From Terramyces sp. JEL0728 (taxonomy: Eukaryota > Chytridiomycota > Chytridiomycetes > Rhizophydiales > Terramycetaceae): a stretch of 64,000 nucleotides of DNA. Each line of letters opens with the position of its first letter. Position 1 is the stretch's first letter. The position numbers and the translations under genes are program-made. The notes beneath the pieces were generated by a model. That model was not told where the DNA came from and did no database searches. It saw nothing but the letters and a program-made list of their open reading frames with translations. The DNA lies in contig JADIIU010000029.1 of the NCBI GenBank assembly GCA_027603945.1, positions 1-64,000 on the forward strand, read 5' to 3'. This document shows, one piece after another, positions 1 to 64,000 of this stretch.

Positions 1-1122
1 TACCTCAAGAAACAGGATATAAAATACTTGCAAAAACCAAACAATATCTATTCAGACTGCTGGAGAGATTTCAAAAAGTTGGTAATTCAACCAGCGAGCA
101 AACAGTCGGTCCTGATCGATGAGAAATTATTACATAAAGTAAACGAACTAAAATCAAATAATGTCGACACGAAACCATTTAATCCGTTTGAAAAAACCAC
201 AAGTATTTTCATTAATAGGAGCGCAGTAAAGTTGGCCGAATTGGATTACCTTTACCAATTAAAATGCTCTTCATTTGTAGACTTGTGTGGTGGTCCAGGT
301 GGATTCTCTGAATACCTAGTGTGGAAATATAAAGCCAAAGGGTACGGAATAACACTCCGAGGGAACCAGGACTACAAAATAGACACTATAAAGAAATTCT
401 ATGGGAAAGATGGCACTGGCGATATTACACGGATTGAAAATATTAAAGAATTCGTTCTTTCAGTGCCTAAAGTTGAACTAGCAGTAGCTGATGGCGGTTT
501 TAGTGTATTAAATGATGAGCGCAATCAAGAAGAACAGTCAAAGGAATTGCTATTATCTCAGATACTAGTTGCGATGCAAGTACTGGTAAAGGGAGGAACG
601 TTAGTATTGAAATTGTTTGAAACAAAGACAGTGTTTACACTTGAACTCTTGTACTTGCTGTACCTTTCATTTGACACTGTTTCAATCATTAAACCAAAAA
701 CCAGTCGGCCATGTAATTCAGAAAAGTACTTTTTTAAATTAATGCAGGTTTATTGTTTGCAAGGCATATCAAGAGTCACAAGATTTACAAAAGTATTTGG
801 AAAAAGTGCTTGCAGAATTCAGTAAATTGAAGCAACAACTCTTGCCGATAAAATCTGGCCACAAGCACCATCAAAGCGGATACATTCCTTACGACGAAAA
901 GATTGAATTACAGCTAAACGATGTAAACGAGATTTTAGACTGGAAGATTATTGAAAAGGACGAAAAGTTTGTTGATTACATAGAGAATTACAATTTGACG
1001 TAAGTGGTGTTGATTCTAGGTCGTTGATAAAGCTAAAGAAAGCGCTTGAATGCAAGGAGGTTGTCGATCAAGAATACATTGGGCAGAGGATTTGTCAAAC
1101 GTTTGGGATACCATTCAAATAA
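1..1122 (+). CDS. CMTR1: Cap-specific mRNA 2'-O-methyltransferase 1-like, 5' partial
   Basis: Transfers methyl from SAM to the 2'-O of the first transcribed nucleotide of capped mRNA in the nucleus. Three exons (1-725, 748-999, 1020-1122) are joined across 22- and 20-nt introns; the visible coding part is 359 residues. The reading frame is open at base 1, so the N-terminus lies upstream. The FtsJ/RrmJ fold shows a glycine-rich SAM loop (VDLCGGPGGFSE) and a K-D-K-E type tetrad: K in RSAVKL, D in AVADGG, K in LVLKLF and E in NSEKFIVCK. The last motif appears only after the first intron is removed, which supports the splice. The carboxyl part (LQKYLEKVLAEF onward) matches the CMTR1 tail. Any upstream G-patch domain is outside the window. 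The family call is secure; I chose CMTR1 over CMTR2 on motif spacing. Confidence 0.85.
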
Positions 1123-1208
1123 TATTTATCATTGCAATTTGCTTTCAATTGTGGATCTATGTCTATTTCAAACTGCCTGTCTTCTGGTTATGACTAGCTT
1201 TATCTTAT

Positions 1209-2264
1209 TTATTGGAAAACAAAAAAGGTGTTGGCAAACGAGTGGAATGTCCCACAAGATTGAGCATTTGGGCAAGTTTTGGCCCAAGATTTGCCAATAG
1301 TGCCTGCCGCAGTGTCTTGTTCAAAAGTCTGATGTTGGAAAAACAAGTCAGTGTTGCCATAAGCATTGAGAACAACAGAAGAAGTGGTGGAAACTGAACC
1401 AATCTGATTGAAAGGAGTATTCGGAGAAGGTGAAGCCCACACAGTCCACAATTCAGTGCCAGCTGGAATACTAGTCAAGGCTGCAAGAGATCTATAGGCA
1501 TCGCTCGGGTCGGTCTTTGGAATTGCCTCTGCTACCACTTGTTTCGCAACATCAGTTGGACGGAAAATTAATTGGAATGGATAAACTGGCTTGGATACAT
1601 TACTTCCGTCTGCTTCTTTTGCAGATACCCCAGACAACCCAGTAAAAACTGGCCAGTTAGATGCTTTACCAAATGTACGTAGCAATATCCCGCCAGCAAT
1701 GGCACCACCTTCCTTTGGAGAAATATGATTGGAAAACCCATTCGCGAAAAAGTTTAAATCGTCTTGTCCATCGATTCCCAGCATGAAAAAGATGTTTGTT
1801 GATGGGTTGTCATCCCTAAAGAATTTGATTGCCGCACCAGGAACAATGGAATTTGAGTTTGCACTCGGTTGAGCAGCAAGCGACAATCTAAGAATTGCAT
1901 TGTCGGCTCCTTGGAAAAGACCAGTGTATGGATTTTGCACTGCATTGAATTTTACCTGAGCTACAGCGCCAGCAGCATGTACCCTTTTCTGCCTGCGTGA
2001 AGATGAAAATATTCCTTTTTCAATTGGTAATTCGTCAGACACTGTGTCTATTGTAGGTTGCATACTTTCTACGAATATTAACTCGAAATTAGAGTAGCTG
2101 TATGATGAAGATATTGCTGGGCTGGATGCTATCTCTGACCATACTTGTGCCAGTTGAGTAGATGCTGAAGTATTCTGGAATACGGTTTCTCCCCGTTTGT
2201 GCAGGTTGGCGTATGGGCATGGGGTTGACAAAGCAACCGAAGCGAGAATTGCCAGTTTATTCAT
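1209..2264 (-). CDS. Secreted catalase-like protein 1
   Basis: A single exon of 351 residues starting at the ATG at 2264, chosen because it opens with a signal peptide (MNKLAILASVALS). The middle resembles the catalase core: a VHAAGAVA stretch carrying the candidate catalytic His, then AILRLSLAA, PGAAIKFFRD and STNIFFML, parallel to the catalase RFST, GFAVKFY and NNTPVFF strands with the distal Asn kept. It is shorter than classical catalases, and I do not see the proximal heme-ligand Tyr motif (RxxxY), so peroxide dismutation is not assured. A Cys-containing tail (TCPNAQSCGT) may form a disulfide. A paralogue lies immediately upstream on the same strand. The fold assignment is from pattern recognition; function is inferred. 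Confidence 0.65.
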   Translation of the reverse strand: MNKLAILASVALSTPCPYANLHKRGETVFQNTSASTQLAQVWSEIASSPAISSSYSYSNFELIFVESMQPTIDTVSDELPIEKGIFSSSRRQKRVHAAGAVAQVKFNAVQNPYTGLFQGADNAILRLSLAAQPSANSNSIVPGAAIKFFRDDNPSTNIFFMLGIDGQDDLNFFANGFSNHISPKEGGAIAGGILLRTFGKASNWPVFTGLSGVSAKEADGSNVSKPVYPFQLIFRPTDVAKQVVAEAIPKTDPSDAYRSLAALTSIPAGTELWTVWASPSPNTPFNQIGSVSTTSSVVLNAYGNTDLFFQHQTFEQDTAAGTIGKSWAKTCPNAQSCGTFHSFANTFFVFQ

Positions 2265-2448
2265 TTGGAAGGAAAAATTAGCTGCCGTTTTTATGCAGGA
2301 AATCTTCACATGTTTAATTAATAATTCAAGAGAATATTTAGCACTTTAGTTCTTCTAGCCGTTTGTGATTGCATTTGATCGTGGTATAACTAGCAACGTA
2401 TTCATATTTAGTCCAAAGCAAAACAGAAAAAACACCATATAACTTAAT

Positions 2449-3501
2449 TTATTGAAAAACGCAGTTGTTGTTGGCAAGCGAGTGACATGTAACGCAAGAT
2501 TGAGCGTTAGGGCAAGTAGTAGCCCATGATTCGCCAACAGTACCTGCCGCAGTGTCTTGTTCAAAAGTCTGATGTTGGAAGAACAAGTCAGTGTTGCCAT
2601 AGTCATTAAGGACAACGTTAGATTTAGTAGAGATGGATCCGATTTGGCTGAAAGGAGCGTTTGGAGAAGGCGAAGCCCACACAGTCCACAATTCAGTACC
2701 AGCAGCAAGACCAGTAAGAGCCTTGAGAGATCTGTAAATATCGCTAGAAGCAGTGTTTGGTAAACTGGCAGCAAGAGCCTGCTGAGCAGCAGTTGTAGGA
2801 CGCATAACTACTTGGAACGGATACACTGGTGACGAAACAGAGTTACCAGCAGCATCGAACCTTGCGACTCTATTGAGCCCGGTGAAGACGGGCCAGTTCG
2901 ATGCTTTTCCAAAAGTATGCAATAAAAGTCCACCAGCAATGGCACCACCTTCCTTTGGAGAAATATGGTTAGAAAAATTGTGTGTGAAAAAGTTTGGATC
3001 ATTGTTTTGTCCATCAATACCCAGCATGAAAAAGATATTGGCAGATGGCTGGTTTTGGATAAAGAATTTCATTGCAGCGCCTGGAACGATGGTTGAGGTG
3101 GATGGAGCGTTTGCAAGTGAGAATCTGAGGATGGCATCTTGGGCTCCTTGGAATAAACCAGTGTATGGGTTTCCTGGGAGAGCGTCAAAGGAAGCTTGGA
3201 CAACGGCACCAGCAGCATGGACTTCCTTTTGTCTCTTTGAAGAACTGAAAACACCTTTGACAATCGGTAATTCATCAGATGCTGCATCGACAGTTGGATG
3301 CATATCCTCTGTTGCTACAAGTCCAAGCACATTGTAGGTGAAAGAAGATGGATTTGCCGGGCTGCTGTTGATTTCCGACCATACTTGCTGTAATTGAGCG
3401 TGGGAAGACTGCGCAGTTACTGTTTCTCCTCTTTTAGCCAAGTGAGAATACGGACATGGGTTGGCAAGGGCAAATGCTGCAACGGCGACAAACTTGAACA
3501 T
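2449..3501 (-). CDS. Secreted catalase-like protein 2
   Basis: A single exon of 350 residues, tandem paralogue of the gene at 1209-2264. The ATG at 3501 is followed by a short signal peptide (MFKFVAVAAFALANP). The same catalase-core landmarks are present (VHAAGAVVQ, AILRFSLAN, PGAAMKFF, SANIFFML, HISPKEGGAIAGG). The tail has extra cysteines (TTCPNAQSCVTCHS). No proximal heme Tyr motif is evident. A TATAAATT-like box on the coding strand lies at 3540-3547, about 40 nt before the start. Two adjacent similar secreted genes point to local duplication and probably an extracellular redox or lipid-peroxide role, but that is inference. Confidence 0.65.
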   Translation of the reverse strand: MFKFVAVAAFALANPCPYSHLAKRGETVTAQSSHAQLQQVWSEINSSPANPSSFTYNVLGLVATEDMHPTVDAASDELPIVKGVFSSSKRQKEVHAAGAVVQASFDALPGNPYTGLFQGAQDAILRFSLANAPSTSTIVPGAAMKFFIQNQPSANIFFMLGIDGQNNDPNFFTHNFSNHISPKEGGAIAGGLLLHTFGKASNWPVFTGLNRVARFDAAGNSVSSPVYPFQVVMRPTTAAQQALAASLPNTASSDIYRSLKALTGLAAGTELWTVWASPSPNAPFSQIGSISTKSNVVLNDYGNTDLFFQHQTFEQDTAAGTVGESWATTCPNAQSCVTCHSLANNNCVFQ

Positions 3502-3539
3502 TGTAGTTTATTGTAGTGACGAAGCTGATATTTTTGCTG

Positions 3540-3547
3540 AATTTATA
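3540..3547 (-). promoter_or_regulatory. TATA-like box of catalase-like gene 2
   Basis: The coding strand reads TATAAATT about 39-46 nt upstream of the ATG at 3501. The position matches similar boxes before actin, the first phosphoesterase and the aspartic proteases. Assigned by sequence only. Confidence 0.4.
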
Positions 3548-3573
3548 CTTTGAAAATCTGCCCCTGATCATCC

Positions 3574-3659
3574 AAAATTGGCATTGGGCATTGGAAACGG
3601 CTCGTCAATTGAAGGACCTTACGTCCGAAGTGGAAAAACCAATGCCCAATGCCAATTTT
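3574..3659. repeat. Inverted repeat, 21-bp perfect arms, 44-nt loop
   Basis: The left arm is 3574-3594 and the right arm 3639-3659. The right arm is the exact reverse complement of the left, whose core is GGCATTGGGCATTGG. The arms contain a short internal direct repeat (GGCATT/GGGCATT). The element sits 73 bp or more upstream of the catalase-like 2 ATG, so it could be a regulator-binding palindrome, a hairpin in an RNA, or the remnant of a small mobile element. Confidence 0.75.
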
Positions 3660-3896
3660 ATACTGCCAAACAGAAATGCTAAGCCTTTGGAATAATCAAC
3701 CAAGCGGCAAAAGTATCCTTGCAAGGATGCCATATTAATTTCACGCCTACTCAACAGCGCCAAGATTCCAGTTGCAGACCTGAAAAACTGAAACCCAAGA
3801 CTATGGAACATTGCAATTAGCTTTGACATATGCTATTTATTACCTCACAAATCAAACTACTGTCAAGAACTCAAACTAGTAACTGGACAGATTAAA

Positions 3897-5420
3897 CTAG
3901 TCGTCAACAACATCAGAATCCACATCGTCCCAATCAACATCGCCGTCATCAGTCATAGTATCGTCTTCGCTATCATCGTCATACTCAATTACAATTCCTT
4001 CCTTTTGAATATCTTCTTCTCTTTGAACATTACAAAATACCAAGTGGCCAATGGTAATATTATCAATGATCCATTTACTGGTTTCAGTATCTAAAACATT
4101 TCTGTTTTTAAATGTGTTTCCAATGTACAATTTTTTAATATTAGTATCTGGTAGTTTTGCGATTAATGATTCATAGCCGGCTCTTGTAATATGGTTACCT
4201 GAAATATCTAATTCTATCAATGCAGTCTTTCCCAGAATACTAAAGAAGAAAGAGATTCCAGAGTCAGTGATTCCGCAATCATCCAAATCAAGTACTCTTA
4301 GATTGGCATTATTGATATGCGATGCTACAGAACTAATCCCTGCATCTCCAATCGGATTTGCGAATGAAAAGTCTACCAGTTTCGATTTCCTTAATGCAAG
4401 CATAAAATCAGCAATCAGCTCTGTATCAATCTGCAAATATGCCTTTTCCAAGTTGGATAATGCAAAATTTTGGATGAATTTCCTTTGACTGCCTCTGTTG
4501 ATTGGATCTCCGTACAAGAATGACTTTAGCTTGGTCTTTGGGAGGACATTGAACAAGCTGAACAATTCTTTTTCAATTACATTTTCATCAATATCAAATT
4601 CTTCAATATCAGTATGAGGAAGGATCTTTGCGACGGCACCCAAGCCTTTCTTTCCAATATAGTTGAGTGATAAATCCAAGTCTCTCAATTTGCAACCAGG
4701 CAGCTTGGTAGCTAGTTTAATCACACTACTATTTGTCAAGCCATTGTTTTGCAAATCCAATACAGTTAAATTTTCAATATAATCCATGATTTTTGCTAGT
4801 CCTTCGTCTTGAATCATACAGTCGGGCAAGTATAATCGAGAAATATTTGACATGTAAGTTGTCAATTTGGACATGATCTTTTGAGACAAGGGGAAATTAA
4901 ATTCGAGCGAGTCGATATCACAGCCATCTAGACACCATAGCATATCAAAGTTCTTTACATCAAGGACAGAGTGATCGTTACTAAGAGACACTGCGGTAAT
5001 TGGTCTCTTGTTTACCGTTTGGAAGGAGTTGATAATGTCATTGTGTACAATAATCTCCAAATTACTAGCCGCAGGAAGAAACGGCTGGATTTTAGTGTAT
5101 AAATTGACTGGTATCCGGATCATTGGAAATTTCCATTTGATCTCTTGTAATCGTTCGTACTTTTGGGCTACTTTATCAGTCAGGAATTCCTCTTCCGTAT
5201 CTGCTTCATAATGTACTCCTTTCATTTGGTAGTAGGGGAAAAACAGTACTGGGTATTGATCGCAGATTGGTACACCAAGTTCAAGCAACAAACGGCAAGG
5301 AAATAAGCGGCTGTATAGGTTTCCACTGGATTTCGAAAGGTTGAAAATTGCACTGCCATCCAGGTATAAGAATATATGGTTTTCCAGGAGTTCAACTGGC
5401 AACTGTTCTATCATCCACAT
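3897..5420 (-). CDS. F-box / leucine-rich repeat protein 1
   Basis: A single exon of 507 residues. The N-terminus (about residues 3-45: EQLPVELLENHIFLYLDG and following) is an F-box, the Skp1-binding module of SCF ubiquitin ligases. After a linker, residues of about 190-430 form leucine-rich repeats of the ribonuclease-inhibitor type (LTVLDLQNNGLT, LRDLDLSLNYIG, LRVLDLDDCGIT, LIELDISGNHIT) that would bind substrate. The last 40 residues are strongly acidic (EYDDDSEDDTMTDDGD and on). It lies head-to-head with a paralogue starting at 5628; the 207-bp gap between the two start codons must hold both promoters. The substrate is unknown. Confidence 0.8.
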   Translation of the reverse strand: MWMIEQLPVELLENHIFLYLDGSAIFNLSKSSGNLYSRLFPCRLLLELGVPICDQYPVLFFPYYQMKGVHYEADTEEEFLTDKVAQKYERLQEIKWKFPMIRIPVNLYTKIQPFLPAASNLEIIVHNDIINSFQTVNKRPITAVSLSNDHSVLDVKNFDMLWCLDGCDIDSLEFNFPLSQKIMSKLTTYMSNISRLYLPDCMIQDEGLAKIMDYIENLTVLDLQNNGLTNSSVIKLATKLPGCKLRDLDLSLNYIGKKGLGAVAKILPHTDIEEFDIDENVIEKELFSLFNVLPKTKLKSFLYGDPINRGSQRKFIQNFALSNLEKAYLQIDTELIADFMLALRKSKLVDFSFANPIGDAGISSVASHINNANLRVLDLDDCGITDSGISFFFSILGKTALIELDISGNHITRAGYESLIAKLPDTNIKKLYIGNTFKNRNVLDTETSKWIIDNITIGHLVFCNVQREEDIQKEGIVIEYDDDSEDDTMTDDGDVDWDDVDSDVVDD

Positions 5421-5627
5421 GAAAAAAAGTTTAAAATATCCGACGCCACTTTGGATTTTCTGATGTATAAATTATGTCGGTTGGTGAATACGAATGCGCT
5501 GCGTTATATAACGCTCCGCCTGGATGGACTGCTGGTTCTGCAACTGCTCCTTGCCATATCAATAAAGACATTTTAGAGTTGAACTTATTTTCTGCATTTT
5601 GATTTTTCCCAAAAATTTTTAATACAA

Positions 5628-7208
5628 ATGGATTGCATACAGGCTTTACCCGTGGATACATTGGAGAATAGGATATTTGCGTATCTGGATGGCGAATCAT
5701 TGTACCGCTTGTCACTGACAAGTAAAGCCCTGCGTAATCGTCTATATCCGATTCAGAATTTACTGGACTTGAAAATACCACCTTCGAAGCAGTTTCCCAC
5801 TCTATATTTAAACAAACTAAAGCTCACTGGTCCATTATTATACATTATTACACCAATGAACCGTGGAAACTATGGACAAGCAATCGAAAACAAATTAATG
5901 ACTACTGAAGAATATCAGGCGCATTTTAGTATCCCTGATTGTGGTCCTTTCTATGTTGCTACATTCAACCTTCCAGACACTGAAACTACTTTTAAATTAA
6001 ATACAATTAAATGGAAGTATGCAGCAATTGATTTGACCATGGAGGGTTTTGTGTCTCTCAATAAGTATTTACCACCAGCAGCAGAGATCCACGTCCATGT
6101 CAAAAACACAAAGGTTGTATCAGAATTCCTCAAGTCCAACACCAAATTAGTAACAAAGATGACTTTTCACTCAAGAATTGGTGGGTCTGGAGGACCTCTG
6201 AACATACCAAGCGCAATGACTGCAAATATCCCCAATTTGACATCGCTTGTATTTGATTTACACCTCACGTTGGATTTGATGATGAAACTCGCTCCACTTT
6301 TTTTGAATATATCTGAATTATCGCTGCATAAGGCTGCAATTGGGCCATTTGGATTGGAAGTCATGCTTGACTATATAGGTAATTTGAAGGTATTGAACCT
6401 TGCTGGTAATGAGCTTGATACATCCAGTGCAATTCTTCTAGCTGCCCGTCTTCCAGACTTACAGCTGCATCATTTAGACCTTAGCAACAATTTGATCATG
6501 GACAAAGGAGTACAAGCAATAGCAAATGTACTACCCGGCACCACAATCGAAACTTTAGATATAAATTTCAATTCTGGATTCAATGATTCCCTGGATATTT
6601 CGCCCTTATTTGAAGTTATTCATCAGACAAAACTAACAGAATTCGTTTACAAGACTGCAGCCCCTACTTCCGTCCAAAAAGTGCTGTTAAGGAATATCCA
6701 GAAATCCAGCATTCGGAAATTGGAGATGATGTTTGCCCTTGAGCTTTTACCCGAGGTATTTACAGCGCTTGCAAACAGTAAAGTAGTTGAACTGGTGTTT
6801 AAAATGGAAATGGATGATCGTAGCGTTTCTCTATTAGGATCTCAATTGAACTACCTTCCCTTGAAATCGCTTTGTTTGAGGGATTGCAGTTTGACTGATC
6901 ATCAAATCAAACTCTTTTTCAGCAAACTAGGAAAATCAACACTGCAGAAATTGGATATTTCAGAAAATAGGATTTCAGAGCCTGGGTTCAACGCAATTCT
7001 GAAATACCTCCCTTGCACAAATATAAAGTCCCTAACTATTGGAGAAGTTGGACATGCCGAGAAAGAACATGCAGCAAGATTCTTACAAAATGTTGATATT
7101 CCACATATCAAATTTATTGGGTATTCTAAAAAGTGTATTGGAGAGCGTGGTGATATCTGGGTTGAATATGACCACGTAAATGATTCAAGCAATTGCATTA
7201 ATACATAA
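5628..7208 (+). CDS. F-box / leucine-rich repeat protein 2
   Basis: A single exon of 526 residues, paralogous to the divergent gene at 3897-5420. The F-box is at the extreme N-terminus (IQALPVDTLENRIFAYLDG, residues about 3-22). The same architecture follows: a linker with LPPAAEIHVHVK, then ribonuclease-inhibitor-like repeats (LKVLNLAGNELD, LHHLDLSNNLIM, LKSLCLRDCSLT, LQKLDISENRIS). It lacks the long acidic tail of its partner. The start is the ATG at 5628; the frame closes with TAA at 7206-7208. It is likely an SCF substrate adaptor, with target unknown. Confidence 0.8.
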   Translation: MDCIQALPVDTLENRIFAYLDGESLYRLSLTSKALRNRLYPIQNLLDLKIPPSKQFPTLYLNKLKLTGPLLYIITPMNRGNYGQAIENKLMTTEEYQAHFSIPDCGPFYVATFNLPDTETTFKLNTIKWKYAAIDLTMEGFVSLNKYLPPAAEIHVHVKNTKVVSEFLKSNTKLVTKMTFHSRIGGSGGPLNIPSAMTANIPNLTSLVFDLHLTLDLMMKLAPLFLNISELSLHKAAIGPFGLEVMLDYIGNLKVLNLAGNELDTSSAILLAARLPDLQLHHLDLSNNLIMDKGVQAIANVLPGTTIETLDINFNSGFNDSLDISPLFEVIHQTKLTEFVYKTAAPTSVQKVLLRNIQKSSIRKLEMMFALELLPEVFTALANSKVVELVFKMEMDDRSVSLLGSQLNYLPLKSLCLRDCSLTDHQIKLFFSKLGKSTLQKLDISENRISEPGFNAILKYLPCTNIKSLTIGEVGHAEKEHAARFLQNVDIPHIKFIGYSKKCIGERGDIWVEYDHVNDSSNCINT

Positions 7209-7318
7209 AATAAATGCCATTTGGAATTCCTGAGTGGTCCTAGTTATTATTGAAAGATAAACTTTCGAATGTAATAGACATTGCTCATTAGGAAGGCAGT
7301 GTTGGCCTAATCTGGTTA

Positions 7319-7507
7319 TTAACAATAGTTATCCATCTGATTGCTGTGCGAATGATATTTCCATTTGCCATATATCGATTCAAAAATACTGAGGATTAAG
7401 AAATGGATTGGAGGTAAGTTGGTTGGGAAAGCACGCAATAGTTGGTGATATTCTTGCAGCGTGAGATACGGTGAAATTAGCGGGAGTTTGTTAATCAACT
7501 TGTTCAT
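7319..7507 (-). CDS. Possible small protein of unknown function
   Basis: An ATG at 7507 opens a 62-codon frame divergent from actin and convergent with the F-box gene. The product begins MNKLINKLPLISPYLT and has one moderately hydrophobic stretch (PPIHFLILSIFESIYG) that could be a membrane segment. No family is recognised. Its composition is protein-like and the neighbouring spacing would suit a small gene in this compact genome, but it could be chance. Confidence 0.25.
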   Translation of the reverse strand: MNKLINKLPLISPYLTLQEYHQLLRAFPTNLPPIHFLILSIFESIYGKWKYHSHSNQMDNYC

Positions 7508-7902
7508 TTGAAAGGATATTTAAAGATCTCTTGATCGGTTCAACTTGGCAACTTTTTTAGCCGAAACTCCGCTACCAACTTTCGGGGTATTAAATTAAGA
7601 GTTTCAGACTGCAGCACTCTTTTCTGTTGAACAGGAGCTGCACAACCCAGTTAAGATCCTAATAATTGATTAAATCGGTTTCCGCACAAGTTCTCGCAAT
7701 TCAACTACCACGAGCTGCTGTATCACAATACAAAGAGTGAGCCGCCATCATTAATGATGCTTTGCCTATCATTCAGCAATTTTTCTTTTTTCGGACAACA
7801 CGAAACATTTTTCCGAGCAAACAATATCCCGAACAAGGAGTTTACAAATGATTTGCAACCCCTGAAAAGCTGTTTGGTGCAACCATGAACGGGGAACTTT
7901 TG

Positions 7903-7910
7903 TATAAATA
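7903..7910 (+). promoter_or_regulatory. TATA box of actin
   Basis: TATAAATA lies 27-34 nt before the actin ATG at 7937, implying a very short 5' leader. Confidence 0.5.
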
Positions 7911-7936
7911 TATCTCAATACACTTTAATCATTAAT

Positions 7937-9107
7937 ATGATGAGCGACGATATTACATCTGTGGTGATTGACAATGGATCTGGAATGGTCAAGGCTGGCT
8001 TTGCGGGAGAAGACGCTCCTCGTACAGTGTTTCCTTCCATAGTGGGCAGACCCCGCCATCAATCAATTATGGTTGGTTTCGGCCAAAAAGACACGTATAT
8101 CGGTGATGAAGCTCAGTCAAAACGTGGTATCCTGTCTCTAAATTATCCCATTGAACACGGTATTGTAGGCAATTGGGATGACATGGAAAAAATATGGTAA
8201 TTATTCGGTAATATAGGCATCATACGTATTATAATGAGCTGCGAGTGGCACCTGAAGAACATCCAGTGATGTTAACAGAAGCAGCTTTCAACCCGAAAGC
8301 AAACAGAGAAAAAATGACGCAGATCATGTTTGAAACATTCAATACTCCTGCGTTCTATGTGTCTATTCAGGCTGTCTTGTCATTGTATGCATCTGGTAGA
8401 ACTACAGGCATCGTCCTTGATTCAGGCGACGGTGTATCCCACATTGTACCAATTTATGAAGGGCATTACGTAAATCATTATTAATCAAGCTGCCCCATGC
8501 CGTTCAAAGATTGGATCTTGCAGGAAGAGATTTGACTGCCAACCTTTGCAGATTACTGACTTTGCGTGGCCATGGGTTTACCACTTCGTCCGAAAAGGAA
8601 ATTGTTCGAGATATCAAGGAGAAACTATGCTATGTGGCATTGGATTATAGCCAAGATCTCGTTACTAGTGCTCAATCATCATCCATTGAAAAGACTTATG
8701 AATTACCCGATGGCCAAGTTATTTCAATTGGAGACGAACGATTCAAAGCACCTGAAGCACTGTTTGACCCTTCAATCCTTGGAAAGGAAGCTCAGGGCAT
8801 TCATCAATCACTCTACACTGCTATTCAAAAGTGTGATGTGGATATTCGTCGCGAATTGTATTCTAACATCATCCTGTCTGGTGGGTCAACAATGTATCCA
8901 GGTATTGCTGATAGAATCACCAAAGAAATGACAACGATGGCGCCGTCCAGCATGAAAATCAGGGTAGTAGCTCCGCCAGAAAGAAAATACTCTGTATGGA
9001 TTGGTGGAAGTATATTAGCTTCCTTGTCAACCTTCCAAGAAATGTGGGTGTCTAAACAAGAATACGATGAATGCGGTCCATCGATCGTACACAGAAAATG
9101 TTTCTAA
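7937..9107 (+). CDS. act1: Actin
   Basis: Three exons (7937-8196, 8217-8469, 8490-9107) separated by two 20-nt introns give a 376-residue conventional actin, the usual length. Diagnostic motifs are [20 protein letters not shown] at the N-terminus, [11 protein letters not shown], the first-intron join restoring [20 protein letters not shown], the ATP-binding [14 protein letters not shown], then [22 protein letters not shown], and the end PSIVHRKCF. The second intron ends AAG rather than TAG, and its removal gives EGHYLPHAVQ with exact family spacing. Actin forms the filaments used in motility, cytokinesis and endocytosis. Both introns interrupt codons or frames that are otherwise invariant, so this gene is the best internal proof of the 20-nt intron rule. 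Confidence 0.97.
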
Positions 9108-9310
9108 CCAGGACAGAGGATAGTTGTATGATTTAATAAATCTTTCAGTTTGCCATTGCCTGTGCGTTCAGTATAGCAAAGGACCTGACAAACTGCAGGT
9201 TGAGCTTTGCCCATCTAACTGCTGGGCATTTATCACGCAACTCTATGATACGCCAGAATTTATTGTTGGTTGCTTTCTGTTTCAGCCTTCCATTTTTCTC
9301 CAAATTGAAA

Positions 9311-10638
9311 ATGCGCGTTGGAATCATTCTCTCTCTATTGGGAGTTGCTTTCGCAAGTATCAAACATTGCCCATTTCAAGATGAAATTATTAGCGGAAAT
9401 ATTAAAGATCATGACTGGGAAACATCCAAATGTCCCCTGGCTGGAAAATGCTCATATTTCGAAAAAGTAAAGCAAGACTCAGAACACGAAGTTGATACTG
9501 GATTATTTGTAAGCAGTTATTGACCCCAGGAATGCCCTTTCTCTCATGACCCTAAAAAGTGTCATTTGGAACAAGCAAGCAAATGCTCCTATCTTTCAGG
9601 AAAGCGCTGTCCCCATGCAAATCCAGACTGTCCATTCTTCAAGAAAAACCCTTCACCAAACGAATGCCCAGTTTCAAAGAAATGTCCGTTTTACAATGAA
9701 ATCAAGGCTGGAAAAGAAACAAAGCTGGATTGGAGTGCCCACAACTGTCCGCTATGGGATAAATGTCCCTACTACTACAAAATGAAGGCACATCCAAACA
9801 AAATGTTTGCTTGTCCGCTTCTTGGAGACTGCCCAGTATTCACTCATCATGAAAAAGGAAAGGATGCGTTCCACTTTGGAAAAATTGTCCGTACCCACCA
9901 ATTGGTTCATGCTGACAGTACTGTTTATGGCGGAGAAGATAGCAAGTCGTGTCCGTATAAGGTATTGCATAAGCTAACCTAGAATGCAAATAGAGACAAG
10001 TCTTCGTGCCCTCACGCAAAAGACGGATGCCCATACTTTGACAAGGAGCACGATGGTGAAGGATGTCCGCTCTCTGAAAAATGTCCTTACTACAAAGAAA
10101 TTAAGAGTGGAAAGTTCCAAGAGCATGACTGGCATGCTGAAAACTGTCCATTGAAAGAAAAATGCCCCTACTTTGACAAGTTTTCCAAGGATCCAAGTAA
10201 GCTGAACGAATGCCCACTTTTGAAAGACTGTCCCCACTACCATAAGGGCCACAAGGTTTTTGGAATTTAATGTAGGCTGGCGAAAAATGTCCTCATGCAA
10301 ACGAAAATTGCCCATACTTTGGCAAGGATCACGATGGTGAAGGATGTCCCCTCTCTGAAAAGTGTCCTTACTACAAAGAAATCAAAAGCGGTAAATTCCA
10401 AGATCAAGATTGGCATGCTGAAAACTGTCCTCTAAAAGAAAAATGTCCATATGTCGGCAAATTTTCTAAAGATTCTGGCAAGCAACATGAATGTCCTCTC
10501 TTGAAAGATTGCCCTCACTTCAAAGGAGATTCAAAGTCCAAGTTGCCACGATCCCATCCAAAAGTTGAAAGTGCTGGTGAATGCCCTTATAAGAAGGCAA
10601 AGAAAGACGCTGGTGATACTGTTCGTGATGAATTGTAA
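9311..10638 (+). CDS. Cys-Pro repeat protein with signal peptide and RDEL tail
   Basis: Four exons (9311-9508, 9530-9961, 9983-10255, 10276-10638) joined over 21-, 21- and 20-nt introns give 421 residues. It starts with a signal peptide (MRVGIILSLLGVAFAS) and ends in RDEL, a K/H/RDEL-type ER-retrieval signal. I count 29 Cys-Pro dipeptides in recurring units such as NCPLKEKCPYF and GCPLSEKCPYY. Exon 3 and exon 4 are near-duplicates (both contain HDGEGCPLSEKCPYYKEIKS), so the protein grew by exon duplication. I recognise no family. CP motifs in other proteins can bind heme, and the paired cysteines could bind metal or form disulfides. A role as a luminal ER redox, heme or metal-buffering protein is inference. 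The stop is only 24 bp from the convergent LOG-family gene. Confidence 0.85.
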
Positions 10639-10662
10639 TCGTTAAATAAATGAAATTCTTTA

Positions 10663-11618
10663 TTATTCGTAGGAGGAGTAGAATTGAACAATTACATCCC
10701 AAGCTTCCTCTGCAGTCTCGACGATTTTAAACAAACCAAGATCTTCCAAAGCAATAACCCCTTCGTCAACCAGCAAGTCAAAATTGATCAGTTTGGACCA
10801 GAAATCCTTTCCAAACAAAACAATTGGAATAGGAGCCATTTTCTTTGTTTGAACCAGAGTAAGAGCTTCAAACAATTCATCCAGTGTGCCAAATCCTCCA
10901 GGAAATGCTACCAATGCTTTTGCTCTGTTCAAAAAGTGCATTTTTCTCTAATATTAAAGATTCATACGATTGAGAAATAATGGAAATTGAAGCAATATTC
11001 AGGACTGATATATGGATTAGGTCTTTGCTCGAATGGGAGCACGATATTCAACCCTACAGTCTTTGCTCCAACATTTCTGGATCCTTTTGGGGCTGCTTCC
11101 ATGATTCCTGGACCTCCTCCAGTACAAATAACACCCAACTCTGCATGTTTACCAACAATTTCACCAAACAATTCCGCTTCCTTAAAGTATTTGCTTGAAC
11201 TTGACCGATTTTTGTAAACATTAAGCTCGCGCAAACCAATCTTCCCAGCATCAAATTCTTTTTGTTTCACCTCAAGCTCCTTTCTAGCTGATACAGCATC
11301 TTTTATCCTTGCTCCTCCAAAAACCACGATTGTATGTTCGATCCCACCTTCGTGTAGTAATTTGTCGCATTTTTGGTACTCTAGTTGTAATCGAGCATGT
11401 CGCATGTCTTCACGCAGTAAGAAATCGTTTCCAGCAAATGCTAATTCGTAAACCGGAGATTTAGTTTGAGCACAAGGGGTATCGATTGTACTCAAACGAA
11501 GTGCTTCTTTTGGAGTGTGGAATGCGGTATGATTGTGGAAAGCTTTCTTTAGTTTGAGTACTAGATGCGCAATGTTTGCAAACCCGTCGGTCTTTTGTTT
11601 CTTTTCTGGTGGAGCCAT
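10663..11618 (-). CDS. LOG-family (TIGR00730-type) Rossmann protein
   Basis: Two exons (11618-10968, 10947-10663) over a 20-nt intron give 311 residues. The LOG/lysine-decarboxylase-like signature PGGFGTLDE (about residue 233) sits just after the intron, preceded by [11 protein letters not shown] (about residue 168). The join yields [20 protein letters not shown], the expected family sequence. Plant LOG enzymes release free cytokinins from nucleotide monophosphates; related proteins are nucleotide 5'-monophosphate nucleosidases. This protein carries an N-terminal extension of about 100 residues, lysine-rich at the start ([12 protein letters not shown]), relative to the short LOG form. The exact substrate is unknown. 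Confidence 0.85.
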
Positions 11619-12072
11619 TTTTGAAAGTTTTATGGAAGGAAATTCTGAGCGTGTTCATTGGTATTTGAATTTCAAAATTTCGATCGGTACAGGTTCAAAG
11701 TTAGTGGTTTAATCCCAACCTAAGCCTATTTCAAATATTGGTCTTCAAATTTAAAGATCAAACTTTCAGAGCGCAGTATAGTAACATGCCCGTGTCGATC
11801 CATGGCAAGATACTGTTGCGGTACTGATCTTGTCTTCTGCTCCGAACGTGTTGGAATGGGCCACCAACGTTTTCTAAGCAGGAACAGCATCCAAATACAC
11901 TAAATTGTCCGCTTAGGCTTGTATACTTTATTAAATTGTATTGGGCTAGGATATATATTTGTTGATTAAAGAATATTTCGGGTTTGTGTGTAGCAACCAA
12001 CTATAATCAGTGCACAGCTAGAAACGTTTATCAACGGAAGAGTATAAATTTAAGCGTTAGGGAAAGGTATTA
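11619..12072. other. Intergenic, divergent promoters
   Basis: 454 bp between the divergent LOG-family and first phosphoesterase genes. It has a TATA-like box at 12043-12050 for the latter. An 80-codon minus-strand frame starts at TTG, not ATG, and is not supported. Confidence 0.5.
12043..12050 (+). promoter_or_regulatory. TATA-like box of phosphoesterase 1
   Basis: TATAAATT lies 23-30 nt before the ATG at 12073. Confidence 0.4.
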
Positions 12073-13490
12073 ATGCTGGATCTCTCAAAACGGGTGGGCT
12101 ATGTTCTCCTGACTCTTCTTTTAATATTATCTACTATTTTGGCAGTCGCATTAATTACTCATCAAAATTCGATCAGTGATGCTACGGAAACACCAACTAA
12201 CCACACATCAACCGCTACAAACTCTGCAGTACCGCAAAGTACTTTTATTCCGTCTCCAACTTTGCCAGTAATTATCACCTTAAACGATACTGACAAAGTA
12301 TCGGATAAAATCAAACATGTCGTTGTATTAATGCTGGAAAATCGTTCTTTTGATTCATTTTTAGGCAGTTTGAAATTCGATGGATGGCCGCAAGTTAATG
12401 GTTTGACAGGTGAAGAGACGAATACTCTACAAGATGGCACAATTGCAAAAGTTAGGCCAGTCAATTCAGATGTAGAGCATCACGATCCAAGTATTTTTTT
12501 CTAATCCCAGACCATTCAGTTGATTCAGTAACTATGCAGATATATGGGGGGAAAGGAAGTGTCTACGGGAAAACACCAACCATGAATGGGTTTGCTCTGG
12601 ACGATTTGACTTTGGTTGGTAGACAAACCACTTTGAATGAGGCAATTGGTGTTACTTTTGGATACCACACTCAAGAGACGATCCCAGTCGCGTATTCAAT
12701 TGCCAATGATTTTTCCTTAATAGATGATTATTATGCTTCCGTTCCTGGGCCGACATTTCCAAATAGACATTTCTTACATTGCGCAACCGCATTAGGCATG
12801 ACTGATAACACAGAATTGGCAGACGGCCTTGATTGCAAAACAATCTATGGCAAACTAACTGAAAAGGACATTTCTTGGAAAGTCTACTCTAAAGATGCTC
12901 ATCCTACTGTTTTCAGGTACAAGGAAATGCGACAGGCGTCCTATTCAAGTAATGTGCTGACGTTTGATCAATTCCTGCAAGATGCTAAACAGGGAGCTTT
13001 GCCAGAGTTTACCTACTTGGATCCAGACATGGACCATGGGGATTATCATCCACCGTACAATACTATTGGCGGAGAAGCATATTTGAAACAGGTTTACGAT
13101 GCAATACGAAACAGTCCTGCTTGGAACGAAACACTATTATTCATCACATTTGACGAGCACGGCGGGTTCTATGACCACGTCCCACCTCCAACAAATGTGC
13201 CGATTCCAGATAACTCTAACGTTTATCCAGCAAGTGGAGATTTTGCATTTGAAAGGCTAGGTGTTCGTGTTCCTGCGATACTTGTTTCTCCTTGGATCCC
13301 AAAAGGAAAGATATTCCGATCCGTATTCCCTGATAGATATTTTGAACACTCTAGTGTTGCAGCTACATTGAAAAAGTTTTTTGGCTGGGATGGATTCCTG
13401 ACTAGGCGTGATGCTAGTGCAGTGTCATTCCATGCTGCTGTAAACTACCTGCGTGAACCAAGAACTGACTGCATTTCTGCAGCTGGCTGA
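12073..13490 (+). CDS. Phosphoesterase-family (acid phosphatase / phospholipase C type) 1
   Basis: Two exons (12073-12490, 12511-13490) over a 20-nt intron give 465 residues. The N-terminus has a hydrophobic anchor (about residues 9-28, YVLLTLLLILSTILAVALI) followed by a Ser/Thr/Asn-rich stalk, so the enzyme is secreted or a type II membrane protein. The catalytic domain has the PF04185 landmarks VVVLMLENRSFDSF, VPGPTFPNRHF, ITFDEHGGFYDHVPPP, GVRVPAILVSPW and FEHSSVAATLKKFFG, which carry the metal ligands and nucleophile region. Members hydrolyse phosphomonoesters or phospholipid headgroups; I cannot choose between them. First of three tandem paralogues, suggesting phosphate scavenging or host/prey lipid use. 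Confidence 0.88.
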
Positions 13491-13703
13491 TTCTATTTAG
13501 CAACTAATAAATGGTGTGGATGGCACGTTTTTTGGATTATCCAAGAAAACAGGAGATGGCAATTCCGTTCGAGAGATGCCGCTCCGACTATTGGCAATTC
13601 CGCATAAATGGGTTTTAATAAGACGCAATTTCGGAGATTGATGGCTACTGCTGTGGCTATGTGTTGGAGTGGCATATATTCACTGATCAAATAAAAAAAG
13701 TTC

Positions 13704-15116
13704 ATGTCCATACTGGTTTTGCTGAAAAATAAGCAGGAAAAAAAATACCTTTATTCCATCGCAAGCGCCATCGCATTACTAGTGGGAGCTGGAATCGTCA
13801 CTGCAGTAATGCTTACAAGACACCAGATTGATAGCACACTATCCCCCACGGCAGGCAGCCCTCAGCAGATTCCAAGAACATCAACGGATAAAGTGACATA
13901 CTTGAACGACAGTGATCCAATGCCTGGAAACATTAAAAATATTATTGTGCTGATGCTGGAAAACCGGTCCTTTGACCATTTAATTGGAAGTTTGAAGCAA
14001 TACGGATGGCCGGAACTGAACGGGTTGAACGGAAACGAAACAGGAATAACGCCCAATGGAGCAAAATTCCAAGTTTCGCAGTTTTCAAGTGAATATGAAC
14101 AGTTTGATCCTGGACATGCCATGTCCGATATTACTACCCAAATATACGGAAGTTGTTGTAACGTAAATGACCTTTCGCCTACCATGATGGGGTTTGGACT
14201 TAATGCACAATCGGCAGCAAACAAACCAGTCAATATGTCCACTGCGCTGTCGACTACATTTGGGTATCATACTAACGATTCTATTCCAGTCATCACCACA
14301 ATTGCCAATGAATATTCATTGATTGACGACTGGTTTAGTTCCGTTCCAGGCCCTACATTTCCCAATCGGCATTTCTTGCACTGTGCCTCATCATTAGGAC
14401 TAACTGATAATCGACTGCTTAAAGAGGGCTTGAAATGTAAGACTATTTACGAAAACCTGGACGAGAAGAATGTTTCCTGGAGAATTTATCATTCGCAAGC
14501 GGCTGGTACTACCACTCTGATGTACTATAATATCAGTAGCCAGCCTTCATTTAAAGCAAATATGCTTCCATTCAACCAGTTTATCACAGATATGAAGAAT
14601 GGAAATATTAGCCAGTTTACATACTTAGATCCAGATCTTGGTGACGCAGATTACCATCCACCAGCGCATACTGCTAAAGGTGAAGCCTATGTGAAGCAAG
14701 TATATGATGCGGTTAGAAACAGTCCTGTATGGAACGAGACGCTGTTATTAATCACATTTGATGAACACGGTGGGTTCTTTGACCATGTACCTCCCCCAAA
14801 GAATGTTCCCATACCAGATAATTCTACAGTTACACCAATGAGTGGTGATTTCTCATTTGGAAGACTTGGTCCCCGCGTACCTGCTATATTGGTGTCCCCC
14901 TGGGTCCCAAAAAACATGATATTCAGATCTGCATACGACGATAGAAACTTTGATCATACCAGCGTGTCAGCAACTCTGAAAAGATTCTTTGGACTGGACA
15001 CCTTCTTGACAAAGAGAGATGCGTGGTCCGTCTCATTCCATGCTGCCACCAAACTGTTGAAAGAACCAAGAACTGATTGCATGCTTACAGCACCTTCTGC
15101 AAAAGTAAAGCCATGA
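13704..15116 (+). CDS. Phosphoesterase-family (acid phosphatase / phospholipase C type) 2
   Basis: Single exon of 470 residues; unlike its two neighbours it has no intron. A cytosolic start (MSILVLLKNKQEKK) precedes a hydrophobic anchor (IASAIALLVGAGIVTAVM), then a Ser/Thr/Pro stalk. The PF04185 core is complete: IIVLMLENRSFDHL, VPGPTFPNRHF, ITFDEHGGFFDHVPPP, GPRVPAILVSPW and FDHTSVSATLKRFFG. The lack of the intron at the position used in paralogue 1 implies intron loss or independent gain within the array. Confidence 0.9.
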   Translation: MSILVLLKNKQEKKYLYSIASAIALLVGAGIVTAVMLTRHQIDSTLSPTAGSPQQIPRTSTDKVTYLNDSDPMPGNIKNIIVLMLENRSFDHLIGSLKQYGWPELNGLNGNETGITPNGAKFQVSQFSSEYEQFDPGHAMSDITTQIYGSCCNVNDLSPTMMGFGLNAQSAANKPVNMSTALSTTFGYHTNDSIPVITTIANEYSLIDDWFSSVPGPTFPNRHFLHCASSLGLTDNRLLKEGLKCKTIYENLDEKNVSWRIYHSQAAGTTTLMYYNISSQPSFKANMLPFNQFITDMKNGNISQFTYLDPDLGDADYHPPAHTAKGEAYVKQVYDAVRNSPVWNETLLLITFDEHGGFFDHVPPPKNVPIPDNSTVTPMSGDFSFGRLGPRVPAILVSPWVPKNMIFRSAYDDRNFDHTSVSATLKRFFGLDTFLTKRDAWSVSFHAATKLLKEPRTDCMLTAPSAKVKP

Positions 15117-15487
15117 TTATTATAGATTCAAATAAACAAGTTTTCATTATTATTCCTGCAAACCTTGTAATTATCAGGTATTCAAATGATTTTTTGGTTC
15201 ATTTTCAGCCATTCTATGATTCCACGCAGTTTCCATTTGTGGTTGGAGCCTTTTAGTTCAACGAAAAATCAATCAGCACAGAGTTCAAGGAATATCCCTG
15301 AAAACTCCAGAGACTTTTCCTTTGCTCGATAGAGGTAAATCGGTCAAAGCCTATCCTTGTTATTCCCTAGTGGGGACACATGCTTTGTATTTAATCCAAT
15401 CCACTGGTCTGGTGCACCACGTTCGGCGTGTGGTACAAGCCGCAGTTTGATGTCCTTTTGAGTCAAAAACCTGGAAAAAGTAAAGCA
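15117..15487. other. Intergenic, nothing recognised
   Basis: 371 bp between phosphoesterases 2 and 3; presumed terminator and promoter only. No gene, repeat or clear TATA box seen. Confidence 0.5.
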
Positions 15488-16922
15488 ATGAAAATTGAAC
15501 CTCAGCGCAAGTGGATTATTTATCTAGCACTTGGATTCATCGTGCTCTTACTAGGCGGGGGCGGTGTAGCTATAGGCAAATACCTGTCAAACAAAAAGTC
15601 AAATTCAGCCAATCCAAACTCCAACTCGACAACTTCACAAGGTGGTGCTGGAGGTTCAAGCCCTTCTTCACAAGTTGGTTCGTTTATAAAGTATTTGGAC
15701 GACACAGACGCAGTAAACAAAAATATTACAAATTTAGTGGTGATAATGCTAGGTATTTAGTTTTAATGTAGAAAACCGCTCTTTCGATCACATACTTGGT
15801 AGCTTTACTATGAAGGATTGGCCGGAATTGAATGGCTTGACCGGAAAGGAGAATTATACACTGCCAATAGACAAGACTGAATACTCTGTTACGCCAGCAC
15901 AGAGCAGAGTCGAAACCCAAGACCCATTTCATGCAGTTAATGATGTTACAGTGCAGATTTATGGAAAAGCAGGCAAGAACTACCAGGTTGGGGGAAAGAA
16001 ACCAACAAATAACGGATTTACATTGAATGCATACACAAATTCGAAAAATACTGCCAGCCAGCTATCAAGAGCAATATACAGTTATCATACAGATTCAACC
16101 GCCCCGGTAATCCGCTCAATTGCAAACGATTATGGGATTGTAGATGAATGGTTTTCTTCTGTTCCCGGCCCTACTTATCCAAACAGACACTTTTTGAACT
16201 GCGCAACAGCCCACGGGCTAACAGATAACCTCCATGATCCCAGTGGTGGTATCCCGTGTAAAACGATCTTTCACAAGCTCAGTGACAATGATATTTCATG
16301 GAAAGTATACAACCAAAACAAGAGATACGAATGCAATGTATTCAGGTACTCTGAAATGAAGGAACGCAGATTCAAACAAAACGTAGTTCCATTCCAAGAA
16401 TTTTTGGATGACGCCAAGAATGGATCTCTACCTAGGTTTTCTTATATCGACCCTGATATGGATACTGGTGACTATCATCCGCCAAGAAACCTGCCTAGCG
16501 GAGAAAATTTCTTAAAGACAGTGTATGATGCCGTCCGTTCAGGTCCGCAATGGGAAAAGACATTATTTTTGATTGTGTTTGACGAACATGGTGGGTTCTA
16601 TGACCACGTCCCACCACCAACGAACGTACCTATCCCTGACAACTCTACAGTATACCCCCAAGCAGGCGATTTCCAATTCGAAAGACTGGGGCTACGCGTT
16701 CCAGCAATCCTGGTCTCTCCATGGATAAAAAAAGGCCAAATATTCCGATCTGCATTCAAAAGCCGTAATTTTGAACATAGCAGTGTTAGCGCAACTATAA
16801 ACAAGTTTTTTGGGATTGGAGAGTTTTTGACAAAGAGGGATGAATGGGCTGTTTCGTTCCACTCTAGCGTAAATTATTTGACGAGTCCTAGAAAAGATTG
16901 TTTGCAAAACGCGGCTACTTAA
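15488..16922 (+). CDS. Phosphoesterase-family (acid phosphatase / phospholipase C type) 3
   Basis: Two exons (15488-15752, 15772-16922) over a 19-nt intron give 471 residues. The intron splits the first catalytic motif: joining restores VVIMLENRSFDHILGS. The N-terminus has a hydrophobic anchor (IIYLALGFIVLLLGGGG) and an Asn/Ser/Gly-rich stalk. Other core motifs: VPGPTYPNRHF, IVFDEHGGFYDHVPPP, GLRVPAILVSPW and FEHSSVSATINKFFG. The intron here is a few codons from where paralogue 1 has its own intron relative to the domain but not at the same site, so the introns are not shared. Confidence 0.88.
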
Positions 16923-17018
16923 TATAGAAGATTTATTACATTACTCGGTTTGTTTGTGTTTGCAATTGCTTACCCTCAATATTACTCTTGCAAAATCTTG
17001 CAATTAAATATAAATGTT

Positions 17019-18148
17019 TTAAAATTCATCATCAGATATTACTTCATCAACAACACTCACCGGCTCTTCCTGTACACTAAACAATGGCGTAGATCCACTT
17101 GTAATGGCACTAATATCACTAAAGAACTGGTCCACTTCTGCTTTATCTTTACAGTAGAAACCTACAACCATCGAAGGGTCCATTTGGTTAATGGGTAAAA
17201 ACAAGACTCTGTCACAATGGTAGCTATAAAAATCTTGCTTTTGGTATGAATTCAAGTCCATTATTGGCACACCTGGATTAATCTCTTTTACATTGCTTTT
17301 TGAAATGTGGGTCATAGTAGATTAAATTGTTTTGCTGGTATCCAGTGAAATAAAGCGACGAATTCGGTCTTCCGCCAGCTATTCCGACACATGATTTGAT
17401 GCTAAAGCAAGCCTAGGTTAAAAAAAGAGTACTTTGATGAGTGGGTAATAAAGTGGATTCAAGTCCTCCACTCCTAATCGTAGAGAAACAAGAACCAGTA
17501 GCGATTTATCTTTAATGTCATTGTACACTTGTTTCTTGTATAGTATACTATCTTGCGATACGTGTATATTCAATTGCGATTGTTTATCTTCCTGTACGAG
17601 GACTTTTAATACATGCGATATAGTCAATGGCCCGAACCATTCCCCTACTTGTTTATCAAACTGTTTTCCTTCCAGCGCAATTCTGTGTATTGAATAAACA
17701 GCAGTTGGAGAATCAATGAATTTCGTTACTAACTCGGCATATCTAATCCAATCACCACTTTCAATCTGATATATTCTCCAATCTCTTCCAAATTCGTGGT
17801 ACATTAGCGCCATTACAAGCATCATTTGTCCCGATCTTAGCATACACCCCCATCCAGAGTCGCAAGTGTATGAATTTGGCTCGATTGGAGGAAACCCGTC
17901 CCTATAAGTAAGCCAAATCCTAGTCTGAAAGTCTACATCAACCAAAAAGAACCTTCCAGAAAATCAATATCTATTGAGGGGTATTTTTTCCCCAGGAATA
18001 TTAGTTCGCCGCCAGTTGAAGTAGCAGATGGGTGGATTACAAATCGAAGCAAGTCTCTTGGCGAATCCATTTGCGACAATTGCTCCTTTGCTTTCTGCAT
18101 AAAGAAAGTTAATCCGTCTTGAAATTTTTTAAATAGATTGTCCTGCAT
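17019..18148 (-). CDS. ATG4: Autophagy cysteine protease Atg4
   Basis: Four exons (18148-17953, 17932-17433, 17412-17292, 17272-17019) with introns of 20, 20 and 19 nt give 356 residues. Peptidase C54 motifs: catalytic Cys in [12 protein letters not shown], the [13 protein letters not shown] strand, and the Asp-Pro-His of [11 protein letters not shown], followed by [20 protein letters not shown]. The last intron splits codons right after the DPH motif and its removal is needed to keep frame. Atg4 trims the C-terminus of Atg8 to expose glycine for lipidation and later delipidates it. The acidic end (EVISDDEF) may be an Atg8-interacting tail, which is inference. Confidence 0.93.
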
Positions 18149-18263
18149 ATTTGAAACTTTTTGATCATGAAATGTTTTAATAATCCTTCAATATGCTTAC
18201 TCTCTTGTATTGATTCCCAGCTGATCAATAATTATCTCTAGCTGTATGATAGTAAAAGTACAA

Positions 18264-19016
18264 TTATATTCTAAACAGTTTGTAACCATAGACCGTGGCT
18301 CTGACTTGTTCGTCGCCAACGTCATCTTTGAACATTGGTGTCCATTTCTCTTCGTACAACTTTTCATATCCCAACCCATACTTTTGTGCATTTTCAAAGA
18401 ATGCCAAATCCCTATCAACCCATTGAGGATTATGATGAGAAAAGGTTACCAAGCAAATTCCATCCTTTGAAAGCAAGTACTGGCAAGATAAAAGTAGGTT
18501 TTCATGCTGATGGTGATTGAATATCAAATCTGCTAATAAAATCAAATCAAATTGGCCAATAGAATCATCTACCAAAATAACACGATTATCTTGGACCAAA
18601 GAGTGCTCGTTCTTTCTCCCCCAAATATACCCTTTTACAAAAAATGTCTGGTTTAAAAGATGGGGGATATTTTCGTTTGCATTCTGTAAAATGTTTTTCA
18701 ATAGTGGAATATCAGGGTAGTCTGTTGAAACTACGTTTTTAGCTCCATTCATTGCACATACAATCGATGGGAGTGATGCTGCTGCTCCTAGTTCAAGCAC
18801 GGTCTTGTCTTTGCAAATATCTGGGTTCCTGTCGAGGTAATTTGTCATTGATTGTCCTGCATTCCACAGCCAATGTGCCCACAATGAATGCTTTGGAGGT
18901 AGATTAACAATCAGTTTTTGTCCGTTGGTTCTGGTGAATTCTGTTTTGGTTGGTTCTGGAGAAGGTGGACGAAAGTCTTTTGGTTCTTCAAATCCTGCGA
19001 ATTCTATTTCATCCAT
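18264..19016 (-). CDS. EFM7: eEF1A N-terminal/lysine methyltransferase Efm7-like
   Basis: Single exon of 250 residues, seven-beta-strand SAM methyltransferase. Motifs typical of the Nnt1/Efm7 group: HSLWAHWLWNAG before motif I, the SAM loop VLELGAAASLPS, then STDYPDIPLLKN, and post-motif LILLADLIFNHHQHENLL. In yeast Efm7 methylates the N-terminal glycine and adjacent lysine of elongation factor 1A. The N-terminus (MDEIEFAGFEEPKDFRPP) also looks like the yeast family start. It lies 115 bp upstream of Atg4 on the same strand and diverges from CSE1. Confidence 0.82.
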   Translation of the reverse strand: MDEIEFAGFEEPKDFRPPSPEPTKTEFTRTNGQKLIVNLPPKHSLWAHWLWNAGQSMTNYLDRNPDICKDKTVLELGAAASLPSIVCAMNGAKNVVSTDYPDIPLLKNILQNANENIPHLLNQTFFVKGYIWGRKNEHSLVQDNRVILVDDSIGQFDLILLADLIFNHHQHENLLLSCQYLLSKDGICLVTFSHHNPQWVDRDLAFFENAQKYGLGYEKLYEEKWTPMFKDDVGDEQVRATVYGYKLFRI

Positions 19017-19284
19017 TTCTGAGATTTATATTTTTTTTGAAAAATTATTCTTTCAAATTCAAGGGAAGAGTAGATACATTGTTAATTGAGAATCCGTAGG
19101 GATAACGGTTGGGTTATTTGGATTTGTTCCAATCGAAATTCATCATTTACTGTAGATATCCAACACGATCTTGGTTTCGCTTAAAATGGATCATCTTGAA
19201 GCTCTACGGATAGATGGACGTATTAATGCATGGTTTCAATGACCTAAATGAATGTCCGAAGTGTTTTTTTTCTTGAAATCGAAA

Positions 19285-22200
19285 ATGATCGAGCAAATTG
19301 CCAGTTTCCTTTCAGCAACTCTGGATCCAAAAGGTAGAAAACAAGGTAATCCGTTACTGATTTAGCCGAGCAGCAATTAGCCCAAATTGAAAAACAGCCT
19401 GGATTTGCCCCAATCCTTTTACAGCTCATTTCAGATGGAAATTGTGATTACAATGTCAGATTTGCAGCATCAGTTTACTTTAAAAACTATGTAAAGAGAG
19501 CATGGACTGTAGATTCCGAAGATTTGATTTCGCCTCAAGATAGAGAAGGGATTAAACAAGTCATTGTCAATCTAATGATTTCAGTGCCTACCAATATGCA
19601 ATTGCAACTGAGTGACTCTATTTCATGCATTGCAGATACTGACTTTCCTCAAAATTGGACTTCTCTTTTAGGAGACTTGGTCAGTAAATTATCAGTCACT
19701 GATTTACAAGTAAATATTGGTGTATTACAAACCGCACATTCAATTTTTAAAAGATGGAGATCGCAGTTTGAAAACAATACCCTGTTTACTGAAATCAATT
19801 ATGTAATGAAGGAATTCTCGCCTGCCTACCTCCAATTTTACCAAGCCATTGATTCCCTTGTTGACCAGAATGCAAATAACCCGCAAGTTGCCGTATTGTT
19901 GGAAACTGTGCTGTTGCTCAACAAGATCTACTTTAGCTTGAACTGCCAAGATTTACCAGAATTTTTTGAAGACAATATGACTGTATTCATGGCATTCTTC
20001 CAAAAATACTTGGAATACAAAAACCCTAACGTGCAAACTGTAAGTATCTTTTTAATTTAGGATGACGAAGCCAGTGTTGTTGAAAAAATCAAATCTGTAA
20101 TTTGTGAAATCCTTATTTTATACGGAGACAAGTACGAATCTGATTTCAAAGCGCTTCCGCAATTCGTTCAAAATGTTTGGACCCTATTGATAAACACTGG
20201 TATTGAACCAAAGAATGATATCCTCGTCAGTAAAGCGATTGCTTTCTTGACATCTGTTGTTAAGCATGAACGGCACAAAGCTTTGTTTGAAGCGCCTGAT
20301 ACGCTTAACAGCATTTGCAGTCGCATCATTTTACCAAACATGTACTTGCGTGAATCTGATGAAGAGCTCTTTGAAGATGATCCAATTGAATATATTAGAA
20401 GAGATTTGGAAGGATCCGATTCCGATACCCGAAGAAGAGCTTCTGCTGATTTGGTTCGTGGGCTGATGAAGCTGTTTGAAAAGACTGTCACTGAAATCTT
20501 TTCTGCTCACATTCAAGAATGTCTAGCTGTAATATTTATCTAAGTTAGAATTACCAAAAAGATCCAGCAACCAACTGGAAAGCAAAGGATACTGCATTAT
20601 TCTTGATTACATCTCTTTCTGCGAAAACTATTACTGCACAGGCTGGCGCTACTTCAATCAACGAATTTATTCAAATTCTTCCTGTCTTTGCGGAACACGT
20701 CAATCCAGATTTAGTGGCAGCAGTTGATGGACAGGTCCACCCAATCATCAAAGTAGACGCCATCAAATATTTGATGCTGTTCAGAAGCCAGCTTAACAAA
20801 CAACAGCTACTTCAAGTGCTACCAATATTGGCAAATCACTTGGGATCTTCAAACTATGTTGTGAACACCTGGACTGCACATTGTATCGAAAGAATCTTGG
20901 CAATGAAGGAAGGAGCTGTTCCAATGTTCAGTGGTGTTGATATCGAAGCAATTACGCAGCCAACTTTACAAAGATTATTTGAAATTATCCAAAGAGGAAA
21001 AACTCCTGAAAAGTTGGCCGAAAATGACTACTTGATCAAGTGTATCCTTCGTATTATTGTTACCACCAAGGAATCATTGCTCAATCACGTCACACTTGTT
21101 TTGGAAAGATTGACTTTTATAATTGGGCAAATTTCAAAGAACCCAAGTAACCCCAAGTTCAACCACTATGCATTTGAAAGTCTGTCTGCGCTAGTAAAGT
21201 ACGTGTGTGTTCAACAGCCATCCCTTGTTACCAGCTTTGAAAGCTCTTTGTTTGGTCCTATCCAAGAAATTCTTGCACTTGATGTAGTTGGTAATTAAAT
21301 TTAATTTAGAATTCACTCCATATTGCTTCCAAATTCTTTCCCAAATGTTGTCTTTACACAGCGATGGCATTCCAGATGCATACATGCATATTCTTGGCCC
21401 GTTACTTCAACCAGCTGCGTGGGAATCCCATGCAAATATCCCTGCTCTTGTCAATTTGTTGAATGCATTTTTGGCAAAGGGATCTGCAAATTTGATTAGA
21501 AACGGGCAAGTTGCAGCCTTCTTGGGTATTGCTTCCAAATTGCTTTCTTCGAGAATGAATGATCACCATGGCTTCAATCTGTTCAAATCAATCTTTGAAC
21601 ATATTCCAACGTAATTTTGATTTCATTTTAGGGCCGATTTGTCCCAATATGTTAAAAATGTGTTTGTTTTGTTACTGACTAGAATCTTCCAGTCCAAAAC
21701 TCCTAAATTTACCAGATGCTTCTTGGACTTTATGTGCTTTTTGTTTTTGTTGGACAAACCAGGAGTAACCATCGACAACTACATCTCCATTATTGACTCT
21801 ATCCAGCAAAAGTAAATCTTGCATTAATTGTAGCCCATTATTCGGAGGTTTACTTGAAAGCATCTTGATTCCAGAGGTTGAACTTGTCTCTGCACCACAA
21901 GCACGAAAGAATACCGCGATCGCCTTAGTAAAGTTATTAACCCAATCCGAAGCCATGGTTAATCAGTACTTTTCTCTATGGTCAAAGTTACTTGTTGCAA
22001 TTTTGAATCTCTTCCAACTCCCGGCTCACACTGTAACTGCTGAAGAAACTGACTTGGTTGCTGATTTAGAAGAAGCAGGATACCAGCCATCTTACTCTAG
22101 ATTAGCTTCTGGTGCAGTAAAGAAGCAAGATTTGAATATCGACCCTGAGACATATCTATGTACCAGCTTGATTGCACTTGGTCAAAAACAGCCAAAGATA

Positions 22201-22290
22201 TCACAAGCTATCCAAACAGAATTACCACAAGACAAATCACAAGGTTTGATGGCAAGACTGCAAAACGGTGGAGCATCATTGATTCGTTAA
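19285..22290 (+). CDS. CSE1: Exportin-2 (importin-alpha re-exporter)
   Basis: Seven exons (19285-19345, 19366-20039, 20061-20528, 20549-21290, 21310-21610, 21632-21811, 21834-22290) with six introns of 19-22 nt give 960 residues, the normal CSE1/CAS length. The importin-beta N-terminal domain is restored by the first splice (QAEQQLAQIEKQPGF, FAASVYFKNYVKRAW). Further landmarks are FPQNWTSLLGDLVSK, LPNMYLRESDEELFEDDPIEYIRRD, TNWKAKDTALFLITSL, and the CAS C-terminal region. It carries importin-alpha with RanGTP out of the nucleus. An in-frame ATG at 19252 would add eleven residues (MSEVFFFLKSK); I prefer 19285 because the family begins at the first helix. The stop lies 20 bp from the convergent ZnT9 gene. 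Confidence 0.95.
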
Positions 22291-22310
22291 ATATAAATTT
22301 GTGCTTTTTA

Positions 22311-23665
22311 TTAAAGGATTTCTAGATCAATATGTTTGACTTCTGGTCTTTTTTCTCTGATCACCAGCTCAATTCTATCGATTTCTCGCCCTACAAAGTT
22401 GAGCAGCTCTGAGCTTTGATTAACCAGCCAATCCTTGACTTCCTGGTCTGACCTGCACTCTTTCAACAATTCGATATCGAGAGAAACGCGGTGTGGGTGC
22501 ATTTCTTGATATTTTCTTGCTAGCTTCTCTGCATCAAACATGATTTCCGCTACATTACTAATAGTTACCCTTGAATCTAGCCCAATCCGGTCCGATACTT
22601 GTTGATTTGACATCATGGACAGATTTTATCACTGGATCTTGAACAATCAAATTTACAATTTCATTTTCCTTTTCTTTGTCCATTCTTGTTTGTATGAGGC
22701 CATTAATATTCCTTCTCACCAGCCAAATTGCAACTGAGGATAGCAGCACTCCAATGGCGATTGATCCAACAGAGTCGAGCCAAGGAATCAAAAATAGCTT
22801 AGAAGCAGATAAGCAGGTGCCTGCAATCAAGATCCCCATTAGCGCGGCTGAATCTTCCATGAAGACTTGGACAGAAGTTGGATCCGCTCCATTCTTCAAG
22901 AATTCAAAGAATGAAAGTCCCTTTTCTCTTGCTGTCTTTTTAATATGACTAAAGGCAACTGTAAGAGTGGCTGGATAAGTATTAACTGGTACCTGCTTCA
23001 AAAAGAAAACATCCACCTAGTGCCATGAATGCTGGCTGTAAGTCATGCAGTACATGACCACCCGCAATCAAACCACTGATTCCATGATATAAAGTTACTC
23101 CCCCTCCCAAAAAGAACACACCTACCCCGCTTACCAATGCCCACGCGTATTTCTCTGTCATGTACCCATAAGGATGGTCTAAATCCGGCCGTTTTATCGA
23201 CCTCCACAACCCATACATCAACAAACTATATCAATTGAAAATTACCTTTCATTCAATACGTCTGCCAAAGAGTGCATACTTTCAAATAGTTAATAGATTA
23301 TTTACCTACGTGAATAGGGATATACCTGCATACATTGACGCTGAACCAGATGACAAAGCACCGTAGAGTTTAGCTGAAAACATAATTAAATTTGAAGTCA
23401 TTGCCAGCAACACAATTTTTTTGGTTCCTTGCAACTTTGACTCCAATTCGATAGTTTGATTCTCAATTATCGGCTGCTTCCTAAGCTGTTTTATTTTCGA
23501 CTTTAGTAATCCCAAATCATCTTCTGGCGGGGTAATAACCTGCTTTAATGAAGTTGAATATTTGAAATGATGCTGTAACTGCGAATATTTAGTTTGTGAA
23601 TACGGAATCGATAGCCTTGCGGATAATTTAAGGTGTGAAGTGAAGCTTGGTTTGAACCTCAACAT
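22311..23665 (-). CDS. SLC30A9: Mitochondrial zinc transporter ZnT9-like (CDF family)
   Basis: Exons 23665-23326, 23282-23246, 23225-22993, 22970-22569 and 22549-22311 give 416 residues. The N-terminus (MLRFKPSFTSHLKLSARL) looks like a mitochondrial targeting peptide. CDF/ZnT9 landmarks are SGSASMYAESMHSLAD (TM2 metal site), DHPYGYMTEKYAWALVSGVG, VFMEDSAALMGILIAG, KSVHDVKS and the C-terminal EVKHIDLEIL. ZnT9 exports zinc from mitochondria. The first junction is abnormal: 43 nt (23283-23325) must be removed to give family spacing, readable as a 20-nt TAG intron directly followed by a 23-nt segment ending TTG. Other introns are 20, 22 and 19 nt. Its start codon lies 27 bp from that of the divergent phosphatase. 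A truncated copy lies at 49688-50651. Confidence 0.9.
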
Positions 23666-23692
23666 TTTCAGAAACAAAATTTCAAATCGGAA

Positions 23693-24291
<599 letters not shown>

Positions 24292-24547
24292 TTAATGCAT
24301 AATTGAATTAAATTTATTTAAAATTATTGCTGCCTTGGTTCGCTTTGCACATTTAGCAGATGCCAAATTTATGTTACTTTTGGTTCAGCGCTGTGGATCT
24401 TGGCATGACAGGACGAATTCAGCAAATATACATTACAGATTTGCAAGAAAAGTCCCCTAACCAATCCGCGTTCACTGAATTTCAACCAAACTTTAGCAAT
24501 AGACTCAAAAATCAACATTAAAATTGTCAAAATTATATTATTGCACA
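24292..24547. other. Convergent intergenic segment, partly invariant between copies
   Basis: 256 bp between the stops of the phosphatase and RING protein A. The first 150 bases or so are identical in the duplicate (51278 onward), while the last 90 differ by substitutions and single-base indels. A plus-strand frame here has no ATG start and ends differently in the two copies, so I do not call a gene; a 3' UTR or small RNA is possible. Confidence 0.35.
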
Positions 24548-25672
24548 TTATTTCTTCATGGTTTCTTCAATGTTTTGGACGCAGAGTGGACATTTCGCAT
24601 TCAAATGCAGCCATTCGTCTATACAAGACTGATGGAAATGATGCTTGCAGCCCAATTGACGCAAGTTATCGTCATTTTCATATTCACACAAGCAAATGGA
24701 ACAAGTAGCGTCCTCTTCGTTTAGGTCCAAAAATAGAATCTCTGGTTCTTGATGTTGCTCTTCTGGCTCACTTGCCTCTTTTTTCTTGAAAAAGAATTTG
24801 AATTTCCTCTTTCTCTTCTTCTTTGGTGGAGTTGAAGAAGTCGGTGATGCAGGTGTTGGCGAGGAAGGTCTTTCCAGTACTTGGACGGTGGTAGTAAGAG
24901 GTGAAGGAACAGCTACTGAAAATGGTAACTGTGGAGGTGGTGGAGTGGTGGAAAGCTCGACAGGATCTTCAACGTCTGCTCTTTTCCTAAATCGGTAGAT
25001 TGGCAGACTTGCAATCAAATCATCAGAAGCTCCCATTGCTCGAATTCTAGCCTCCTCTCTTAAATCTGCATTCCTCAATAATAGGAATAAGCAAGGTAGA
25101 CAAAGGATCGCAAGGCAGGCAAGCAGCGCAGGTGAAAAGATCCTTGACAATCCAAATATAATGAATCCTAGACAAGTATTATACATAACTGGAGATGCAT
25201 TTGCAAGATCTTTGGCATTCGGCCCAAAAACAAGCACAAACGCAAGCAAGAAAGGAATAAAGAGTGCCCAGTCAATTTTCCTACAATTAGCTGATCGGTA
25301 CCCTTTGAAATTCTTTCTTTGTTTTTCTCTTTCAATATACTCTGGAATTTCATGTGTTGGTTGACCTATTGAAAAATAGAGTGGACAAAAAATGAGCACA
25401 AGGAAAAGTTGCGATAAATACAAGATGGCGACTAACTGTAACTGCAGGGCCGATGTATTCCATGATATTACTATCATGATCACTCCGACGATTTCCTGTT
25501 ATTAATTTAATAGTACTTGAACCAAACCGACCACAATTTGAAAGATGAATAGAATCTTTCCCAATATCGAAAACTCTGAATAAATGTGACTGTAGTAATG
25601 AGGGCCGATTTTGTATTTCTCGAATATCGTTTGCTGTAATTGACTCTGTTCTGTGGTATTCTGCTGTTCCAT
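24548..25672 (-). CDS. Multi-pass membrane RING-H2 protein A
   Basis: Two exons (25672-25517, 25495-24548) over a 21-nt intron give 367 residues. Several hydrophobic segments fill the first 200 residues (ILFIFQIVVGLV, LVAILYLSQLFLVLIF, WALFIPFLLAFVLVFG, LLACLAILCLPCLFLLL). A low-complexity Pro/Ser/Thr and Lys/Arg-rich linker follows (TPPKKKRKRKFKFFFKKK). The C-terminus is a complete C3H2C3 RING ([19 protein letters not shown], then HHFHQSCIDEW and CPLC). Such proteins act as membrane-anchored E3 ubiquitin ligases. First of three tandem paralogues; all three are also in the duplicate. The N-terminal motif KYKIGPHYY recurs in the paralogues. Confidence 0.87.
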
Positions 25673-26038
25673 TTTTGCAAACTTGAAAGGCGCAAAATTT
25701 AAAGCCAGCCACAGAGTTACTCACCACCGAAGGCCGGAGAATATCACATTAAGTTTGATTGGATGCAGCTATGTGATAGCGTTGTTGATTTCGTGGATCC
25801 GAATTCATCCCTAGAGATGCTTCATCATTGTGGGGACATGGATTTAGTTTCAACAATCAATAATTATATAACTTGATGCAGACAAAAGGCACTATCGTGC
25901 GAATGATGTTCCCACAGCCGAGCAAGCGTCCGAATGGATGTTGCAGGATTCCTGCTGCGTTTGAACTTTTACAGACTCGACTATTTCGTTCCAAAGCAAA
26001 ACCATAGAAAGGAAAGCTGCCATACTGTGAGATTGACT
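25673..26038. other. Gap with coding-like fragments, no gene resolved
   Basis: 366 bp between RING proteins A and B. On the plus strand an open frame runs through WMQLCDSVVDFVDPN and LEMLHHCGDMDL to a stop; one base out of phase, ANDVPTAEQASEWMLQDS follows. No canonical 19-24-nt intron joins them and no upstream ATG is obvious. The first 240 bases or so are identical in the duplicate (52655-53020), while the end differs. It could be an unrecognised small gene, a decayed gene, or chance. Confidence 0.3.
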
Positions 26039-27040
26039 TTATTTGATATCTTGCACGCAAAGCGGACATTTCGCATTCAAGCGCAACCATTCATCGAGAC
26101 ATTGCTTGTGGAAATGATGAGTACAAGGCAGTTGGCGCAAGATTTCGTCCTGTTCGTATTCACATAAACAGATGGAACACGTAGCGTTACTTTCCAGTGC
26201 TAACTGTTCAATATTTTTCTGTTTTTTAAACCAATTTTGATTATCTTTGGTTTCCTCTGAATTCTTTTTATATTGAAATTCAGGCAGCTTCCTTATCGTG
26301 TGGTTACTAGCACCTCTTGTTGCATCTTCAAATAGACTGTAGTAAACCGATATTCTGACATCTTGAAATATTAGCAAAGGCGACATTATGACTGCAATGA
26401 TTAATCCTATCGTTGCGGATATGATTATCAGTACTGGCCAAATCAAAACGAAAATCATGATACCGATTAACACGTAGTTGATAATTGGGGATTCCCAAAT
26501 GGCATCTCCGGCAGTCAACCCCATTATCGTGATGACTGAGGCAAGGAATACAAAGACAAAGGAGAGAGATACTTTTCTAATGTTAGAGCAACCATACAAG
26601 TGGAATCTTGAAGTGTCATTTTCAATCTTTGCGAAAAACATGGGACAAAATACAATCAGTAAGAATAAAAGAATCAAATAACACAGTCCAATCAGCTGAA
26701 TCTGCCTGTTGACGCTTTGCCATGTAATTGCGATGACTGGAATCCCAATAAACTCTTGGATTAGAGCAAAGGCAATCGCAAGAATAAAGTATTTCTTATC
26801 AACGGCGGATAATGGATTATAGACTTGCGGATAGTACTGCGGTCCGATTTTGTAATATTCAAGTGTATTTGCTTGGCTATCCACTTCAGTTTGTACCTGC
26901 TCTGCCGATGAAGGAGGATTTGACGTGCAGTCATCTGTATTGGAATCCTTTTCGGCGTTTGAATTCACCTGAGCAATTATTCCATCAGTTTCAACCACAG
27001 GAATTTCTACTACAGTATCACTATTTTCCAATTTATTCAT
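26039..27040 (-). CDS. Multi-pass membrane RING-H2 protein B
   Basis: Single exon of 333 residues; start ATG at 27040. An acidic, Ser-rich N-terminus precedes the shared motif [13 protein letters not shown] and about four hydrophobic segments ([74 protein letters not shown]). The C-terminal RING-H2 reads [34 protein letters not shown]. Probable membrane E3 ubiquitin ligase. Unlike paralogues A and C it has no intron. The 5' flank has a degenerate second copy of its own start region at about 27136-27205. Confidence 0.87.
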
Positions 27041-27406
27041 CTTTAACAAACATCAACGCGCCATTGCCTTGCATAAACAAGGCTTCACAGACTGCACATT
27101 ACAATTAATTACTCATTACGATGGCCAATTACGGCATCACTGTTTCCAACTTGTTCATCTTTAACAAACATCAGCGCGCCATTGCTTAAACAAGACTCCA
27201 CAGATTACTCTGCAATAACCATAATAAGAAATCATTTTATTTGTAAAAAACATTTGCTTTGCTCTTAAAGTACTGAAATGATTGTCTCAGCGAAAAGGTA
27301 TCTACAGAAATTTCAGTAGTCTAACATATATTAACCATCATTGACGGAATTCAGTACTTTAATAACAAACCAGATTGAGATTTCGAAAAATTTGTTAAAA
27401 AATTTA
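27041..27406. other. Intergenic with relic duplicate of a RING 5' end
   Basis: 366 bp. About 80 bp around the RING B start codon (about 27016-27095) is repeated imperfectly at about 27136-27205, including ATGAACAAGTTGGAA on the minus strand, which then stops after a few codons. It looks like the remains of another paralogue or of a local duplication. The rest shows nothing recognisable. Confidence 0.5.
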
Positions 27407-28325
27407 TTACACATGAACGACACAAAGTGGGCAAGTAGCATTGATTGATAGCCATTCGTCTATACAGCTTTGGTGGAAATAATGACTGCAGCTCAACTGG
27501 CGAAGTACTTGATCATTCTCATATTCAGATATACAGATACAACATTGGTTGTGCTCATTGTCCACAACCAGTTCAACAGTCTTTTTTGGCTTCTTGAATA
27601 ATCGAAACAAGAATCCAACCTTTTCCGGTTCCTTTTCCTCCACTTTGTCCAGCTTTGCTACAAACGTCGGAAATCGGTTGATCTCCCTATTTGAAGCTCC
27701 ACGGTGTGCTCTGTTCATCCTAGCCAGGAAATAGTCTCTGAATACACATGGAATACAAGTAATAACCGCCAGCAAATATACACATGCAAGCACAATCGGC
27801 CAATAAACGATCGCACCTGTAAAGATCAGCAATACAAATAGAGTATAATACAAGATTCCGGAGTGGGTTTGCAATTCCGATGATTGCGGTCCGATTATAT
27901 AGTACAATGCGGCAATTATTGGCACTGCAGTTACCCCATAAATGCACCTTTGTTAGTGAAAATTACCGTTTAACTGTATTGATGTTGCTTTCATTGAAGG
28001 GTGTGTCTGTTTGTCCCCATGAGCTTCCTTGCACAAAGAACGCTGGAAATCCGACCATTACCACCAGCAGTAGGAACAAATAGCTTATTGCAACCAGCTG
28101 TAACTCAAGGGCAGATGAATTCCACGATATAATTACCATCGCCAATCCAATAGCTTCCTAACATTACCGATCAATTACTTGTAATAGTGCAATTACAAAT
28201 GCCAGTATAAATGTCAACTGTCTGATGGTTTCAAGTTGAGTGAAAATGGTTCGGTAATGGGAGATACCGATGTAGTACTTTTCCGTGAATGAGATATCCT
28301 GCTCGGGTGTTTCTTCTGCTTGCAT
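27407..28325 (-). CDS. Multi-pass membrane RING-H2 protein C
   Basis: Three exons (28325-28179, 28157-27967, 27947-27407) over introns of 21 and 19 nt (the second ends AAG) give 292 residues. N-terminal EKYYIGISHYR matches the motif of paralogues A and B; the intron after the ALLQ codon is in the same position as the intron of A (after GLVQ), so it is ancestral to the array. Hydrophobic segments include LVAISYLFLLLVVMVGF and LYYTLFVLLIFTGAIVY. The RING-H2 is CCICISEYENDQVLRQLSC, HYFHQSCIDEW, CPLC. Probable membrane E3 ligase, substrate unknown. Confidence 0.87.
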
Positions 28326-28433
28326 TTGGTGGATAAGTTTGATTTGGAAAGCCTACCGCCGTGTGTAACAGCACATGCCTCAAATGAATCAGCCATTCTG
28401 ACAACACCAGATAAAGCATATTTATATAATATA

Positions 28434-29361
28434 TTATTTCCATACTTTGATTGTATTATCAAATGAACAGGTCAGCATTTCATGTTCAAACGGATGGTAG
28501 TGGACCATGGTAACGACTTGCTCATGTGCATCTATAGTGTGAACAATTTCGCCTTCAACCAAATCCCAAATCATTACTTTTCCATCTTCACTGCCACCAA
28601 TGACATGCGAATCGTTCTTTGTCAAGCATGGGACGAGCCTGTATTCTTGGTTCTTGTGTCCACGATAATCGTTGAGCAGCTCTCCAGTCTCCACGTCAAA
28701 CAGTCTAATCACATTATCCAGGGTATTCACCAACATGCAATTCTTGTCATTCGACAGTCCGCAATACGTAATTGGGAATCCCACATTGTCTATTACGACT
28801 TTTCTCGTTCTGATGTCGTAAACTCTTACGTGACCATCAACTGAGCCTGACAGTATCTGATATTCTTCCATTTTTACCCACTCCACACTATCTTTTGCCT
28901 CACTGAGAGTCTGAACTGGTCGTTTTGACAGCGAACGGCAATCCCATATCCTAACTGTTGCATCATATGAACCAGATCTACATTAGTGGATTTTTCACAT
29001 TATAATTTGACCTTCCTTGTTGAAATCTACTGCATTAACTCTCTGGGTATGGTCGTGAAATCGCTGAACCGTCTTTCCAGTTGAAACGTCCCACAAGAAT
29101 ACTGAGCGATCTCCCGAACCAGAAGCAAATCTGGTATTCTCATTCAATGGTCTGGTTAATTAAAATTTACAATTGGACAGAGAGGACTTCTTTTCCGTGT
29201 CCGGTATAAGTAAATATACAAGTTTCAGTTTGAGGATTCCATAATTTAATTGACCGGTCTCCAGCGGCTGAAAGCACATATTCTCCATCGTTGCTATAAA
29301 TTGCAGAGTGAACTGGTCCGGTATGTCCTTTTAACTCACCAACTTTTTGTCTAGGAAACAT
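28434..29361 (-). CDS. WDR83: WD40-repeat protein WDR83 (MORG1)
   Basis: Three exons (29361-29171, 29151-28999, 28977-28434) over 19- and 21-nt introns give 295 residues, enough for one seven-bladed propeller. Family-specific runs are LKGHTGPVHSAIYSNDGEYV, SIKLWNPQTETCIFTYTGHG, RFASGSGDRSVFLWDV, YQILSGSVDGHVRVYDIRT, GFPITYCGLSND and YRGHKNQEYRLVPCL. WDR83 is a MAPK-pathway scaffold and a component found in spliceosomal C complexes. The second intron has a GTGAAA donor here but GTAAAA in the duplicate. Its start codon is 27 bp from that of divergent CENP-A. Confidence 0.9.
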
Positions 29362-29388
29362 TTAAAATTTTTGATTTCAAAATCTGGA

Positions 29389-29859
<471 letters not shown>

Positions 29860-29910
29860 ATAAAGTAAATTTACAGGCAGCCGTGCCAAAGAATAGTAAA
29901 AGATCTGCGT

Positions 29911-30747
29911 TTATTCATAGACTGCACCGTAGCCTCTAATCGAATCAGCGAATCCCCATTCGGTTTCAAGAGAGTATGGTTCTGTGATATTCCATCCGCC
30001 GCTATTAATAGTAGCGCGCTGAATCTTTCATTAGATATTTGTTACTTTGTTTAGAGATCTGGCATCACGGTAGAACAACACACGCATGGCATCATCTAAA
30101 ATCTTGATTGCTTCCTGTTCAGTCAATGTATCTTCTTTTCCTTCGACTGCTTTTCTTAGCAATGGTTGTGCTATATAACTTCCATATCCTGTGGCGATTG
30201 TTGATGAGTGGTAAGTGGTTCCCTGGTAATCAACATATCCCAAGAATCTATTATTAGTAGCGTCTACTTTTCGCCCTTGCGATATCCACCGACTACCAAC
30301 GAGTTCCATAGGGGGTCATTCTTTGATCTTCTGCCATACAATACACGGGTCAAGAATTCATGAATGTGCTCTGGAAATAGCTGCTGATTATCATCGTTAT
30401 AATACTCGGTTGTACTAATTTAAAATATAGTTACATCTCCCCTTCAAGTACATGTTGAAGATGTTGCCAATCTGACATATCACCTCCAGCTCCGATAACT
30501 GTAAAGTCCCCGAATCCAGCCAATCTCTTCATATCCCTGATTTGTGCGAGAGAGCCGTAGGAAGCTATGTAAAGTCGCAAATACCTAGAGTATCAGCAGC
30601 CAACATGACACCGTCCTTGTATTTAATTCCTAAAACTGAAGTACCAGTGACAATTGGTTGCTGGGTGTGTTGAATTGGTTGATATTGCTTTATAGGCTGT
30701 CCCCAATTTGCAGGATGATGATCCACTACTGTTACATGAATAGTACT
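29911..30747 (-). CDS. PRE4: Proteasome subunit beta type-4/beta-7 (Pre4)
   Basis: Six exons (30747; 30725-30585; 30564-30435; 30414-30268; 30247-30046; 30024-29911), introns of 21, 20, 20, 20 and 21 nt, 244 residues. The A of the start codon ends the first exon and TG begins the second, so the ATG exists only after splicing; the protein then starts [16 protein letters not shown], as in yeast Pre4. Landmarks: [82 protein letters not shown]. It is a non-catalytic beta-ring subunit of the 20S proteasome. The duplicate at 56888-57724 has the same structure. Confidence 0.92.
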
Positions 30748-30812
30748 TTTTCAAGATTTGGAAAATTTACAAGGGTGTTGAAAAGACAAAGAGTTGATAA
30801 AACACTAATATA

Positions 30813-32039
30813 TTACATTAATAATATAGACAAGAAAAAAAAGTTGATTCCAAATGAACCAGCAGAACTGACAGGTCGGGTAGTAGTTGTTTCGGATTGG
30901 TTGAGAGAGGTTTGAATTTGGGTTTCGGGACCGGTTACCACATCAGTCCTCTCTGCGAATCCAATTTTCGATTCATTGTAATCAAACACGGTATAGAATT
31001 GGCGAAGGAACTGGGCTCCAAAAATAGGAGGGGAGGAATCATCAGCAGAAGAAAAGATGGTTGTGCAGGTTCCATCTTGATTTACCACAACCTGTTGAGC
31101 GCCGGTAAATCTTGTTTTTAGTTTGCCAAACTTGAATTCAACTGGCGGTAAGCTGTTTACCCGAGAGCAGTCCACATTTCCGTTTTGATCTGCGTTCATG
31201 TTGGCGTTAATCACATTAAAGGCACTGGCCGGTAGTGAAACATCAGTAGTTCCAGTATCGAATAATACCAGCGTTTTCTTTTTGAATAATGTTTTGCCGT
31301 TATATCTGATAGAGTTCAAATTTGACAGCCAGGTATTTTGAGACCTGTCAACTTGTAAAAACTGGAATCTGCCAACTTTTCTGCTTGGGTCGATTCCGCC
31401 AAAGGTGATTTCGCCAGCAGCTTGATTGGTTTGTAGATTAGGGTCCAGCTGGAACCAAAAGGACGCAATCGGTTTGATATCTGGATTGGATGCCAAGATG
31501 GAAGCAAAAACATCCGCACCCGAACTTCCCTGATCGCCGAGACTAGCGAGACCCACTATACCATCAGTTGAAGCTAAAGGAGAAACGACATTGTTTGCCA
31601 CACAAATATTTTGATTTGGCAAAACCTGATTTCCTATTGCCACGGTATCTTGACCAATTGTGCAATCAACTAAAGTGCCATCGCCGTACTGGATAGAAGT
31701 TACTTTGTTAACGCCAGAATTAAAAGTTGAACTTTTTGTTGGATCAAAAGTTACTTGGTTCACGCATTCAGTAGAATTGCAATTTGCACCACGAACCCAG
31801 AACAGATCAGATCCAGTGTCAAAAAGTACATTCATCAGAGTTGGAGGTGTTCCGACCTGAATTGTGCCAGTTAAGGTATAAAACAGTTGGCCAGCGTTGA
31901 TTGAACCAGAGAGCGTATTGTCCAGTTGGGGGTAAGTATTGAACGCGGCTTTAGTTTGAGATTTCGCATTATTCGGCAAGTGTTTTTGCCTGAAATGTTT
32001 GCAATCAACAGCAAGAGTCAGCAGTAACAGGTGAATCAT
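30813..32039 (-). CDS. Pepsin-type aspartic protease 1, probably GPI-anchored
   Basis: Single exon of 408 residues; the ATG at 32039 opens a signal peptide (MIHLLLLTLAVDC). Catalytic aspartates are Asp74 (LFDTGSDLFW) and Asp261 (LFDTGTTDVS). A flap Tyr is visible in SIQYGDGTLVDC. The C-terminus has a Ser/Thr-rich stalk (SETTTTRPVSSAGS) and a final hydrophobic tail (FGINFFFLSILL), the pattern of GPI-anchored yapsin-like proteases. A TATAAAAA box on the coding strand lies at 32063-32070. The frame stays open upstream of the ATG, but the signal peptide fixes the start. The paralogue follows at 32365. Confidence 0.9.
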   Translation of the reverse strand: MIHLLLLTLAVDCKHFRQKHLPNNAKSQTKAAFNTYPQLDNTLSGSINAGQLFYTLTGTIQVGTPPTLMNVLFDTGSDLFWVRGANCNSTECVNQVTFDPTKSSTFNSGVNKVTSIQYGDGTLVDCTIGQDTVAIGNQVLPNQNICVANNVVSPLASTDGIVGLASLGDQGSSGADVFASILASNPDIKPIASFWFQLDPNLQTNQAAGEITFGGIDPSRKVGRFQFLQVDRSQNTWLSNLNSIRYNGKTLFKKKTLVLFDTGTTDVSLPASAFNVINANMNADQNGNVDCSRVNSLPPVEFKFGKLKTRFTGAQQVVVNQDGTCTTIFSSADDSSPPIFGAQFLRQFYTVFDYNESKIGFAERTDVVTGPETQIQTSLNQSETTTTRPVSSAGSFGINFFFLSILLM

Positions 32040-32364
32040 TATTTGGTTCTTTTTCAGGTTGGTTTTTATATTATGCTTTTTGCTTGTTTCAAAGGGGTTC
32101 AAAACCAAATAGAAAGCCAGGGGGGCTATATTGACGAAATCGAAAAGCATTGGGTAAGCCTTATACGAAATGCAATGCTGTGCATATTCAATAGCTGAAA
32201 TTGTGTCTGTGAGCGAACGTGAATATTCCACCTTGAACTCTGGGAAAACGACAACAGTCAATTTTTCGACCGTGATGCCATGTACAACCCGTCGGTTACA
32301 TCATCGTCTGCTAGATTTATATATACGTAATTACAGTCAGTAGTGGGATGTAAATATTTGAAAC
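32040..32364. other. Intergenic between the aspartic protease genes
   Basis: 325 bp holding the promoter of protease 1, with a TATA-like box at 32063-32070 (minus strand). The frame of protease 1 remains open through much of it, but indels between the two copies here indicate non-coding sequence. Confidence 0.55.
32063..32070 (-). promoter_or_regulatory. TATA-like box of aspartic protease 1
   Basis: TATAAAAA on the coding strand, 24-31 nt before the ATG at 32039; conserved in the duplicate. Confidence 0.45.
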
Positions 32365-33675
32365 TTACAAAATTTGATTTATTGCTAAATATACAACTAA
32401 ACTTGAAAACAAGTTGAGTGAATGTCCAAAAGCTTCAGAAGCTATAGGAGTCATTGTTGGATGATCTGACGTGACAGCTAGAGTTTCAGTCATGTACGTG
32501 GTTGAATTGTCAATGACAGTAGTTACTTGAGGTCCGCTTGCAGAGTCAGTTATGGAAGGAACAGTCTGAGTAGAATTGGACCCATTTGATCTTTGAGCAA
32601 ACCCAATCTGAGATTTTTCATAATCAAAGGCAACATAGTATTGTCGCAGCAACAAAGCACCAAAGATGGGAGTGGACTCTCCTGCACTAGAAAAGATGGT
32701 TGTGCATGTATTGTCACTGTTAAAAATAACTTGTTGCTTTCCCGATAAAGTCAGTTTAATCACGCCAAAGTCCAAGTCGACTGGAGGAAGCTTTGAGACG
32801 ACAGAACAGTCGACAATTCCGTTTTCATCAGCGCGCATATTGTCATTAATAGTTTGAAATACCGCGTCCGGTAGTGAAACATCTGTCGTACCACTATCAA
32901 TCAAGACTGGGGTAACAGTGCTGTTGAGAGATTTACCGTTGAAATTGATGGATTGCACTCTTGCAAACCATGCTTTATCTCTTTTATCAACAGGTACAAA
33001 TGCCATCTGTCCATTCATTTTGGAACTGTCCAAATGCGCAAATGAGATTTCGCCGGCAATGTTGGTATTGTTTGTATTTTCAAAGTCAAACCAGAAAGCA
33101 ATGACAGGAGACGCTCCTTCTTGCTTAGCGTAAGAAAAAAACAAGTCTGCTCCAGAAGATCCATCACCACCAAAGCTAGATAGCCCGATAATACCATCAG
33201 TAGAATCCAATGGGGATACGATGTTGTTTGCAATGCAAATGTTTTGATTCTTGATTACCGTTTTCCCAATAGTAACAGTATCTTGTCCAATGATGCATCC
33301 AACTTTTGTACCATCACCATAAGCAATGGAGGTAGCGTTGTTGGATGCGGCACTAAAGGAAGTGCTCTTTGATGAATCGTACTTTGCTTTTCCAACACAC
33401 TCTGTCGTATTGCAATTTTGTCCTCGTAACCAAAATAAATCAGAGCCAGTGTCGAAAAGCACATTCATCAGCTGAGGTGGATTTCCAATTGTAATGGTTC
33501 CCGTGAGGGTTGAAAATATTTGTCCAGCGTTGATGGATCCATCAGATCGGATATTCAGTTGTGGTTTAGTGGAAGTTGCGGCTTTGCTTGCACCTATTCT
33601 TTGTTTTGAAGCGTGTTTCTCTACAAACTTTTTGGCAGAAACAAGTGCTAGCAAGAACAGGACTTGGAATAACAT
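32365..33675 (-). CDS. Pepsin-type aspartic protease 2, probably GPI-anchored
   Basis: Single exon of 436 residues, paralogue of protease 1. Signal peptide MLFQVLFLLALVSA; a short basic pro-region follows. Catalytic aspartates are Asp75 (LFDTGSDLFW) and Asp260 (LIDSGTTDVS). The flap Tyr is in SIAYGDGTKVGC. A Ser/Thr/Asn-rich stalk (SNGSNSTQTVPS and TTYMTETLAVTS) and hydrophobic C-terminus (LFSSLVVYLAINQIL) suggest a GPI anchor. A TATAAATAG box lies just upstream of the start. It diverges from the NCX exchanger gene. Likely a cell-surface or secretory-pathway protease. Confidence 0.9.
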   Translation of the reverse strand: MLFQVLFLLALVSAKKFVEKHASKQRIGASKAATSTKPQLNIRSDGSINAGQIFSTLTGTITIGNPPQLMNVLFDTGSDLFWLRGQNCNTTECVGKAKYDSSKSTSFSAASNNATSIAYGDGTKVGCIIGQDTVTIGKTVIKNQNICIANNIVSPLDSTDGIIGLSSFGGDGSSGADLFFSYAKQEGASPVIAFWFDFENTNNTNIAGEISFAHLDSSKMNGQMAFVPVDKRDKAWFARVQSINFNGKSLNSTVTPVLIDSGTTDVSLPDAVFQTINDNMRADENGIVDCSVVSKLPPVDLDFGVIKLTLSGKQQVIFNSDNTCTTIFSSAGESTPIFGALLLRQYYVAFDYEKSQIGFAQRSNGSNSTQTVPSITDSASGPQVTTVIDNSTTYMTETLAVTSDHPTMTPIASEAFGHSLNLFSSLVVYLAINQIL

Positions 33676-33697
33676 CAACCAGAATTTTTAATGCGGG

Positions 33698-33706
33698 CTA
33701 TTTATA
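33698..33706 (-). promoter_or_regulatory. TATA box of aspartic protease 2
   Basis: TATAAATAG on the coding strand, 23-31 nt before the ATG at 33675. Confidence 0.5.
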
Positions 33707-33918
33707 CCATATTTGCGTTTCCCATTCAGTTGTTTCATCCCAACAGAGGGGACGATGGGGGCGTTTTGGAGAGAAAAGCTAAGCCTGTGTGTCATTTATA
33801 ACAACTCGTAATGAAACTATGAGCCCAGTATACTGAGATCATTAGAAAACACAAGTGCGATACGATGCTGGGTATTAGCAGAACAAATTTCCAAAATTAA
33901 AAAAAAGTTAATCTAGAA

Positions 33919-35741
33919 ATGATAGAGTGCAACATAACTCTGGAGCATACCGCGGGTATAGTAGATTATCTGCATCTCCTATCTTGCGACTTGCAACCAT
34001 CAATGGCGGTAATTACTGTGATATCATTGTTGTTTGTGTATTTCTTGACTTTATCTGTTGCAGCGGAATATGTATTTTGTCCTAATTTATCAACAATCGC
34101 AGAAATCCTACATATACCGGAATCTGTGGCAGGAGTGTCGTTAGCAGCATTTGGGAACGGAGCAGGGGATTTATTCTCTGTTTTTGTGTCTTTTCAAGGC
34201 GATCTGGTTCCATTAGCACTCGGAGAACTGGTAGGAGCATCTCTATTTGTATCAGTAAATATGTCTTGAACTAGTTATTCGTTGTCGGATTAATTTCAAT
34301 AGTGTATCCCAGCAAATTAGCGAGACAATCTATCACCAGAGAGATTTGGTTTTTCTTGGGAGCCATCTTGATTACGAATCTGGTTATTTATGACGGATAT
34401 ATTTCAATATGGGAATCCTTAGTCCTGATCCTGTATTACATTATTTACGTTGCACTCGTCTTTTACCAGTCCTACAAAAGCGATTCAATACGGCCTTCAA
34501 CTCAAGCTGAGATTGAAGACAGCACACCATTTTATCTTGGTACGTTAAATTAACCCAGGCTCGTCCATTCATAGTATTTATGAGGGATTACCAGTCAACG
34601 ACTTTCCATCTGGTGTTCCGTCAGAAATCTCAATTGAAGATCCAGAGTTTGATGAAGAATATTTTCAGCCGGATTTGCATTTTAGACATAGCTTTCCCAG
34701 TCGTAGTATGTTTAGAAAGGGAAATAAACTCTGGCAAAGGAATTCATTTTATGAGCCAAGGGCGGTATCAGTGGAAACACATTCACCGGTAGATGATGAT
34801 ATACTGAATTATGATACAACAGAATTTGAAACCCCGTTTGAATTGGAATTACGGACAACCCTATCCATGTTATTCCCCGCCGTTTACAAGTGGGAATCGT
34901 TCACTGCTATTGAAAAAATACTGATGGTTTTGAAGAGCCCCAGCATATTACTCTTTGGACTCACAGTCCCTGTAATTTCGCATTCCTTCATCGACCCTAC
35001 AGTTGAACCTGATGAAACCCAGCCTTTAATTGAAGAACCAGTGAATGAAAGTAGCATTACCAAATACCCTCGTTCGTTATTTTTGATTCAAATGTTCCTG
35101 TGTCCCACGATTGTTTGTTTGACCACAGGATTTTTCGACAAACGCATATTTCATATTCCAGTACTGCTATTATCAATTATGTTTGGAATGGTATTGGCTT
35201 ACAGTGCATATATGTTGACTAGAACGCGCCTCGTTTCAGATTATTCTTTGATTATCACAGCCGTTGGATTTGTCCAATCTATACTCTATATTCTTGCAAT
35301 TTCAAATGAATTGGTCGCACTATTGGAAGCCATAGGGTTACTGTCAGGAATTCGCAACTCTGTGTTGGGATTAACATTATTTGCTTTCGGAAATTGCATT
35401 GGAGGTAATGGAAAACTTACTTAGAATTGGTAACGAACATGAGTATAGCAAGCTATGGTTTACAGACAATGGCCATTACTGCTTGTATTGCAGGACCATT
35501 ATTGAATACTATTCTTGGTATTGGAATTTCTTCGCTCTATAAGATTATTGCCAGTGGTTCAGCAGTAAATTTTAAACCTATGGGCTATCCCTATTGGATC
35601 TCAACACTTGGGCTGACAGCAGTGTTACTCTGTACCTTTTTCGGACTCGGAAGAAACAATTTCAATCTTTCCTTTGGGCATGCTCTAATTATTAGCTATG
35701 TACTTGTCATTACTCTGGCAGTAGCAAGCCAACTGTTATAA
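33919..35741 (+). CDS. Cation/Ca2+ exchanger, NCX family (NCLX/Ecm27-like)
   Basis: Four exons (33919-34254, 34275-34539, 34559-35404, 35425-35741) over introns of 20, 19 and 20 nt give 587 residues. Two alpha repeats carry the ion-binding signature: AAFGNGAGDLFS in the first half and, completed only by the third splice, FAFGNCIGELVTNMS in the second. Hydrophobic helices flank each; a long acidic cytosolic loop lies between (IEDPEFDEEYFQ, VEPDETQPLIEEP). The AAEYVFCPNLSTIAEIL start is typical of the NCLX/CCX branch. It exchanges calcium for sodium, lithium or protons across an internal or plasma membrane; compartment not determinable here. Confidence 0.9.
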
Positions 35742-35989
35742 TATATTGTATTTGATTATCAGTTATAGCCACTCAGTTGTGTTTGGTTTGAAGCTCAGTT
35801 ACTATCTTCTGCATCCCAGATTCAAATTAATTTGGGGTCGACATATTATACACAAGTATTAGTCACATTTACCAAACAGAAATGAAACTCAGACTTGGAC
35901 GCCCACCAAAGACTTGACAGCCCAACTGATCGCCACCCTCATCTATAAACAATGGAAATTAATCTGAATTTGGTGTGTAATTAGAATAA

Positions 35990-37292
35990 ATGAATAATAT
36001 TGTATTTTTGCTCTTCGGGTTGGTGATTGGTCAATGTACGAACCCGTCTGTCCGCCAGGAATGGAGACAGTTATCCAGTGACCAACAACAAGCTTATTTG
36101 GTAACCAATTTTAATTTAGAAAGCAGTTCAACAATTGAAAGCGAGACCTGCTGGCGGGACCGATCCTTCTACCTGGAATCACGATCAGTTCGCACAAACC
36201 CATTGGGATTACCAGTCAAACAACCATGGCACTCCAATGTTCTTTCCGTGGCATAGAATGTATATTCTTCAGTATGAAAAAGCTCTCAGGTCAATTGATC
36301 CATCTATCACTCTGCCTTATTGGGACTGGACTTTGGATTCCCAAAATCCAAGAGCATCCGACATTTTCCATCCGCAAAACTTTGGTGGAAATGGACAAGC
36401 TGGCAATTGTGTTCAAGACGGTGTTGCTGCAGGATGGCATTCGGTAGTTTTCAAGCCAGCATGTTTGAAACGGTGCAACGCATTCTCCACTTTATATTCT
36501 CCTGAAGCGTTGACGGGTGTAATCAACCACGCAACTTCATTCAAAGCTATCCACAGCGCAGTTGAAAATGGACCGCACGCATCTGTCCACACTCAAGTTG
36601 GTGGAGCATGCGGTGATTTTGGCAGCATGGCAAGTGCTGCAGATCCAATCTTTTTCTTGCATCATGCAATGGTGGACAAGATATGGTCAAAATGGCAAAG
36701 CGCATGTACTTCAAATGCCAAGAATTTTGAAGCTGATGTCAACAGTTCAATGCCTCCATTCAACGGGGTAGTCAATGACGTTTTTGACACTACTGGCCTT
36801 TGTTACACTTACTCATCAACTGCAGGCGATTTACCACTTTCCGTTGCTTGTCCAAACGGCAAAGCATCAAATGGCATTCCAAAACCTCCTGCGGTTGACA
36901 ATCACTGGGCTGAAGAAATGTTGCAAGCATTGATTGTAGGAGTTGATAGTCAGCGTGTTGCTTTTGTTGCGAAAAGAGATTTAGCTTCAGTGGAAGTTAA
37001 TCAGCTTCAACCCTACGATGCACAAGCTGTTCCGGAATACAGCTTGAATGAAAATTACACCGTAGCAGCACCAGCGTACAATGATCTTTCTGATTTGGTT
37101 CACATTCGTCATCCTGCTCCTATTCCAGACTACCACATCAAAATGATGCATATGAACGAAAAGCTGGTTAGAGAAACCGAATTGGTGGCAATGAAAATAA
37201 CTGACGACTACAACAACCGAGAAGGGTACTGTTCTCCGGCTGCACTGAAGCACTTTAATACTCACAACAAACTGGGACTGTATGGCCAATAA
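35990..37292 (+). CDS. Secreted tyrosinase (type-3 copper oxidase)
   Basis: Two exons (35990-36100, 36120-37292) over a 19-nt intron give 427 residues. Signal peptide MNNIVFLLFGLVIGQC. The intron falls early and its removal restores the reading frame into AVQQLKARPAGGTDP. The CuA site has FAQTHWDYQ and TPMFFPWHRMY; the CuB site has HASVHTQVGG and FFLHHAMVDKIWSKW. These bind two copper ions for phenol hydroxylation and catechol oxidation, as in melanin synthesis. A TATAAAC motif lies about 46 nt upstream. The TAA stop overlaps an AATAAA signal and is 8 nt from the stop of convergent BRCC36. Confidence 0.92.
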
Positions 37293-37300
37293 AGAGTTTA

Positions 37301-37965
37301 TTATGAACATGATAGTCTGGTTTTGAGTATATCTATGAGAGGAAGGATCAAAGTCTGTTCCAGCTTCAATACTCGCAATGCACTGGTCTGGAATGAAATG
37401 GCTGTTTGATCGTCGTTTTCTTCTTTCAAATACACTAGCGGTATTTCCTGCAGCAGCTTGATTGTTTCGTAATTTAATTTCGAAGGCTGGACAACTACAG
37501 GGATCTGTACATGGCTAAGTTTAAGCTATAAATACCCGCCTGTTGGATCCGCTTGAAATGCGGTAAGTTGAACTCTATGAGAGTCGTCCTTTCGTTCAAA
37601 GCAAGAATAAATGAGTCCTGGAGTAAGAATAGAGTACCAATAAACTTGGAGTCCAATGTTTGTAATGATAATTGAGTTTTGAGGTCGACATGTGAGGGAT
37701 ATACAGTGATTTTCGGGTGTGAGTGCATCCATCCAATTACCCGCAATCCCAGTTTCTCTGCTCTTTCCATTGCCTCACTTAACTGCTCGCTGGATATTTC
37801 GACTCTGTCCTTTCTTTTATCTTTTCGCACCAGAAATACACAACTGGTAATTGATATATCCTCCTCAGCTGATCCCAATAGCATGGCTGCAACCTCTTCC
37901 ATTTCATTTGATAGTGCAAATGTTGAAAGCAGCAAATGCACAGAAGCGTCAACTGTAACTTTCAT
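37301..37965 (-). CDS. BRCC3: K63-specific deubiquitinase BRCC36 (JAMM/MPN+)
   Basis: Three exons (37965-37638, 37617-37536, 37514-37301) over 20- and 21-nt introns give 207 residues. The JAMM zinc site is intact: Glu in EMEEVAAMLLG and HSHPKITVYPSHVD. BRCC36-specific text is KDKRKDRVEISSEQLSEA and, after the first splice, KFIGLIYSCFERKDDSHRV; the second gives GGHVQIPVVVQPSK. The enzyme removes lysine-63-linked ubiquitin within the BRISC/BRCA1-A assemblies. It is shorter than the human protein (about 316 residues), lacking much of the C-terminal coiled-coil. An upstream in-frame extension starts at TTG and was not used. Confidence 0.88.
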
Positions 37966-38124
37966 TTTGGACAAGGAGAATCTAGAAATGGAAACGCTAA
38001 TCACCAAACTAAGTAGACAAAAATTAATCCAGGCCACAAATTAGCAGATATTAGAAATAGAGCAGTTGATTCCGTAGCAGTATTTCCCTACTAACAAAGT
38101 TTAAACTAAAACTGGGACAAATAA

Positions 38125-41100
38125 ATGCTGGTAATTAATCGTAATGTAGGCGATCTGGGAGATGGCGTGCTCATAGATAAATTGCTGAAAATATTAGAGG
38201 AGTCTGAAAATGAGACAGCTGTTTATATACTCGGCGAAGCAGCGACAGTACGTTTAATTTGATTGTAGCGACCAAGGGGAGTCAGCAATATTATCAAGAG
38301 CGGAGGGCTGCAAATCCTGAATAAATACAAAAAGCAGGAATATCAAATATTACTAGAAAAGGTAAAATCTAATCTGGTATCGGATCACAAAGACAATCAT
38401 CGGTTTGCGAAAACACCTGTTGCCGAGACACCAATAGAATCATTACGGATCTCTCCGATTAAATCCATTGCACCTTCACCAGTCAAGGATACACGCACGG
38501 AAAAGATTTTGGTTTTCAATTGGAAAAGCTTGGATGAATCGCAAATGTTCATTTTGAAATCTTTTACAGAATTAAATAGTAATTACAAAGAAAATATACA
38601 GGAGATGGAATATTTTGATTACATAAATACAAATATTGGATCGAGTGTGTTCCTTCAATATCCAGATTCCTTTAAACAGATCCTGGATGGTCTCTTATCG
38701 GTACACCAATATAAATACAACTTGACCTTCAACTATTTACTGCTGATGGTTGAATCATGGACTGCGGAGAACATCAGGGCTGACAGATTAACAGCTGTTG
38801 CCGAAACGCAAATGGACGCGACTCTGGCTGCCAGCGACATGTTTTACAAAATCGTCAAACTAATCAGTGTGAAAAATCCGGAACCTAGAGTCCTAAAGTT
38901 GCTATATTCTCTTGTTCCATTCTTGAAGCTTAGGGCAGCCCATACCAACGAAACAACTCAATATTTTGAAGCCGTTGCGAGCATTTCGGTGGTAGATATC
39001 TGGTTTCAAAAGCAGATATGTAGCTTTGCGCTCTATTTGTTGGGATATTGTACGAATCAAGTATATTTAGCTTGACTGTAGGAATTTGACGATATCTCAC
39101 CTGAAGTTGTTGAAGTGTTCTTGAAATACAAACATCTCCATCCGTATTTAGTAGAAATAATCAAATCTAACAAGAATGAAGAATTTATCAAGTGTATATT
39201 AATGAAAGCAGTTGGAGTAGAAGAAACCTCATTGTCTCTCGACATTATTGAAGTTCTGCCAACACTGAATATGGATAGTAAAAAGTTGTTGGCGTATCCG
39301 TTTAGTTTGCAGTTGGTAGCCGGCAGTTCTTTGACAGACATATCATGTGCAGTCAGCATTTTAAAAATGTATGTGAATCGCAATGACATTATTGATATCT
39401 TGCCATCCGTACAAGCGTATTGTGCACACGATGATGTTTTGCAAACCAAAAGTATGGAGGCAGTTGCGAAATTGGATAGAGACGATCAAATCTTGTATTT
39501 CATCAGAGGATTATTATCTCGCAATGGTGAATACAGGGATTTATGTAATACAAGTTTACGTAATCTGAATGTTCAATCACGGTCAGACTTGTGCCTGTTT
39601 GACGCTGCCTACATAACTTCGATCCTACGATTAGTCCCGGTAGATGGCCCATTTCTTAGTATCGACGTAATTAATACTAATCCAGGGAATACTCGAACAG
39701 TTTTCAATCATAGAAAGCTCTGACGTTTACTCGCCTTCTTTCTTCCAGAATTTAAGCTGCATCCTTCAAAACGGTAACACTCGGCTAATTTAGATTCGAG
39801 AATTCGAGAAAAAGTTGTGGAAATGAAACTGTATGAAAACCTGCTGAATATTATCCAATCTGGGATAGTAAACGATTTGGATATAACTGGGTGTCTCAAA
39901 TGCCTAGTCATATTGCTGAAGCAGTATCATACTATTCGAGACTTTACTTTTCTTCAAAAAAGATTTTTAATTGGACTGTTCAATTGTAAAGCAGTGCTTA
40001 CAGTAGATTCGGTAGATTCTTTTACAGATGTGCACAACAGATTCCAAATCGCTTCGATTTATTCGTTGACACTGTTTGGATTAAGTTTCGAGTGGGTCGA
40101 TGTTTTATTGGGAGAGGAAGCCTCGAGGGATGAAATCTGTTTTCCGACTGCTATTTTGGATTCTTTTTTCATGTATGGAGTGACATTCAAAAGTTTCAAG
40201 TACAGATTTCCAAAGTTCGAAACTGTTTGTAAAGATCTTTGGGCAGAGATCTTGCAATTATATAAAGCGATTGATGTTGACCAAGCAATTCGATATAAAG
40301 CGTTGGAGCTCGTTTCCAATCTTAAACTCGCACAATCAAACGGCTCTTTCCAGATGCAGTTGGTGCATATCAATGATTTCGCTGTAAAAATGGAATATGC
40401 GGACCAATTGGTGGACGTTGGAATTGTTGATGTGCTTTCCAGGTAGCCTGGCTCTTACAACTAGATTTTTGACGGTTAATCCTAATAACGAAGAAGACTA
40501 CTTTACTTTGAATCAAATCCTTTTGCTTTTGCTGAATTTCCAAAAGTTCTTTGGTTTGGAACAATTACTTGAAGCAAATATGCAACCACTATTCAATATC
40601 CTCCAGTCTGCCAATCAAATTGAATTTGATGTAAAAACTCAAACAATACTTAATATTGGAAAGCTCTATGCAAAATTTTTCCAATCTTCTGCAAACGCTC
40701 TAGTTATTTGCGAAAATGGAATATCTATATTTCACATAGCCAATTTGCTGATACACGAATTGCCAAGACGGCCAAAATTGTTTTGCAGTGATTATCTGGT
40801 TCCGCTTGATTTGGTTAAACCATTTACACAAAACCCTCATATCGTGACCAATATGCCATCTGACCAGATTTTTGACTTGATGAAATCGCTGGTGGCAAAT
40901 ATTCAAGGCTCTTTGCAAGCAGGCCAGGATGCACCTTTCCTTGGATGTAATTCCACAGTTGTTGCTCTTCATACGTTAAAGCTGTTTCGATATCTCCTGG
41001 CTTCTCTACGTTTGTCAGGAATATCTGTGAGCGAGACTTTTTTCCAAAATGGCGGGAATTATAACTGGATATTCTGTGACTTGCTTCAACATGCAAATCA

Positions 41101-43104
41101 TCAATTCCGCGCAATTGGGTTTGGGATAATGTCAAATTGGATTTATGACTCCCATTGGTTGGATAAAAGCAAAGTTATCGGCATTGCAGAAACAGCGCAA
41201 TCAAATGTTCTGGATTTTACAGTAGACGCTATAGAAAGAAAGGAGTCCTTAATGTACTATAGTAGTTATTTTGATTGTCATGGTAATTGTATTTCATATA
41301 GATTTTTATGAAACACCGCATAATTCCAAATATTTCAAAAAACTTCAAGGAAACGAGGTGCTGCTACACTGCACTTCAATTGTTTGCTCAATATCCGACT
41401 ATTCATTCTTGTGTCCATTCATTCGGTTAATTTTCAAGTTTGCGTACAATGATATTTCTACAGTAAAATTGGAACTTGCAGAACTACATTTCTTTGAAGC
41501 TGTGTTCAAAATGGATTCTCTCTTTGATCAAAATTGGTCTTTGTCAAAAGTAGATTTTATTGTGAATTTGGAACGACTGGTGGAATTGCTGGTCAATTAC
41601 GACGAGTATTATTTGCGCTACTTGCTAGAACATAGCGGTTTGGCCACTTTCTTGATATTCTTGATCTCTAACACGGCCGACCCAATGGTGACGTTATCAA
41701 CTCAAAGGTTGCTATCAAGGTCAATCAACCACATACAAAAAAATAACACTGACCTATTATTGACATTTTTCAGCTATGAGCATGGTGGTAAACATCTATT
41801 CCCGTCAATTATTCAACAAATCCAATCCAGGGATAGCGAAATGGTCAAGACAGCAAGAATTCTCCTCATTCAGATTTTGAAATTGGAAATTCATTATGGT
41901 ATTGATTTGAAAATCGATCTTGCGCTTGTCACTGCATATGGAGACACATGTATCGGAAACGTACTTGCTGAAAGTTTGATTCAGCAATACTGTACACAAA
42001 CAAATGAATTAGAGTTGTACAAAGCGTTAGAGTATATTTTGCATTACCTGCCGATTTACAAAAGCAAGACTGCCACCAGTAAAGATTTGCTAATGACAGC
42101 GGTGCTACCAACCAAAATTGAAAAAGATATTGAAGCAATGATCCTGTCCAAAATGGATTCTGGCAGAGTAGCCTCTTTGTTGGAAATAGCAGCAGTTTTG
42201 TGCATTGATTCTGATTACACCAAAGTAGGTTAGTATTAATTCAGGTTTCATTTGTCCGCGATTCCTTTCTGGAAATCCTATTGTTGCTTTTGGTGGACAA
42301 GACTTTGGAACAGTCTGTGCATTTGAAAGCTCTATATTGCATATCAAACCTAATTTCCGACTCTTTAAAAAACAAAAGACGGCTAATTCAATTGCACAAG
42401 CAATTTCCAACAAAGTCAGTATTACATGTATTGGTTAAATTGTGTGAAAAGGCATCGACTGATGAATTGGTTTTTGACGAATGTGTGGAAATCTTCAAAA
42501 TATTAACCACAGGGCTGGAATTTCGAACATATATCTTTAAAGCAGGCTTTGTAAACTCCTTCAACTTGATGTTCCACCAATTAATCAAATCCAAAAACTA
42601 CCGCAAGATTTCCAGCATATTAGGCTTTTTCAAAACTTGTTGTTTGGAGCAATGTGGAGTATTGCTTGCTCAAACTAAAGGTGAGAACCTTTAACTGTAG
42701 ACTTGGTGCATTCGCTTACTTATTTGATGGTTGTACGGCAAGTTAATCACACGGTGTTGGAAATCCTTACTTATTTTGCAACAATGAAAGAAACAAAGGC
42801 TTATTTCCTTGTCAATGGTAACGGATCGCTGACGCTAGCCGTATTTAAAGAAAATTGCTGCAAGTGCCTCAGATCCAATTCAATCAAAACCGTGTCTATG
42901 ATTACAAATTTAGTTTGGAGTCTGATCTATGAATATGAAAAAGCAAAAGCGGATTTCAAGCAATATGGTCTGCATGTATTAGTTGAGCTGCAAGATAAGA
43001 TAAAAGAATTTTCTTTTGAAACAGGAAATGATTCTGCAGACACCTTTAATAGCTACATGGAGAAAACAGAGGAAGCACTGCTAGCGCTTGGTAAATTATT
43101 ATAA
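38125..43104 (+). CDS. RTTN: Rotatin-like centriole/basal-body armadillo protein
   Basis: Ten exons with nine introns (38248-38268, 39061-39081, 39667-39685, 39725-39748, 39774-39793, 40443-40464, 41283-41301, 42225-42244, 42681-42700) give 1,597 residues, shorter than human rotatin (about 2,200). All-helical repeats throughout. Rotatin-like landmarks are VFNWKSLDESQ followed by GSSVFLQYPDSFKQILDGLL in the N-terminal third and LVWSLIYEYEKAKADFKQYG near the end. Exons of 39 and 25 nt lie between introns of 19, 24 and 20 nt. Rotatin is needed for centriole elongation and ciliary function, so this implies centrioles. Just after the chosen ATG a 19-nt stretch (38131-38149) looks exactly like an intron, but removing it breaks the frame. 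Confidence 0.72.
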
Positions 43105-43136
43105 TACAATTTGAATCTTTTTATTACTACTTACAG

Positions 43137-43742
43137 TTACTCGTCGTCCGAGTCCCAAGCGGAAATCTTCTTTTTAGGCTTCTGAGGGGTTTTATTGCGC
43201 TTCAATGCTGAAATCAGGAAAATCTTACCTTCATCGAGAGCATTGGAAATGGTGGTTAAATTCTCTTCATACGTTTGTTCAAACTTTTCGTCCTCTTTAA
43301 TAATAACTTTTTTAGGTTCAAAAGTCTTTAGACCTTCCTTGATTTTCTTTTCGATCTTATCTTTTTGCTGCTTTTTTCTTTCTGGTTCTTTTTCAATGTA
43401 GTCAGCCAGTCGTCTTGCCTCATCCAAGGTTTTCAATCGTCGTCCGCTCAAATCTCTGCAGGAATCGAAATTGGTAGTCTTTTGCGAAGCCATTTTCGCA
43501 CCTTTGGCTTTCAATACACTCCCAAACCCTCCTTTTCCTCCGAGTGTGGGAATATTGATTTTCAAAAAGTGCGGGAAGCCAGTGTCAGTGATTTCTGTTG
43601 CCTTGAAGTTGTTGGACTGCAACAATTGGAAATCATCAATTCCAAACTTTTCTTGTACAATTTCTTCCAGTTCACTTACTGTGATATCGGCAAATAAGAA
43701 ACTGTGGTTTTGATTCAAGTGCTTGACATATATTTGCAACAT
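43137..43742 (-). CDS. SDE2: SDE2-like splicing/replication regulator
   Basis: 201 residues if unspliced, 194 if the probable in-frame 21-nt intron 43208-43228 is removed. The N-terminal ubiquitin-like fold (MLQIYVKHLNQNHSFL, VQEKFGIDDFQLLQ) ends at the processing motif GGKGGFGS, followed by the conserved CRDLSGRRLKTLDEARRLADY and a charged helical region. In fission yeast the Ubl is cleaved by Ubp5/Ubp15 and the freed Lys-starting Sde2 enters the spliceosome to help excise particular introns. The intron retained would simply add seven residues, so retention would be silent. Diverges from the CUE gene; 32 bp from the rotatin stop. Confidence 0.88.
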   Translation of the reverse strand: MLQIYVKHLNQNHSFLFADITVSELEEIVQEKFGIDDFQLLQSNNFKATEITDTGFPHFLKINIPTLGGKGGFGSVLKAKGAKMASQKTTNFDSCRDLSGRRLKTLDEARRLADYIEKEPERKKQQKDKIEKKIKEGLKTFEPKKVIIKEDEKFEQTYEENLTTISNALDEGKIFLISALKRNKTPQKPKKKISAWDSDDE

Positions 43743-43833
43743 TTGCGATTTTCAAGGAATTTTATTGATCAGAGCTAGGGTTATTCCAACCCTAGACGAC
43801 AAATATCAAACGCGTGCAAACAAACATTTCAAA

Positions 43834-44460
43834 ATGGATGTAAATACTGATTAAGCATAGGAAATTCTAGAGATTTTCCCTGGCGTTGATCGCGAAGTAA
43901 TTGCGGATGTCTACGCGGCCAATGAGCAAAATAAAGAGAAAACCATTATGATGTTATTGGAAATGGGACTTGGGCAAGAGCAGCCAAAATCTTCAAATCA
44001 AGAGGACCTGGATTTACAATACGCCAAGAAGTTGCAGGCTAGGGAGGAAAGAAGGTTGGCTAGACAAGAGCAAGAACCTCAAGGGGAAGGTACTTTGACA
44101 GATTAAGGAATAGAACCTCCTGAATCTCCTTTGCTGCCTGAATTAGACTTTATAAAGAATGGAATTCAAAAAGGATTTGATAATATCAAGCAGTTTTATG
44201 GAAAAGTAAGCATGATTAACAAGGTATCCTCCTCGTTCATGACACCTGAAAAGACTCCGAGAACTGAATACACAAATCTACCAGGATCAAACAATTTTAG
44301 CAAGTTTTTAGACGAAGAGCCTGATTTGATTACTCCAGTCCGGCCATCATTGGTTGGCAGACCTTCAGTTGCAGCGGGCAGAAGTGACAAACCGCCTGTT
44401 TATAAAACGGACGAAGAATTTGCAAGAGCACTGCAAGAGGAAGAAAATAGAATCCAATAA
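43834..44460 (+). CDS. CUE-domain ubiquitin-binding protein
   Basis: Exon 1 contains just ATGGAT (43834-43839), then a 21-nt intron (43840-43860). Exon 2 (43861-44089) encodes a CUE domain, EILEIFPGVDREVIADVYAA and EKTIMMLLEMG, preceded only by Met-Asp. An 18-nt intron (44090-44107) and a probable in-frame 18-nt intron (44206-44223) follow; the product is 189 residues, or 195 if the last is retained. CUE domains bind ubiquitin. The middle has DEILEI-independent charged helices (YAKKLQAREERRLARQ) and the C-terminus ends YKTDEEFARALQEEENRIQ. Role unknown; perhaps an endosomal or ER-degradation adaptor. Confidence 0.75.
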
Positions 44461-44488
44461 ATTGCTTTTTACTTGATATTTGCGATTC

Positions 44489-44716
44489 GCTCGCTGGTTA
44501 GCGCATATCTTTTGATAACCTAATTCCAGTTTACAACTGCAGCTTGGCAGACTTGATCGCAACCATTGAGGATGGTATTTGTGTAACATTAAAAACCAGT
44601 GCCCTCGTGGCCTCGTATGTCTGTTTCCTTCCCATTGCAACTCTCAGCGCACTATCAATATCGACTGAATGTAGACCCTCTTTCCGGAAATTGTATTTAG
44701 CTTTTCGTAATGACAT
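44489..44716 (-). CDS. Small basic protein of unknown function
   Basis: ATG at 44716 follows an in-frame TGA, so the start is well bounded. The product begins MSLRKAKYNFRKEGLHSVDI and continues SALRVAMGRKQTYEATRALV; read straight it ends KSAKLQL at 44531. Removing an 18-nt GTTGTA...TTAG segment would extend it by SKDMR, ending near 44489. A longer plus-strand frame (to 44921) overlaps it but lacks an ATG. No family recognised; it may be a small mitochondrial or nuclear protein. Strand choice rests only on the start codon. Confidence 0.35.
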
Positions 44717-45191
44717 CACATGGGTTGCGAGATGTCAACTCTCTAGTCGAAACCCAGATCCTTTTCTGAGCGGTCGCCGATTGAAGGCAAATGAAACACT
44801 AGTGGATTCTCGCTGGAGTCGAGATACACATAATACGGACATGCAACCTGAAGATCCGGTTAGCGAAATCCCTTATCGTTTACAAGCGATTGGCTTAATC
44901 GCTCTTCTATCACTTTTTTAATGAAATTATTCCCCTTTTGGTAAATTGCGGTGTTTAACCCCCCTTGCGCATTGAAAAAAAAAATTCAAACTCAGCGATT
45001 ACTTGCTGCCTGCTGCTGCACTGCTCAAATGCATTCGAATCAGGGCTTAAAAAAGTCTGCGTTTGATTTAGTCCGGCTTGTATTGAACCAGTTGCTGACT
45101 AAGGTTTTTTAAATGTGAGTAATCTTTGCGCTTGGTGATACAGACTTATCGGGGCAATGACAGCCAATCAATTCCACACTGATAGTATAAA
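44717..45191. other. Intergenic or alternative frame region
   Basis: 475 bp upstream of the PP1-targeting gene. A plus-strand open frame enters from 44500 and ends at 44921 without a start codon; I treat it as unproven. The remainder is promoter-like, with nothing recognised. Confidence 0.4.
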
Positions 45192-45974
45192 ATGGCAGGA
45201 AAAAAATTCCTACTTTCACTAATGTCCGTCACCTCGACAACCACTTACAAGATAAAGTTGAAGGCGGGAGACTCTTTGAATGATCTACCAGTAAAAGTCG
45301 GGTCGGTCACTCTGGTAGATACACCATGTACAAAATCGCTTAAATTCGCTCCACATATTGAAGAGATTTGTCATTTTAATGCAATCGATCCCCCAAAGAA
45401 TTTGGTAAAGGAAATCACATATATCCAGGATGATGCTGAAGTTGTTACAGGCTCGGTTTCTAAATGGATGCGCAATTTCTGGTCTCTTCAAGCTCCTAGA
45501 CCGCTGCCCTTGTCAATTAATAGAAGCAACATCGTCCTTGGGCAAATGCAAATTGTAAATATGCAACTTAAGGGGATGATCTGGGTTGCAAATCTTGCAA
45601 TGGAAAAAAACGTCCACATTCATGCGACCTTTGATGATTGGAAAACCATTCGTAAATTCAGCTGCCATTTCGATCCGCATACAGTGAATACTCAAAACCT
45701 GGATGCTTTCCAGTTTTATATTGATCTAAAAGAATTCAAACAAATCCATGAAGTAAATTTCAAATTCGCCATCAACTACCAGTGCAATGGCAGTGAATTC
45801 TGGGACAACAACAACTCTGCAAATTACCATGTCATTATCAAAAAGAAAGTAAAGAGAAGAATGAATCCCCCAAAGCAAATACCGAAACAAGTCAACCTAA
45901 TCAAACCCAATTTAGCGAGCAACTGCCTGCTAAAATCCGTAGATCCTATTTACCCATCAGTTTGTATGATCTAG
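45192..45974 (+). CDS. Protein phosphatase 1 glycogen-targeting subunit (CBM21)
   Basis: Single exon of 260 residues. An RVxF-like PP1-docking sequence (KSLKFAPHIEE, about residue 50) precedes a CBM21 carbohydrate-binding domain with its signature VANLAMEKNVHIHATFDDWK and NYQCNGSEFWDNNNSANY. Related to yeast Gac1/Pig proteins and animal PPP1R3, which bring PP1 to glycogen to activate glycogen synthase. The C-terminus is basic and Pro-rich (KKKVKRRMNPPKQIPK). The ATG at 45192 is the first in frame. Confidence 0.85.
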   Translation: MAGKKFLLSLMSVTSTTTYKIKLKAGDSLNDLPVKVGSVTLVDTPCTKSLKFAPHIEEICHFNAIDPPKNLVKEITYIQDDAEVVTGSVSKWMRNFWSLQAPRPLPLSINRSNIVLGQMQIVNMQLKGMIWVANLAMEKNVHIHATFDDWKTIRKFSCHFDPHTVNTQNLDAFQFYIDLKEFKQIHEVNFKFAINYQCNGSEFWDNNNSANYHVIIKKKVKRRMNPPKQIPKQVNLIKPNLASNCLLKSVDPIYPSVCMI

Positions 45975-46070
45975 TGTACCTTTTTAACTTATTGATATAA
46001 TAAAGCAGAATATATTATTACAAGCCTCGAATTGTTCTCTAATTTATTGGATCAAAGCACTCAGATGAGT

Positions 46071-47190
46071 CTAGGATTTCCAAGTGGTTCCTTTCGGCGT
46101 GGTGTTCAAGATTATTAGAGGTAGCCCAACAGCAAGCGCGGCCAATATAAAGATGGAGACAAAGATCATTGTATTCACTTCATTTCTAGTAAAACCTGTT
46201 TCCTGCCTGAAATTATTTTCAACCGGTATATTCACCAATTCCTGCTGAGAATCATCTCCTATATCTTGTACACTAGAGTCACTACTAGAAACAGGGGCTA
46301 AAACAATCTGAACTCTTGGCGCCGGATTGGTAGAGGGTTCTCTGTCCACTTCCAAACTGTTATCTGCTCTTTCTGCATCCACAGTCGAAATCACCTCGGT
46401 AGAGTGAGTAGAATTGCTTTCGCTATCAGGTTCGGATTCTATATCTACAGTATTTCTAAGTGCTTTTCTGGAAATAATCGTTATAAATACAGTAGATCCT
46501 ATAAAAAAGCAGCCGCCGATTAAACCTGACAGTAGCTTTGCACGGAGAGGAGTTTCTGCCTTTTCCGCATCAGTAACAGAATTAAATAGTGATCCTATAA
46601 ACGAATTCAGTATTGCGCCGGGCAAATTGCCTATTAGCGATGCAAGCATTACTGTATATAGGTGGATTGATGTGCCAGACAAGATGTAATTACAAAATCC
46701 AAAAGGAAATACCGGAGTTAATCTAAGAAGAATTACTACTTTCCACCCTGCCATTAAAATTTCTATTACCCTCCTCTAACAAAGCATGATCTATTGCTCG
46801 TAATCTAACGTCGGACGTAAACTGTTTCTTTATCCAAGGACGTAGTATGGTTTTTCCAACCACAAATGATAGCACAATGCCAAGTTGCGATCCCGCCAAT
46901 GCCAATGCTACTGCGAATGGAAGTGGTCTAAAAAGCACACCGCCAACTATGGTAGGGTAACTTGTCGGCACCAAAAAGCAAGAAGTAATCCCTATTACGA
47001 ATATATATATGACTGCTCCGATCGCTTCGTGCTGCTTGATGTAAATAATATAGCCCCTTAATGCATGAAATATTCTTTGCTGATTCTAATGTGAGCAGTT
47101 AGATACAAAAGCAATAATGATAGATAGTGTCGCTAATATTCCGATTAATACTGCCACAGAAACCAGTTTTCTGGCATTTCCAGAATTCAT
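46071..47190 (-). CDS. TVP38/TMEM64 (VTT-domain) membrane protein
   Basis: Three exons (47190-47107, 47085-46770, 46747-46071) over 21- and 22-nt introns give 358 residues. Starts MNSGNARKLVSVAVLIGILA with an N-terminal membrane helix. The VTT (DedA-like) domain follows: FLVPTSYPTIVGGVLF, GSQLGIVLSFVVGKTILRPW and, across the second splice, LLEEGWKVVILLRLTPVFPF with FCNYILSGTSIHLYTVML. Family members act as Golgi/ER lipid scramblase-type proteins. A long acidic, Ser-rich loop and a final helix (FILAALAVGLPLIILN) close the protein. It diverges from the Mo-cofactor gene 49 bp away. Confidence 0.87.
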
Positions 47191-47239
47191 TCAAAATTTC
47201 AGCTGTTTGCACAAAGGAACAATTTTCACACAAACAAAC

Positions 47240-49210
47240 ATGGAATCTACAAAATTCAAAGTTTCGGTGATTACAGTAAGTGACAGAGTTTCAAGGGGAG
47301 AAGCAGTTGATAAGAGCGGGCCTTCATTGTGCGAATGGTTGAGAAATTCTGGGAAATACATTATCCGAAAGCAAAATGTGGTGCCAGATGAACCCAAAGA
47401 GATACTGAAAGCTTTGAAAGATAACTTGGATGTTGATTTGATACTTACTAGTGGAGGTACAGGATTCGGCGTGCGGGATATTACGCCGGAAGTAGTTCGT
47501 GGTTTTGTAGATAAAGAAGCTCCGGGATTTACAATCGCAATGATCACTAGCTCATTGAATATTACGCCATTAGCTGCTTTATCACGACCAGTTTGTGGTG
47601 TCAAACAAAATACACTTATAATCACTTTACCTGGATCATCAAAAGGTGCTTTGGAAAATATTTCAGCTTTACAGACTGTTATCCCCCATGCATTAGAATT
47701 AGTGAGAGGCGAAAGGAATGCAGGTGAATCATTTCATAAAAGCATTGGGGTTGCACATTCATGTGTTCATCATCACTCACACGAAAAAATAGAAGGCGAA
47801 TTATCAAACGACCCAAGCGCTCCAGGTATTTATAAGGTAACGCTAGTTACAAAACGTGCAAGAATATCTCGTTTCCCAATGATCGAATATAATGAAGCAC
47901 TGTCTACTGTGATTGCAGAAACTGAACGGATTGCTCAACTTGAAGAAATGCCTGTTTCAGAAAAACTTGTTGGCTACACAGTTGCGCAAGTAAATATATA
48001 TTAACATGGGATGTCGTTTCGAAAGCATCCGTTCCAGCATTCCGCGCATCAATTGTAGATGGATACGCTGTGAAAAGTACTGGCGGAACAGGCACATTCA
48101 AAGTTCAATCTGAGGTGATTGCTGGAGATATTAATTCGAGTGAATTGAAAGATGGTTATATCATCAGGATTACCACTGGCGCTCCAGTTCCAAATGGTGC
48201 CGATGCAGTCGTTATGGTCGAAGACACTAAGCTAATCAGTTCTGACGGAGATAGAGAGCTGGAAGTTGAAATTTCAGGCAAAATTGTAGATGGTCAAAAC
48301 ATTAGGCCAATTGGAAGTGATATTGCTTTGGGAGAAGCACTTCTAAGGAAGGGCCATAGGATCACCTCCATTGGTGGTGAAATTGGAATGCTTACAAGTG
48401 GAGGTGTACAGAAGGTAAAAGTTATTCGAAAGCCTATTGTTGCTATTCTCTCGACTGGCAATGAATTATACGACAGTTCAACTGCCAAAGATTTGAAATT
48501 TGGTGCTGTAAGAGATGCAAATAGGCCAACTCTAAAAGCTGCCCTTACGCGATCTGGCTATGAAGTGTTAGATCTGGGAATTCAATCTGATAATGTCCCT
48601 GGATTAGTGGATATATTGAAAAAAGGCTTGGAAAAAGCTGATCTGATTATCACTACTGGCGGGGTTTCTATGGGAGAAAAGGACTTGCTTAAACCTGTAT
48701 TGGAAAGGTATTTGAAGGCAACGATTCACTTTGGAAGAGTAAATTTAAAACCCGGGTAAATTTGCAATTTAATCAAGAAAACCGACTACTTTTGCCACCC
48801 TTCTAAATGAGCAACGAGTAAAAAAAAGCGTCTTTTCTTTGCCAGGCAACCCTGTATCAGCTCTTGGTATCACCCTAATTAATCCAAGTTACATTCTACT
48901 TGTTTGTATTGCCAGCATTAAAGAAAATGTCTGGAATGGAAGATATAAAACACCCAGCGTTGAAAGTAAAAGTAAATGATCAATAACAAAGATTTCTCAT
49001 GATATTTCTTTGGATTCACGGCCAGAATTTCATCGAGCAGAGATTAAACTCAAGGGAAGTGAGTGGGTTGCATCCGGAACTGGAAATCAAATAAGCAGCA
49101 GGATAAGTAGTTTCTTGAACGCAAATGGCTTGTTGAAACTTCCAAGTTCAAATGAAAAAAAAGTAATCAAAGCAGGAGAGTACGTGGAAGCATATCTCTT
49201 GGAAATTTAA
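47240..49210 (+). CDS. Molybdenum cofactor synthesis fusion MogA-MoeA (gephyrin-like)
   Basis: Five exons (47240-47989, 48010-48755, 48778-48866, 48889-48971, 48992-49210) give 628 residues. The N-terminal MogA/G domain (ITVSDRVSRGEAVDKSGP, TSGGTGFGVRDITPE) adenylates molybdopterin; the C-terminal MoeA/E domain (SIVDGYAV, TGAPVPNGADAVVMVEDT, LSTGNEL, TTGGVSMGEKD) inserts molybdate. A His-rich linker lies between (HSCVHHHSHEK). Order G-then-E matches gephyrin. Intron 1 ends TGG, not AG, yet is the only split giving DVVSKASVPAFRASIVDGYA. Splices 3 and 4 restore GNPVSALVTFYLFVLPALKK. An upstream in-frame ATG at 47117 would overlap the TVP38 start, so 47240 is preferred. Confidence 0.92.
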
Positions 49211-49740
49211 TACAATAAAGTTTTAGTATAAATTTGCTACTTTAGACTAAATTGAATTTGAAAATTGTAAAAATTAGTACTGGTGGTGTATCTCAAATGG
49301 ATAAAAAAGATTTACAATATTTCCAATAAGATATAATAAAGAGTGTAGCTCACAACTGAGCATCAGATACTTTAAGAACAATATAATTTACAATTGATAC
49401 ATTCACTGAACTGAGTCATTAAATACTATATATCACGGAAGATATATTACATAGTAACTTTTGGAGCTAGTCCATGTTGGGTCGGTTAGATGTGATAAAT
49501 TCAGAACAGTCTGTATCTATCAAAGTAGAATTAAGTTTACATTTAAATTATATGGAGAGCAAGAATAAACCTTTCCAACTATAATATACTGCACTCCAAT
49601 TCTCCAGTTTTACAAAGATGGCGTTTCTGAATTTGATTGACGTTTAACCTGGCAATTTCACCACTTTTGATTAACATTTAGTAGAAATTAAAACACATCT
49701 ACTAGATAACGGATTCTCAAAGCAATAACGTTATGTCTAT
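49211..49740. other. AT-rich intergenic segment left of the duplication junction
   Basis: 530 bp, AT-rich, many short A/T runs, no gene, tRNA or clear terminal repeat. It ends at the junction with the second copy of the 22755 sequence. It belongs to copy 1 if the event was a simple tandem duplication. Confidence 0.6.
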
Positions 49741-50651
49741 TGGCGATTGATCCAACAGAGTCGAGCCAAGGAATCAAAAATAGCTTAGAGGCGGATAAGC
49801 AGGTGCCTGCAATCAAGATCCCCATTAGCGCGGCTGAATCTTCCATGAAGACTTGGACAGAAGTTGGATCCGCTCCATTCTTCAAGAACTCAAAGAATGA
49901 AAGCCCCTTTTCTCTTGCTGTCTTTTTAATATGACTAAAGGCAACTGTAAGAGTGGCTGGATAAGTATTAACCGGTACCTGCTTCAAAAAGAAAACATCC
50001 GCCGAGTGCCATGAATGCTGGCTGTAAGTCGTGCAGTACATGACCACCCGCAATCAAACCACTGATTCCATGATATAAAGTTACTCCCCCTCCCAAAAAG
50101 AACACACCTACCCCGCTTACCAATGCCCACGCGTATTTCTCTGTCATGTATCCATAAGGATGGTCTAAATCCGGCTGTTTTATCGACCTCCATAACCCAT
50201 ACATCAACAAACTATATCAACTGAAAATTACCTTTCATTCAACACGTCTGCCAAAGAGTGCATACTTTCAAATAGTTAATAGATTATTTACCTACGTGAA
50301 TAGGGACATACCTGCATACATTGACGCTGAGCCAGATGACAAAGCACCGTAGAGTTTAGCTGAAAACATAATTAAATTTGAAGTCATTGCCAGCAACACA
50401 ATTTTTTTGGTTCCTTGCAACTTTGACTCCAATTCGATAGTTTGATTCTCAATTATCGGCTGCTTCCTAAGCTGTTTTATTTTCGACTTTAGTAATCCCA
50501 AATCATCTTCTGGCGGGGTAATAACCTGCTTTAATGAAGTTGAATATTTGAAATGATGCTGTAACTGCGAATATTTAGTTTGTGAATACGGAATCGACAG
50601 CCTTGCGGATAATTTAAGGTGTGAAGTGAAGCTTGGTTTGAACCTCAACAT
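49688..50651 (-). pseudogene. ZnT9-like gene, 3'-truncated at the duplication junction
   Basis: Copy of the gene at 22311-23665 that starts normally (ATG at 50651) with the same stacked 43-nt junction and the 20- and 22-nt introns (50212-50231, 49957-49978). Homology stops at 49741, after ...IPWLDSVGSIA. Beyond it the frame runs into unrelated sequence for about 17 codons and stops at 49688. The last membrane segment and the cytosolic domain with HDVKS and EVKHIDLEIL are missing, so it is probably non-functional or makes a shortened protein. Confidence 0.85.
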
Positions 50652-50678
50652 TTTCAGAAACAAAATTTCAAATCGGAA

Positions 50679-51277
<599 letters not shown>

Positions 51278-51529
51278 TTAATGCATAATTGAATTAAATT
51301 TATTTAAAATTATTGCTGCCTTGGTTCGCTTTGCACATTTAGCAGATGCCAAATTTATGTTACTTTTGGTTCAGCGCTGTGGATCTTGGCATGACAGGAC
51401 GAATTCAGCAAATATACATTACAGATTTGCAAGAAAGTCCTCTAACCAGTCCGCGTTCATTGAGTTTCAACCAAACTTAGCAATACTCAAAAATCAACAT
51501 TAAAATTGTCAAAATTATATTATTGCACA

Positions 51530-52654
51530 TTATTTCTTCATGGTTTCTTCAATGTTTTGGACGCAGAGTGGACATTTCGCATTCAAATGCAGCCACTCGT
51601 CTATACAAGACTGATGGAAATGATGCTTGCACCCCAATTGACGCAAGTTATCGTCATTTTCATATTCACACAAGCAAATGGAACAAGTAGCGTCCTCTTC
51701 GTTTAGGTCCAAAAATAGAATCTCTGGTTCTTGGTGTTGCTCTTCTGGCTCACTTGCTTCTTTTTTCTTGAAAAAGAATTTGAATTTCCTCTTTCTCTTC
51801 TTCTTTGGTGGAGTTGAAGAAGTCGGTGATGCAGGTGTTGGCGAGGAAGGCCTTTCCGGTACTTGGACGGTGGTAGTAAGAGGTGAAGGAACAGCTACTG
51901 AAAATGGTAACTGTGGAGGTGGTGGAGTGGTGGAGAGCTCGACAGGATCTTCAACGTCTGCTCTTTTCCTAAATCGGTAGATTGGCAGACTTGCAATCAA
52001 ATCATCAGAAGCTCCCATTGCTCGAATTCTAGCCTCCTCTCTTAAATCTGCATTCCTCAATAATAGGAATAAGCAAGGTAGACAAAGGATCGCAAGGCAG
52101 GCAAGCAGCGCAGGTGAAAAGATCCTTGACAGTCCAAATATAATGAATCCTAGACAAGTATTATACATAACTGGAGATGCATTTGCAAGATCTTTGGCAT
52201 TCGGCCCAAAAACAAGCACAAACGCAAGCAAGAAAGGAATAAAGAGTGCCCAGTCAATTTTCCTACAATTAGCTGATCGGTACCCTTTGAAATTCTTTCT
52301 TTGTTTTTCTCTTTCAATATACTCTGGAATTTCATGTGTTGGTTGACCTATTGAAAAATAGAGTGGACAAAAAATGAGCACAAGGAAAAGCTGCGATAAA
52401 TACAAGATGGCGACTAGCTGTAACTGCAGGGCCGATGTATTCCATGATATTGCTATCATGATCAGTCCGACGATTTCCTGTTATTAATTTAATCGTACTT
52501 GAACCAAACCGACCACAATTTGAAAGATGAATAGAATCTTTCCCAATATCGAAAACTCTGAATAAATGTGACTGTAGTAATGAGGGCCGATTTTGTATTT
52601 CTCGAATATCGTTTGCTGTAATTGACTCTGTTCTGTGGTATTCTGCTGTTCCAT
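51530..52654 (-). CDS. Membrane RING-H2 protein A, copy 2
   Basis: Duplicate of 24548-25672: two exons over the 21-nt intron 52478-52498, 367 residues, RING-H2 intact ([19 protein letters not shown]). It differs at a handful of residues, for example a Leu to Pro change in the linker (TTTVQVPERPSS). Confidence 0.86.
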
Positions 52655-53020
52655 TTTTGCAAACTTGAAAGGCGCAAAATTTAAAGCCAGCCACAGAGTT
52701 ACTCACCACCGAAGGCCGGAGAATATCACATTAAGTTTGATTGGATGCAGCTATGTGATAGCGTTGTTGATTTCGTGGATCCGAATTCATCCCTAGAGAT
52801 GCTTCATCATTGTGGGGACATGGATTTAGTTTCAACAATCAATAATTATATAACTTGATGCAGACAAAAGGCACTATCGTGCGAATGATGTTCCCACAGC
52901 CGAGCAAGCGTCCGAATGGATGTTGCAGGATTCCCGCTGAGTTTGAACTTTTACAGATTCGACTATTTCGTTCCAAAGCAAAACCATAGAAAAGAAAGCT
53001 GCCATACTATGAGATTGACT
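52655..53020. other. Gap with coding-like fragments, copy 2
   Basis: Counterpart of 25673-26038. Most of it is identical; four or more substitutions cluster near the 3' end. No gene resolved. Confidence 0.3.
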
Positions 53021-54022
53021 TTATTTGATATCTTGCACGCAAAGCGGACATTTCGCATTCAAGCGCAACCATTCATCGAGACATTGCTTGTGGAAATGAT
53101 GAGTACAAGGCAGTTGGCGCAAGATTTCGTCCTGTTCGTATTCACATAAACAGATGGAACACGTAGCATTACTTTCCAGTGCTAACTGTTCAATATTTTT
53201 CTGTTTTTTAAACCAATTTTGATTATCTTTGGTTTCCTCTGAATTCTTTTTATATTGAAATTCAGGCAGCTTCCTTATCGTGTGGTTACTAGCACCTCTT
53301 GTTGCATCTTCAAATAGACTGTAGTAAACCGATATTCTGACATCTTGAAATATTAGCAAAGGCGACAGTATGACTGCAATGATTAATCCTATCGTTGCGG
53401 ATATGATTATCAGTACTGGCCAAATCAAAACGAAAATCATGATACCGATTAACACGTAGTTGATAATTGGTGATTCCCAAATGGCATCTCCGGCAGTCAA
53501 CCCCATTATCGTGATGACTGAGGCAAGGAATACAAAGACAAAGGAGAGAGATACTTTTCTAATGTTAGAGCAACCATACAAGTGGAATCTTGAAGTGTCA
53601 TTTTCAATCTTTGCGAAAAACATGGGACAAAATACAATCAGTAAGAATAAAAGAATCAAATAACACAGTCCAATCAGCTGAATCTGCCTGTTGACGCTTT
53701 GCCATGTAATTGCGATGACTGGAATCCCAATAAACTCTTGGATTAGAGCAAAGGCAATCGCAAGAATAAAGTATTTCTTATCAACGGCGGATAATGGATT
53801 ATAGACTTGCGGATAGTACTGCGGTCCGATTTTGTAATATTCAAGTGTATTTGCTTGGCTATCCACTTCAGTTTGTACCTGCTCTGCCGATGAAGGAGGA
53901 TTTGACGTGCAGTCATCTGTATTGGAATCCTTTTCGGCGTTTGAATTCACCTGAGCAATTATTCCATCAGTTTCAACCACAGGAATTTCTACTACAGTAT
54001 CACTATTTTCCAATTTATTCAT
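53021..54022 (-). CDS. Membrane RING-H2 protein B, copy 2
   Basis: Duplicate of 26039-27040, single exon of 333 residues, nearly identical; one visible change is Met to Leu in a membrane segment ([12 protein letters not shown]). RING-H2 intact. Confidence 0.86.
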
Positions 54023-54382
54023 CTTTAACAAACATCAACGCGCCATTGCCTTGCATAAACAAGGCTTCACAGACTGCACATTACAATTAATTACTCATTG
54101 CGATGGCCAATTACGGCATCACTGTTTCCAACTTGTTCATCTTTAACATCAGCGCGCCATTGCTTAACAAGACTCCACAGATTACTCTGCAATAACCATA
54201 TTAAGAAATAATTTTATTTGTAAAAACATCTGCTTTGCCCTTAAAGTACCGAAATGATTGTCTCAGCGAAAAGGTATCTACAGAAACTTCAGTAGTCTAA
54301 CATATATTAACCATCATTGACGGAATTCAGTACTTTAGTAACAAACCAGATTGAGATTTTGAAAAATTTGTTAAAAAATTTA
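54023..54382. other. Intergenic with relic RING 5' end, copy 2
   Basis: Counterpart of 27041-27406; the imperfect repeat of the RING start region is present with several small deletions relative to copy 1. Nothing else seen. Confidence 0.45.
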
Positions 54383-55301
54383 TTACACATGAACGACACA
54401 AAGTGGGCAAGTAGCATTGATTGATAGCCATTCGTCTATACAGCTTTGATGGAAATAATGACTGCAGCTCAACTGGCGAAGTACTTGATCATTCTCATAT
54501 TCAGATATACAGATACAACATTGGTTGTGCTCATTGTCCACAACCAGTTCAACAGTCTTTTTTGGCTTCTTGAATAATCGAAACAAGAATCCAACCTTTT
54601 CCGGTTCCTTTTCCTCCACTTTGTCCAGCTTTGCTACAAACGTCGGGAATCGGTTGATCTCCCTATTTGAAGCTCCACGGTGTGCTCTGTTCATCCTAGC
54701 CAGGAAATAGTCTCTGAATACACATGGAATACAAGTAATAACTGCCAGCAAATATACACATGCAAGCACAATCGGCCAATAAACGATCGCACCTGTAAAG
54801 ATCAGCAATACAAATAGAGTATAATACAAGATTCCGGAGTGGGTTTGCAATTCCGATGATTGCGGTCCGATTATATAGTACAATGCGGCAATTATTGGTA
54901 CTGCAGTTACCCCATAAATGCACCTTTGTTAGTGAAAATTACCGTTTAACTGTATTGATGTTACTTTCATTGAAGGGTGTGTCCGTTTGTCCCCATGAGC
55001 TTCCTTGTACAAAGAACGCTGGAAATCCGACCATTACCACCAGCAGTAGGAACAAATAGCTTATTGCAACCAGCTGTAACTCAAGGGCAGATGAATTCCA
55101 CGATATAATTACCATCGCCAATCCAATAGCTTCCTAATATTACCGATCAATTACTTGTAATAGTGCAATTACAAATGCCAGTATAAATGTCAACTGTCTG
55201 ATGGTTTCAAGTTGAGTGAAAATGGTTCGGTAATGGGAGATACCGATGTAGTACTTTTCCGTGAATGAGATATCCTGGTCGGGTGTTTCTTCTGCTTGCA
55301 T
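54383..55301 (-). CDS. Membrane RING-H2 protein C, copy 2
   Basis: Duplicate of 27407-28325 (offset 26,976) with the same 21- and 19-nt introns, 292 residues, RING-H2 intact (CCICISEYENDQVLRQLSC). Protein essentially unchanged. Confidence 0.86.
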
Positions 55302-55409
55302 TTGGTGGATAAGTTTGATTTGGAAAGCCTACCGCCGTGTGTAACAGCACATGTCTCAAATGAATCAGCCATTCTGACAACACCAGATAAAGCATATTTA
55401 TATAATATA

Positions 55410-56337
55410 TTATTTCCATACTTTGATTGTATTATCAAATGAACAGGTCAGCATTTCATGTTCAAATGGATGGTAATGGACCATGGTAACGACTTGCTCA
55501 TGTGCATCTATAGTGTGAACAATTTCGCCTTCAACCAAATCCCAAATCCTCACTTTTCCATCTTCACTGCCGCCAATGACATGCGAATCGTTCTTTGTCA
55601 AGCATGGGACGAGCCTGTATTCTTGATTCTTGTGTCCGCGATAATCGTTGAGCAGCTCTCCAGTCTCCACGTCAAGCAGTCTAATCACATTATCCAGGGT
55701 ATTCACCAACATGCAATTTTTGTCATTCGACAGTCCGCAATACGTAATTGGGAATCCCACATTGTCTATTACGACTTTTCTTGTTCTGATGTCGTAAACT
55801 CTTACGTGACCATCAACTGAGCCTGATAGTATCTGATATTCTTCCATTTTTACCCACTCCACACTATCTTTTGCCTCACTGAGAGTCTGAACTGGTCGTT
55901 TTGACAGTGAACGGCAATCCCATATCCTAACTGTTGCATCATATGAACCAGATCTACATTAGTGAATTTTTTACATTATAATTTGACCTTCCTTGTTGAA
56001 ATCTACTGCATTAACTCTCTGGGTATGGTCGTGAAATCGCTGAACCGTCTTTCCAGTTGAAACGTCCCACAAGAATACTGAGCGATCTCCCGAACCAGAA
56101 GCAAATCTGGTATTCTCATTTAATGGTCTGGTTAATTAAAATTTACAATTGGACAGAGAGGACTTCTTTTCCGTGTCCGGTATAAGTAAATATACAAGTT
56201 TCAGTTTGGGGATTCCATAATTTAATTGACCGGTCTCCAGCGGCTGAAAGCACATATTCTCCATCGTTGCTATAAATTGCAGAGTGAACTGGTCCGGTAT
56301 GTCCTTTTAACTCACCAACTTTTTGTCTAGGAAACAT
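55410..56337 (-). CDS. WDR83: WDR83 (MORG1), copy 2
   Basis: Duplicate of 28434-29361, three exons, 295 residues. Differences include Phe to Leu (VIRLLDVETGE) and Met to Arg (GKVRIWDLVEG). The second intron (55954-55974) has donor GTAAAA where copy 1 has GTGAAA. Confidence 0.88.
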
Positions 56338-56364
56338 TTAAAATTTTTGATTTCAAAATCTGGA

Positions 56365-56835
<471 letters not shown>

Positions 56836-56887
56836 ATAAAGTAAATTTACAGGCAGCCGTGCCAAAGAATAGTAAAAAGATCTGCGT

Positions 56888-57724
56888 TTATTCATAGACT
56901 GCACCGTAGCCTCTAATCGAATCAGCGAATCCCCATTCGGTTTCAAGAGAGTATGGTTCTGTGATATTCCATCCGCCGCTGTTAATAGTAGCGCGCTGAA
57001 TCTTTCATTAGATATTTGTTACTTTGTTTAGAGATCTGGCATCACGGTAGAACAGCACACGCATGGCATCATCTAAAATCTTGATTGCTTCCTGTTCAGT
57101 CAATGTATCTTCTTTTCCTTCGACTGCTTTTCTTAGCAATGGTTGTGCTATATAACTTCCATATCCTGTGGCGATTGTTGATGAGTGGTAAGTGGTTCCT
57201 TGATAATCAACATATCCCAAGAATCTATTATTAGTAACGTCTACTTTTCGCCCTTGCGATATCCACCGACTACCAACGAGTTCCATAGGGGGTCATTCTT
57301 TGATCTTCTGCCATACAATACACGGGTCAAGAATTCATGAATGTGCTCTGGAAATAGCTGCTGATTATCATCGTTATAATACTCGGTTGTACTAATTTAA
57401 AATATAGTTACATCTCCCCTTCAAGTACATGTTGAAGATGTTGCCAATCTGACATATCACCTCCAGCTCCGATAACTGTAAAGTCCCCGAATCCAGCCAA
57501 TCTCTTCATATCCCTGATTTGTGCGAGAGAGCCGTAGGAAGCTATGTAAAGTCACAAATACCTAGAGTATCAGCAGCTAACATGACACCGTCCTTGTATT
57601 TAATTCCTAAAACTGAAGTACCAGTGACAATTGGTTGCTGAGTGTGTTGAATTGGTTGATATTGCTTTATAGGCTGTCCCCAATTTGCAGGATGATGATC
57701 CACTACTGTTACATGAATAGTACT
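56888..57724 (-). CDS. PRE4: Proteasome beta-7 (Pre4), copy 2
   Basis: Duplicate of 29911-30747 (offset 26,977). The start codon is again split by a 21-nt intron (57703-57723). All six exons are kept; 244 residues with at most a few changes. Confidence 0.9.
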
Positions 57725-57789
57725 TTTTCAAGATTTGGAAAATTTACAAGGGTGTTGAAAAGACAAAGAATTGATAAAACACTAATATA

Positions 57790-59019
57790 TTACAATAATA
57801 ATATAGACAAGAAAAAAAAGTTAATTCCAAATGAACCAGCAGAACTGACAGGTCGGGTAGTTGTAGTTGTTTCGGATTGGTTGAGAGAGGTTTGAATTTG
57901 GGTTTCGGGACCGGTTACCACATCAGTCCTCTCTGCGAATCCAATTTTCGATTCATTGTAATCAAACACGGTATAGAATTGGCGAAGGAATTGGGCTCCA
58001 AAAATAGGAGGGGAAGAATCATCAGCAGAAGAAAAGATGGTTGTGCAGGTTCCATCTTGATTTACCACAACCTGTTGAGCGCCGGTAAATCTTGTTTTTA
58101 GTTTGCCAAACTTGAATTCAACTGGCGGTAAGCTGTTTACCCGAGAGCAGTCCACATTTCCGTTTTGATCTGCGTTCATGTTGGCGTTAATCACATTAAA
58201 GGCACTAGCCGGTAGTGAAACATCAGTAGTTCCAGTATCGAATAATACCAGCGTTTTCTTTTTGAATAATGTTTTGCCGTTATATCTGATAGAGTTCAAA
58301 TTTGACAGCCAGGTATTTTGAGACCTGTCAACTTGTAAAAACTGGAATCTGCCAACTTTTCTGCTTGGGTCGATTCCGCCAAAAGTGATTTCGCCAGCAG
58401 CTTGATTGTTTTGTAGATTAGGATCCAGCTGGAACCAAAAGGACGCAATCGGTTTGATATCTGGATTGGATGCCAAGATGGAAGCAAAAACATCCGCACC
58501 CGAACTTCCCTGATCGCCGAGACTAGCGAGACCCACTATACCATCAGTTGAAGCTAAAGGAGAAACGATATTGTTTGCCACACAAACATTTTGATTTGGC
58601 AAAACCTGATTTCCTATTGCTACGGTATCTTGACCAATTGTGCAATCAACTAAAGTGCCATCGCCGTACTGGATAGAAGTTGCTTTGTTAACGCCAGAAT
58701 TAAAAGTTGAACTTTTTGTTGGATCAAAAGTTACTTGGTTCACGCATTCAGTAGAATTGCAATTTGCACCACGAACCCAGAACAGATCAGATCCAGTGTC
58801 AAAAAGTACATTCATCAGAGTTGGAGGTGTTCCGACCTGAATTGTGCCAGTTAAGGTATAAAACAGTTGGCCAGCGTTGATTGAACCAGAGAGCGTATTG
58901 TCCAGTTGGGGGTAAGTATTGAACGCGGCTTTAGTTTGAGATTTCGCATTATTCGGCAAGTGTTTTTGCCTGAAATGTTTGCAATCAACAGCAAGAGTCA
59001 GCAGTAACAGGTGAATCAT
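57790..59019 (-). CDS. Aspartic protease 1, copy 2
   Basis: Duplicate of 30813-32039, 409 residues (one extra Thr in the stalk). Both catalytic DTG motifs intact. Upstream, this copy has an in-frame ATG about 230 nt before the signal-peptide start, absent as an open frame in copy 1; I keep the signal-peptide start. Confidence 0.88.
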   Translation of the reverse strand: MIHLLLLTLAVDCKHFRQKHLPNNAKSQTKAAFNTYPQLDNTLSGSINAGQLFYTLTGTIQVGTPPTLMNVLFDTGSDLFWVRGANCNSTECVNQVTFDPTKSSTFNSGVNKATSIQYGDGTLVDCTIGQDTVAIGNQVLPNQNVCVANNIVSPLASTDGIVGLASLGDQGSSGADVFASILASNPDIKPIASFWFQLDPNLQNNQAAGEITFGGIDPSRKVGRFQFLQVDRSQNTWLSNLNSIRYNGKTLFKKKTLVLFDTGTTDVSLPASAFNVINANMNADQNGNVDCSRVNSLPPVEFKFGKLKTRFTGAQQVVVNQDGTCTTIFSSADDSSPPIFGAQFLRQFYTVFDYNESKIGFAERTDVVTGPETQIQTSLNQSETTTTTRPVSSAGSFGINFFFLSILLL

Positions 59020-59332
59020 TATTTGGTTCTTTTTCAGGTTGGTTTTTATATTATGCTTTTTGCTTGTTTCAAAGGGGTTCAAAACCAAATAGAAAGCCAG
59101 GGGGGCTATATTGACGAAATCGAAAAGCATTGGGTAAGCCTTATACGAAATGCAATGCTGTGCATATTCAATAGCTGAAATTGTGTCTGTGAGCGAACGT
59201 GAATATTCCACCTTGAACTCTGGGAAAACGACAACAGTTGACCGTGATGCCATGTACAACCGTCGGTTACATCATCGTCTGCTAGCTTTATATCTACGTA
59301 ATTACAGTCAGTGGGATGTAAATATTTGAAAC
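59020..59332. other. Intergenic between aspartic proteases, copy 2
   Basis: Counterpart of 32040-32364 with several small deletions; promoter of the protease 1 copy, TATA-like box conserved. Confidence 0.5.
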
Positions 59333-60643
59333 TTACAAAATTTGATTTATTGCTAAATATACAACTAAACTTGAAAACAAGTTGAGTGAATGTCCAAAAG
59401 CTTCAGAAGCTATGGGAGTCATTGTTGGATAATCTGACGTGACAGCTAGAGTTTCAGTCATGTACGTGGTTGAATTGTCAATGACAGTAGTTACTTGAGA
59501 TCCGCTTGCAGAGTCAGTTACGGAAGGAACAGTCTGAGTAGAATTGGACCCATTTGATCTTTGAGCAAACCCAATCTGAGATTTTCCATAATCAAAGGCA
59601 ACATAGTATTGTCGCAGCAACAAAGCACCAAAGATGGGAGTGGACTCTCCTGCACTAGAAAAGATGGTTGTGCATGTATTGTCACTGTTAAAAATAACTT
59701 GTTGCTTTCCCGATAAAGTCAGTTTAATCACGCCAAAGTCCAAGTCGACTGGAGGAAGCTTTGAGACGACAGAACAGTCGACAATTCCGTTTTCATCAGC
59801 GCGCATATTGTCATTAATAGTTTGAAATACCGCGTCCGGTAGTGAAACATCTGTCGTGCCGCTATCAATCAAGACTGGGGTAACAGTGCTGTTGAGAGAT
59901 TTACCGTTGAAATTGATGGATTGCACTCTTGCAAACCATGCTTTATCTCTTTTATCAACAGGTACAAATGCCATCTGTCCATTCATTTTGGAACTGTCCA
60001 AATGCGCAAATGAGATTTCGCCGGCAATGTTGGTATTGTTTGTATTTTCAAAGTCAAACCAGAAAGCAATGACAGGAGACGCTCCTTCTTGCTTAGCGTA
60101 AGAAAAAAACAAGTCTGCTCCAGAAGATCCATCACCACCAAAGCTAGATAGCCCGATAATACCATCAGTAGAATCCAATGGGGATACGATGTTGTTTGCA
60201 ATGCAAATGTTTTGATTCTTGATTACCGTTTTCCCAATAGTAACAGTATCTTGTCCAATGATGCATCCAACTTTTGTACCATCACCATAAGCAATGGAGG
60301 TAGCGTTGTTGGATGCGGCACTAAAGGAAGTGCTCTTTGATGAATCGTACTTTGCTTTTCCAACACACTCTGTCGTATTACAATTTTGTCCTCGTAACCA
60401 AAATAAATCAGAGCCAGTGTCGAAAAGCACATTCATCAGCTGAGGTGGATTTCCAATTGCAATGGTTCCCGTGAGGGTTGAAAATATTTGTCCAGCGTTG
60501 ATGGATCCATCAGATCGGATATTCAGTTGTGGTTTAGTGGAAGTTGCAGCTTTGCTTGCACCTATTCTTTGTTTTGAAGCGTGTTTCTCTACAAACTTTT
60601 TGGCAGAAACAAGTGCTAGCAAGAACAGGACTTGGAATAACAT
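59333..60643 (-). CDS. Aspartic protease 2, copy 2
   Basis: Duplicate of 32365-33675, 436 residues. Catalytic DTGS and DSGT intact. Substitutions such as Thr to Ala (GTIAIGNPP), Glu to Gly (FDYGKSQIG) and His to Tyr in the stalk (TSDYPTMTP) are visible; most lie in surface or stalk positions. Confidence 0.88.
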   Translation of the reverse strand: MLFQVLFLLALVSAKKFVEKHASKQRIGASKAATSTKPQLNIRSDGSINAGQIFSTLTGTIAIGNPPQLMNVLFDTGSDLFWLRGQNCNTTECVGKAKYDSSKSTSFSAASNNATSIAYGDGTKVGCIIGQDTVTIGKTVIKNQNICIANNIVSPLDSTDGIIGLSSFGGDGSSGADLFFSYAKQEGASPVIAFWFDFENTNNTNIAGEISFAHLDSSKMNGQMAFVPVDKRDKAWFARVQSINFNGKSLNSTVTPVLIDSGTTDVSLPDAVFQTINDNMRADENGIVDCSVVSKLPPVDLDFGVIKLTLSGKQQVIFNSDNTCTTIFSSAGESTPIFGALLLRQYYVAFDYGKSQIGFAQRSNGSNSTQTVPSVTDSASGSQVTTVIDNSTTYMTETLAVTSDYPTMTPIASEAFGHSLNLFSSLVVYLAINQIL

Positions 60644-60879
60644 CAACCAGAATTTTTAATGCGGGCTATTTATACCATATTTGCGTTTCCCATTCAGTTG
60701 TTTCATCCCAACAGAGGGGACGATGGGGGCGTTTTGGAGAGAAAAGCTAAGCCTGTCATTTATAACAACTCGTAATGAAACTATGAGCCCAGTATACTGA
60801 TCATTAGCAAAACACAAGTGTGATACGATGCTGGGTATTAGCAGAACAAATTTCCAAAATTAAAAAAGTTAATCTAGAA

Positions 60880-62702
60880 ATGATAGAGTGCAACATAACT
60901 TTGGAGCATACCGTGGGTATAGTAGATTATCTGCACCTCCTATCTTGCGACTTGCAACCAGCAATGGCGGTAATTACTGTGATATCATTGTTGTTTGTAT
61001 ATTTCTTGACTTTATCTGTTGCAGCGGAATATGTATTTTGTCCTAATTTATCAACAATCGCAGAAATCCTACATATACCGGAATCCGTGGCTGGAGTGTC
61101 GTTAGCAGCATTTGGGAACGGAGCAGGGGATTTATTCTCTGTTTTTGTGTCTTTTCAAGGCGATCTGGTTCCATTAGCACTCGGAGAACTGGTAGGAGCA
61201 TCTCTATTTGTATCAGTAAATATGTCTTGAACTAGTTATTCGTCGTCGGATTAATTTCAATAGTGTATCCCAGCAAATTAGCGAGACAATCTATCACCAG
61301 AGAGATTTGGTTTTTCTTGGGAGCCATCTTAATTACGAATCTGGTTATTTATGACGGATATATTTCAATATGGGAATCCTTAGTCCTGATCCTGTATTAC
61401 ATTATTTACGTTGCACTCGTCTTTTACCAGTCCTACAAAAGCGATTCAATACGGCCTTCAACTCAAGCTGAGATTGAAGACAGCACACCATTTTATCTTG
61501 GTACGTTAAATTAACCCAGGTTCGTCCATTCATAGTATTTATGAGGGATTACCAGTCAACGACTTTCCATCTGGTGTTCCGTCAGAAATCTCAATTGAAG
61601 ATCCAGAGTTTGATGAAGAATATTTTCAGCCGGATTTGCATTTTAGACATAGCTTTCCCAGTCGTAGTATGTTTAGAAAGGGAAATAAACTCTGGCAAAG
61701 GAATTCATTTTATGAGCCAAGAGCGGTATCAGTGGAAACACATTCACCGGTAGATGATGATATACTGAATTATGATACAACAGAATTTGAAACCCCGTTT
61801 GAATTGGAATTACGGACAACCCTATCCATGTTATTCCCCGCCGTTTACAAGTGGGAATCGTTCACTGCTATTGAAAAAATACTGATGGTTTTGAAGAGCC
61901 CCAGCATATTACTCTTTGGACTCACAGTCCCTGTAATTTCGCATTCCTTCATCGACCCTACAGTTGAACCTGATGAAACCCAGCCTTTAATTGAAGAACC
62001 AGTGAATGAAAGTAGCATTACCAAATACCCTCGTTCGTTATTTTTGATTCAAATGTTCCTGTGTCCCACGATTGTTTGTTTGACCACAGGGTTTTTCGAC
62101 AAACGCATATTTCATATTCCAGTGCTGCTATTATCAATTATGTTTGGAATGGTATTGGCTTACAGTGCATATATGCTGACTAGAACGCGCCTCGTTTCGG
62201 ATTATTCTTTGATTATCACAGCCGTTGGATTTGTCCAATCTATACTCTATATTCTTGCAATTTCAAATGAATTGGTCGCACTATTGGAAGCCATAGGGTT
62301 ACTGTCAGGAATTCGCAACTCTGTGTTGGGATTAACATTATTTGCTTTCGGAAATTGCATTGGAGGTAATGGAAAACTTACTTAGAATTGGTAACGAACA
62401 TGAGTATAGCAAGCTATGGTTTACAGACAATGGCCATTACTGCTTGTATTGCAGGACCATTATTGAATACTATTCTTGGTATTGGAATTTCTTCGCTCTA
62501 TAAGATTATTGCCAGTGGTTCAGCAGTAACTTTCAAACCTATGGGCTATCCCTATTGGATCTCAACACTTGGGCTGACAGCAGTGTTACTCTGTACCTTT
62601 TTCGGACTCGGAAGAAACAATTTCAATCTTTCCTTTGGGCATGCTCTAATTATTAGCTATGTACTTGTCATTACTCTGGCAGTAGCAAGCCAACTGTTAT
62701 AA
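60880..62702 (+). CDS. NCX-family cation exchanger, copy 2
   Basis: Duplicate of 33919-35741 (offset 26,961) with introns 61216-61235, 61501-61519 and 62366-62385; 587 residues. Both alpha-repeat motifs intact. Changes near the N-terminus (HTVGIVDYLH, LQPAMAV) and Asn to Thr near the end (GSAVTFKPMG). Confidence 0.88.
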
Positions 62703-62946
62703 TATATTGTATTTGATTATCAGTTATACCACTCAGTTGTGTTTGGTTTGAAGCTCACTTACTATCTCCTGCATCCCAGATTCAAATTAATTTGGGGTCG
62801 ACATATACACAAGTATTAGTCACATTTACCAAACAGAAATGAAACTCAGACTTGGACGCCCACCAAAGACTTGACAGCCCAACTGATCGCCACCCTCATC
62901 TATAAGCAATGGAAATTAATCTGAATTTGGTGTGTAATTAGAATAA

Positions 62947-64000
62947 ATGAATAATGTTGTATTTTTGCTCTTCGGGTTGGTGATTGGCCAATGTACGAAC
63001 CCGTCTGTCCGCCAGGAATGGAGACAGTTATCCAGTGACCAACAACAAGCTTATTTGGTAACCAATTTTAATTTAGAAAGCAGTTCAACAATTGAAAGCG
63101 AGACCTGCTGGCGGGACCGATCCTTCTACCTGGAATCACGATCAGTTCGCACAAACCCATTGGGATTACCAGTCAAACAACCATGGCACTCCAATGTTCT
63201 TTCCGTGGCATAGAATGTATATTCTTCAGTATGAAAAAGCTCTCAGGGCAATTGATCCATCTATCACTCTGCCTTATTGGGACTGGACTTTGGATTCCCA
63301 AAATCCAAGAGCATCCGACATTTTCCATCCGCAAAACTTTGGTGGAAATGGACAAGCTGGCAATTGTGTTCAGGACGGTGTTGCTGCAGGATGGCATTCG
63401 GTAGTTTTCAAGCCAGCATGTTTGAAACGGTGCAACGCATTCTCCACCTTATATTCTCCTGAAGCGCTGACGGGTGTAATCAACCACGCAACTTCGTTCA
63501 AAGCTATCCACAGCGCAGTTGAAAATGGACCGCACGCATCTGTCCACACTCAAGTTGGTGGGGCATGCGGTGATTTTGGCAGCATGGCAAGTGCTGCAGA
63601 TCCAATCTTTTTCTTGCATCATGCAATGGTGGACAAGATATGGTCAAAATGGCAAAGCGCATGTACTTCAAATGCCAAGAACTTTGAAGCTGATGTCAAC
63701 AGTTCAATGCCTCCCTTCAACGGGGTAGTCAATGACGTTTTTGACACTACTGGCCTTTGTTACACTTACTCATCAACTGCAGGCGATTTACCGCTTTCCG
63801 TTGCTTGTCCAAACGGCAAAGCATCAAATGGCATTCCAAAACCTCCTGCGGTTGACAATCACTGGGCTGAAGAAATGTTGCAAGCATTGATTGTAGGAGT
63901 TGATAGTCAGCGTGTTGCTTTTGTTGGGAAAAGAGATTTAGCTTCAGTGGAAGTTAATCAGCTTCAAACCTACGACGCACAAGCTGTTCCGGAATACAGC
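62947..64000 (+). CDS. Secreted tyrosinase, copy 2, 3' partial
   Basis: Duplicate of 35990-37292 (offset 26,957), intron 63058-63076. The frame is open to the last base of the window. CuA and CuB histidine motifs intact. Changes include Ser to Ala in the CuA domain (ALRAIDPSI), Ala to Gly (FVGKRDLAS) and Pro to Thr (LQTYDAQAV). Confidence 0.9.

Follow-up and report, generated by a model that had tools for sequence, protein, structure and literature searches.

Putative U2-type introns of mostly 19-21 nt in a chytrid fungus, Terramyces sp. JEL0728

Results

Introns within conserved genes and a large duplication

The DNA studied here (the window) is a 64,000-nt stretch of the fungal genome of Terramyces sp. 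JEL0728, a rhizophydialean chytrid. Eleven conserved genes in the window were modelled with introns of 14-26 nt allowed, and 25 of their 31 introns fall within stretches that align to known proteins; these 25 are 19-22 nt long and would break the frame if retained. On the forward strand, actin has two 20-nt introns, at 8197-8216 (GTAATTATTCGGTAATATAG) and 8470-8489 (GTAAATCATTATTAATCAAG), both inside an alignment of the spliced product to cytoplasmic actin that is gap-free over residues 2-376. CENP-A, also on the forward strand, has three of 20 nt (29471-29490, 29592-29611 and 29743-29762), and their removal gives a protein that aligns with S. pombe Cnp1 over residues 9-130. The forward-strand gene CSE1 has six, at 19346-19365 (20 nt), 20040-20060 (21 nt, in a variable protein loop), 20529-20548 (20 nt), 21291-21309 (19 nt), 21611-21631 (21 nt) and 21812-21833 (22 nt). 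The spliced CSE1 is identical to an NCBI protein of 960 aa; 16 homologues are gap-free across the junctions of introns 3, 4 and 5, and 9 of 16 have a one-residue gap adjoining intron 6. In MoeA (gephyrin E-like, forward strand) two 22-nt introns, 48756-48777 and 48867-48888, lie within the Pfam MoCF_biosynth match.

The remaining aligned introns are on the reverse strand. They comprise one of 20 nt at 10948-10967 within the Pfam PF03641 match of a lysine-decarboxylase-like (LOG-type) gene; three in ATG4, at 17933-17952 (20 nt, within the Pfam Peptidase_C54 match), 17413-17432 (20 nt) and 17273-17291 (19 nt); two in a cation-efflux gene, at 22971-22992 (22 nt, within the Pfam match) and 23226-23245 (20 nt); two in a WD40 gene, at 28978-28998 (21 nt, within the beta-propeller match) and 29152-29170 (19 nt); and four in a proteasome beta subunit gene, at 30025-30045 (21 nt, within the Pfam Proteasome match), 30248-30267, 30415-30434 and 30565-30584 (20 nt each). 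When 12-400 nt was allowed with no length preference, 19 of the 25 were recovered as well; for the other six (17933-17952, 22971-22992, 28978-28998, 29152-29170, 30025-30045 and 48756-48777) longer segments were substituted in both flat-prior runs. The claim of the initial annotation that conserved motifs are restored at the joins thus holds for actin, CENP-A, CSE1 and the MoCF_biosynth domain of MoeA; its fifth example, 'BRCC36', was not confirmed, as both introns of this JAB/MPN gene lie outside the aligned stretch.

Positions 22755-37043 recur as a direct duplicate on the forward strand at 49741-64000, with 98.7% identity over 14,294 alignment columns and the same introns in both copies. 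The cation-efflux and WD40 introns were compared between copies: that at 22971-22992 has equal length in its duplicate, and that at 28978-28998 begins with GTG here and GTA in the duplicate. The duplication provides a natural test of intron evolution. Introns differ at 12 of 432 positions (2.8%), with zero gaps and lengths kept, and have diverged faster than codon positions 1 and 2 (20/3742 and 10/3740; third positions, 80/3739 or 2.1%). Other non-modelled sequence has changed less than either introns or third positions (27/2602, 1.0%), so that 'neutral' is only a rough word for the introns.

Gene models, decoy ends and length counts

The initial annotation had placed about 65 introns in positions 1-49210, with a mode of 20 nt and mostly starting GTA, and our count agrees closely. 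With 14-30 nt allowed, models with at least 450 coding nt contain 63 introns of 18-24 nt there (24 of 20 nt, 15 of 21, 11 of 19, 7 of 22, and 3 each of 18 and 24), and 59 of the 63 begin with GTA. Self-training of these gene models on the Terramyces genome started from motif seeds 18-23 nt long. Under a flat length prior with no branch term and 12-120 nt allowed, 209 of 327 frame-needed introns were 19-22 nt long. At a constant intron cost, with only the end dinucleotides specified, 50 of the 112 introns obtained with GT-AG were 19-21 nt long, as against 1-11 of 81-112 for nine decoy end pairs; TA-GA gave 21 of 106, which we take for genuine introns displaced by a single base. With the window as its only input, codon-only gene finding at constant intron cost failed to discriminate (21 introns for GT-AG, 18-23 for eight decoys); the distinction had to come from motif counting and from models with more training sequence. 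Two kinds of model were set aside: long false introns bridging neighbouring genes, which arose with high gene-start costs, and the 24- to 26-nt models of the window, including a 25-nt MoeA segment at 48013-48037, which are probably wrong, having weak motifs and lying outside aligned protein.

Length was also counted without any gene model, as GTA...YTRAY...AG in 299,210 bases made up of positions 1-49210 and 25 stretches of 10 kb from elsewhere in the genome. The counts were 102 at 19 nt, 119 at 20 nt and 73 at 21 nt over a background of 27.7 per length (sd 5.4) at 30-400 nt; together these three lengths gave 294, where 20 fourth-order Markov simulations gave 77.8 (sd 7.2, maximum 96). There was no second cluster up to 400 nt, and the only single lengths above 22 nt with z>3 were 35, 158 and 295, each isolated. 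The bins beyond 30 nt ran about 6% over simulation (201-400 nt: 5490 against 5185.8, sd 117.7), so a sparse set of longer introns may also exist. Seven of nine alternative first triplets gave no rise; AGT rose slightly at 20 and 21 nt (52 and 49 against 31.1, sd 5.5) and ATG at 22 nt (54 against 34.0, sd 5.7), a rise that we attribute to the same introns with one or two preceding exon bases included in the count. The short introns of the initial annotation are confirmed, but the real excess is narrower than its 18-24 nt range, at 19-21 nt with a small tail. We do not claim selection against lengths divisible by three: the motif-only count at 21 nt simply falls between those at 20 and 22 nt, and although an in-frame stop is present in 55 of the 73 introns of 21 nt, stop-free introns are harder to detect.

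Intron layout and splicing factors

GT and AG lie at exact coding junctions, and the overall layout starts with AG at the exon end and GTAATT, followed by a short spacer leaning to T, then YTAAY, a few nt to YAG, and the next exon. The TAAY/TRAY motif that had been reported near the intron end was borne out: of 265 introns picked by a model that had no branch term, 162 have YTRAY with its A 5-6 nt from the exon, and in 148 of these 162 the A is intron nt 14-15. The typical fungal branch site is of a CTRAY-like type, and the Terramyces motif, placed before the 3' end, is complementary to U2 GUAGUA. The usual G at +5 is mostly absent. U12-type introns have a long conserved 5' site and a TCCTTAAC-like branch site, and the GTAATT and YTAAY consensus does not suggest that type here.

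The initial annotation had proposed comparing the genes for U2AF, SF1 and the U1 and U2 snRNAs with those of other fungi; of these genes, all but U1 were found. The U2 snRNA (140 bits) has GTAGTA intact. SF1 is encoded, with an RW motif preceding its first domain, as is U2AF65, which has a YWD motif near its N terminus and RRMs that were aligned to solved U2AF65; its best piece scores 251.7 bits, short of the 310.3-bit family cut-off, as can happen when matching goes exon by exon. A 33-nt stretch of this gene is missing from the Boothiomyces protein. U2AF35 was matched in four pieces and reads by eye as five exons, with one GC-AG intron; this reading supersedes a wrong gene-finder model, which was a 99-aa piece containing a spurious intron. 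Searches with Rfam models, sequence patterns and DNA queries, none with a positive control, did not find U1 or U6 snRNA, a negative that proves nothing. Two U6 matches, at 27.4 and 26.9 bits, are under the gathering score and were set aside as near-identical copies of an apparent coding region. U6 may be split by an intron, though the searches made gave no support for this.

Discussion

We regard it as very likely, at a probability of 0.92, that U2-type spliceosomal introns have shrunk genome-wide in Terramyces sp. JEL0728 to what may be a working minimum of 19-21 nt. Judged from the DNA, the putative introns behave as U2-type spliceosomal introns in their GT-AG ends, U2-complementary branch motif, restoration of conserved proteins and intron-like divergence in the duplication. 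There look to be thousands of them, nearly all at 19-21 nt and far below the fungal norm; a rough genome-wide estimate is 11,000-19,000, and the gene finder gave about 1.6 per kb of coding sequence. They make up a uniform ultra-short class: nearly every length is under about 25 nt and deviates from a single value by a few nt at most. No report of tiny introns in a comparable fungus was found in the literature searched.

Could the segments instead remain in the mRNA, with the ribosome skipping or shifting over them and no splicing? That most lengths (19, 20 and 22 nt) are not multiples of three fits such translational bypassing, which nevertheless seems highly improbable: it gives no role to the GT-AG ends, the near-fixed U2-type branch motif, the GTAGTA of U2 or the 3'-site recognition proteins, all of which splicing expects, and 112 of 155 20-nt and 55 of 93 19-nt introns would present an in-frame stop if read. 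Self-training from 18- to 23-nt seeds raises the concern that open reading frames were forced through sequencing errors or pseudogenes and that the peak is an artefact. We regard this as barely credible, given that the peak is present without any reading frame or trained motif and is lost with decoy ends (one-base shadows aside), that both duplicate copies carry the same introns, and that the NCBI CSE1 protein is identical to ours.

A different objection is that the 20-nt introns are one of two classes, the other being of normal length and missed by the motif. The flat-prior gene finders did use scattered 30-400 nt segments, and both the slight excess beyond 30 nt and the U2AF65 stretch absent from the Boothiomyces protein point the same way; the conserved-gene check is silent here, as its models allowed only 14-26 nt. 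We consider a second class unlikely, since no cluster appears between 22 and 400 nt and the long segments compared by eye either span the gap between genes or have one border in common with a 20- to 22-nt intron by which conserved residues are preserved. It is about an even question whether miniature introns are ordinary in, and shared across, Rhizophydiales or Terramycetaceae, and appear in public gene models but not in the literature searched. NCBI gene models of Terramyces already splice out such introns in at least one case, CSE1, and annotated CSE1 proteins of Globomyces and Gorgonomyces are 968 and 960 aa; no loci of relatives were found in the genome and viral collections scanned.

How shrunken U2-type introns might be recognised can be outlined as a working model. 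The whole intron would be recognised as one unit, with U1 touching mainly GTA and the last exon bases, SF1 reading YTAAY and U2AF35 reading the AG just downstream. As the distance from branch to AG is too short to hold a polypyrimidine tract, U2AF65 would be recruited through contacts with SF1 and U2AF35. U6 and U2 would then replace U1 and SF1, needing only about 6 nt at the intron start and 5 nt around the branch, which leaves a tether of about 5 nt. A narrow length range would follow: in shorter introns the tether would break or the sites fuse, and longer ones would be trimmed or miss the branch-to-AG spacing. The view of the initial annotation that little room is left for separate site binding is sound as to geometric crowding, but the proteins of early recognition, SF1 and both U2AF subunits, have been kept.

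More tentatively, Terramyces may be an intron-rich fungus whose introns are built to a fixed ruler (A 14-15 nt from the 5' site and 5-6 nt from the exon), with degenerate sites of the intron-rich type and SF1 and U2AF retained; loss of the +5 G may be matched by changes in U1 or U6 that explain why standard models found neither. Some fixing of the branch follows from length alone in a 20-nt intron. According to the available part of PMC2483917, a fixed branch position goes with intron-poor genomes, and the fixed-ruler reading, if true, would break that link.

There is precedent for such introns outside fungi, and the earlier comparison with nucleomorphs and ciliates was apt. The nucleomorph of Bigelowiella natans has more than 800 introns of 18-21 nt (as cited in the part of PMC10245619 available), and resembles Terramyces in its narrow range and large number. 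It is, however, a reduced endosymbiont nucleus whose 5' sites are largely just GT(A), with no branch-point signature in the available text of PMC2483917, whereas in the fungus Terramyces the branch site is clear and nearly fixed. Introns of Paramecium, at about 25 nt, resemble those of Terramyces in being short and numerous with a weak 5' site, and that same text reports no branch-point signature for them, unlike the sharp YTRAY peak in Terramyces. The heterotrich ciliate Stentor coeruleus, as described in the accessible portion of PMC9505925, has uniform introns of 15-16 nt with the branch A nearly fixed at nt 10 or 11; its commonest intron starts GUAAUU, with the same +5 U, and both U2AF subunits are listed, but its introns are shorter and the branch region is without strong consensus, whereas Terramyces retains YTAAY. 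To these should be added the mikrocytids Mikrocytos mackini and Paramikrocytos canceri, whose highly uniform introns of 16-17 nt share a near-single length with those of Terramyces; in the same partial source (PMC10245619), M. mackini is a parasite with 224 introns and 17-19 identified spliceosomal proteins, as against the far greater intron number and retained SF1 and U2AF of Terramyces.

Typical fungal introns, such as those of Cryptococcus neoformans (mean 63 bp), share GT-AG with Terramyces but are about three times longer. To our knowledge, microsporidian introns are the only other very short ones in the fungal lineage. Those of Encephalitozoon cuniculi have a conserved branch site, CTAAYTT, that can be likened to that of Terramyces, but are few, average 35.8 nt and have a conserved 5' site (PMC2483917, in part).

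Terramyces would bring a fungus into the few lineages with introns collapsed to a minimum while keeping the usual proteins of 3'-site recognition, and its introns test how little sequence the splicing machinery requires. As chytrids are nearer to model yeasts than nucleomorphs or ciliates are, yeast spliceosome structures could serve to test how short an intron can be, the tether from 5' site to branch, and whether a polypyrimidine tract is required. Such genomes will be misread by gene finders that impose the customary lower limit on intron length. The intron density of Terramyces lies below the average of 3.93 per kb of coding sequence for two Chytridiomycota species in the available part of PMC8476143.

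Evidence for a class of 19-21 nt introns

The 19-21 nt introns of Terramyces are real and, as judged from the 299 kb sampled, genome-wide. Our evidence includes a motif count that uses no gene model, in which GTA, then YTRAY, then AG 1-6 nt further on were counted on both strands of 299,210 bases, made up of window 1-49210 plus 25 further 10-kb stretches. At 18, 19, 20, 21 and 22 nt we counted 35, 102, 119, 73 and 30 occurrences, and the background at lengths of 30-400 nt had a mean of 27.7 per length (sd 5.4), with only 35, 158 and 295 nt, each isolated, rising by more than 3 sd. The initial annotation had described introns of a near-uniform 18-24 nt in a fungus-like genome; these short, uniform lengths hold up, and the cluster is sharper, with 294 occurrences in the 19-21 nt class versus 77.8 (sd 7.2) in 20 Markov simulations. 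The four bins above 30 nt showed no peak and were all about 6% over simulation, which we read as a composition effect, although a sparse class of longer introns would also be compatible with it. When GTA was replaced by other first triplets, seven of nine gave flat counts; AGT and ATG showed a slight rise at 20-22 nt, which would follow if counting of the same introns began one or two bases earlier, in the exon.

A flat-prior gene finder (12-120 nt allowed; scoring of four positions at the donor and three at the acceptor; no branch term) yielded 327 introns needed to keep the frame, of which 60, 97, 35 and 17 were 19, 20, 21 and 22 nt long, with no other length exceeding 8. Because its site weights were trained from 18-23 nt seeds, we also made a run with a constant intron cost and end dinucleotides as the sole signal. 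Here GT-AG gave 50 of 112 introns at 19-21 nt (32 of 63 with a stricter cost), while nine of ten decoy end pairs gave 1-11; the tenth, TA-GA, gave 21 of 106, as expected when true introns are read with a one-base offset. A codon-only finder applied to the window alone did not distinguish GT-AG from decoy ends.

Splicing out these segments had also been said to restore conserved proteins, and for actin, CSE1 and CENP-A the products do align across the joins. Specifically: (i) spliced actin is gap-free against cytoplasmic actin over 375 residues; (ii) CSE1 (seven exons, 19252-22290) matches the NCBI Terramyces sp. JEL0728 protein exactly from residue 12 through its last residue; and (iii) the CENP-A-like histone (29389-29859, plus strand) aligns to S. 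pombe Cnp1, its best solved match. Among 16 CSE1 homologues of the 119 others listed, three of the six junctions had no gap within ten residues in any; another had an insertion of two residues close by in 3 of the 16, one adjoined a single-residue gap in 9, and the remaining one sits in a variable loop.

Across 11 conserved genes, modelled with intron lengths restricted to 14-26 nt, retention broke the frame for all 31 introns, and 25 fell within regions that align with Pfam, PDB or homologues (three of 19 nt, fourteen of 20, four of 21 and four of 22); the others were in JAB/MPN (two), MoeA (two), tyrosinase (one) and cation-efflux (one) genes. When any length of 12-400 nt was permitted without preference, each of two runs recovered 15 of the 25 aligned introns and 19 were called in at least one. 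Longer segments were called instead of the other six, replacements that would remove protein covered by Pfam matches.

Intron anatomy and number

We picked 265 introns of 19-22 nt with no branch term in the model and with +5/+6 unscored. Their donor favored A at +3 (0.91) and +4 (0.60) and T at +5 (0.50) and +6 (0.62), with 2.66 bits of information over +3 to +6. G at +5 was rare (41/265), and its absence suggests that U1 pairing is weak. YTRAY was present in 184, and in 162 of them (92 + 70) its A preceded the exon by 5-6 nt, every other distance accounting for 0-9; in 148 of these 162 the A fell at nt 14-15. A larger set came from a model that scored the 3' end and comprised 371 introns with lengths of 18-23 nt. 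All but 20 had a clear branch site, and among these 351 the branch A occupied nt 14-15 in 287 and lay 5-6 nt upstream of the exon in 308. The 371 introns ended in TAG, CAG, AAG and GAG 238, 95, 37 and 1 times, and the exon end preferred AG (A 0.49, G 0.50).

Intron density was approximately 1.6 per kb of coding sequence, with 2.0 introns per model (models of at least 450 nt) and at least one intron in 139 of 183 models. For the 15.0-Mb assembly (231 contigs), this gives a rough total of between 11,000 (scaled motif excess) and 18,600 (scaled models) introns.

Conservation between duplicate copies

A direct duplication of approximately 14.3 kb (22755-37043 and 49741-64000; 98.7% identity) lies on a single contig, its copies separated by 27 kb. 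It reflects either a recent segmental duplication or the joining of two haplotypes during assembly. All 21 introns mapped at both copies, including two weak models of 24 and 26 nt, kept their length, GT and AG, and the single +3 change was GTG to GTA. Modelled introns differed at 12 of 432 sites (2.8%) and codon positions 1, 2 and 3 at 0.53, 0.27 and 2.1%; the remaining sequence differed at 1.0% (27/2602), below both introns and third positions. Gap columns numbered 0 in introns and 24 in the remaining sequence.

Splicing machinery

U2 snRNA is encoded (140 bits) with a canonical branch-pairing region. SF1 keeps, ahead of its first domain, the RW motif that in other species binds U2AF65. U2AF65 aligns with the solved U2AF65 RRM1-RRM2 and keeps the N-terminal YWD motif, its best exon-wise piece scoring under the family cut-off. 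Four pieces of U2AF35 match S. pombe U2AF23; by eye, this locus (L040) has three 19-nt GT-AG introns and, directly after the start, a GC-AG intron of 22 nt (~780-759, minus strand) whose branch site reads TTAAC.

The branch A and final G are 4-5 nt apart, and we infer that there is no room between them for a polypyrimidine tract; U2AF65 would then probably be held by SF1 and U2AF35, not by RNA. In this scheme U1 and SF1 would have to depart before U6 and U2 pair, after which the tether would be approximately 5 nt. U1 and U6 snRNA were not found in the genome with an Rfam model, a gapped pattern, 3-mismatch patterns or a DNA query, searches that had no positive control; introns may interrupt the U6 gene, or the assembly may lack it.

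The U2AF65 locus (L039) also carries, after residues QAKATG, a 33-nt in-frame stretch that is missing from the Boothiomyces macroporosus protein and is either a coding insertion or a longer GC-AG intron. That public U2AF65 model (578 aa) also has Pfam PF17136 (ribosomal L24) and is probably two neighbouring genes fused by annotation. The window further encodes an intronless homologue of the splicing regulator SDE2 (43137-43742, minus strand; Pfam PF22782) with a GGKGG sequence where cleavage normally occurs, which raises the question of which introns it serves where introns are tiny.

Relation to other short introns

Terramyces, a chytrid by taxonomy (Chytridiomycota, Rhizophydiales, Terramycetaceae), is a free-living saprobe, and its introns add a new fungal example, and a variant, to the class of ultra-short uniform introns. 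Earlier work gives lengths of 18-21 nt for nucleomorphs and 16-17 nt for mikrocytids (PMC10245619) and 15-16 nt for Stentor, whose commonest intron also begins GUAAUU (PMC9505925). According to PMC2483917, some intron-poor genomes constrain where the branch lies, 3' sequences vary in intron-rich genomes, and the short introns of dicyemids, Paramecium and B. natans carry no branch signature. Terramyces matches neither of these groups, though within 20 nt a branch site has little freedom of position. We found no mention of such introns in the accessible part of a survey of 644 fungal genomes (PMC8476143), nor a report of chytrid introns of this length in the literature searched, which held few subscription papers. 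At least for CSE1, the public model already removes these introns; the data are thus openly available even though we found no description.

Other features of the window

By eye, two tandem paralogues encode similar secreted-looking proteins (1209-2264 and 2449-3501, minus strand), the latter beside an imperfect inverted repeat with arms around CCAAAATTGGCATTGGGCATTGG (~3570-3660), and three similar phosphoesterase-like genes lie in a row at 12073-16922 (plus strand).
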